Virus record (IMG/VR): IMGVR_UViG_3300026518_000038
Coordinates: 1 to 32,766 of that record
DNA: 32,766 nt
Strand: one strand, 5' to 3'
Source: a virus
The position numbers were made by a program, and so were the translations under genes. Below are positions 1 through 32,766 of this stretch, one piece after another. The notes beneath the pieces were generated by a model. That model was not told the DNA's origin and ran no database searches. It saw only the letters and a list, made by a program, of their open reading frames with translations. How positions within the stretch are numbered: the stretch's first letter is position 1; every line of letters starts with the position of its first letter.

Positions 1-73
1 CCTCTCGTACAATATCTGACTCTCTTTTTATTTCATCAAGTGGATACATTCTTAATCTAATATTATTATCCAT
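1..73 (-). CDS. Start of an unidentified leftward gene (partial)
   Basis: Reading leftward from an ATG at 73, the frame stays open to the window edge and gives 24 codons beginning MDNNIRLRMYPLDEIKRE. An AAAGGACAGGGGC ribosome-binding site lies just upstream, and the gene follows the endonuclease gene after a gap of about 47 nt in the same direction. Too little is present to name a family. Confidence 0.55.
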   Translation of the reverse strand, partial: MDNNIRLRMYPLDEIKRESDIVRE

Positions 74-120
74 GCCCCTGTCCTTTCTATTTCTTTTTCA
101 CTGGATATCTGTCATCTATC

Positions 121-1224
121 TCATCGTTTAGCATTTTCCACCTCCGCTATATTTACTGTGTTTCTTGCTATCTCTCCATACATATCTGAATATGTAATTG
201 CAACTGCTTGTTTTACTCCACGATATCCAGCTCCTGCAGCCCATGCATCATTGGATGTCAAGTTTCTAAAGCTTTCCATTCTGCATATAGGATTATCAAC
301 AACTGTATCTTCGCTTCTCCCAGGAATTATTACTTTGTCAAAGCATTCTGTTTCTCCACCAAAAGATATTTTTGGATTATATCTAAAATCAGCACTAGCA
401 CTATGAATAGAATGTTCAAGCTCACTTATATGTTTTGCTGATCCTTCTATTACTTTTATTACTTCGTATTCATAAGGCATATTTGTTGCGCCTTGATATC
501 TTTGAGCTACAGTCAAAAATGTTTTACCTACCTTAAAAAAAACTTCATCATCGTTATAACACTTAAGTATATATACTTTATAGCTATTAAATCTAGCAGA
601 TCTTTCAGCTTGTTCTTTCCACTTAGAATATGTCCATCCAGTTGACTCAATACTGCACGATGGACATCCAGCTCCTTGCAAATGATATTGAGCTATTTGT
701 TCAAAATCACCATGTTTTCTACATGTAATACATACATGTTCATTCGATTTACTGTATTTAGTGTTTTCATATATGTATGTATCTCCATGAACTTTAATTG
801 CTTTTTCTATAAAATACTTTGTTGTATTTCTAAGTTTTTCTGACGCACACTTTTTACATCCAGTTTTTAATGCCAAATGGTCTTTTGCACTTACTGAAAA
901 TTCTCCATGCGTTGGGCATATTACTTTTACTTTATGTGTTCCTCCTATGTATGAATCCTTTACATATTCATACTTGTTATCATGCGCTTTTTTTGCTTTT
1001 TTCACATAATCATCATGACTAGTTCTTCGTCCTTCTTCAGAACATCTTTTGCAACCGTATCCAATTAAATGTTGTCCTGCGACTTGCTTAAACTCTCCAT
1101 GTATATAGCACAATATAGATATCTTATCTTTTGAATGTGTATATTTTGATATGCTGTAGTCATATTTATCTCCGTGGACAGACTTTGCTTTATTTATCCA
1201 TTGCTCAGTTGTAAATCTAGCCAT
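121..1224 (-). CDS. GIY-YIG homing-type endonuclease with three zinc-finger-like repeats and a captured phosphoesterase tail
   Basis: This 367-residue protein has three parts. Residues about 10-190 hold three repeats of about 60 residues, each with the pattern HGDxYxY...C..HG.F......H....GC..C, which resembles the DUF723-type repeats of phage homing endonucleases and probably binds zinc and DNA. Residues about 215-300 resemble a GIY-YIG nuclease: VYILKC, then KVGKT, and later the FGGETECF segment often seen at the end of such domains. Residues about 309-367 are not nuclease-like. They are a second copy of the last about 59 residues of the neighbouring phosphoesterase (MESFRNLT, NDAWA, KQAVAITYSD and YGEIARNTV are shared). 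The start overlaps the phosphoesterase stop by 8 nt, so the two are probably translated together. The gene contains no GAACCA motif, unlike most of the window, which fits a foreign origin. Known: such enzymes spread by cutting an empty target allele. Inferred: its target is the phosphoesterase gene. Confidence 0.8.
   Translation of the reverse strand: MARFTTEQWINKAKSVHGDKYDYSISKYTHSKDKISILCYIHGEFKQVAGQHLIGYGCKRCSEEGRRTSHDDYVKKAKKAHDNKYEYVKDSYIGGTHKVKVICPTHGEFSVSAKDHLALKTGCKKCASEKLRNTTKYFIEKAIKVHGDTYIYENTKYSKSNEHVCITCRKHGDFEQIAQYHLQGAGCPSCSIESTGWTYSKWKEQAERSARFNSYKVYILKCYNDDEVFFKVGKTFLTVAQRYQGATNMPYEYEVIKVIEGSAKHISELEHSIHSASADFRYNPKISFGGETECFDKVIIPGRSEDTVVDNPICRMESFRNLTSNDAWAAGAGYRGVKQAVAITYSDMYGEIARNTVNIAEVENAKR
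139..299 (-). repeat. Displaced copy of the phosphoesterase 3' end (copy 2)
   Basis: This stretch encodes DNPI..MESFRNLT.NDAWA.G.GYRG.KQAVAITYSD.YGEIARNTV.I.EV, matching residues about 343-395 of the phosphoesterase. Most residues are identical, while the DNA is only about 70% identical by eye, with the changes mainly at third codon positions. It is in frame with the endonuclease. It may be the original target-gene tail left downstream of the insertion, or a fragment carried by the endonuclease. Confidence 0.85.
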
Positions 1225-2425
1225 TGTTAATACTATCCATTACTTCTTGAATTGATACTGTATTTCTAGCTATTTCACCATATTTATCAGAATATGTTAT
1301 GGCTACAGCTTGTTTTATTCCTCTGTAACCGCTTCCCTGAGCCCAAGCATCGTTGGGGGTTAGGTTTCTAAAACTCTCCATACTTGCTATCGGATTATCG
1401 ATAAATTTTTCCTTATGCACGTGACCTGTGAGCCAGTATCTATAGTCCGTATCGCTGATATCTTCCTTTCTATCCCACACCATTACTTCTGGCAATCTCT
1501 GCAGTTTTGTCGCATGCCCATGGTGGAACCCTAGCAGTGTCTTTCCGAATTTATAGTACTTATGCATAGCTGCACTTTCATCAACACTAAATCTTGGTTC
1601 ATTTCTATAATACGCACTAAGCATTGCAACAAGATAGTGTCCTATTAAATCACTATGGTTTCCCGGGACTATCACATATCTTACTTCCTCATGTTTCTCA
1701 AGTGCCATATCTATCATCTTGATCTTTAAGTCCACAAGCATCTTGAATACTTTTGCATGTCTTGTGTCCACATCAAGTTCATGTCCGCTCTTGGTTCTAT
1801 TCGCATCATTGCTTGCATGAAGTGTATCTCCAAGATCCAATACAATTGCTGTCTTCGCCATTGGCGTAGTTTTATTCAATAACGTCGCAGCACCCAATGT
1901 ATTATTATATACACTTTCTGTATTTACATCTTTCCCTGTTTCCTCTTTCCATGCATATTCTCCAAGATGCATATCCGTAGTCACATACACAACAAGCATT
2001 CCATCTTCAGTATATTCAGGAATCTTCTTTGGTTCAGCTATCCCATCAACTTTCTTGGCAAGTTTCTTCGTTACATATTTTATAGCTTCAAGCTCATCCT
2101 GCTCACTTCTCTTTGTTTTGATCCATTGACCCTTCTCTTTCTTCTCTCCAGTCTCCTCATCAACACTATAGTATGTGCTGGTCCCTGTAGCTATCATACC
2201 TTCAGGAATATAGTCATCCACTTGCATCTTAAGTATCTTCTTCTTCAGCACCTTCACTCTTCGCTGGACCGTACGAGGATTTATCCCCATCTCAATTCCT
2301 GTCATCTTCACATGATAATTATTCTTCAATAATGCCTGAACCAAATCTCTCTGCTTATTTGTAAGCCATGGTTCATCTTTGATAGACTCTAAATCAAATT
2401 CACTTATCCTATTTCTTGTTGTCAT
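1217..2425 (-). CDS. Calcineurin-like metallophosphoesterase with N-terminal helix-turn-helix
   Basis: A two-metal phosphoesterase of 402 residues. The metal-site motifs appear in order: D151-x-H153 (TDMHLG), LGD200, GNH257 (PGNHSD), a histidine segment near 301-304 (HHGHA), and G334-H335-V-H337 (TGHVHK). Residues about 24-66 look like a helix-turn-helix (KMTGIEMGINPRTVQRRVK), so DNA or an RNA polymerase could be a partner. The substrate is unknown; phage members of this family include nucleases and phosphatases. The start is backed by TAAAGGATACAT immediately upstream, the same leader found before the rightward early genes. All motifs are present, so the gene seems functional. Its last about 59 residues, just after GHVH, are duplicated in the adjacent endonuclease. 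Confidence 0.85.
   Translation of the reverse strand: MTTRNRISEFDLESIKDEPWLTNKQRDLVQALLKNNYHVKMTGIEMGINPRTVQRRVKVLKKKILKMQVDDYIPEGMIATGTSTYYSVDEETGEKKEKGQWIKTKRSEQDELEAIKYVTKKLAKKVDGIAEPKKIPEYTEDGMLVVYVTTDMHLGEYAWKEETGKDVNTESVYNNTLGAATLLNKTTPMAKTAIVLDLGDTLHASNDANRTKSGHELDVDTRHAKVFKMLVDLKIKMIDMALEKHEEVRYVIVPGNHSDLIGHYLVAMLSAYYRNEPRFSVDESAAMHKYYKFGKTLLGFHHGHATKLQRLPEVMVWDRKEDISDTDYRYWLTGHVHKEKFIDNPIASMESFRNLTPNDAWAQGSGYRGIKQAVAITYSDKYGEIARNTVSIQEVMDSINNG
1239..1401 (-). repeat. Phosphoesterase 3' end (copy 1, in the intact gene)
   Basis: This partner of the copy at 139-299 encodes the C-terminal tail starting at IDNPI right after the GHVH metal motif. The two copies are direct repeats that flank the nuclease part of the endonuclease gene. 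Confidence 0.85.
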
Positions 2426-2481
2426 ATGTATCCTTTATATGCATATTCTGGAATTATACCATAGCTTCTTTGGTTCATGTA

Positions 2482-2499
2482 TCCTATACATTGAATATA
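2482..2499 (-). promoter_or_regulatory. Leftward promoter candidate
   Basis: Read leftward, this is TATATTCAATGTATAGGA, which resembles the rightward copy at 2738-2755 apart from a two-base deletion. It lies about 57 nt upstream of the phosphoesterase start. It is weaker evidence than the five rightward copies. Confidence 0.35.
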
Positions 2500-2737
2500 T
2501 AATTTTATTAGATATGGAATTAAGTTTTAATTAAGGTTTGCTCATGTGTAAAAACTATATAATTTTATGAGAGCTGAAAGAATATAACATTATCTAACAG
2601 AATCAAATTATTAATGAAATATATATATTTTTGTTAGAGAGGTATTATTACACGTTTCCGCAGAAAGCTTCTTGGGTACGCCCCCCCCTATAGCTTCAGA
2701 CCATCCATTATTTCCAGTGGCAACTTATCTGGTTCAG

Positions 2738-2755
2738 CTATTGAATCTGTATAGG
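2738..2755 (+). promoter_or_regulatory. Early promoter-like repeat, copy 1
   Basis: CTATTGAATCTGTATAGGA here differs at two positions from the copy at 3865. It precedes a leader of about 95 nt and a 38-residue gene. It belongs to a family of five copies found only in 2.7-5.9 kb. The TATTTA core resembles the short A+T-rich N4 middle promoters, but which polymerase reads it is unknown. Confidence 0.55.
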
Positions 2756-2802
2756 AATAAGCGTCGCATGTTGCGCTATATAAGAGTATGACATGACCTC
2801 GT

Positions 2803-2827
2803 GCTACAGGAGAGGGACCACTGTAGC
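2803..2827 (+). other. Leader hairpin
   Basis: GCTACAG and CTGTAGC form a perfect 7-bp stem around an 11-nt purine-rich loop in the 5' leader of the 38-residue gene. Similar GCTAC/GTAGC pairings occur in the element at 3621-3696 and in the leader at 4250-4290, which suggests a shared leader structure. Confidence 0.45.
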
Positions 2828-2849
2828 AATCTAATTTAAAGGATATATC

Positions 2850-2966
2850 ATGCCAGTAGTAATCTTATCAGATGGAACAGTATTGTTACCATCAGAAGAC
2901 CCAAGACTTAGTTGCCATAGAGATGGCTACATCAATGTAGCAACAGGAGATGAGTGGACCAGATAG
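2850..2966 (+). CDS. Small early protein, 38 residues, unknown
   Basis: The frame begins MPVVILSDGTVLLPSEDP and ends GDEWTR. A good TAAAGGATATATC ribosome-binding site precedes it, a promoter copy lies about 95 nt upstream and a terminator overlaps its end. Its own promoter and terminator make it credible despite its length. No family is recognised. Confidence 0.6.
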   Translation: MPVVILSDGTVLLPSEDPRLSCHRDGYINVATGDEWTR

Positions 2967-2987
2967 GTCTGCTCAGTTTATTTTTTA
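2952..2987 (+). terminator. Rho-independent terminator
   Basis: GAGTGGACC and GGTCTGCTC form a 9-bp stem with two G-U pairs around an AGATA loop, followed by a T-rich tract. It ends the 38-residue gene and stands between it and the convergent ATPase gene. Confidence 0.75.
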
Positions 2988-3581
2988 CCTCATCCATTCA
3001 GCTATTTCAAGATCACCTTCATAGCCTCTATTCTTCTCAACAAATAAAGTTGTATCCATAAGTTTATATACAGTATCTGCACTATTTACTATCTTCTCAT
3101 TGCCTCTGAAATGCACAGACTTTCTAACAGCAGTACGTTGTATCGTAGCATGAGCCAATAGAATAACAGTAGATACTTTAGCTAATTCTTTTAGGACCAC
3201 AACAACTTTAGACGCATCTTCTTCAGTCATGTACTTTCCGTGAACCAACCCATCTAGTGTATCAACAACTATAACTGGAGGCTCTTCATTGTCTACAGCT
3301 TCATGTTCAATAATATCTTTTACCATATCACTTGAACCAACAAGATGCACATAGTTTAGGTTCTTATACTTAGGATTCCTATCGAAATCTATAAGCATTG
3401 GTTCAATGCCTTCTTGCTGTAAATACATAAGTGTAGATACAGTTTTGCCTTGAAACTTTTCACCATATATAATATTTATACCATTCTGCAGAAATAATTT
3501 ATCTGTATCTATATATTTATATTCCATAAGTTTAAGTTTACCATACTTTTCCATAAGCTTATCTTTTAGACAAACATTCAT
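2985..3581 (-). CDS. RecA/AAA-like P-loop ATPase, leftward
   Basis: This 198-residue protein has a Walker A motif G40-EKFQ-GKT47 and a Walker B strand VIVVD107, then a basic C-terminal half with a LLAHAT segment like the sensor strand of RecA-fold NTPases. It could act in recombination or as a regulator; no partner domain is visible. It is the only leftward gene between 2.4 kb and the window end, set between convergent and divergent neighbours. The start chosen has AGGT 8-9 nt upstream; internal ATGs (residues 10 and 19) have weaker sites. Its leader contains the large inverted repeat at 3621-3696, so expression may depend on RNA structure. Confidence 0.65.
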   Translation of the reverse strand: MNVCLKDKLMEKYGKLKLMEYKYIDTDKLFLQNGINIIYGEKFQGKTVSTLMYLQQEGIEPMLIDFDRNPKYKNLNYVHLVGSSDMVKDIIEHEAVDNEEPPVIVVDTLDGLVHGKYMTEEDASKVVVVLKELAKVSTVILLAHATIQRTAVRKSVHFRGNEKIVNSADTVYKLMDTTLFVEKNRGYEGDLEIAEWMR

Positions 3582-3620
3582 ATTGACCTGGTTATTTGAA
3601 TTGTAAGAGAAGGAGAGACA

Positions 3621-3696
3621 GCTACCAACTTGTTCTACCTTATATAACTCTTAGCCAGACAACCAGGAGGTTGCCTAAGATGAACAGGTTGGTAGC
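3621..3696. repeat. Large inverted repeat or structured leader RNA
   Basis: GCTACCAACTTGTTC (3621-3635) pairs with GAACAGGTTGGTAGC (3682-3696) over 15 bp with one G-U. Inside the loop, CTTAG/CTAAG and CAACC/GGTTG form a second stem with an AGGA loop. No T tract follows on either strand, so it is not a simple terminator. It lies in the 5' leader of the leftward ATPase gene, about 40 nt from its start. Confidence 0.75.
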
Positions 3697-3726
3697 CTGA
3701 CTAAAAGTTATTATTCAAAAACCCTT

Positions 3727-3756
3727 CATACGTAATCGCTATACGCATTACGTATG
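3727..3756. repeat. Inverted repeat, 10-bp perfect arms
   Basis: CATACGTAAT and ATTACGTATG are exact reverse complements separated by 10 nt, in the divergent region between the leftward ATPase and the gene at 3928. The arm spacing of about two helical turns suits a dimeric DNA-binding protein better than a terminator. The rest of 3582-3927 has the larger inverted repeat and a promoter copy but no gene. Confidence 0.7.
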
Positions 3757-3864
3757 GTACCGAAAATTTATAGAAATGTCAAGTGCTTTGATTAAGTTAT
3801 CTTTTTTTTACACGTCCTCAACGAAAGCTTTAGCTCTATCTCAATGGAACCACAACAACACAAG

Positions 3865-3883
3865 CTATTTAATCTGTATCGGA
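3865..3883 (+). promoter_or_regulatory. Early promoter-like repeat, copy 2
   Basis: CTATTTAATCTGTATCGGA lies about 45 nt upstream of the gene at 3928. Upstream of it is a block shared with other copies: a T tract, ACACGT (3810), AAGCTT (3827) and CTATCTCAATGGA (3836). Confidence 0.65.
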
Positions 3884-3927
3884 AGAATCATTCACTTGGT
3901 TCACAATATTAACTTAAAGGATACATT

Positions 3928-4221
3928 ATGTATAGAACAGCACAACCACAACCACAATTCATTAAAGCCGTAGCGGGAGACAAAGTCCATCAAGCCGTAG
4001 CAATTTATTACTACAAGAATGGCGTTACTCCAGCAGAAGCTATCGACACACTTAAAGCCTCTAACTATTTGGTTCAGCTATCAGGAACCACGTATAAGCT
4101 TCAAGGCTCATCAGTCGCTTCAATTCTTACAGGGATTCTAATTGCATCTCCAGCAAAGACTAAGAAGCTTTCTCCTATCGATAATGGAACCACGCAAAAG
4201 ATTCCAAATATTCCTGCATAA
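3928..4221 (+). CDS. Small early protein, 97 residues, unknown
   Basis: A TTAAAGGATACATT site precedes the ATG. The sequence has a mixed alpha/beta look (VHQAVAIYYYKNGVTPAEAIDTLKAS), then a Thr/Ser-rich C-terminus. It has its own promoter copy, and the next promoter copy starts right at its stop. The DNA of its last 45 nt also carries the AAGCTTT...CTATC...AATGGAACC block seen upstream of the copy at 3865, so coding and promoter-module sequence overlap. No family is recognised. Confidence 0.75.
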   Translation: MYRTAQPQPQFIKAVAGDKVHQAVAIYYYKNGVTPAEAIDTLKASNYLVQLSGTTYKLQGSSVASILTGILIASPAKTKKLSPIDNGTTQKIPNIPA

Positions 4222-4241
4222 TATATTTAATCTATGTAGGA
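4222..4241 (+). promoter_or_regulatory. Early promoter-like repeat, copy 3
   Basis: TATATTTAATCTATGTAGGA directly follows the stop of the gene at 3928 and lies about 85 nt upstream of the gene at 4327. The leader between them has GTAGC/GCTAC arms able to pair. Confidence 0.6.
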
Positions 4242-4326
4242 TTCATCTGTAGCTCTTCTGCAGAATAAATATCAAAGAGGGTGGCTACCTTATAGCTATA
4301 TCAATTTAAATCAAAAGGCAAACATT

Positions 4327-4662
4327 ATGGCAACATTAAAACAAGCAACATCAGCAATCTTAGAAACAGTAGTAGTAGTACCATTAGCTACAGCAGAAGT
4401 GGCAAAGGCAGTAGCAAAGACAGGTGTTAACACAATCAATAAATCCTCTGAAGCAACCAATAAGATTCTAGACGGTATTAATACTTCATTAGATATAGGT
4501 TTATCAGAACTAGATTTGGTTCATCATAGAACTCTAGCAGAGAACCAAGCAATCAAGGATATTGAAGCAGATTACTTCAAATCTAAAGACTTCGCAAAGC
4601 GTATGACAGAACAAGCAATGCAGAGATATTCTGTATCAGAAGATGAAGAGCTTACGCTATAG
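4327..4662 (+). CDS. Small early protein, 111 residues, helical, unknown
   Basis: The ATG follows AAAAGGCAAACATT. The first 45 residues are rich in Ala, Val and Thr and could form an amphipathic or membrane-associated helix (ETVVVVPLATAEVAKAVAK). The rest is charged and helical and ends acidic (SEDEELTL). It may associate with membranes, but no family is recognised. A hairpin overlaps the stop codon. Confidence 0.75.
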   Translation: MATLKQATSAILETVVVVPLATAEVAKAVAKTGVNTINKSSEATNKILDGINTSLDIGLSELDLVHHRTLAENQAIKDIEADYFKSKDFAKRMTEQAMQRYSVSEDEELTL

Positions 4663-4674
4663 GCGACGCTCTTC
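4645..4674 (+). other. Hairpin over the stop codon of the 4327 gene
   Basis: GAAGAGC and GCTCTTC form a 7-bp stem with possible inner CGC/GCG pairing. A-rich rather than T-rich sequence follows, so it is at best a weak terminator or an RNA-stability element. Confidence 0.35.
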
Positions 4675-4702
4675 AAAATACCTCAACCTATAAGGACAAG
4701 TT

Positions 4703-4780
4703 TTGGATAGTTATGAACCATATGAAGACACAATGTCAGATGATCGACGTAAGAAATTGCTTAGTGGGGAAACCTGCTAA
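4703..4780 (+). CDS. Possible 25-residue peptide with a TTG start
   Basis: TAAGGA lies 6 nt before a TTG that opens a frame reading MDSYEPYEDTMSDDRRKK and ending LLSGETC. Its stop falls inside the terminator at 4760. An alternative ATG at 4712 in another frame gives a 23-residue peptide. It fills most of the gap between 4663 and 4968, but its length and rare start keep this tentative. Confidence 0.35.
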   Translation: MDSYEPYEDTMSDDRRKKLLSGETC

Positions 4781-4796
4781 GTGATTTATTTTTTTC
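4760..4796 (+). terminator. Rho-independent terminator
   Basis: CTTAGTGGG and CCTGCTAAG form a 9-bp stem around a GAAA loop, followed by TGATTTATTTTTTTCT. It closes the preceding unit before the next promoter copy. Confidence 0.85.
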
Positions 4797-4880
4797 TACA
4801 CATACACGTTTTTTGGAAGATGAAAGTACGATACATAAGGAGAGAACGCATTATCTCAATGGATAATTTTCCCTGCATTT

Positions 4881-4900
4881 TATATTTAATCTATATCGGA
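4881..4900 (+). promoter_or_regulatory. Early promoter-like repeat, copy 4
   Basis: TATATTTAATCTATATCGGA is closest to the consensus. The shared upstream block is present as ACACGT (4805) and TATCTCAATGGA (4852), at almost the same spacing as in copy 2. The gene at 4969 follows after a 68-nt leader. Confidence 0.65.
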
Positions 4901-4968
4901 ACCAACATCAACAACAAGGAATAAGTTCAATTCCTATAATCCACCTATAATCACATAAAGGACACAAA

Positions 4969-5217
4969 ATGTTTAAATCAGAACCAGTCATAATCTACAT
5001 AGTTGAACCAACAACTCAAGACAATTACAAAACAAGAATCCATGAAATAGTAGCATCATCAACATTCTTCACATTAGAAGATGCAGTTGCAAATGCAATG
5101 AACAAGACAGTATGGTTTAAGCCACAGATTGTTGCATACGATATAGTCAATAGAACCAAGTTAAATACCTATGACTATAGCGAAATTAAAGAGATGAATT
5201 CATATCTACCAGCATAA
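4969..5217 (+). CDS. Small early protein, 82 residues, unknown
   Basis: TAAAGGACACAAA precedes the ATG. The protein starts with a hydrophobic strand (EPVIIYIVEP) and looks like a small alpha/beta fold. It is the first gene of a four-gene run under promoter copy 4. No family is recognised. Confidence 0.75.
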   Translation: MFKSEPVIIYIVEPTTQDNYKTRIHEIVASSTFFTLEDAVANAMNKTVWFKPQIVAYDIVNRTKLNTYDYSEIKEMNSYLPA

Positions 5218-5226
5218 GGAGAACCA

Positions 5227-5463
5227 ATGTTAAAACATGCATTGAAAGTAACATTAGTTGACTTCCTCAAAGAGCATAATGTATATGATGAGTACATAAT
5301 ACTAATAGGCTCAGAAGAAAGATTAGACGAAATGATACGAAGAACACCTGAAGAAGATTTCTCTGAAATGATTTCTCAAGCATTCTTATGGCCTGTAAAT
5401 ACAGAAGTAGCTTGGCCAGAGATAGATGAATTATGGGAAAAGAAATTCAATATATATAAATAA
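5227..5463 (+). CDS. Small early protein, 78 residues, paralogue of the 5532 gene
   Basis: The site AAGGAGAACC before the ATG merges a Shine-Dalgarno with a GAACCA motif. The protein shares its layout with the gene at 5532: an N-terminal FLK.HN.Y.EYII segment and a C-terminal W..I...WEKKF end. The function is unknown; both are acidic and helical. Confidence 0.75.
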   Translation: MLKHALKVTLVDFLKEHNVYDEYIILIGSEERLDEMIRRTPEEDFSEMISQAFLWPVNTEVAWPEIDELWEKKFNIYK

Positions 5464-5475
5464 AAAGGACATACA

Positions 5476-5535
5476 ATGAAAACATTAATAGATAGAGTAA
5501 ATAGTTTACATTTAGCACTAAGGAATAGCAAATGA
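5476..5535 (+). CDS. Possible 19-residue peptide, translationally linked to the next gene
   Basis: AAAAGGACATACA precedes an ATG opening MKTLIDRVNSLHLALRNSK. The stop overlaps the ATG at 5532 as ATGA. It may be a leader peptide or a truncated remnant. The strong site is the main support. Confidence 0.45.
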   Translation: MKTLIDRVNSLHLALRNSK

Positions 5536-5858
5536 GCACAATAGATAAAGCAAACGAAATACTTACAAAATTTCTAAATGATAATTCTGCATATTTCGAG
5601 TTTATAATAAATCTATCCTCAGTAGATGCAAAAAGAAATATGACACTATTTAGGCCATACTCATCAATAAAAGAATATCTTGAAGATTTACATTCAAATT
5701 TTTATGAATATGACTATAAAGATAATTATGTACTAGAACAGCTATTAAGTCTAGCAATCACACATGCATTTAACTTTAGTAATGCATTAGAACCAAATAA
5801 GGTATCGTGGTATCGAATAGAGCAAAAATGGAAGGAGCACTTAAAAGAAATATTTTAA
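5532..5858 (+). CDS. Small early protein, 108 residues, paralogue of the 5227 gene
   Basis: It is similar to the 78-residue neighbour: FLNDNSAYFEFIINLSS against FLKEHNVYDEYIILIGS, and the end WYRIEQKWKEHLKEIF against WPEIDELWEKKF. The middle is longer. This points to a tandem duplication followed by divergence. Start by ATGA coupling to the 19-codon frame. The role is unknown. Confidence 0.75.
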   Translation: MSTIDKANEILTKFLNDNSAYFEFIINLSSVDAKRNMTLFRPYSSIKEYLEDLHSNFYEYDYKDNYVLEQLLSLAITHAFNFSNALEPNKVSWYRIEQKWKEHLKEIF

Positions 5859-5902
5859 ACAACATTAAACGTCATAACTAAATCATAAACATCCCTTACT
5901 GA

Positions 5903-5922
5903 TGTATTTAATCTATATGGGA
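5903..5922 (+). promoter_or_regulatory. Early promoter-like repeat, copy 5
   Basis: TGTATTTAATCTATATGGGA lies about 90 nt upstream of the gene at 6011, and so drives the unit with the RNA polymerase. Because it precedes the polymerase gene, it should act early and be read by a host or virion-carried enzyme. Confidence 0.6.
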
Positions 5923-6010
5923 TTTTGGTTAATCGCCATTTGGAATATTATAGTTGAGCCAATTGTGTTCGTTGTAGCTTAGAGCTTATTAATTTAGAAG
6001 GAATTAAAAT

Positions 6011-6730
6011 ATGAATAACCCAGTAACATCATTCGAAGAAGCAGTAGCAAAAAGAGTAGCTGAAATGAAAGCAGAGAAAAGAGCAAGAAGTCTTGATTTA
6101 GTCAGCAATGAGAAGTTTATGAACACTCAGGCAAAGCTTAGTATCTTAGGCGAAGAAGTAGCCAAGCTAGACAATATTATTGCTCAGTTAAATACTGCAA
6201 TTACTCCATTCATCGGTAGAGACGGAACCAAGTATCAAGTTCGTGTATTTCCAATCTCTCAGTTCGGTATCGGTTTAGACAAACTTATGGGAATCATTGC
6301 AGGTAGCGCATCAGCATTCACAGATGATATGGCAATGCAGTATGAGGCAATTACAGGAGTACCATTCATTGAGTTACAAATCGCAAATGATACATTAGGT
6401 TCAGTTGATTATGTCAATAAAGACGGTATCTATGTAGAAGGTAGCAGAACTCTTATGAGAGAAGAAATTGAGGACAATGGAGAAGGCGCATTAGCACATC
6501 TTAAGGCAGTTAAGAAATGGGAAGATGACAACATCGAAGAGTTGCACAATATGCTACAGTCTATTGCAATGAAGATGAATCTTACTGAAATCGTGCCAAG
6601 CAAAGAAGTATTGAAAGATAGAGTTGCCAAGTGGGAAATGTCAGCACAACGCAGAGCAAAGAAACAAGAGTCAGAGATTCAGAAAATGGAAGCACTTAAC
6701 GAGTCTTCAGAGTTCACAATCTCGGATTAG
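6011..6730 (+). CDS. Conserved-looking early protein, 239 residues, unknown
   Basis: The protein starts and ends in charged helical stretches (residues about 8-28 and 195-230, rich in Lys/Glu/Arg) around a mixed core (DGTKYQVRVFPISQFGIGLDKLMGII, 20 residues or so within 70-100). It sits directly before the RNA polymerase, separated only by a terminator. In N4 the polymerase partner RNAP1 (gp15) precedes RNAP2 (gp16), but I see no polymerase motif here, so that role is only a positional guess. The start has AAGGAATTAAAAT upstream. Confidence 0.7.
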   Translation: MNNPVTSFEEAVAKRVAEMKAEKRARSLDLVSNEKFMNTQAKLSILGEEVAKLDNIIAQLNTAITPFIGRDGTKYQVRVFPISQFGIGLDKLMGIIAGSASAFTDDMAMQYEAITGVPFIELQIANDTLGSVDYVNKDGIYVEGSRTLMREEIEDNGEGALAHLKAVKKWEDDNIEELHNMLQSIAMKMNLTEIVPSKEVLKDRVAKWEMSAQRRAKKQESEIQKMEALNESSEFTISD

Positions 6731-6734
6731 CAAG

Positions 6735-6760
6735 CAGTCCGAAAGGACTGTTTTATTTTA
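6735..6760 (+). terminator. Rho-independent terminator or attenuator
   Basis: CAGTCC and GGACTG form a stem with a GAAA loop followed by TTTTATTTTA, between the 6011 gene and the RNA polymerase. It would reduce polymerase transcription relative to the upstream gene. Confidence 0.8.
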
Positions 6761-6777
6761 ATTATAAGGAACCAAGC

Positions 6778-8601
6778 ATGAAAAGATTAGAATTATTCAA
6801 TGGAAAGTACACTATGCCACGCATTATAGATATGCAGTCTAAAGACGCTAGAGCATATAGAGAGCTTCAGAAAATGTATGACGCAATGTGGAATGCATAT
6901 CTAGTTAAAGGAACCAAAGGTACGATTAGTTTACCATATTGGGCACAGCGTATCAAGTCACCAAAGCTTATGAATATAGCATTGTCAATTCTATCAGAGA
7001 ATGGATATATTGAAGTATCTACTCAGCCTAATAGAAATTGGTCAGAAGCTAGATTAAGCGAGTCTAAGATTCTTAGTTATGTTACTGAAGAAGAACTTGC
7101 ATCTATTCGCAAACACTTCAAGTGGAACAAGTATGTTCTTAGCAATACTGAAGTAGATGAAAAAGACGCAAAACTTACTAAGATAAATGGCAACATCAAA
7201 GATACAGGCTTATACCGCAAAGGCTTCACTAAGGCATCTAAGACTCAGTTTCAGTTCGATATCCCAATGATGATTAGATTCTATGATGAAGTAGTTGAAT
7301 TAGTCAATTATGGAATCAATAAGACTCTAGAGAAGTATCCAGAGCTTCGTGATGATATGTCTAATTATGGAGAAATAGGCAAAGAAGTAGTTGATACTTA
7401 TATCAATATTGACGGTACATATAATTCAGGTTCTAGAAAATCAGATAGCAGAGGCAGAAATATTCAAGGCTATTTGAATAAGATAGGCAATCCAGTAGGA
7501 TATAAGATTATGCGTTCATTACTTGTAATTCCAGAAGAGAATAGACAAAATGCTACAGTTGAAGGTCTTAGAGCTAAGTATCTATTCGTTGCAGAACTTA
7601 ATGGATATAAAGAAGGTACTATCGAAGGCAAATTCGAGTTTGGGAAAGAATGTTTTCAGAATAAGACTTTTCCAGAAGTAGATGATATTAGTGAAGTACC
7701 AGAGTATATTTGGTTAATTAGACTCTATAAGGACATTCAAGGCTATATAGACGCATTTAAAGCAGGTATAGACTATAAATGGTCAGTACCTATAGAATTA
7801 GATATGTCTGCATCTATTTTAGGCTTCTACGGCATTCTGTTAGGTCATAAGCCATATATGAATAGATGTAATATGTTAGGCAACAAGCTTAGTGACGCAT
7901 GGGGACATAAGACTATCAAGAATAGAGTTCAGTTCAAGACTATTATGCGTCAGCTATATGGCTCTCAAGCATCTCCTCAAGCTATGTGGGACGATATGGG
8001 AATAGCATATACTCCTGAAGAAGCATTAGCATTCTCAGATGAACTTATCAATGGAGAAATGTCAGTTGCAAACAGCTTCAAGGACTTTATGATTAATAAT
8101 GCTCAGATGAAGCCTACTATGGAGCTTAATATCTATGGAGAGAAGTTCACTGTTGAGTGCAATAAGTTCTTCAATAGAGGCGAGAAGACTATCAGATATG
8201 ATTTATTTGACAGTAGAACCAATAGCATCAGACGTATTCACCATACAGACACTATTAAAGTTCCTAATCTCCAAGCATTTCGTAGATATGTAGCTACAGC
8301 ATTAATCCATCATCTAGATAGTAGAGTTATGGACACTACTTGTAATATAGTATATGATGAAGCAGAGTGGTGTCTAGACATCCACGATGCAATCATAGTT
8401 GATTGTGAGTATGCAAATTTAGCTAGAGAGACATATGCTAAAGAACTCGAGAAAATTCATTCTAATCGTAAAGATATACTTCAAGATTATTTCAGAAGTA
8501 TAAATATTCCTGCTTCTGCGATACCAGAATGGAAAGAAGTACAAGCAAAAGTAGAACCAATGGATAGTGAGTTTAAATGCTCTCCAATGGTATTGAAATA
8601 A
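6778..8601 (+). CDS. T7-type single-subunit DNA-directed RNA polymerase (N4 RNAP-like)
   Basis: This 607-residue protein carries the three palm/fingers motifs of single-subunit RNA polymerases. Motif A is D342-M-S-A-S followed by FYGILLG. Motif B is R383-VQF-K387 then Y394-G-S. Motif C is I535-H536-D537 followed by AIIVD. D342 and D537 would bind the catalytic metals, and K387 and Y394 the incoming nucleotide. T7 RNAP is 883 residues. N4 RNAPII is split into two subunits (about 269 and 404 residues), so one chain of 607 could correspond to both. Between K387 and Y394 there are six residues, one fewer than in T7. Family A DNA polymerase was considered, but motif A here is RNAP-like. It likely transcribes middle genes. 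AAGGAACCAAGC precedes the ATG, and two terminators follow. Confidence 0.85.
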   Translation: MKRLELFNGKYTMPRIIDMQSKDARAYRELQKMYDAMWNAYLVKGTKGTISLPYWAQRIKSPKLMNIALSILSENGYIEVSTQPNRNWSEARLSESKILSYVTEEELASIRKHFKWNKYVLSNTEVDEKDAKLTKINGNIKDTGLYRKGFTKASKTQFQFDIPMMIRFYDEVVELVNYGINKTLEKYPELRDDMSNYGEIGKEVVDTYINIDGTYNSGSRKSDSRGRNIQGYLNKIGNPVGYKIMRSLLVIPEENRQNATVEGLRAKYLFVAELNGYKEGTIEGKFEFGKECFQNKTFPEVDDISEVPEYIWLIRLYKDIQGYIDAFKAGIDYKWSVPIELDMSASILGFYGILLGHKPYMNRCNMLGNKLSDAWGHKTIKNRVQFKTIMRQLYGSQASPQAMWDDMGIAYTPEEALAFSDELINGEMSVANSFKDFMINNAQMKPTMELNIYGEKFTVECNKFFNRGEKTIRYDLFDSRTNSIRRIHHTDTIKVPNLQAFRRYVATALIHHLDSRVMDTTCNIVYDEAEWCLDIHDAIIVDCEYANLARETYAKELEKIHSNRKDILQDYFRSINIPASAIPEWKEVQAKVEPMDSEFKCSPMVLK

Positions 8602-8640
8602 AGAATGGGGCCGCAAGGTTCCATTCTGTTTATTTTTTTT
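8602..8640 (+). terminator. Rho-independent terminator (first of two)
   Basis: AGAATGGGGCC and GGTTCCATTCT form an 11-bp stem with a GCAA tetraloop, followed by GTTTATTTTTTTT. It starts at the polymerase stop codon. Confidence 0.9.
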
Positions 8641-8645
8641 ACAAG

Positions 8646-8687
8646 AAGAATATGGCTATTTATAGCTTTATTCTTTTATTTTTTTTG
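8646..8687 (+). terminator. Rho-independent terminator (second of two)
   Basis: AAGAATATGGCTA and TAGCTTTATTCTT pair over 13 positions with one mismatch around TTTA, followed by TTATTTTTTTT. Two terminators in tandem isolate the polymerase unit from the small-gene block. Confidence 0.8.
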
Positions 8688-8732
8688 GAGTAAAAAGAAA
8701 GTACGGAACAATTCAATCACAAGGAGTATATT

Positions 8733-9062
8733 ATGGATTTCGCATTCTTAGGAATTATCGCATTTTTCAACTTTGCAGTCATTATTGCTAAACTAAACAG
8801 AGGACGCTATTCTGATGCTACATTAGATGTAGTAAGTCTATTTTTTTTAAATGCAATGTTCGCCGGATCATTTGGAGGCGCAGTTGTTGCAACTGTTGCA
8901 TCTGCAGTTATGTCATTATATTTATTCTTCACACCACTTAAATTCATCCCAACTTTTGGGAACGAAAAAGAAAGTACTCAGGAAGAAAAAACACCAGATA
9001 AAAAAGAACAAGCAGTATCAATTGATGATATATACAAAGAATTCGGAATAGAAAGAGGATAA
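8733..9062 (+). CDS. Small membrane protein, 109 residues
   Basis: AAGGAGTATATT is a strong ribosome-binding site. Three hydrophobic segments (about residues 3-19, 33-45 and 48-68) predict an inner-membrane protein, followed by a soluble Lys/Glu-rich tail of about 40 residues. The function is unknown. Confidence 0.75.
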   Translation: MDFAFLGIIAFFNFAVIIAKLNRGRYSDATLDVVSLFFLNAMFAGSFGGAVVATVASAVMSLYLFFTPLKFIPTFGNEKESTQEEKTPDKKEQAVSIDDIYKEFGIERG

Positions 9063-9066
9063 AAAA

Positions 9067-9219
9067 ATGGCAAGAATAATTATATACTTCATATTAGGAT
9101 CAGCAATATTACTTGCTTTTACGCTATCAATGTTTATATTGATACCAATAATGTTAGCATTAGCTATAGGTGCTTTTGCAGTAGAAATTTATTATGCAAA
9201 TAGCGACATAGGAGAATAG
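9067..9219 (+). CDS. Small membrane peptide, 50 residues
   Basis: The frame opens MARIIIYFILGSAILLAF and is nearly all hydrophobic up to about residue 42, giving one or two membrane spans. AAAGAGGATAAAAAA precedes it, and it fits exactly between the genes at 8733 and 9221. The function is unknown. Confidence 0.7.
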   Translation: MARIIIYFILGSAILLAFTLSMFILIPIMLALAIGAFAVEIYYANSDIGE

Positions 9220-9220
9220 A

Positions 9221-9535
9221 ATGGAAGCGCAAAGATATATTAATAACAAGGACAAAATAGGCAAAAAGTTAACTTTTGAAGCCTTATATATTAAGAACGG
9301 TATACAGCATGGAACCAATCAAAAGTCAGCTTTACTTACTGAAATCAAGTTAAATGGCGTAGAAGTAATTGACCACATTTGGATCAACGATCATGAATTT
9401 GCTGAACAATTAAAAAGCAAACGATTCAAAAATATTAAATTCGTAGGAAAATTAAAGAAAATCACTAAGCCATATACAATATTCAAAACAAAGACTGACA
9501 TTGGAATAGATATAGTTAAATTATTAAAGGACTAA
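9221..9535 (+). CDS. Small soluble protein, 104 residues, unknown
   Basis: A basic alternating strand/helix sequence (GKKLTFEALYIKNG, NGVEVIDHIWINDHEF, KNIKFVGKLKKITKPY) that could be a small beta-barrel such as an OB or SH3 fold. It lies in the small-gene run with a GGAGAATAGA site. No family is recognised. Confidence 0.7.
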   Translation: MEAQRYINNKDKIGKKLTFEALYIKNGIQHGTNQKSALLTEIKLNGVEVIDHIWINDHEFAEQLKSKRFKNIKFVGKLKKITKPYTIFKTKTDIGIDIVKLLKD

Positions 9536-9537
9536 AG

Positions 9538-9918
9538 ATGGAATGGATACTAGGAATACTTTTTTTACTATGGCTAATAAGCAAATTACCAGAAATAAAT
9601 GATCAGACCAAACAAGAAGTTAACTTCAGAGAAGAAGAATATGAACCAAGTTTTATACTTCAAATAGATAAAAACGAAAAAGAAAGATATCTCAATTCAG
9701 CAAAATGGAAAAGCAAAAGATTTGATGTATTACATAGAGATAATTATACTTGTCAATCTTGTGGTTCAATTGCTACAGAAGTACATCATTTACATTATAG
9801 AAATTTTGGAAATGAACCACTAGATGAGTTAACTTCTTTATGTCGAGAATGTCATCAAAAGATACATGAAAAACATGGCTATTTTAACATCAAAGATGAC
9901 TATCCTTTATATACTTAA
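9538..9918 (+). CDS. HNH endonuclease with an N-terminal membrane anchor
   Basis: Residues about 3-17 (WILGILFLLWLISKL) are a hydrophobic segment like a signal anchor. Residues about 55-120 are a classic HNH domain: W-K-x-K-R-x-x-V-L-x-R-D, C72-x2-C75, H83-H84 (EVHHLHY), then C102-x2-C105-H106. The cysteine pairs bind zinc and the His residues are catalytic. HNH enzymes are often homing endonucleases or packaging-linked nickases; a membrane anchor is atypical for either. It starts two bases after the stop of the previous gene. Confidence 0.85.
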   Translation: MEWILGILFLLWLISKLPEINDQTKQEVNFREEEYEPSFILQIDKNEKERYLNSAKWKSKRFDVLHRDNYTCQSCGSIATEVHHLHYRNFGNEPLDELTSLCRECHQKIHEKHGYFNIKDDYPLYT

Positions 9919-9996
9919 AAAAGTACCAACCTATAATGACAAAGTTTTGAAAAATGCAAAAAAACTATAAGAACACTATAAGCACAAAGGTATAAA

Positions 9997-10284
9997 ATGA
10001 AGTATATTGTAAGAGTTATATTTTTAGAAGATTTTCAATTATATTTAGAAAAATCAAAACGTCAAACAAATAATGTTTTTTTAGAAAAATTAGATAACAG
10101 GATAGATGATCAACAATTTTATTATTTCGTTGATAGTCATAAAAATAGAGTAAAGCAAAGGGTATATAGAGGAAATTATCTAGATTGCATTAATGCAATA
10201 GAACAACACAAAAAATATTCAGAGGCAAGTAATTTAGCATATGAAATTTGGCCTGAAACATTATTGGAGTATATAGATGAATAA
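9997..10284 (+). CDS. Small protein, 95 residues, unknown
   Basis: ACAAAGGTATAAA precedes the ATG. The sequence looks like a small alpha/beta protein with basic surface (QRVYRGNYLDCINAIEQHKK). A stop/start overlap of 8 nt couples it to the next gene. No family is recognised. Confidence 0.7.
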   Translation: MKYIVRVIFLEDFQLYLEKSKRQTNNVFLEKLDNRIDDQQFYYFVDSHKNRVKQRVYRGNYLDCINAIEQHKKYSEASNLAYEIWPETLLEYIDE

Positions 10285-10603
10285 TATACATGAAAAAACA
10301 ATTGACATATTCAATATATCTGAAAAAAATCCATTATATATTAATGTACAAAATTTAGAATCTCATATAGAAGCACAAGAATACATACTGTCATTAAATA
10401 TTAATTGGGCATCAGGATCAATAATAGCATTATTTAAAGATGTAAGAATTAAATATTTAGTATTGACAATATTATTTGAAAATACTAAATCAGAAATGAT
10501 GTCAATGCAACAAACAATCCTAAACATTGACAAATCAGAAAATAAAAATATTATTGATTTTCAAGCATTCAAGTTCTTAACATATCAATTAAACGGGCAA
10601 TAA
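10277..10603 (+). CDS. Small protein, 108 residues, unknown
   Basis: TTGGAGTATATAG precedes an ATG that overlaps the previous stop (ATGAATAA). Predicted helical, no motif recognised. It lies in a 1.1-kb stretch without GAACCA motifs. Confidence 0.7.
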   Translation: MNNIHEKTIDIFNISEKNPLYINVQNLESHIEAQEYILSLNINWASGSIIALFKDVRIKYLVLTILFENTKSEMMSMQQTILNIDKSENKNIIDFQAFKFLTYQLNGQ

Positions 10604-10918
10604 ATGAAAAAATATTGTATATATTTACATTATTATTCAAAAAATGATGATAATGGACTAGATAACTCAAAAGTATTTTTAAAAAATAGTAAAGATTCTG
10701 AACTATCAATTGAAAAAGCTACTGACAAATCAAATTTATTTATTGACTCGTATTTTAATTGTATTGATAAAGTAAATCAAGATAAACAGGATTTACTTGA
10801 ATACATGAAAAATAATCATGGTCTTAATCTAGACGATATTCATTATGAATATAAAATTATAGAATGGAGAGGAAATGCAGAAGACACAATCAGTCAATTG
10901 GAAAAAGACTTTAAATAA
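10604..10918 (+). CDS. Small protein, 104 residues, unknown
   Basis: It starts directly at the stop of the previous gene (TAAATG). It is acidic and Asn/Asp-rich, with no recognised motif. Its last 44 nt overlap the start of the coiled-coil gene at 10875. Confidence 0.7.
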   Translation: MKKYCIYLHYYSKNDDNGLDNSKVFLKNSKDSELSIEKATDKSNLFIDSYFNCIDKVNQDKQDLLEYMKNNHGLNLDDIHYEYKIIEWRGNAEDTISQLEKDFK

Positions 10919-11141
10919 TATAATCTGGAACCACAAATATAATGATGTAATATTTTCAGTAAAAGAAATTGAAGACTTGCATAGTTATATACAACATCTT
11001 CAGATTAAAAATAAAGCCCTACAAGAGAAAGTTGAAACACTCGAGGAAAAGAATGCATTATTACATTCAAAATGCCTAGAAACAGCTTTAAAACAGTCAC
11101 AACAATATGATGTTGGTTCACGATATTATCAATATGCATAA
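10875..11141 (+). CDS. Small coiled-coil protein, 88 residues
   Basis: GGAGAGGAA precedes the ATG inside the end of the previous gene. Residues about 30-70 have a heptad pattern (LHSYIQHLQIKNKALQEKVE) typical of a leucine-zipper coiled coil, so it probably dimerises. It is not otherwise identifiable. Confidence 0.65.
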   Translation: MQKTQSVNWKKTLNNIIWNHKYNDVIFSVKEIEDLHSYIQHLQIKNKALQEKVETLEEKNALLHSKCLETALKQSQQYDVGSRYYQYA

Positions 11142-11151
11142 AGGATTCAAT

Positions 11152-11334
11152 ATGGAAAGCTTTAATGATATATTTTTCAAGATATATAAACTTCATTTAA
11201 ATAATGAACCAAATAGTAAAATAGTTTTTATTTTAAAGCACACTTATAAAGATCTTCCGATTGATGAAGACTTTATTAATAGTGTTGTTAAAATATTTCA
11301 ATATGAAGAATATTATAATAGGAACATATCATGA
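11152..11334 (+). CDS. Small protein, 60 residues, unknown
   Basis: I take the ATG at 11152, which has ATAAAGGATTCAAT before it. An upstream in-frame ATG at 11107 lies within the previous gene and lacks such a site. The stop overlaps the next ATG as ATGA. No motif is recognised. Confidence 0.65.
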   Translation: MESFNDIFFKIYKLHLNNEPNSKIVFILKHTYKDLPIDEDFINSVVKIFQYEEYYNRNIS

Positions 11335-11945
11335 CAGATCAAGAGATGATATATTAATTTCTACAAAATAATAAACCAGTTAAATGTCAGGACGAAGTAC
11401 GACATTCTAATGGACAGACAAGAAAATCAAATATTAGTGGATTCTCATATCTTCCAGGAATTAATGCACGTACTATTAAGCGATTTACTTGTGAAAAATG
11501 TGGTTCAAAGAATAATGCAGTAGTTAAACCACGTTCAGGTTGTCCAAATGCAGGAAAAGTACTTGGAAAATATTATGGAGATAAATGGTGCACTGCATGC
11601 AGGACAAGAGAACGAACCAAAGAAAATCTTCGTAATGCAAAAGAGTTATATGAAATAAAGCAATATGGTTCATTGGAAAATGCTAAATTAGCAAGAGAAA
11701 TATTATCAATTACAATGAATGATATAACAAATTTTTCTCTTGTTCAAATTCAAGACTATCTTAATAATCTAAACTTCATATTTTCATTAAAAACATATCA
11801 ACCAGATTATGTTTATTCAAGACAACAATATGCGAAGAATAGGTTTTATACATTAAGACAAAACCAAATCTTAAGTACAGGTTCATGGGAAGATGAATCA
11901 GAGCTAATTAAACAATATAAAAACAAAGGACATCAAAAATGTTAA
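11332..11945 (+). pseudogene. Zinc-ribbon protein gene interrupted by an in-frame TAA at codon 9
   Basis: The ATG at 11332 is coupled to the previous stop (ATGA) and opens MTDQEMIY, then TAA at 11356-11358. The same frame continues for about 195 codons to the stop at 11945. The downstream part holds a convincing zinc ribbon (FTCEKCGSKNN...C...DKWCTACRTRERT) and a helical C-terminus (QIQDYLNNLNFIF). No ATG, GTG or TTG occurs in frame shortly after the stop; the next ATG, at 11673, would drop the zinc ribbon. So this is a nonsense mutant, a sequence error, a readthrough case or a gene with a rare start. The function is unknown. Confidence 0.7.
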
Positions 11946-12283
11946 ATGAACAGCAAGTAATAGATAACTTAAAAATTTTAGTTGAGGAAGAAAGAGAAAA
12001 GTCAATTCTTTTAGGATATAAAAGAACCAAATGGTCAAACAAACTTAAAGAGAAAATAATTGAAGCTTGCAATAGCAGTAATATGTCAAAAGAAAAATTC
12101 TTTAATGAATTAGGTATCGATTCAACATTTTATCATTACTGGAAAAATCAAATCAAACCAAAACAAAAAGAAACAAAAACATTAAAGGACTTGCTAGTAA
12201 AAATTGCAAATCTTGAAAAAGAGCTGGAAAAAACAAAAGCTAAAGCAAAAGAAGAAGTTCTTAAACAATACAATTTAAACTAA
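11939..12283 (+). CDS. Probable helix-turn-helix DNA-binding protein, 114 residues
   Basis: Residues about 32-66 (LKEKIIEACNSSNMSKEKFF then LGIDSTFYHYWK) look like a transposase-type helix-turn-helix. The C-terminal third is a Lys/Glu coiled coil (LLVKIANLEKELEKTKAKAK). No catalytic domain is present, so a regulator or nucleoid-type protein is more likely than a transposase. It overlaps the previous stop by 7 nt. Confidence 0.6.
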   Translation: MLNEQQVIDNLKILVEEEREKSILLGYKRTKWSNKLKEKIIEACNSSNMSKEKFFNELGIDSTFYHYWKNQIKPKQKETKTLKDLLVKIANLEKELEKTKAKAKEEVLKQYNLN

Positions 12284-12293
12284 AGGATAACAA

Positions 12294-12755
12294 ATGAGCA
12301 AGCATGGAACAATAGACGGATCAGTATTTCACTACGATGTACCAAGTAAATGTCAAGCAGTAGAAAAGTTTCTAAAAGAAGCAAGAAAGCTAAATAGATA
12401 TGTTTCTGAAAAAGAACATAGAGAAGCAATAGCAAAAATTTATCAATTAATTGCATTAGAATATATGGTAACTGTACCATCAATAAAAGCATGGGTGCGT
12501 AAGTACTATTACACATACAATGATTATATTAAAGCAACTGCAGGAACAATGAGAATCGCAAATGTATTGGTCCAAGAAAAAGATATCATCAAAACCAAAA
12601 AATTCTTAGATGACCAAAAAAGAAAACGTGAAGAGCTGTCAATGGCATTGGATCCAATGTATGAGAAAAAACGTGGAGTTAGAGCATCATTCGAAGAAAT
12701 TACTGAACTTCAAATTGAGACAGAGAAAAACATCAATAGGAACCAACATGATTAA
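12294..12755 (+). CDS. Protein of 153 residues, unknown, possible DNA-binding helices
   Basis: CTAAAGGATAACAA is a strong start site. The middle (YMVTVPSIKAWVRKYYYTYN) suggests a helix-turn-helix, and the rest is charged and helical (FLDDQKRKREELSMALD). It overlaps the next gene by 8 nt (ATGATTAA). No family is recognised. Confidence 0.7.
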   Translation: MSKHGTIDGSVFHYDVPSKCQAVEKFLKEARKLNRYVSEKEHREAIAKIYQLIALEYMVTVPSIKAWVRKYYYTYNDYIKATAGTMRIANVLVQEKDIIKTKKFLDDQKRKREELSMALDPMYEKKRGVRASFEEITELQIETEKNINRNQHD

Positions 12756-13053
12756 ATTCAATAAGCATGATCTATACAAAGTGACAACTAAATCAAAAGC
12801 ACAATCATTAATTAATGCACTCAGAAAACATGGACTTGGTTCATTGGAACAAAACATAATAGCAGGTGGTTCAAGATATGGAGAATGCGATAGAGTACAT
12901 CATCTATTGACTTTCAATACAGAAAACTCAATAGATCATTTTGAAACAAAAATACTTAATGAGAAAAATAATCCATATAGACAGCATAATAATATGCTAG
13001 TAAAATCTTATGAAAATTCAATTAATATATTAAAAAAAATCAGAGAATTGTAA
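12748..13053 (+). CDS. Small protein, 101 residues, unknown
   Basis: I start at the ATG at 12748, which has AGGAACCAAC just upstream and couples to the previous stop. A longer in-frame reading runs back through the previous gene and is not credible. It is basic, with a Gly-rich turn followed by YGECDRVHHLL. No function can be assigned. Confidence 0.65.
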   Translation: MIKFNKHDLYKVTTKSKAQSLINALRKHGLGSLEQNIIAGGSRYGECDRVHHLLTFNTENSIDHFETKILNEKNNPYRQHNNMLVKSYENSINILKKIREL

Positions 13054-13213
13054 TGTTCGGGCAGTGCTTGACACGTAAGTCCTATCGTTTGCCTTATATG
13101 GCGCATAATTTGACTCCAGAATAGATGGACTGAAGCTCTAAGCAGTATACCTGAGCAAATAATTTTTAACGCAGGACTAGATCCATAAGTCGTACAATTA
13201 AAAATAAAATCAT
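13054..13213. other. Non-coding region with higher G+C, possible small RNA
   Basis: No frame with a start site is visible. It is less A+T-rich than its neighbours and has partly complementary stretches (AGTCCTATC near 13078 and GATGGACT near 13126; GGACT again near 13173), ending before a TTCG-loop hairpin. A tRNA was sought, but no T-arm consensus is present on either strand. A TTGACA at 13068 has no well-spaced -10 box. Confidence 0.35.
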
Positions 13214-13235
13214 TGAGCCATCTTCGGATGGTTCA
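13214..13235 (+). terminator. TTCG-loop hairpin, terminator-like
   Basis: TGAGCCATC and GATGGTTCA form a 9-bp stem with one G-U around TTCG. The sequence after it is A+T-rich (TTAATTTAATATT) without a pure T run. Its 3' arm contains a TGGTTC motif copy. Confidence 0.6.
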
Positions 13236-13259
13236 TTAATTTAATATTAAGGAACCAAG

Positions 13260-13481
13260 ATGAATATTCAAGAAGAATTAGCTTATGAAAGAAATTTAGA
13301 AGCAAGAAAAGATGCAGAATATGAACATAAAATGAGAACTGATTGGGAATTTGCTTTAGAACAATTAGATCAAGGTCAATGCAGTATTGAAACAGCAGCT
13401 AAAACACTTAAACTAGTTAGCAAGAAATTAAATGATTTAGGCTGGGCAATAAACCCTCAAGAATTATTAGACATTTATTAA
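13260..13481 (+). CDS. Small acidic helical protein, 73 residues
   Basis: TTAAGGAACCAAG precedes the ATG. The N-terminal half is charged and helical. The C-terminus (SIETAAKTLKLVSKKLNDLG) could be a helix-turn-helix-like fold. No family is recognised. Confidence 0.7.
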   Translation: MNIQEELAYERNLEARKDAEYEHKMRTDWEFALEQLDQGQCSIETAAKTLKLVSKKLNDLGWAINPQELLDIY

Positions 13482-13494
13482 AAAGGATAATAAA

Positions 13495-13584
13495 ATGAGA
13501 CTATATGAACGAACAGAAGCCGCAGTACAGTTAGCATCTATGGTAGCAGCCAAAGCAATTATAGGAGAAAACAATGACAGTTGA
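13495..13584 (+). CDS. Small peptide, 29 residues
   Basis: AAAAAGGATAATAAA precedes an ATG opening MRLYERTEAAVQLASMVAAK. It overlaps the start of the next gene by 11 nt. The good site and exact fit between genes support it. Confidence 0.5.
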   Translation: MRLYERTEAAVQLASMVAAKAIIGENNDS

Positions 13585-13798
13585 TGAAGCAGAAACTTTG
13601 TTTTGCCCTATATATCAAGGTGCTTGTAAAGCTGGAAAATGTATGGCTTGGAGATCTGATATTGATGAAGAGCTTGACATAGCTAAAACAAATGAAATAG
13701 CTACACTAGAAGAAAGAATATCTGGTCAATATAGTAACCCAATCTTTAAACAGTCTAAGAATGAAGGTTGGTGCAAATTAATAGACAAGGATTATTAA
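13574..13798 (+). CDS. Small cysteine-containing phage protein, 74 residues
   Basis: ATAGGAGAAAACA precedes the ATG. The cysteine pattern FCPIYQGACKAGKCMAWR with a later WC resembles small phage proteins that probably bind zinc or an iron-sulfur cluster through four cysteines. The role is unknown. Confidence 0.7.
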   Translation: MTVDEAETLFCPIYQGACKAGKCMAWRSDIDEELDIAKTNEIATLEERISGQYSNPIFKQSKNEGWCKLIDKDY

Positions 13799-14001
13799 TG
13801 AATGTATTTTATGTAATTAAGTTCTGTGAAAGTAATATGTTCTATACAGGTAACTGTTATGATGATTTTGATGAAGATTGTTCAGAGATGTATGTATCCG
13901 CAGCAATGAAATTTGATATCAAACAGGAAGCTATTAACCATTGTAAAGAGAATATGGGTGAATATGTTTATGTAACTATAGAAGAAATTTATACAGGATA
14001 A
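13798..14001 (+). CDS. Small acidic protein, 67 residues, unknown
   Basis: I start at 13798, where TAATG links it to the previous stop, with AAGGATTATTA upstream. It contains a very acidic segment (CYDDFDEDCSEMYVS) and four cysteines. No family is recognised. Confidence 0.65.
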   Translation: MNVFYVIKFCESNMFYTGNCYDDFDEDCSEMYVSAAMKFDIKQEAINHCKENMGEYVYVTIEEIYTG

Positions 14002-14010
14002 GGATTATTA

Positions 14011-14140
14011 ATGAATTGTAGATATTTAGAAAAAATGGTAGGGAGATAAAGTTCTTCCTACTGAATTATTCAATAATCCATATGCAATAGAAAACGAACA
14101 TTTCGAAGAAAATAAAACTAAAGCACTAAAGAATAAATGA
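14011..14140 (+). pseudogene. Small gene with a one-base frameshift in a GGG run
   Basis: AAGGATTATTA precedes an ATG that reads MNCRYLEKMVGR and stops at TAA. If one G of the GGG at 14041-14043 is removed, the frame continues GDKVLPTELFNNPYAIENE and on to a TGA at 14138-14140, giving 42 residues. That TGA overlaps the next ATG as ATGA, as expected for an intact gene. Either a real frameshift or a sequencing error. Confidence 0.55.
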
Positions 14141-14172
14141 TGAATAAAGAACAAATGATGAACAAAGAACAA
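14137..14172 (+). repeat. Tandem 18-bp duplication at a gene start
   Basis: Two adjacent 18-bp units (ATGATGAATAAAGAACAA and the same with one C for T) encode MMNKEQ twice at the start of the 14137 gene, creating several alternative start codons. Confidence 0.85.
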
Positions 14173-14403
14173 GAATTACGAAGTATTATTGGTGGAATAC
14201 AATTAAAATTTAATTACATAAAAAATTGTATAGCTTATTATAGGGCAGATTCAAACCTGCTTTCTAAGTATACAGAAATAAAAATTAATCTTAAAGATAT
14301 ATCTGAAAGTATGGAATTAGAAAAAGATTTAGTATTAATATTTAATGCACCAATTGATTTTAAAGAAAGTAAAGATTGTTGCATCATTGCTTATAAAGGA
14401 TAA
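14137..14403 (+). CDS. Small protein, 88 residues, unknown
   Basis: It starts with the duplicated MMNKEQ unit. The ATG at 14155 or 14137 could serve; the first is coupled by ATGA to the preceding broken gene. The rest is a mixed fold without recognised motifs. Confidence 0.6.
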   Translation: MMNKEQMMNKEQELRSIIGGIQLKFNYIKNCIAYYRADSNLLSKYTEIKINLKDISESMELEKDLVLIFNAPIDFKESKDCCIIAYKG

Positions 14404-14406
14404 ATA

Positions 14407-14577
14407 ATGACATTGTATAAATTACTAGGTTTAATAATAATGGTAGTACCTATATTAATGGTATATATAGACATAACAGAACATGAATATACTGAACGCG
14501 GAAAGGGTACTATAACTATTTCTACAATATGTGCAATACTTGGAACAGCATTAATAACTTATAATATTAAAGGATAA
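14407..14577 (+). CDS. Two-span membrane peptide, 56 residues (copy 1)
   Basis: It has two hydrophobic segments (YKLLGLIIMVVPILMVYI and TISTICAILGTALITY) separated by the loop DITEHEYTERGKG. The peptide at 14895 has the same layout and the same DITE...ERGKG loop, so they are paralogues. The loop is conserved while the spans vary. The function is unknown. Confidence 0.7.
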   Translation: MTLYKLLGLIIMVVPILMVYIDITEHEYTERGKGTITISTICAILGTALITYNIKG

Positions 14578-14580
14578 GTG

Positions 14581-14880
14581 ATGAAAATAATAACATTAAC
14601 TAACATAAAACTTATAGAGGATTTAACTTGGATTTGCAATATTTATTCACCAAATGATATGTGCGAAATGGGAAAAAACTGTGGATATATAATGGAATAT
14701 TATATAGAAAAAGAACTCAAAATACTTACTGATAATTTTAAAGAACCAGTAAGGCTATGGATGCCTAATAATTATAAGTATGGCAGTTATATTGATATAC
14801 CTAAAGGGTATATAATAATCAGTGAACTATATTTAGAAATAGAAAAAGAAAACCGTAAAACTAATAGCTATGAGAAATAA
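14581..14880 (+). CDS. Small protein, 99 residues, unknown
   Basis: ATG at 14581, four bases after the previous stop, with AAAGGATAAGTG upstream (a GTG at 14578 is also possible). It has a moderately acidic mixed fold with four cysteines, no family recognised. It lies between the two paralogous membrane peptides. Confidence 0.65.
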   Translation: MKIITLTNIKLIEDLTWICNIYSPNDMCEMGKNCGYIMEYYIEKELKILTDNFKEPVRLWMPNNYKYGSYIDIPKGYIIISELYLEIEKENRKTNSYEK

Positions 14881-14894
14881 GAAGAGAGGATAAA

Positions 14895-15053
14895 ATGAAC
14901 ATTTATAATTGGATAGGTATCATTTCAGCAATAATACCTGCAATGCTGATATATACTGATATAACTGAAGACGACAATGTAGAACGAGGTAAAGGAGTTG
15001 TGACGGTTGGAATAATTTCTACACTGTTTTCAGCTTTCTTAATTACTTATTAA
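14895..15053 (+). CDS. Two-span membrane peptide, 52 residues (copy 2)
   Basis: GAGAGGATAAA precedes the ATG. It is a paralogue of the peptide at 14407: both have IxxxxPxxMxYxDITE, then ERGKG, then a second span ending LITY. Being kept twice suggests a real role in the membrane, such as lysis control or superinfection exclusion, but this is a guess. Confidence 0.7.
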   Translation: MNIYNWIGIISAIIPAMLIYTDITEDDNVERGKGVVTVGIISTLFSAFLITY

Positions 15054-15063
15054 GGATAGAAAG

Positions 15064-15489
15064 ATGAAAACACAATTTAAAGTAGGCGATAGAGTATTTA
15101 GCTACTCACTGCAAGAATGGGGAAAAGTAATAGAAGTAGAACCAGAAACTGTTTTTATTTTATGTGTTTTTAAAAATGGTAATGACAAAGGCGAATACTT
15201 TACCAAAGATGGACGCAAACTAATTACTGACAAAGCACCCGACTTATTCTTTGATGAAGTATCTATTAAACCACCTAAAAAACCTTTACAAGATAAAGAC
15301 GTAATTAAATGTTGGGACAATGAACAAAACTTTTTTAGAGGTTATTATTTTTACGATAGTAAAAATAAATGTGTTTTCTTTTCAAACAGTGGTTTAAGAA
15401 ATGGTGCAAGATTTGACAATATAGTCTATGTACCTGATGAAGAAGCTCCACAAGATTTAGTAGCTTTGAGAGATAAGCTGGAGGATTAA
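15064..15489 (+). CDS. Protein of 141 residues with an SH3/KOW-like start
   Basis: The opening KVGDRVFSYSLQEWGKVIEV resembles the SH3-like barrels common in small phage proteins. The C-terminal half may be a second barrel (IKCWDNEQNFFRGYYFYDSK). The partner is unknown. The 16090 gene begins in a similar way (FNVGDEVF). Confidence 0.7.
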   Translation: MKTQFKVGDRVFSYSLQEWGKVIEVEPETVFILCVFKNGNDKGEYFTKDGRKLITDKAPDLFFDEVSIKPPKKPLQDKDVIKCWDNEQNFFRGYYFYDSKNKCVFFSNSGLRNGARFDNIVYVPDEEAPQDLVALRDKLED

Positions 15490-15490
15490 A

Positions 15491-15661
15491 ATGTTTGAAA
15501 TAATACTAAGACTAATACTTACAATAGTTTGGATGGCGTTAGCAATTATCATGTTTCTATATTTTGTAATCTTTAAGTTTAATACAAAACAAGCAGTATT
15601 ACTCTTAAAAGACCTTATCGAAGATTATAAAACAGTTTGGCAAAATTGTAAGGAGAACTAA
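15491..15661 (+). CDS. Single-span membrane peptide, 56 residues
   Basis: GGAGGATTAAA precedes the ATG. Residues about 4-27 (IILRLILTIVWMALAIIMFL) form one membrane span, followed by a charged tail. Directly followed by two further membrane peptides. Confidence 0.65.
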   Translation: MFEIILRLILTIVWMALAIIMFLYFVIFKFNTKQAVLLLKDLIEDYKTVWQNCKEN

Positions 15662-15662
15662 A

Positions 15663-15869
15663 ATGAAAGATTTTGAAGAATGGGCAGATAGTAGTTTTTT
15701 ATATACAATGATAACAATAGCTTCATTTATATCGATTTTAATGCTATTTGGTCTTTTAATAGAAATATTTATTACTTATGAATTATCTGCAATAAAATTT
15801 AGAGGAATGATTTCAACATTATTTTTACCTACTATTACATATGTATTATATAAAAGAGATGTAACATGA
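15663..15869 (+). CDS. Two-span membrane peptide, 68 residues
   Basis: AAGGAGAACTAA precedes the ATG. Two hydrophobic segments (about 12-36 and 46-62) frame a short loop. It overlaps the next gene by ATGA. The function is unknown. Confidence 0.65.
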   Translation: MKDFEEWADSSFLYTMITIASFISILMLFGLLIEIFITYELSAIKFRGMISTLFLPTITYVLYKRDVT

Positions 15870-16093
15870 TTAAATTAGAATTTAAATTATCAACACTATT
15901 AATTGGCGCATTCATATCAGGATTTTTTATTGGAATATTGACAATGGCTTCATTTACAAGTAGTTACTTTTCAACTAAAACAGATAAACTTAATGAGCAA
16001 ATTCATGAACTTAGAATCAAGAATACTAAATTACAAGATAAAATTGATTCAGATTTGAGATTACTACAAGAAATCAGGAGAAAAAACAAATGA
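15866..16093 (+). CDS. Membrane-anchored coiled-coil protein, 75 residues
   Basis: One span at about residues 9-30 (LSTLLIGAFISGFFIGILTM) is followed by a coiled coil to the end (LNEQIHELRIKNTKLQDKI). This layout is that of an inner-membrane spanin or of a small membrane scaffold. No outer-membrane spanin partner or endolysin is visible nearby, so I do not call it a spanin. Confidence 0.65.
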   Translation: MIKLEFKLSTLLIGAFISGFFIGILTMASFTSSYFSTKTDKLNEQIHELRIKNTKLQDKIDSDLRLLQEIRRKNK

Positions 16094-16338
16094 ATATAGA
16101 AACTAAATTTAATGTAGGTGATGAGGTTTTCATTATGCATAATGGAAGATTAAATAAAAGAGCCATTAAATCAATAAGTATAGATATTAGAACCGAAAGA
16201 GATTTAGTTGTAAGTACTTTATATAATGTTGGTTCAGAGCCAGAAGGAATATTTAGATCAAAATTTATATTTTATGAAGATGAATTATTTGGTTCGAAAG
16301 AAGAACTTATCAAAGCAACACAAGAAAAGGATATCTAA
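16090..16338 (+). CDS. SH3-like small phage protein, 82 residues
   Basis: It begins KFNVGDEVFIMHNGRLNKRA, a pattern common in small phage SH3-fold proteins. It is joined to both neighbours by overlapping stop/start codons (ATGA at 16090, TAATG at 16338). The role is unknown. Confidence 0.65.
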   Translation: MNIETKFNVGDEVFIMHNGRLNKRAIKSISIDIRTERDLVVSTLYNVGSEPEGIFRSKFIFYEDELFGSKEELIKATQEKDI

Positions 16339-17225
16339 TGACAGAAACAATAGCAGGAATAGAATATAAAAAACCACATGTTTATTTAATGAATGAGAGT
16401 GGTTTAGGAGTAGCAGAACTTGCAGGACGTACAGCATATAATAGTTTTGATAAAAGTGAAAATAGTGAAATTATACAGCTGAATAAATTCTTGAATTCAG
16501 AGGATACTGGCAAATATCCCGAGATAACTATAGAGAATATAAATTATCTTAAAGATATTGAATCCTCAGATTTGCTTACTCAATTAGCTCATGTATATCA
16601 TCACGATAGTGTACTTGAACATATCAATCTGCAATATCTTGTCAAAGGAACCAGCAGAGGGGTACTTCAAGAGCATGCAAGACATCGCATTCAATCACTA
16701 ACTGTTCAAAGTACTAGATATACTATGAGTAGCGTGATTAATGCTTTTATAGCTTGCAATGGAAACTATAATAACTTTGAATCTCTAATGAGAGAATTAG
16801 ATATATTTGTAGTTTCTGGAGAAGCCGAAGATTTAGAAACTAGACATCTTTATGAAAAGCTTAGCATGCAAGATGAAAAGCTTGGTTCTGAAGAATTTAT
16901 GAAAATTTCATTATCAAAAGATAATTTAGAATATATAAAATCACTTTCAAATATATCTTTAGATGATATATCACAATCTGAAGTTTTCAAAACACTTGAA
17001 TCAAACAAGCAAAAAAGAAACGTCGGAGATAGTTTTAAATGGATCGTTACAGATAATTGGAAGGTAGACTTAGTATTTACAATGAATCTCAGAGCATTAT
17101 CAAATTATTTAAAACTTAGGGATTCAGGAGCTGCTTACTTTCAAATTCAATGGTTAGCCGAAGAAATAATCAAAGCTACGCCTCAGAAATATCTTGATCT
17201 AATCTCTAAAAAGTATCAAAAATGA
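16338..17225 (+). CDS. thyX: Flavin-dependent thymidylate synthase ThyX
   Basis: ThyX makes dTMP from dUMP with methylene-tetrahydrofolate and FAD/NADPH. The signature RHR-x7-S is present as R115-H116-R117...S125 (RHRIQSLTVQSTRY). Further support comes from HVYHHDSVLEH before it (FAD/dUMP region) and NLRALSNYLKLRDSGAAYFQ near residue 255-275, which matches the usual N-R...F/Y...R...AQ.E end of the fold. At 295 residues it is longer than common ThyX proteins (about 220-250), with the extra length in the middle (about 145-225). It provides thymidine for replication of an A+T-rich genome. The start overlaps the previous stop (TAATG). Confidence 0.93.
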   Translation: MTETIAGIEYKKPHVYLMNESGLGVAELAGRTAYNSFDKSENSEIIQLNKFLNSEDTGKYPEITIENINYLKDIESSDLLTQLAHVYHHDSVLEHINLQYLVKGTSRGVLQEHARHRIQSLTVQSTRYTMSSVINAFIACNGNYNNFESLMRELDIFVVSGEAEDLETRHLYEKLSMQDEKLGSEEFMKISLSKDNLEYIKSLSNISLDDISQSEVFKTLESNKQKRNVGDSFKWIVTDNWKVDLVFTMNLRALSNYLKLRDSGAAYFQIQWLAEEIIKATPQKYLDLISKKYQK

Positions 17226-17341
17226 AACAATTAAATTATATAAATCGTATCACAACGTTATTTAAGTCAATTTTCACTTTTATTAAAGATGAAGATTATC
17301 CAAAAGTATCAACATTTATAAACAAAGAAAAGAAAAGATAA
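17222..17341 (+). CDS. Small basic peptide, 39 residues
   Basis: ATGA overlap with the thyX stop, opening MKQLNYINRITTLFKSIF and ending NKEKKR. The next gene begins at the base after its stop. No family is recognised. Confidence 0.5.
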   Translation: MKQLNYINRITTLFKSIFTFIKDEDYPKVSTFINKEKKR

Positions 17342-17500
17342 ATGACAGAATTTATATGTATAGCTGAACCACCAAATATAACACAAAAACTTATAAGGAC
17401 ATGGATATCATCAGGATATGACATTAAAATAGTAGCACAATCATCAATTTATAATTCTACTGGATTAGTAGTTATAACAAGCCTATGGAGAACCAAATGA
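17342..17500 (+). CDS. Small peptide, 52 residues, unknown
   Basis: TAAATG junction with the previous frame. It reads MTEFICIAEPPNITQKLIRT and ends TSLWRTK, looking like a short alpha/beta protein. Its stop overlaps the start of the exported protein gene by 4 nt. Confidence 0.5.
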   Translation: MTEFICIAEPPNITQKLIRTWISSGYDIKIVAQSSIYNSTGLVVITSLWRTK

Positions 17501-17748
17501 AATACATTTTAATATTATTATTATCTACAGCATCAATTTATGCAGATATCCAGATGGCACCAGACGGGACATACGTTGATGGAACACCTCAACTTGCACC
17601 AGATGGCCATTATGTTGGTTCAGGAGAAATACAAATAGCGCCAGATGGAAAATATATCGCAGTTCACCCAGAACCAAAACAAATACAACACACATATCAA
17701 TTAAAGGATTACACAAATGAATACAACACTAAAATTAATTCAAAGTAA
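17497..17748 (+). CDS. Exported protein with three APDGxY repeats, 83 residues
   Basis: I choose the ATG at 17497 (GGAGAACCAA upstream, ATGA overlap). Residues 1-16 are a signal peptide (MKYILILLLSTASIYA, cut before D17). Then come three near-identical units, QMAPDGTYV, QLAPDGHYV and QIAPDGKYI, spaced about 12-13 residues, followed by a polar tail. It is probably exported to the periplasm or a membrane surface. PDGxY repeats occur in bacterial envelope proteins. Here it sits inside a nucleotide/ATPase block and overlaps the AAA+ gene by 32 nt. The purpose is unknown. Confidence 0.75.
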   Translation: MKYILILLLSTASIYADIQMAPDGTYVDGTPQLAPDGHYVGSGEIQIAPDGKYIAVHPEPKQIQHTYQLKDYTNEYNTKINSK

Positions 17749-18898
17749 TATTGAATCTCAATTCAATCCAAATTATCTTACAGCACCAGTGGTTTTAATG
17801 GGACCTCCAGGAGTAGGCAAAACATCAACTGTACGCCAAATCACTAAAGACAAAAATTATAATCTTATCAATATTTCTGCTGCATCTTTGTCGCTTGAAC
17901 AGGCTAGTGGAATTCCAGATTTTAAAATTGATAATTCAATGGATAAATATTCCTCAGTTGGAACTACAGAGTCTAAAGTTACTGAATGGTCTGTTCCAGA
18001 AGTTATCTATCAAGCAAATTATATTACTGAGCAGACAGAAAGACCTACAATCATTCTATTGGATGATTTGCATAGAATGCCTCAAGCAACTAAATCAGCT
18101 CTCTATGAGCTTCTTTTAGAGCGTCAGCTAAAGCAATATAAGCTTAATGATAATGTAGCTGTTGTAGCTACTTCAAATGATTCTGATGAGGCAGGATTCG
18201 AAGGCATGGATTCTCCAATTATCAATCGTCTTGCATTTCTAAATTTCAATCCATCACATGAATATTGGATGCAGACTTCAGGTAGATTCTATCATCACTT
18301 TATTTCATCATTCTTAAAGTCAAATCCTCAATATTTGAATGAACAAGAATCTGTTACTGATCCATTTGGTACTGCACGTTCATGGGAAGCATTATCAAAT
18401 CAATTTAAAGTACTTGATGATGAAAAATTCATTATTGGAAATATCAATATTATTGCTAAGCAATATGTATCTAAAGAAGCTGTAAATGAACTTACTAGAC
18501 ATGTTCAGTATGTATCTAAAATTGATTTCTCTAAAATTGTAAAGCAAAAAGAAATTATTGATATTGAAGATTTGAACATATTGGATCAAATTCTTTACCA
18601 ATATATTTTCAATTACATTATTGATGTTGATGATGTTCAATATCTTGTAAATTTAATAGAAGAAAATAAATCTGAAGAATCATTTGTTGGATTCTTAATG
18701 GCAAATATTTATACGAAATATCAAGCAATTGAAAAAGGAGATAGTATCACATTAGGACAAGAAGCATTCTTGTCAAAATTCATAGAGCAACCAATGAAAT
18801 CAAAGTTGAAGAAGAAAGATCAAGAAATATTCGATTCAATTGAAATTAAAGACAAAGATACATTGCTTAAATTATCTTTTGAATATCTTACAAACTAA
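17717..18898 (+). CDS. MoxR-like AAA+ ATPase (N4 gp24-like)
   Basis: Walker A is G29-PPGVG-K35-T36, Walker B is ILLD116-D117, and a sensor-1 strand VVATSND follows at about residue 150. The arginine-finger region is near NRLAFLNF. MoxR-type ATPases remodel proteins together with a VWA-domain partner, and the next large gene encodes one. The same pair occurs in N4-like phages, where its role is still unclear. The C-terminal about 200 residues are helical and not recognised. AAAGGATTACACAA precedes the ATG. Confidence 0.85.
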   Translation: MNTTLKLIQSNIESQFNPNYLTAPVVLMGPPGVGKTSTVRQITKDKNYNLINISAASLSLEQASGIPDFKIDNSMDKYSSVGTTESKVTEWSVPEVIYQANYITEQTERPTIILLDDLHRMPQATKSALYELLLERQLKQYKLNDNVAVVATSNDSDEAGFEGMDSPIINRLAFLNFNPSHEYWMQTSGRFYHHFISSFLKSNPQYLNEQESVTDPFGTARSWEALSNQFKVLDDEKFIIGNINIIAKQYVSKEAVNELTRHVQYVSKIDFSKIVKQKEIIDIEDLNILDQILYQYIFNYIIDVDDVQYLVNLIEENKSEESFVGFLMANIYTKYQAIEKGDSITLGQEAFLSKFIEQPMKSKLKKKDQEIFDSIEIKDKDTLLKLSFEYLTN

Positions 18899-19006
18899 TC
18901 ATAAACCCTTTAATAAGGTAGGCATATACAGTATTTAGATATAATTACTATTGCCTAGGTGCTCAATATGAGCCAATCACATTGAATAATACACAGGAGT
19001 AACTCA
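18899..19006 (+). other. Intergenic spacer with a TAGGCA/TGCCTA inverted repeat
   Basis: TAGGCA (18919) and TGCCTA (18952) flank a 27-nt A+T-rich stretch with TATTTAGATATAA. It may hold a promoter for the VWA gene; similarity to the early promoter copies is only partial. AGGAGTAACTCA at the end is the VWA gene's ribosome-binding site. Confidence 0.4.
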
Positions 19007-20413
19007 ATGAAAAAACAACTCGAAAAAACAATCCTTAAGAACATGGTTGTCCATATGAACCAAATCATTGGACTAAATAAAACAAATTTCCTAAGTACAG
19101 GAATCTTTCTCAAACTTCCAATTACATTCAAATTTGAACAAGATGACTCAGTCAAGCTAGAAAAGAAATTATCACTAGAAGCACTTGATAGCATTTTTTA
19201 TTCTACAATTATCAATTCAAAGCCAGATGAAGTTCTATTTGTATTCAAATACAATACTGATAAAGATTTAAAATCTATCAAGAAATTTGCAGATAAATAT
19301 CCATTATATTTCTCTTTCAAATATATGGTTCAACTTCAGCATATTCTAAGACTACATTATACAACGACACATCATTCAATGATGCTAAAACATTGCATGA
19401 AAGCAGCTGATCCACATTCATTAATTTCTATTGCAAATGATATCGCAGTAAATAATTCATTGAAAGCTTTCTTTGAAGATTCTCCATTTAAATCATTCTG
19501 GAATGATATTGAAGAAATTATTGATACAAGATTTAATTCAGCTGATCCAATTAAAGTGTTAAAAGAATTAATTGAAGAATATAATATATCAAAAGCTAAA
19601 ATTAAAAAGTCATATAAAGATTTTGATATTCAAGAATTAAATTCATATAAATATGTAGTTCCAAAGAAGAAATTCTTTATTGGAAAAAATGAAAACATTT
19701 CAGGACAATCATCAGATACAACATTTTCATCTATTGCAAACAGCATTATGGACACTATTGCAACTCATGCAAAAGGAACTACTGCAGGAGCAAGATTTAA
19801 AGCTGAATTTGATGAAGTCAAAGTAGACGTATCTTGGTTCACAAAACTTAAAGGTGCATTCAAACGTGAAGTATATTATAAAACTAAAGACTATTACCAG
19901 TCATGGAAAAATCTTAGTACAACATATAGACATCACTTCAAAGCACCAACTACAGTTAATGAAGACAGTAAAATTTCATTGATTTTAAGCATTGACCAAT
20001 CTGGTTCAATTCAAACTGAAGACTTACAAAAAGTACTCGGAATGATTAAGCAGAATAAAAAATCAATTGCTTCAATTCATGTAATTATGCATGATGTAGA
20101 TACAGTTGTGTATCATCTTGAATCTACAAATGATATTACTGATGATGTAAATTTTACTAGCGCATTAGCAACTCGTTCATGCGACGGAGGAACCAGTCAC
20201 AAATATGTATTCAAAGAAATTGATTCATATCTTGCCTCAAATGATGTATCAAAATATATTTATATTTCATTCTCTGATAATCATTCAGATATTGAAAGAT
20301 ACTGGGAAAAACATCAAAAACTAAAAAAGCTTACTACATTTTGGTTATCTCCATCAGATGGACGAGCAATTGATACAAAACTTTATGGTGGAACCAATAT
20401 AATCCTACCATAA
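19007..20413 (+). CDS. VWA-domain protein with degenerate metallopeptidase-like N-terminus (DUF2201 type, N4 gp25-like)
   Basis: The C-terminal domain has a metal-ion-dependent adhesion site, D330-x-S332-x-S334 (SIDQSGSI), and a later GGTSH segment that can provide the conserved Thr. This makes it a VWA domain that binds partners through a metal ion. Residues about 100-150 resemble the metallopeptidase part of DUF2201 proteins, but the HExxH motif is replaced by QHILRLHYTTTHH (H112, H117, H122), so peptidase activity is doubtful. It follows the MoxR-like ATPase and is its likely partner. The target of the pair is unknown. Confidence 0.8.
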   Translation: MKKQLEKTILKNMVVHMNQIIGLNKTNFLSTGIFLKLPITFKFEQDDSVKLEKKLSLEALDSIFYSTIINSKPDEVLFVFKYNTDKDLKSIKKFADKYPLYFSFKYMVQLQHILRLHYTTTHHSMMLKHCMKAADPHSLISIANDIAVNNSLKAFFEDSPFKSFWNDIEEIIDTRFNSADPIKVLKELIEEYNISKAKIKKSYKDFDIQELNSYKYVVPKKKFFIGKNENISGQSSDTTFSSIANSIMDTIATHAKGTTAGARFKAEFDEVKVDVSWFTKLKGAFKREVYYKTKDYYQSWKNLSTTYRHHFKAPTTVNEDSKISLILSIDQSGSIQTEDLQKVLGMIKQNKKSIASIHVIMHDVDTVVYHLESTNDITDDVNFTSALATRSCDGGTSHKYVFKEIDSYLASNDVSKYIYISFSDNHSDIERYWEKHQKLKKLTTFWLSPSDGRAIDTKLYGGTNIILP

Positions 20414-20415
20414 CT

Positions 20416-20447
20416 CAAAGCACTTAATTGTGCTTTGATATTTTATT
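20416..20447 (+). terminator. Rho-independent terminator
   Basis: CAAAGCAC and GTGCTTTG form a perfect 8-bp stem around TTAATT, followed by ATATTTTATT, three bases after the VWA gene stop. Confidence 0.85.
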
Positions 20448-20460
20448 AATAAGGAAAATT

Positions 20461-21204
20461 ATGTCAAAAATCAAACAAGAACATTTACTTAATGAATTTC
20501 AATTTAAAGCTCAATATGCAAAAATTAATAGTCTAGAATATGTTAAAGATTTAGAAGAAGTAATTAGAGATTTAGTTCAAATAAATTACAAATCGAAATA
20601 CTATGAATTTAGATACATATATTCAATAGATGAATTAACGAAAGAAGAACAAAAAACTTTTGAATATATATACAGATTGCTAACATTAGCATTTAAAAAA
20701 TTTAAAGAAAAAACACAAAAAGAATTACCAGAAAAAATAACAGGAACTTATAAAAGATTACAAGAAAATGTATTATTTGTTTTATTTGAAGATAACACAG
20801 CATATTCATATGATGAAATTGTTAAAATAACAAAAAATTCTGATTATTTATATTTTAATGGAAGAAATGAATTGTTATTCAATTTTATAAAAATTTGTAA
20901 ATCACATTCATTTCATATTAATTATGATAAGAAGATGACAATTGAATATGAAATAGCAAGATCAGACATTGAAAACAAAGCAATGTTAATACTTTTAGAA
21001 TTTAAACATAAAGAATTAAATAATAGCAATAATTTTGCAATATGGAACGAATTATATAAATATTATTATCCAGAAAAACTTCAGCAAAAAACTCAACAAA
21101 ATATAGACAAATATAAATTGCGAATTAATTGCATAGAACAGCTAGATAAAGATATTAGAAATCACTTAGAAAAATATACAGGAGAAAATGGGCATGGGAT
21201 ATAG
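20461..21204 (+). CDS. Helical protein, 247 residues, unknown
   Basis: The ATG at 20461 has AAGGAAAATT upstream; a longer reading from 20428 runs over the terminator. It is almost entirely charged and helical (FKAQYAKINSLEYVKDLEEV, LTLAFKKFKEKTQKELPEK) with very A+T-rich codons and no GAACCA motif over about 750 bp. No family is recognised. Confidence 0.7.
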   Translation: MSKIKQEHLLNEFQFKAQYAKINSLEYVKDLEEVIRDLVQINYKSKYYEFRYIYSIDELTKEEQKTFEYIYRLLTLAFKKFKEKTQKELPEKITGTYKRLQENVLFVLFEDNTAYSYDEIVKITKNSDYLYFNGRNELLFNFIKICKSHSFHINYDKKMTIEYEIARSDIENKAMLILLEFKHKELNNSNNFAIWNELYKYYYPEKLQQKTQQNIDKYKLRINCIEQLDKDIRNHLEKYTGENGHGI

Positions 21205-21499
21205 AAGTGACGGAGCAATATATCTACCACAGAAGGCATATTTTTTATTGCCAGACGAATTAAAGCAAGACCTTAAAGATAATTGGCATAAAGATGAAGA
21301 CGTTGAAAATGTATGGAGATTCTGTGGCTTCAAATGGTACGACTCATTTAAAGAAATTCAAGCTTGGGAAGATTTTATGCACAAGCTAAATGAAGTAAAA
21401 GAGAAATATGATTTCATTAGAATAGGTGAAGATCTTGAAGACATGAATGTACGAACACATGAAATGTTTTATATAAACAGAACTATAGGATATAACTAA
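21194..21499 (+). CDS. MGYRSD-type small phage protein, 101 residues
   Basis: I choose the second ATG (21194), because ACAGGAG then lies at a normal distance and the protein begins MGYRSD, the opening of a family of small phage proteins I recognise by this start. The ATG at 21188 is the alternative. The body is aromatic and acidic (VWRFCGFKWYDSFKEIQAWE). The function of the family is unknown. Confidence 0.7.
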   Translation: MGYRSDGAIYLPQKAYFLLPDELKQDLKDNWHKDEDVENVWRFCGFKWYDSFKEIQAWEDFMHKLNEVKEKYDFIRIGEDLEDMNVRTHEMFYINRTIGYN

Positions 21500-21509
21500 A
21501 GGAACCAAT

Positions 21510-22460
21510 ATGACTAAACTAGATTACGGATACAACTCTCCACAATTTCAAGAGAATATCTTTGTAATATCCCCATCTGGAGTAAAGGACTTTGGAGGAG
21601 CATCTTCTCAGGAAGTCACATTGGATGACGCTGCAGCTAGACCTCATTTGTGGTTCAGACAGCAATTCATGAAAGAGGATAAATTTGAAGGCAATACAGT
21701 CTCAATTCGAGGTACAATGATCCATTGGCTTGCGCAGCAATATATTTCAAATGGCATACTTCAAGAAGATGATTATTTAGAAATGAATAATTATCTGCTT
21801 CAAGAAGAACATAGACTTCTAGAATTAGAAGACGTTGAACCAATAGATAGACAACGCATATTAGATACATATCCAGACATGTGGGATTCATTAGTAACAT
21901 GGATTGATTCATATAACCCAGACAGATCAGAATTTTATGTTACAAATCAACTATCAGAGCATGTAGCAATTAAAGGACAAGTTGATTATACTCGTATATT
22001 TCAAGAATGGGAACAAGACGATGAAAACCAATATCTTCCAGCAGTTGGTTCAACTATTGTAGGAGATTTCAAGACAATATCTGCAAAATCAATGAAGAAA
22101 AGTGCAGATTATGCACATATCTTACAAACATATGTTTATGCATATTGTCTTCAAGAATCTGGAGCCAATGTAGGTGGTATAGAAATTACTTATATAAAAG
22201 AACAATCAGGTGGTGAAATATCTGAAAAAACTGGAAAACATCTTAAGTTATATCCAGCAGAAACTAAATCTTTTGTAAAGCAATACACTGAAGAAACACA
22301 TCAGTTTGTTGGATCATATCTTAAAATGATTACAGAAACTATGGAATATTTTTTTAAACACCCTGATACTGCAAATATCTTATTTAAAGACCAAAGACTT
22401 AAAGAAATTAATTTCACGAAACAGGTTCAGAAATATAAATCAAAATCATTATTGGATTAA
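21510..22460 (+). CDS. PD-(D/E)XK nuclease, RecB/Cas4-like, 316 residues
   Basis: The active-site pattern is D159 (GQVDYTR), then G-D186-F-K188-T (VGDFKTIS), then a Q-x3-Y helix (ILQTYVYAY), the order seen in RecB-type nucleases. An early His (IHWLAQQY, near residue 71) may complete the site. It probably digests or trims DNA ends during replication or recombination. No C-terminal cysteine cluster is present, unlike the gene at 22981. AAAGGAACCAAT precedes the ATG. Confidence 0.8.
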   Translation: MTKLDYGYNSPQFQENIFVISPSGVKDFGGASSQEVTLDDAAARPHLWFRQQFMKEDKFEGNTVSIRGTMIHWLAQQYISNGILQEDDYLEMNNYLLQEEHRLLELEDVEPIDRQRILDTYPDMWDSLVTWIDSYNPDRSEFYVTNQLSEHVAIKGQVDYTRIFQEWEQDDENQYLPAVGSTIVGDFKTISAKSMKKSADYAHILQTYVYAYCLQESGANVGGIEITYIKEQSGGEISEKTGKHLKLYPAETKSFVKQYTEETHQFVGSYLKMITETMEYFFKHPDTANILFKDQRLKEINFTKQVQKYKSKSLLD

Positions 22461-22462
22461 AC

Positions 22463-22765
22463 ATGAAAGAATATATAGTTATTGCATATTATAAAGATAA
22501 GAAAGAAATTTATGGAATAATAAAATGGAATAAAGACAATAATGATAGTAAATTAATACATAAAAGAATAGAAAAAATAAATAATATTGTATATGACAAT
22601 ATAAACAATTTAACAGGATATAATTTATTTAATGCTATTGAACTTGTAAATTTTGAAAAACAAAAAGATATTAATGAAAATAGCATATCAGAAAATGATT
22701 GGACGTATGAAGTGATGGAACTTAATAATGAAACAAGACAATATCTTAGAGAAAACTGGAACTAA
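22463..22765 (+). CDS. Small protein, 100 residues, unknown
   Basis: It starts two bases after the stop of the nuclease gene. It is Asn/Lys-rich (NNDSKLIHKRIEKINNIVYD) with very A+T-rich codons. It resembles the next gene in size and in its aromatic opening (YIVIAYYKDKKE against YVMLCWEENKTH), but the likeness is weak. Confidence 0.65.
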   Translation: MKEYIVIAYYKDKKEIYGIIKWNKDNNDSKLIHKRIEKINNIVYDNINNLTGYNLFNAIELVNFEKQKDINENSISENDWTYEVMELNNETRQYLRENWN

Positions 22766-23030
22766 ATATGTAATGCTATGCTGGGAAGAAAATAAAACAC
22801 ATTTGCATTTATTTTTACAAGAAGATGAAAATGATTATCTTATATTTATAGCACCATCAATTAATTGCAAAATATATTCTGATAATTATTTTAATATATT
22901 AACATTAATAAATAAATCTAAAGAACAAGATAATGAATATCTTTTATATGAAATGTTTGAATACGAAATAAAGGAAGAAAATGAAGCACGAGAAATTATT
23001 GAAGACTATATTGAAAAAAACTACTTATAG
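22728..23030 (+). CDS. Small protein, up to 100 residues, unknown
   Basis: The first ATG (22728) overlaps the previous gene by 38 nt without a clear site. An ATG at 22773 is preceded by GGAACTAAATATGTA and would give 85 residues beginning MLCWEENK. The C-terminal end overlaps the next nuclease by 50 nt. No family is recognised. Confidence 0.6.
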   Translation: MKQDNILEKTGTKYVMLCWEENKTHLHLFLQEDENDYLIFIAPSINCKIYSDNYFNILTLINKSKEQDNEYLLYEMFEYEIKEENEAREIIEDYIEKNYL

Positions 23031-23718
23031 TGGTTCACTAAAACCAAAACAGAGACATATTTCAGCTTCATCGTTCAATCTTGAACCAATGCAGTTATAT
23101 CTTAGATATCAACATGGAGATATCAGCAAAGAAGACAATTTTAATGAATCAACTCTTGGTTCAATATTTCAGTTAGGAATAGATTCAATACTTAGCGAAA
23201 ATAATCAATTTAAGTATGCTATTAGACGCGAAATTACTCTAGGTAATAATTGGTCAGTATCAGGAGAAATTGATGCCTCAGACGAAGATAACAAGTATAT
23301 CTATGACTTCAAGCTGTTGAACCAACGAGGTTATGATAATTCAATCAAAAAGCAATCATATATTTCTAATATGTCAATCTATAAATATCTATTTCAGGAT
23401 TATAATGAGTTCTTTCTATTTGCAATAAATAAGCAAGGCAAATCAATCAAATCTCCAATATATTCAATTATTGATGTGACAGATAAATTATGGTCATGGC
23501 ACGATACTGAGCAAAAACTTTTAGATATTACAAACAATATTGAATATTGGATCAAAGATCCAGATTCAATTCCTGAATGTAATATATGGGAGTACGGAAA
23601 GGATAAACATAAACGTCCAGCAAAATGCAGCATGTACTGCTCATGGAATCAAGTATGTCCAACATTTCAATCACGAGATAAAGCATCAAATTATCACGTA
23701 TTAAAAAACTTATTATAA
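22981..23718 (+). CDS. PD-(D/E)XK nuclease with a Cas4-like C-terminal cysteine set
   Basis: Active-site residues are D98 (GEIDAS) and D109-F-K111 (IYDFKL), with a following Q-S-Y helix. The C-terminus has C200, then C216-x3-C220-x5-C226 (KCSMYCSWNQVCPTF), like the iron-sulfur cluster of Cas4/AddB nucleases, although in Cas4 one of the four cysteines is N-terminal. AAAGGAAGAAA precedes the ATG within the previous gene. No CRISPR array or other cas gene is in the window, so it is a recombination/replication nuclease rather than part of a CRISPR system. Confidence 0.8.
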   Translation: MKHEKLLKTILKKTTYSGSLKPKQRHISASSFNLEPMQLYLRYQHGDISKEDNFNESTLGSIFQLGIDSILSENNQFKYAIRREITLGNNWSVSGEIDASDEDNKYIYDFKLLNQRGYDNSIKKQSYISNMSIYKYLFQDYNEFFLFAINKQGKSIKSPIYSIIDVTDKLWSWHDTEQKLLDITNNIEYWIKDPDSIPECNIWEYGKDKHKRPAKCSMYCSWNQVCPTFQSRDKASNYHVLKNLL

Positions 23719-23727
23719 GGAAAACAA

Positions 23728-24681
23728 ATGTCAGTAAAAGTAGATATTAAAGATATTATTAAAGAATTAAATAATCTTACTGTGAAATATGTAAGACAAA
23801 TAACATCAGAAGATGCAAAATTTTATGACTTCAACGCACATGCCTATAGAGAACCATCACAACCAGGAAAATATGAAAATAACTATGCACTTCAAATAGC
23901 AATAGTAATGCTTAAAGATACAGAAGAGGGCAGATTAAAATCACATAATATTTATATTACATTTTTAGGATATATGAAAAATGCAAATCTATTATCGCAA
24001 AACGCAGGACTTTATTCATACAACACTGCAGATAGATTTGACTATTCATGTATTACTGGAGTCACAAAAGATATTACTAAAAAATCACTCAATATGCTAT
24101 CGAAAAAGTTTGTAGATAAATTATTTGAACATAATGGAATATCTAAAAGAAGTGTAAAATCTGGAGATAAAAATCTTTCAATTTCTGAATTAAATTCATT
24201 TACGCTTCAAATGTTCAAATCAACTTTTAAAGAAAATTCATTATCACTTCAAGACATCAGAAGAGTATTGAATGATACAGCACAAAAGCAACATAATTCG
24301 AAATATACTTTTGATATAGATTGGTCAAATGCATTGTTTTATGCAATAAAGCCAAGCACTCAAGGATATAGATATTTATATAAAAACACGAAAGATAAAT
24401 CTGCTAAAATTTATAATCATATAATTGTTGTTGGAGAAAAATTATTTGAAACTCCAGTAGATAATTATAATAGATATAATGAGACAGAAAGAATAGTATT
24501 TACTAAAAAAGTTGATACAACAAAAATATCTACAAATAATTTAGTTAAAGCATTAGTTCAAGCACCATTAAATAGCGAAATATCAAATCATATTTTGAAA
24601 GATTATAGATTAGAAAGCATAGATATGGATTCATATATTAATAAATTAACAGCAATAAATAAAGCAATAAAGGATTCATAA
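23728..24681 (+). CDS. Protein of 317 residues, unknown
   Basis: TAAGGAAAACAA precedes the ATG. The composition is soluble and basic, with a beta-rich middle (SKYTFDIDWSNALFYAIKPS). It overlaps the next gene by TAATG. Being between a nuclease and a DUF932-like gene, it is probably part of the replication block. No motif is recognised. Confidence 0.7.
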   Translation: MSVKVDIKDIIKELNNLTVKYVRQITSEDAKFYDFNAHAYREPSQPGKYENNYALQIAIVMLKDTEEGRLKSHNIYITFLGYMKNANLLSQNAGLYSYNTADRFDYSCITGVTKDITKKSLNMLSKKFVDKLFEHNGISKRSVKSGDKNLSISELNSFTLQMFKSTFKENSLSLQDIRRVLNDTAQKQHNSKYTFDIDWSNALFYAIKPSTQGYRYLYKNTKDKSAKIYNHIIVVGEKLFETPVDNYNRYNETERIVFTKKVDTTKISTNNLVKALVQAPLNSEISNHILKDYRLESIDMDSYINKLTAINKAIKDS

Positions 24682-25457
24682 TGGAACAAGGTTTCGGAAT
24701 AGGAAAGCAATTAGATTTAGATCTAATATCAACATCAGTGGGATACAACGTGTCAGAACGATACATTCCAGTGCAAACAAAGGAAGTAATTAAAATATTA
24801 GCAGATCAAGCTGGTTTCACTCCTGTAGGATTTGACGCAGTAAATGTACGAAAGCCAGAGAAGCAAGGTTTTCAGAAGCACATGGTAATGCTAGAGGAAC
24901 CAGATGCTGATATGATTGATGGAAAACTTCGCATTGTTTTATATAACTCATACGACAGGACTACTCCAATTAAAATATTCTTAGGCTATTATAGAGATGC
25001 ATGCTCAAATGATTGTGTGTGGGGAAATGACATAATGGAACCAATCTCAATTAAGCATACGAATAAAGATTGGAGACAAGCAATTGACACTACTGTAAAT
25101 AGATATAGATCAGCAAAGCAATCAGCAAGTAATAACATTAATAGAATGATGAATACATATATGTCATATGGAGATCAAGGAAGATTTTCAGAGTATGTAG
25201 CTTCACATATTTATACTGGTTCAGGGATTATTATAGATCCACTAGAATTTAATGTAGCACAGAGACAAGAAGATCTAGGGAAAGATTTGTGGCACACTTA
25301 TCAACGTGCTCAATCAAGCCTTCTTAATGGCGGAGTTAATAGAATTATCGAGCATGGAGATATTAAAAAAGTAAGCAAAACTCATAAAGTAACTTCAATT
25401 GATGAAAAAATTAAATTAAATCAACAACTAAATGAATTTGCATTAAATTTTAAGTAG
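24681..25457 (+). CDS. Possible DUF932-like phage protein, 258 residues
   Basis: The central segment (RIVLYNSYDRTTPIKIFLGY then RDACSNDCVWGN) resembles DUF932 proteins, which have an asparagine-serine/histidine strand followed by a Cys-Asn loop. These are common in phages and plasmids and have no known function. The resemblance is by eye. It is linked to its neighbour by TAATG. Confidence 0.55.
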   Translation: MEQGFGIGKQLDLDLISTSVGYNVSERYIPVQTKEVIKILADQAGFTPVGFDAVNVRKPEKQGFQKHMVMLEEPDADMIDGKLRIVLYNSYDRTTPIKIFLGYYRDACSNDCVWGNDIMEPISIKHTNKDWRQAIDTTVNRYRSAKQSASNNINRMMNTYMSYGDQGRFSEYVASHIYTGSGIIIDPLEFNVAQRQEDLGKDLWHTYQRAQSSLLNGGVNRIIEHGDIKKVSKTHKVTSIDEKIKLNQQLNEFALNFK

Positions 25458-25463
25458 TATATC

Positions 25464-25691
25464 ATGAAACAATTTGTTATAGAAGCATCTAGTTTTGGAT
25501 ATTCAGTAAAAAAATATTATTTAACAAAATATATAGGTGAAGAATTTACATTAGATATAAATCAAGCGTTTAAAGGCAATAGCTTTGAAATAATAAACAG
25601 ATTAAACACAGAAATAGAAGATGATAAATTTAATAATGTACCTGTATATAAATATAAAATAGTAAATATAAAGGATATAAATAATGAGTAA
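25464..25691 (+). CDS. Small protein, 75 residues, member 1 of a three-gene paralogue family
   Basis: It carries KKYYLTKYI, then INQAFKGNSFEIINRLNT, then YKYKIVNIK. The same layout occurs at 28088 (broken) and 28275 (DDAFKGNNFECITIFNKLN). The function is unknown. It overlaps the next gene by 8 nt (ATGAGTAA region). Confidence 0.7.
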   Translation: MKQFVIEASSFGYSVKKYYLTKYIGEEFTLDINQAFKGNSFEIINRLNTEIEDDKFNNVPVYKYKIVNIKDINNE

Positions 25692-25851
25692 ATATATATA
25701 TACACATTATGACAAATCAGGATGTTATATTGGCTCGACAAATAAAAATTTTCCAATATCAATAAATAATAGAAAATCGAAATACATTAGAAAAATACTA
25801 AATACATCTGAACCACTTATGTTTATTAGACCTAATGGAAAAGATTATTAA
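25684..25851 (+). CDS. Small protein, 55 residues
   Basis: AAAGGATATAAATA precedes the ATG. It opens MSKYIYTHYDKSGCYIGSTN and is basic. The stop overlaps the next ATG (TAATG). No family is recognised. Confidence 0.6.
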   Translation: MSKYIYTHYDKSGCYIGSTNKNFPISINNRKSKYIRKILNTSEPLMFIRPNGKDY

Positions 25852-25976
25852 TGAGATTCTATATATATCGAAATAATGAAAAGTTAGGAATAATCTATGC
25901 ACCAAATTATCAGACAGCACTCGAACGAGCAGTACGAGAATATGGAATGGACGTGGATGTAGAAGAAGCTAATTGA
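25851..25976 (+). CDS. Small protein, 41 residues
   Basis: It opens MRFYIYRNNEKLGIIYAPNY and ends in an acidic tail (MDVDVEEAN). The look (a strand-turn-strand, then YQTALERAVREYG helix) is that of a small folded phage protein. TAATG coupling supports it. Confidence 0.6.
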   Translation: MRFYIYRNNEKLGIIYAPNYQTALERAVREYGMDVDVEEAN

Positions 25977-25988
25977 AAGCTTTCTTCT
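25961..25988 (+). other. Hairpin at the end of the 25851 gene
   Basis: AGAAGAAGCT and AGCTTTCTTCT pair with one bulge. No T run follows. It may be a weak terminator before the helicase gene. The segment GAAAGCTTTC also recalls the AAGCTT element upstream of several early promoter copies. Confidence 0.35.
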
Positions 25989-26024
25989 GCTATACCTAAT
26001 TCCCATTTTAATTAAAGGAACCAA

Positions 26025-27848
26025 ATGACATTACGTCCATATCAAGAGACAGACCTTAAGTCTATAATCTCTATACTTGATGATCTCGAATCAGAATTAG
26101 CATTCGGAGAAGTAGATAATAATCTTATCATACTCTCGGCACCAGTATCATATGGAAAGTCAATTGTATTGGCTGAACTAGCTAGAACATTGGCATCTCA
26201 AGGAAAGAAAGTGATGCTTACTTTTAGTTATTCTGTATTGGTTCAGCAATTCATTAATTTATTTGAGCAGCTAGACATAGATTTTTCTGTAATAGCAGCA
26301 GGATTTGATAAATATTATGATGAATCAAAGCCTATTCAAATCGCAATGTATCAAACTCTTAATTCACGTATTGATAAGCTCGGAACCAAAACAGACATCC
26401 TTTTATCAGATGAAATTCAGACTTTCACAAATACACAAACTGTCGTAAATCTTGAGGAAAAATTAGGTTTCTATGCTCGTGTTGGAGTAACTGGAACACC
26501 ATATAATGCTCGTGGATTTAAGATACCATCATATAAGACTATTCAATCGGTCACTTCGAAAGACATGCTTGAACTTGGTTACACATCACATCTCCACGTA
26601 TATACAACTAAGTGGTCTGAAAATATTGACATCTCATCAGTATCAGTTAATCCAAATGGTGAATTTAGCAATGAAGATCTAGACAAAGTTATTGGACATG
26701 GAAAGTACATTGAAAACGCTTTGCAATCAATAGAAGAATTTAATATTAAAGATCAAAAAACTCTTTTATTCGCGCAGAATATAAATCAAGCAGAAGAATT
26801 CTATAATGAACTATCTAAAGAATATTCATGCGAATTAGTTCATAGTAAAATAAATAAGAAAAAGACTAAAGCAATTATTGAATGCTTTAGTAAACACATT
26901 CCATATGAAGATCCAACTCTAGACAAAACTTTATTTGATACTCCTCCTGAACCACGTTTAATCGAAGTATTAATATCTGTTGGTTCATTAGGAGTAGGAT
27001 TCTCTGTTGATGATATTGACAATGCTATTGTAACTCGTATGACAAATTCAATGATCGTACATGAGCAATTTTGGATCGGACGAATGAAGCGAAAGCATAT
27101 TGATATTCCACACAAGCGTGTTCTTGATCTAGGTCAAAATTTCTCACGACTTGGAGGACTAGATGATGATCCATTATTCGAACCAGTAAACGATACATTA
27201 GATTCAAAAACAAATCGTGAAAACATTTACAAAGCTATAAGCAAAATATCTAAGCCATTACTTGGCTCAATACTTCCAGATAATCTATCTCAAACAGAAC
27301 CATTTCAAATTACAAATAAGTGGTACAAAGATAGACTGCAAGAACTTCACGACATTGAAATGGCAATCTTCGAAGAAAAGGAACAACAGCGATTAGCTAA
27401 ATTAGCTGAAGAAAAAGCTAAGCGTGATAAACTAAATGAAGAACAGATTAGACAAGCAAAAGAGCTTGAACCATTCAGAAGAATGGTTCAAGTGATTAAG
27501 ACTACAGACAATTTAAAAACACTAGCTAAAGCATATCTATTTTGTCATATATTTGTTCATGGCTTGCCTGTATCAAAGACAGGTTTTACATATACTCCAA
27601 AACATGATTTCATTATGGATAAGTGGACAATAATGAACAAGTATCCAGAAAAACATCATGTATGGTTAAAGGCACTTAGAACAAGAGCAATCAATTTAAT
27701 AAAGAAACCAGATAGCAAGATATTTGCATTGGCTTTCTTCCCAGAATTTCTTGTTGAAAATTATGAGAGAGAGCTTGAATTGCAAAATAGCTATTCATCT
27801 ATATCGAACGATGATATAGATATATCAGATGATGAAATTCCATTTTAA
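26025..27848 (+). CDS. Superfamily 2 DNA/RNA helicase, 607 residues
   Basis: Motif I is APVSYG44-K45-S46, motif II D129-E130-I-Q132, motif III VTGTP, and motif VI Q348-FWIG-R353-MKR. Motifs IV-V lie in between (TLLFAQNINQAEEF; SVGSLGVGFS). This is the standard order for SF2 helicases that load at forks or remodel recombination intermediates. The C-terminal about 150 residues include a charged coiled coil (EEKEQQRLAKLAEEKAKRDK). N4-like phages carry a helicase in this region of the genome. AAAGGAACCAA precedes the ATG. Confidence 0.88.
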   Translation: MTLRPYQETDLKSIISILDDLESELAFGEVDNNLIILSAPVSYGKSIVLAELARTLASQGKKVMLTFSYSVLVQQFINLFEQLDIDFSVIAAGFDKYYDESKPIQIAMYQTLNSRIDKLGTKTDILLSDEIQTFTNTQTVVNLEEKLGFYARVGVTGTPYNARGFKIPSYKTIQSVTSKDMLELGYTSHLHVYTTKWSENIDISSVSVNPNGEFSNEDLDKVIGHGKYIENALQSIEEFNIKDQKTLLFAQNINQAEEFYNELSKEYSCELVHSKINKKKTKAIIECFSKHIPYEDPTLDKTLFDTPPEPRLIEVLISVGSLGVGFSVDDIDNAIVTRMTNSMIVHEQFWIGRMKRKHIDIPHKRVLDLGQNFSRLGGLDDDPLFEPVNDTLDSKTNRENIYKAISKISKPLLGSILPDNLSQTEPFQITNKWYKDRLQELHDIEMAIFEEKEQQRLAKLAEEKAKRDKLNEEQIRQAKELEPFRRMVQVIKTTDNLKTLAKAYLFCHIFVHGLPVSKTGFTYTPKHDFIMDKWTIMNKYPEKHHVWLKALRTRAINLIKKPDSKIFALAFFPEFLVENYERELELQNSYSSISNDDIDISDDEIPF

Positions 27849-27857
27849 GGAATACAT

Positions 27858-28088
27858 ATGGCAAGATTACAAATTGATATAAATCTTAAGCATAACATAG
27901 ATAAAAGACATGAAGTTAATGTTTCTCAAATAAATGATATTGGTTCAAACGAGCTACTTCAATCAAAAGATTTAAATAGAGAAGAACTTGGAAAACTTAT
28001 GAACAAGCTAATAGGCTACGATATTGATAATATTCGTAAAGCAACTAAATTGTTCCAAGGAACCAATATCTCAATACAGGAAAAATAA
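27858..28088 (+). CDS. Small protein, 76 residues, unknown
   Basis: AAGGAATACAT precedes the ATG. The protein is charged, with a helical C-terminal half (LGKLMNKLIGYDIDNIRKAT). Its TAA overlaps the ATG of the next, broken gene (TAATG). No family is recognised. Confidence 0.7.
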   Translation: MARLQIDINLKHNIDKRHEVNVSQINDIGSNELLQSKDLNREELGKLMNKLIGYDIDNIRKATKLFQGTNISIQEK

Positions 28089-28273
28089 TGTAAAAATATT
28101 ATTTAAAATCAAAATACACAGACAATACTTTTTTAAAAAAATCAAATCATAATTTCATAGAACCGACAGTAAAAATCGAAGATGCATTTTATGGAAATTA
28201 TTTTCAATATATAGAAAAATTAAATAGAATGCAAAAATATAATAGAGATATTTTTAAAATAGTAAAGATATGA
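28088..28273 (+). pseudogene. Small paralogue gene with TAA as its second codon
   Basis: The ATG at 28088 is coupled to the previous stop as TAATG but is followed at once by TAA. The same frame then runs 59 codons (KYYLKSKYTDN ... DAFYGNYFQYIEKLN ... FKIVKI) to TGA at 28271. This matches the intact paralogue at 25464 (KKYYLTKYI ... QAFKGNSFEIINRLN ... YKIVNIK). A single A-to-T change in an AAA codon would explain it. Confidence 0.7.
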
Positions 28274-28274
28274 A

Positions 28275-28454
28275 ATGCAATATATTATAAAAAATAAAAT
28301 ATTTAATATATATGTAAAAAGTAAAAAATCAACAACATTTTATATAGACGATGCTTTTAAAGGTAATAATTTTGAATGTATAACAATTTTTAATAAATTA
28401 AATAATTATTTTAAAAGACATTATGAAATAGTAGAATTAAAGGAAAAGCAATGA
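28275..28454 (+). CDS. Small protein, 59 residues, member 3 of the paralogue family
   Basis: It starts one base after the stop of the broken paralogue and contains IDDAFKGNNFECITIFNKLN, then HYEIVELKEK. It is similar to the genes at 25464 and 28088. Its stop overlaps the ATG of the large ATPase/primase gene (ATGA). Confidence 0.65.
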   Translation: MQYIIKNKIFNIYVKSKKSTTFYIDDAFKGNNFECITIFNKLNNYFKRHYEIVELKEKQ

Positions 28455-30589
28455 TAGTAGATAAAATTTTAGATGAATTAGAAAAGCAAGGAAATAAGAA
28501 AACTCCTAGACTTCTATATGCTCAATCATTGTTTTTCCATACATCGATTCTACTTAACTCGACTTCTGGACTAGTAAAGTCATGCAATGGCAAAGACATT
28601 AAGTTCTATGGTTTATCAATCGCATCATCAGGACTTGGAAAAGATTGGTCATTTAATATTACTGATAATCTATTCAATATCAATGAAAAGAATTATGCAA
28701 ATAAAATGAAGCAACAGCTTGAATTAAATCTTACATTTCAAGGATACGATCAAGAAGAATCTGAGAAAATTATGAAAGCTTGTCCTCGTGGAAAAATTCT
28801 TGGAATTGAAGGTACTGCAGAAGGAATCTTTGACGCAGCTAAAGCTCAGTCTATTTCAGGCTTTGGTTCAATCAATATGGTATCTACAGAAATTGGAGAT
28901 GCAGTTGTTGGTTCTGAAGGATTAATTAATAAACTCAAGGAAATATATGAAGGCAAAGTATTAGCAAAGACAACTCGTTCTAATAATACTGAATCAATTA
29001 CTGATGTTCAATCAAATGTATTATTATTTGGTTCAAATGATGGTTTCTCAAAAGACTCTAAAGCTATTCTAAGTAAAATTCTAAATTCAGGATTCTACAG
29101 ACGAAGCTTTATTGTAAATATAGAATCTGGAACCAAGATAGAACCACAGCGCCAGAATACAAATAACTTTCAAGAAATTAGAGAATATATCAAGCAAATT
29201 AAAGCTCAGTATATTGAAGACACAAAACATATGCAAGAGGATTATATATTCACATCTACTAGAGAATACAATAGACGATATGAAGAAATAAATCTTGAAC
29301 TAATCAAAGAAGCAAATGACAATCCAATTGACAAATTCAAATCATATGATAGTTCAGCTATTAATCTAATTGAATCACTTGCACATATAATTGCATTTCT
29401 AGATTCTACCAAAGAAGTAGATACTAGACATATTGATTATGCATATGAATATTTTAAAGAGACACGTCATACGCTTGATGAACTTCTGTATCCAAATAAA
29501 TTACATATTCAAATGTATCAAATTATTAAGCTCTCAGAAGAGCGATTATCTTATCATGATCTTGCTAAATATATTACAGATCTTCCAGATGCAAAGAGCA
29601 AGCGTGACGAACTAATTGAGCTTTTTGAGGAATATTCATTCTATAAAGGATTCGTCCCTGAAATTACTGGAAACAAAGTAAAGTATTTCCATATTCGTGA
29701 ACCAGAACAAACATCTCTTAATAAAGTCATAGCGTCTCTTGATATTACTGATTATGAAGCTAATCCAAGATTAGAACCAAAGCAAGCTATATCCTTCCAG
29801 GAAATGGATCTATCATTCTTTGACAATGGCAAAGATAATTTCTCGCTTGAGAAAGTAATTCAAAGCAAAAATGTTAAATCGTTTTGTTTATCTAGATTCG
29901 AAGAAAGTAATGAAGCTAGCAAACGAAGTAAGACTGGTATTGCAGGCCATAGAAGAGCAGACAGCTATATAGAAGGCTTTAATATTATTGGTATAGACAT
30001 TGATGAGGGTATGACAATAGAAGAGGCTCAAGAGCTTCTAAGCAATTATACATATATTATATACACAACTCGTTCTCATAGAAAAGAAAAGAATGGAGAA
30101 ATCCAAGGTGATAGATTCAGAATACTAATTCCAATCAAGCAAATGATATATGTTGATCCAGAACGATATAAAAAAATGTATGAGAACATAATGGACTTCC
30201 TGCAAATAAGAAACTATGACAAAGCTACAAGAAATGTATCAAGATTATGGTTCACTAATCCAGATGCAGAAATTTATAAAAATGAAGCAGAGTTATTAGA
30301 TGTTTCAGCATTGGTTCCAGACACTGCAAAAGCAGAGATAATGCTTCCAAACATAAACAGCATTGATGATGATTATGAAGCAGGACGTATTGACAATAGA
30401 GTTGCAGGATTCATTAAACATATTCTTCTTAACACAAGCAAAGGAAACAGAAATGATCAATTATTTAGAGCGAAAAAATTCTTCCAAGATCTAGGAATGA
30501 ATTATGAACATGAAGTCGTTAAATTAAATTCAATGCTAATGGAACCACTCTCAGAAAGAGAATTAAATAACATTATAAAAAGGAAATAA
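28451..30589 (+). CDS. ATPase/primase-like replication protein, 712 residues (N4 gp42-like)
   Basis: Two parts can be seen. The N-terminal about 400 residues resemble DUF3987-type helicase ATPases with an altered Walker A, S59-S-G-L-G63-K64-D65 (aspartate in place of Thr/Ser). The C-terminal part looks like an archaeo-eukaryotic primase (AEP) fold: D516-I-D518 (GIDIDEG) for the hhDhD motif, then R-S542-H543 (TTRSHRK) for sxH, and RLWFTNP near residue 600. A C-terminal helical stretch (LSERELNNIIKRK) resembles primase-C ends. It probably primes DNA synthesis and unwinds DNA. The layout matches phage N4 gp42, as far as I recall that family. Start is coupled by ATGA. Confidence 0.72.
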   Translation: MIVDKILDELEKQGNKKTPRLLYAQSLFFHTSILLNSTSGLVKSCNGKDIKFYGLSIASSGLGKDWSFNITDNLFNINEKNYANKMKQQLELNLTFQGYDQEESEKIMKACPRGKILGIEGTAEGIFDAAKAQSISGFGSINMVSTEIGDAVVGSEGLINKLKEIYEGKVLAKTTRSNNTESITDVQSNVLLFGSNDGFSKDSKAILSKILNSGFYRRSFIVNIESGTKIEPQRQNTNNFQEIREYIKQIKAQYIEDTKHMQEDYIFTSTREYNRRYEEINLELIKEANDNPIDKFKSYDSSAINLIESLAHIIAFLDSTKEVDTRHIDYAYEYFKETRHTLDELLYPNKLHIQMYQIIKLSEERLSYHDLAKYITDLPDAKSKRDELIELFEEYSFYKGFVPEITGNKVKYFHIREPEQTSLNKVIASLDITDYEANPRLEPKQAISFQEMDLSFFDNGKDNFSLEKVIQSKNVKSFCLSRFEESNEASKRSKTGIAGHRRADSYIEGFNIIGIDIDEGMTIEEAQELLSNYTYIIYTTRSHRKEKNGEIQGDRFRILIPIKQMIYVDPERYKKMYENIMDFLQIRNYDKATRNVSRLWFTNPDAEIYKNEAELLDVSALVPDTAKAEIMLPNINSIDDDYEAGRIDNRVAGFIKHILLNTSKGNRNDQLFRAKKFFQDLGMNYEHEVVKLNSMLMEPLSERELNNIIKRK

Positions 30590-30590
30590 T

Positions 30591-30740
30591 GTGAAAGAAT
30601 CAACAGCAACAGCATTGTCAAATATAGCATACTATAGTTTTTTAGGATTGACCGCATATTTTGTTACACCATACGTATTATTTTCTTTATTAATTGTTAC
30701 AGGATTTTCAAATTCAGAGTATAAGGAGAAAAATGAGTAA
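30591..30740 (+). CDS. Single-span membrane peptide, 49 residues, GTG start
   Basis: AAAGGAAATAAT lies before a GTG at 30591, opening MKESTATALSNIAYYSFLGL. Residues about 15-40 are hydrophobic. The ATG two bases earlier is in another frame and hits TGA at once. Its end overlaps the next ATG by 8 nt. Confidence 0.6.
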   Translation: MKESTATALSNIAYYSFLGLTAYFVTPYVLFSLLIVTGFSNSEYKEKNE

Positions 30741-30966
30741 AATAGAAAGAGCATTAAAATATCAAGAACAACAAGAAGGATTGACAGATGACTTAAAACT
30801 AGTAAAAGAAATATATGATGCAGTATTAAGAACATCAAGATCAGAAATAGCATTCAGTCAATTAACAAAATCTGTATTTATAGGAAAATATCCAAATTCA
30901 CGTAGGTATATATATCTATCAGATTTAGCAAAAGAAATATTAAAAATAAAGGAATCACATGAATAA
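30733..30966 (+). CDS. Small helical protein, 77 residues, unknown
   Basis: AAGGAGAAAA precedes the ATG at 30733. The end (LSDLAKEILKIKESHE) overlaps the RecA-like ATPase gene by 8 nt. It is soluble and helical. No family is recognised. Confidence 0.7.
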   Translation: MSKIERALKYQEQQEGLTDDLKLVKEIYDAVLRTSRSEIAFSQLTKSVFIGKYPNSRRYIYLSDLAKEILKIKESHE

Positions 30967-31687
30967 AAGATGTATACTCGTTATTGGCGAGTCAGGAACA
31001 GGAAAAACACTTAGTTTAAGAAATCTTCCATTAGAGAAGATTCTTTATATTAATTTCGATGGCAAGTCAGAAATGGGTTTAGGCATGGAAGAAAAGATGA
31101 AGGTTGTAACACCGGAATCACCAATGGATGTAATCAATTCATTAGAGGCTTTTGAAGCTAGTGAAAAATATGACTACATTGTAATTGATACTTTATCATT
31201 TATGGCCGATCAGTATGAAGCTATGTATATTCATGATTCAGAAGATTCAAGAAGTGAATGGGGAAATTATGCACATGAAATCACAACGCTATTGAATTTC
31301 GCAAGACTCAAATCAAAAAAAACTTGGATCTTTTTCAATCATCTACAACTGAATACAAGTAGTACAGGTACAGCTGCATATGTCAAAGGATCTCTAGCAA
31401 AGAAATCTCTTGAATCATTCTTTAGCACAGTATTACTTACAGATACATATGACCTTGCAAAGCCCAATCCATTTGGTTCAGTTGTTGGATATAGATTTCA
31501 AACTAAGCCTACTACACAGAATCGCAAAGTATCAGCTCGTTCTCCAATCGGAGTATTTCCTGAGTATATTAAGAATAATGATATAGATTTAGTATTTAGA
31601 GCTCTTGATGGAGAAAAGATAGACTGGGAAAACGATGATGTAATATTTGAAAAAGATAAAAAGCTTGCGAAAAAATTAGGTATCTAG
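30959..31687 (+). CDS. RecA-like NTPase (AAA_24/Sak4-type, N4 gp43-like), 242 residues
   Basis: Walker A is G10-ESGTG-K16-T17, and Walker B is Y73-IVID77. A strand WIFFNHLQ near residue 120 and a late TKPTTQNRKVSAR segment match single-domain RecA-like NTPases of phages, such as Sak4-type recombinases, that act on ssDNA-coated forks. It lies two genes before the putative ssDNA-binding protein, its natural partner, and the same pair occurs in N4-like phages. The leftward protein at 2985 is a distant P-loop relative. Confidence 0.8.
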   Translation: MNKRCILVIGESGTGKTLSLRNLPLEKILYINFDGKSEMGLGMEEKMKVVTPESPMDVINSLEAFEASEKYDYIVIDTLSFMADQYEAMYIHDSEDSRSEWGNYAHEITTLLNFARLKSKKTWIFFNHLQLNTSSTGTAAYVKGSLAKKSLESFFSTVLLTDTYDLAKPNPFGSVVGYRFQTKPTTQNRKVSARSPIGVFPEYIKNNDIDLVFRALDGEKIDWENDDVIFEKDKKLAKKLGI

Positions 31688-31688
31688 C

Positions 31689-31952
31689 ATGAACCAATCT
31701 ATTGATTTGTATTCTGGACAGAATAAATATATAGATAATATACTAAAACAATTAGTACCTTCTGATTATAAAATACAAGTTCAAAAGTATATAAATATAT
31801 TTGGAGATGGATATAAGGTTGCAATAACAAAAAATGATTTTAACAATAAAGCAATTAAAGTTTCAATTAAAAAATTCGATCACTCAAACGCACGAGAAAT
31901 AGTAAGTATTTTAATTGGAGCATACGAAAAAATGTATGAAACACAAGAATAG
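31689..31952 (+). CDS. Small protein, 87 residues, unknown
   Basis: It starts one base after the NTPase stop. It is basic and contains GYKVAITKNDFNNKAIKVS, suggesting a small alpha/beta fold. No family is recognised. The 126 bases after it hold no gene and no clear terminator. Confidence 0.65.
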   Translation: MNQSIDLYSGQNKYIDNILKQLVPSDYKIQVQKYINIFGDGYKVAITKNDFNNKAIKVSIKKFDHSNAREIVSILIGAYEKMYETQE

Positions 31953-32078
31953 TTTATGGCATTTGGTTTTATGCAAATTTTCCAATGTAAGCCCATGAGA
32001 CTCTTTGTACAAATAGTTGATAGAAATATCTAATAGAACCAATAAGGTTATAAACAAATATATTAAAGGAAATTACAC

Positions 32079-32741
32079 ATGAGTAATACAGTATTAGACG
32101 CATTAGGCGTATCACAAGAAGCTTTCAAAGAAGCAAAGGCAGCACCAAGTACAGGTTCATTTTTATGGGACTCTGGAGCATATAAGGTAGATATCGTAGA
32201 AGCAGCAATCTTTCAGACAGATTCTGCAGCAACAATGTTTAAATTAACACTTAAAGACCCTGAAGCAGATAAGACTTTGACTGAGTATGCAAATACTTCA
32301 TACACTGCAAAATCTGATGATAAAGATGGTAAATACAAGAAAGGAGATAAAGTAGAGAACAAATCTGGAGCAAAACTTTTCAAATCTTTACTTTCAGCAT
32401 TACACCTTGAGCCAACAGCTTTAAGCATTTCTGATGAAAAAACTGAAGCATATGGAAAAGAAGTTGATGCAAAGATTATCGACTTAGCTGGACGTGGAGT
32501 AATTGCACTGGTTCGCCAAGTAGATGACTCTGCAAATAATGAAAAATACGGTGAATCAAATGTCATTGAAGGTTTCGCAGACATCGAAGGAAATATTGAT
32601 GACTCTCAGGAGCCTCTAAAAAAATGGTTAGCTAAAATTGAGAAAGCACCAATACTTGTCAAAAAAGCTAAAAAATCTTCAGGCGTGAAAGAAACTTCGG
32701 AAGAGACTAAGAAAGCAGCTGCTGCTATTCTTGATATTTAA
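32079..32741 (+). CDS. Putative ssDNA-binding protein, 220 residues
   Basis: AAAGGAAATTACAC precedes the ATG. The first about 150 residues read as a beta-rich fold (GSFLWDSGAYKVDIVEAAIF, TMFKLTLKDPE, GVIALVRQV) like OB-fold phage ssDNA-binding proteins. The tail is charged and Lys/Ala/Glu-rich (KKAKKSSGVKETSEETKK), as in many SSBs. The location after the RecA-like NTPase and the own terminator fit a highly expressed SSB. N4 encodes its SSB (gp45) in a similar place. The identity is by layout, not by a diagnostic motif. Confidence 0.5.
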   Translation: MSNTVLDALGVSQEAFKEAKAAPSTGSFLWDSGAYKVDIVEAAIFQTDSAATMFKLTLKDPEADKTLTEYANTSYTAKSDDKDGKYKKGDKVENKSGAKLFKSLLSALHLEPTALSISDEKTEAYGKEVDAKIIDLAGRGVIALVRQVDDSANNEKYGESNVIEGFADIEGNIDDSQEPLKKWLAKIEKAPILVKKAKKSSGVKETSEETKKAAAAILDI

Positions 32742-32765
32742 TTCAGAACCAATTGGTTCTGAATT
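32740..32765. terminator. Perfect 26-bp palindrome built from two GAACCA motifs, terminator
   Basis: AATTCAGAACCAATTGGTTCTGAATT (shown here as AATTCAGAACC / GGTTCTGAATT arms around AATT) is fully self-complementary and begins in the stop codon of the putative SSB gene; the following T tract runs off the window edge. Its arms are an inverted pair of the dispersed GAACCA motif. Confidence 0.8.
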
Positions 32766-32766
32766 T

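Follow-up and report, generated by a model that had tools for sequence, protein, structure and literature searches.

A dense, strand-bound hexamer, GAACCA/TGGTTC, in a divergent relative of the N4-like phages and its probable role as a primase initiation site

The primase of phage T7 is of the DnaG type and carries a zinc-binding domain (PMC12839067). Its gp4 sites, 5'-(G/T)2GTC-3', are short, asymmetric and scattered densely on the template, as is the hexamer GAACCA/TGGTTC described here. The T7 site TGGTC is one T apart from TGGTTC and is mildly over-represented, whereas the excess of GAACCA is far larger, the word is a hexamer, and the N4-type primase is modelled with an archaeo-eukaryotic primase (AEP) domain, unlike the DnaG-type enzyme of T7. 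NrS-1 PrimPol requires the template sequence 5'-TTTGGTTA-3', starts just upstream of it and also accepts GTG (PMC8718748). Like the gp43-type primases of N4-like phages it combines an AEP domain, a helicase domain and a helix bundle, and it depends on a template site; unlike the primase studied here, it places the primase part first and uses a different helicase. Its site and the TTGGTTC of the present DNA have TTGGTT in common, a likeness of 5–6 bases that could be a chance match, and we know of no genome-wide enrichment of the NrS-1 site. RSF1010 RepB' reads ssi sites, one long hairpin per strand, in a leading-strand mode (PMC4434180). This enzyme, with its AEP catalytic domain, helix bundle and sequence-specific recognition of single-stranded DNA, is among the structural matches of the primase model described below; its ssiA and ssiB sites, one hairpin for each strand, contrast with the hundreds of hexamers in N4-like phages.

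Two further classes of genomic word resemble GAACCA in their distribution. Chi sites are short, dense, asymmetric and orientation-biased, but they are read by the host RecBCD or AddAB and are host-specific, whereas GAACCA is common to phages of unrelated hosts. DNA uptake sequences of Neisseria and Haemophilus are likewise short words over-represented genome-wide on both strands; unlike them, GAACCA is enriched in phage genomes but not in the E. coli DNA sampled, and its one-mismatch forms are unenriched.

The window, that is the whole stretch of DNA analysed, is an IMG/VR record of 32,766 bases, itself a fragment, and the counts below cover that fragment. It holds an array of 101 exact copies of GAACCA/TGGTTC on both strands (1595..32759; 60 on the plus and 41 on the minus strand), spread over coding and non-coding DNA at about 3.1 per kb. 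Dinucleotide shuffles gave 8.7 copies (sd 3.1, maximum 17) and the mononucleotide expectation was 10.2, while codon shuffles preserving every protein and the codon usage gave 28–30 (mean 29.6, sd 3.6, maximum 41, n = 200), an excess of 3.4-fold over the codon null. GAACCA ranked first among all hexamers whichever null was used. The codon null errs on the cautious side, since the motif is built into the codon usage that it preserves: 15 of the 24 ACC codons of the window fall within GAACCA. Non-coding DNA is at least as motif-dense as coding DNA (20 copies in some 4.9 kb and 81 in some 27.9 kb, respectively), and the excess is therefore not a codon effect.

The word is sharply bounded. No one-substitution neighbour was comparably enriched in the window, where the last-base variants GAACCC, GAACCG and GAACCT occur 1, 2 and 7 times; the base 3' of GAACCA is A in 62 of 99 copies, and C is shunned on the 5' side (4 of 99). 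The mean gap between copies is 312 bp with a coefficient of variation of 1.05, and regular spacing was rejected, the gaps being near random (coefficients of 0.89–1.05). These values bear out the earlier note on this DNA, which had put the motif at about 100 copies some 320 bp apart, roughly ten-fold above composition, with its last A almost fixed; the codon-shuffle comparison that it proposed leaves GAACCA the top hexamer, with a shuffled maximum far below 100. The spellings GGA ACC and GGT ACG that it reported for two Gly-Thr pairs of the polymerase gene are as described, but the codon numbers, given as 28 and 31, are in fact 45–46 and 48–49 of the gene at 6778. It was also right that the motif merges with ribosome-binding sites: AAGGAACCA lies upstream of 6778 (fused phage RNA polymerase gene; GAACCA at 6769..6774), 13260 (an open reading frame; 13252..13257), 21510 (a PD-(D/E)XK nuclease gene with a PF12705 match; 21502..21507) and 26025 (a helicase gene with ResIII and Helicase_C matches; 26018..26023), all on the plus strand. 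A fifth copy in a ribosome-binding region was found in the window, where AGGAGAACCA adjoins the start at 5227.

The motif extends to the N4-like phages (Schitoviridae). Relatives were checked as the note had suggested, and GAACCA proved to be the top hexamer of coliphage N4 (220 v 67, observed v expected), Vibrio phage D445 (249 v 65), ort11 (141 v 53), PhAPEC7 (143 v 49) and JZBo1 (113 v 47), and the second hexamer in JA-1, BUCT194, DSS3phi2 and RD-1410, where the overlapping AACCAA comes first. Its density is nearly equal in the window (3.08 per kb), N4 (3.14) and D445 (3.45), although their GC contents are 31%, 41% and 45%. Variant words are AACCAA in roseophages and JA-1, GARCCAA in a Pseudomonas putida phage and AARCCA in DEV. 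While CCA is constant, the first base is G only in N4, D445 and the window, G or A in roseophages and JA-1, and A only in DEV, L047 and L048, the A-type phages lying mostly within one primase clade. The hosts of motif-bearing phages are unrelated, including enterobacteria, Vibrio, Sinorhizobium and roseobacters. Motif sites are kept more often than words of the same composition between N4 and PhAPEC7 (36 v 20%), L073 and D445 (50 v 18%), and DSS3phi2 and EE36phi1 (77 v 58%). On the template, a pyrimidine stands immediately 5' of TGGTTC in 59–82% of copies, above shuffles in 10 of 10 phages.

The motif is associated with the gp43-type primase more than with the N4-type capsid protein or the AD45-like RNA polymerase. 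No excess is seen in phage Y3 (25 v 23), whose capsid protein is of the N4 type but whose replication is lambda O/P and in which no gp43 match was found, nor in T7 (31 v 24) or 50 kb of E. coli (17 v 24). Against this association, PJN101, L063, L067 and L069 encode an unmistakable gp43 primase, yet their GAACCA excess is slight or absent. GAACCA is also not enriched in Alteromonas phage AD45, in which a distant gp43 homologue is present and the enriched word is AACTAG instead; AACTAG/ACCTAG may be the counterpart motif there, but several CTAG-containing words are raised in that genome.

GAACCA is fixed in strand relative to the chromosome, not to the genes. When eight genomes were pooled, GAACCA and TGGTTC on the same strand numbered 362:259 in the early arm and 318:195 in the late arm; gene direction flips between these arms and the strand preference of the motif does not. 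Among 467 common hexamers the strand preferences of the two arms were anticorrelated (r = -0.81), and only 11, six of them of the GAACCA family, reached at least 57% on the same strand in both. The bias itself is modest, at 60:40.

A candidate reader is encoded at 28451..30589 on the plus strand, a 712-residue DNA primase-helicase of the N4 gp43 type (phrog_2135, E = 1e-61, residues 7–709) with 23–26% full-length identity to Schitoviridae primases (26% to DSS3phi2). According to its structural models, this protein is an AEP domain joined to an MCM-like helicase. The N-terminal part (residues 1–348; 28451..29494, plus strand) is predicted to adopt an MCM-like AAA+ helicase fold (mean pLDDT 75), its VIA-align list being full of MCM chains with Z of 16–18 over 240–270 residues. 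The AEP domain (about residues 450–625; 29798..30325, plus strand) was modelled with pLDDT 86 and pTM 0.80; the top match of the C-terminal model was S-2L PrimPol (6zp9, Foldseek E = 7.8e-6; VIA Z 7.2, rmsd 4.7 over 144 residues), RepB', PriS and Prim-PolC also stood high, and most top rows were AEPs. Across 50 homologues D516-x-D518 is invariant and T540 and H543 (TTxxH) are near-invariant. In the position of PriCT-1, residues 626–712 (30326..30586, plus strand) are modelled as a bundle of five helices; PriCT_1 of Pfam is recognised in 44 of the 50 aligned homologues but not in the window primase's own sequence. The fold, the catalytic DxD and sxH-type motifs and the C-terminal helix bundle expected of AEP primases are all found. 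Searching solved structures by sequence, with the profile of the primase as query, returned nothing credible.

We consider it probable that the phage's gp43-type primase starts its primers at GAACCA/TGGTTC. One mark of a primase recognition site is present: an over-represented, short, asymmetric word bound to the DNA strand and not to the genes. The identity of the reader (gp43), the assignment of TGGTTC to the template strand and the role in Okazaki synthesis are inferences. At the fork, the primase would recognise 5'-(Y)TGGTTC-3' in the exposed template and begin a primer at TGGTTC, or just 5' of it, for the phage polymerase to extend into an Okazaki fragment. The genome would be selected for sites about every 300 bp across both strands, so that priming is possible anywhere, and the 60:40 bias would point towards the strand more often used as lagging template, the direction of the fork being a prediction. 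As a positive control, the T7 primase site TGGTC stood 6th among the 512 pentamers of that phage (141 v 93). This is only 1.5-fold, and beside it the three- to four-fold excess of GAACCA over codon shuffles is unusually large for a primase site, which counts against the reading. The earlier note had listed uptake sequences, Chi-like sites, primase start sites and modification sites; the favoured reading is thus among those it named, and where it saw nothing in the window to say which, the comparative evidence largely favours the primase.

A Mantel test of the first motif base against eight protein or domain trees gave signal in nearly all, with no discrimination: the trees of the DNA polymerase, exonuclease, Sak4, single-stranded DNA-binding protein and primase were followed about equally. 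N4-type replication proteins are co-inherited, and the test therefore does not single out the primase. A selected, genome-wide strand signal of the whole family, RARCCAR/YTGGYTY, whose recognition moved base by base in step with its reader, and whose reader is an unrecognised replication or recombination factor other than the primase, would be a new kind of phage genome signal; we regard this as possible, though unlikely.

Unlikely, too, is a Chi-like or annealing site, read by Sak4/gp44, a gp42-type nuclease or the single-stranded DNA-binding protein, that guides recombination-dependent replication or protects ends. The window encodes a Sak4-like RecA-family annealing protein resembling N4 gp44 (30959..31687, plus strand; AAA_24 match, 33% identity to DSS3phi2 Sak4), and Sak4 travels with the primase here and in the motif-bearing Schitoviridae examined. 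Strand bias in a short, dense word is as expected of Chi-type signals, and the site conservation fits equally well. Against this, an orientation preference stronger than 60:40 would be expected, and Sak4 and similar RecA-like annealing proteins have, to our knowledge, no sequence specificity. Host Chi itself was excluded, E. coli Chi occurring only 6 times in N4 (70 kb) and the same motif recurring across unrelated hosts.

That GAACCA is a modification or restriction site, methylated by phage or host to the benefit of phages that carry it, seems very unlikely. GAACCA is a non-palindromic hexamer, as Type III and Type IIG methylation sites usually are; however, restriction selects against sites, as in N4, where GATC is avoided (1 v 258 expected), the motif is shared by phages whose hosts are unrelated, the window proteins scanned yielded no methyltransferase domain, and strand fixation is left unexplained. 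A transcript-level or promoter signal, serving for example the middle RNA polymerase or translation starts, is highly improbable: it would account for the five copies in ribosome-binding regions, but copies lie on both strands, are mostly intragenic and keep their DNA strand where genes reverse, and AD45 lacks the motif although the window RNA polymerase is AD45-like. The promoters of the N4 virion RNA polymerase (vRNAP) are hairpins, which do not fit. Nor do the N4 middle promoters, which are AT-rich (PMC4496689). That the excess simply follows from codon or dipeptide preference or from biased mutation can hardly be entertained, for the codon shuffles do reach three times the composition value but stop far short of the observed count, and the intergenic density, the unenriched one-base neighbours and the conservation of sites above matched words all speak against it.

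If GAACCA is the site of the primase, genomes alone would reveal at which sequence the primase of an entire phage family initiates, and how the first base of that sequence moved between G, G/A and A, yielding matched enzyme–site pairs for the study of template recognition by AEPs. Fork direction and lagging strand would become inferable in N4-like phages, fragments such as the window might be assigned with the help of a genomic signature, and a primase would be able to impose strong genome-wide selection on codon choice. The earlier note knew no comparable motif in these phages, and our literature searches, whose scope was thin on subscription papers and older N4 work, agree, returning no account of GAACCA in N4-like phages; the top hexamer of the long-studied N4 thus appears undescribed in the literature searched.

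Rather than a clear member of the Schitoviridae, the window is a divergent relative. Its T7-like middle RNA polymerase is one fused protein of 607 residues (6778..8601, plus strand; 36% identity over 269 residues to that of AD45), not the two subunits, gp15 and gp16, characteristic of the family, and in BLAST comparisons with the phages examined it matched no N4-type RNAPII. Within this 32.8 kb fragment, no profile match to a Family A DNA polymerase, which in the family lies beside the primase block, and no gene for a giant virion RNA polymerase (about 3500 residues) were found. A probable single-stranded DNA-binding protein of the N4 gp45 type (32079..32741, plus strand) is suggested by a weak profile match (E = 7e-4) and by its position after the primase and Sak4. 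The gene content is mosaic, the RNA polymerase and PDDEXK nuclease matching AD45, which lacks the GAACCA excess, and the primase and Sak4 matching Schitoviridae, which have it; this mosaic favours the primase reading. Scanning IMG/VR with the helicase or the RNA polymerase alone found no relatives, and the primase profile recovered 80 loci, none above 28% identity.

The hexamer GAACCA/TGGTTC is present in 101 exact copies in the window (60 on the + strand, 41 on the - strand), spanning 1595 to 32759, as the earlier note had it, with near-random spacing. It ranked first among window hexamers under every null used: 10.2 copies were expected from composition, dinucleotide shuffles gave 8.7 ± 3.1 (maximum 17), and codon shuffles, in which synonymous codons were permuted with each protein and codon usage held fixed, gave 29.6 ± 3.6, with a maximum of 41 (n = 200). 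The codon null errs on the conservative side, as 15 of the window's 24 ACC codons fall within GAACCA. Any single-base change abolished the excess, and the longest informative extension was one base per side, with C avoided 5' and A favoured 3'. Non-coding DNA was at least as dense in copies (20 in ~4.9 kb) as coding DNA (81 in ~27.9 kb). The note's examples of overlap with ribosome-binding sites held good; the polymerase-gene codons it numbered 28 and 31 are in fact 45-46 and 48-49.

The signal is real and broader than initially described, being a genome-wide family trait of N4-like phages (Schitoviridae), coliphage N4 included; no description of it was found in the literature searched. Against codon-shuffle expectation (observed v expected throughout), GAACCA was the top hexamer in N4 (220 v 67), Vibrio phage D445 (249 v 65), Sinorhizobium phage ort11 (141 v 53), PhAPEC7 (143 v 49) and JZBo1 (113 v 47), and ranked second, after the overlapping AACCAA, in JA-1, BUCT194, DSS3phi2 and RD-1410. 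Density was 3.08 per kb in the window, 3.14 in N4 and 3.45 in D445, at GC contents of 31, 41 and 45%, respectively. Close variants were found in Ebordelon (GARCCAA), DEV (AARCCA, 212 v 60) and XC38 (AAACCA); across members, the CCA core and the position-2 A do not vary, while position 1 holds G alone, either G or A, or A alone, depending on the phage, and position 7 holds A or G. PJN101, SBP1 and several IMG/VR loci showed little or no excess, and there was none in T7 (31 v 24), in a 50 kb stretch of E. coli K-12 (17 v 24) or in Pseudoalteromonas phage Y3 (25 v 23). The capsid protein of Y3 is of N4 type, and by its authors' account the phage also has an N4-like DNA polymerase and virion RNA polymerase (PMC11654794), but its record lists O and P replication proteins of lambda type, and no match to gp43, the N4 primase, was found in it. 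Three low-GC contigs with a gp43-type primase (L063, L067, L068) carried no RARCCA signal, their top words being palindromes such as TACGTA, TGCGCA and ACGCGT. In Alteromonas phage AD45 (L002, L093, L106; AD45-P1), GAACCA was slightly depleted and CTAG-containing words were abundant (AACTAG 188 v 67, ACCTAG 136 v 53, CACTAG 115 v 48), which may be AD45's equivalent of GAACCA or may reflect an effect of CTAG.

The early and late arms of N4-like genomes are transcribed in opposite directions. Among 467 common hexamers strand preference reversed between arms (r = -0.81), the pattern of a bias tied to genes; in only 11 did one strand keep a share of at least 57% in both arms, and six of these were motif-family sequences. 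On the early-sense strand, GAACCA led TGGTTC in both arms (362:259 and 318:195; eight genomes pooled), and single genomes had the same preference (51-64%). The motif is thus tied to the DNA strand, and a role in transcripts is unlikely, since its preference is kept while genes reverse. Sites were kept between relatives more often than same-composition words (36 v 20%, 36 v 23%, 29 v 20%, 50 v 18% and 77 v 58%; in one more pair, 33 v 26%, not significant). Most nevertheless turned over at 70-73% DNA identity with density unchanged, which suggests that selection maintains how densely the sites occur rather than where they lie.

Candidate readers were the phage proteins common to motif-bearing phages and the window, itself a fragment of 32,766 bases: the primase, Sak4, the gp24-type ATPase and, weakly, an SSB and a nuclease. 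RNA polymerase is a less likely reader, as the window's version resembles that of AD45, a phage without the GAACCA excess. Among the remaining candidates, only the primase (28451-30589, +) comes from an enzyme class known for recognising short sequences. In its model, residues 1-348 (28451-29494) form a predicted MCM-like AAA+ domain (VIA Z 16-18), and the best matches of the C-terminal AEP domain (pLDDT 86) include S-2L PrimPol, PriS, RepB' and Prim-PolC. D516 and D518 are invariant among homologues, of which 44/50 contain PriCT-1; Pfam DUF3987 matches 19/50.

The AEP enzyme NrS-1 PrimPol reads 5'-TTTGGTTA-3' and initiates at the base immediately upstream (PMC8718748); in template form, the extended motif of the window is 5'-TTGGTTC-3'. 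Pyrimidines occupied the template base directly 5' of TGGTTC above the shuffle rate in 10/10 phages examined, as a purine start there would require; this pattern is no more than suggestive. A-only phages (position 1) fall mostly within one primase clade. Some phages with gp43 have no GAACCA excess, and in T7 the phage's primase site exceeds expectation only 1.5-fold, so selection as strong as that on GAACCA would be unusual for a primase. N4-type replication genes are all inherited as a set, and the primase did not stand out among them in a Mantel comparison. That GAACCA is a replication-linked selected signal of some kind is very likely; its best explanation, which we consider probable, is a predicted initiation site of the AEP-type primase of N4-like phages.

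The window encodes a fused T7-like RNA polymerase, ThyX, an AAA+ ATPase (N4 gp24-like), a PD-(D/E)XK nuclease, a DUF932 protein, a ResIII helicase, the gp43-type primase, Sak4 and a probable SSB. Megablast against 50,697 phage records returned no match, IMG/VR scans with two window proteins found no relatives, and the best protein matches were ~36% identical, with no close relative in the databases searched. Judged by protein similarity, the window is a mosaic, its RNA polymerase and nuclease nearest AD45 and its primase and Sak4 nearest Schitoviridae. The middle RNA polymerase (6778-8601) is a single fused protein of 607 aa, nearest that of AD45, whereas the N4 enzyme consists of two subunits, gp15 and gp16. 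A helicase of ResIII rather than Dda/RecD type is encoded at 26025, and no family A DNA polymerase was recognised at 19007-28451, although N4-like phages usually carry one beside the helicase-primase block. A 402 aa protein (1217-2425, -), 28% identical to a metallophosphatase-like protein of Vibrio phage SBP1, adjoins a T5orf172/DUF723 gene (121-1224). GATC is nearly absent from N4 (L091 and L094; 1 site, about 258 expected), and GATCCA is missing from BUCT194 and SBP1 too; in D445 the GATC count does not fall below expectation (294 v 276), and in the window the reduction is mild (64 v 91).
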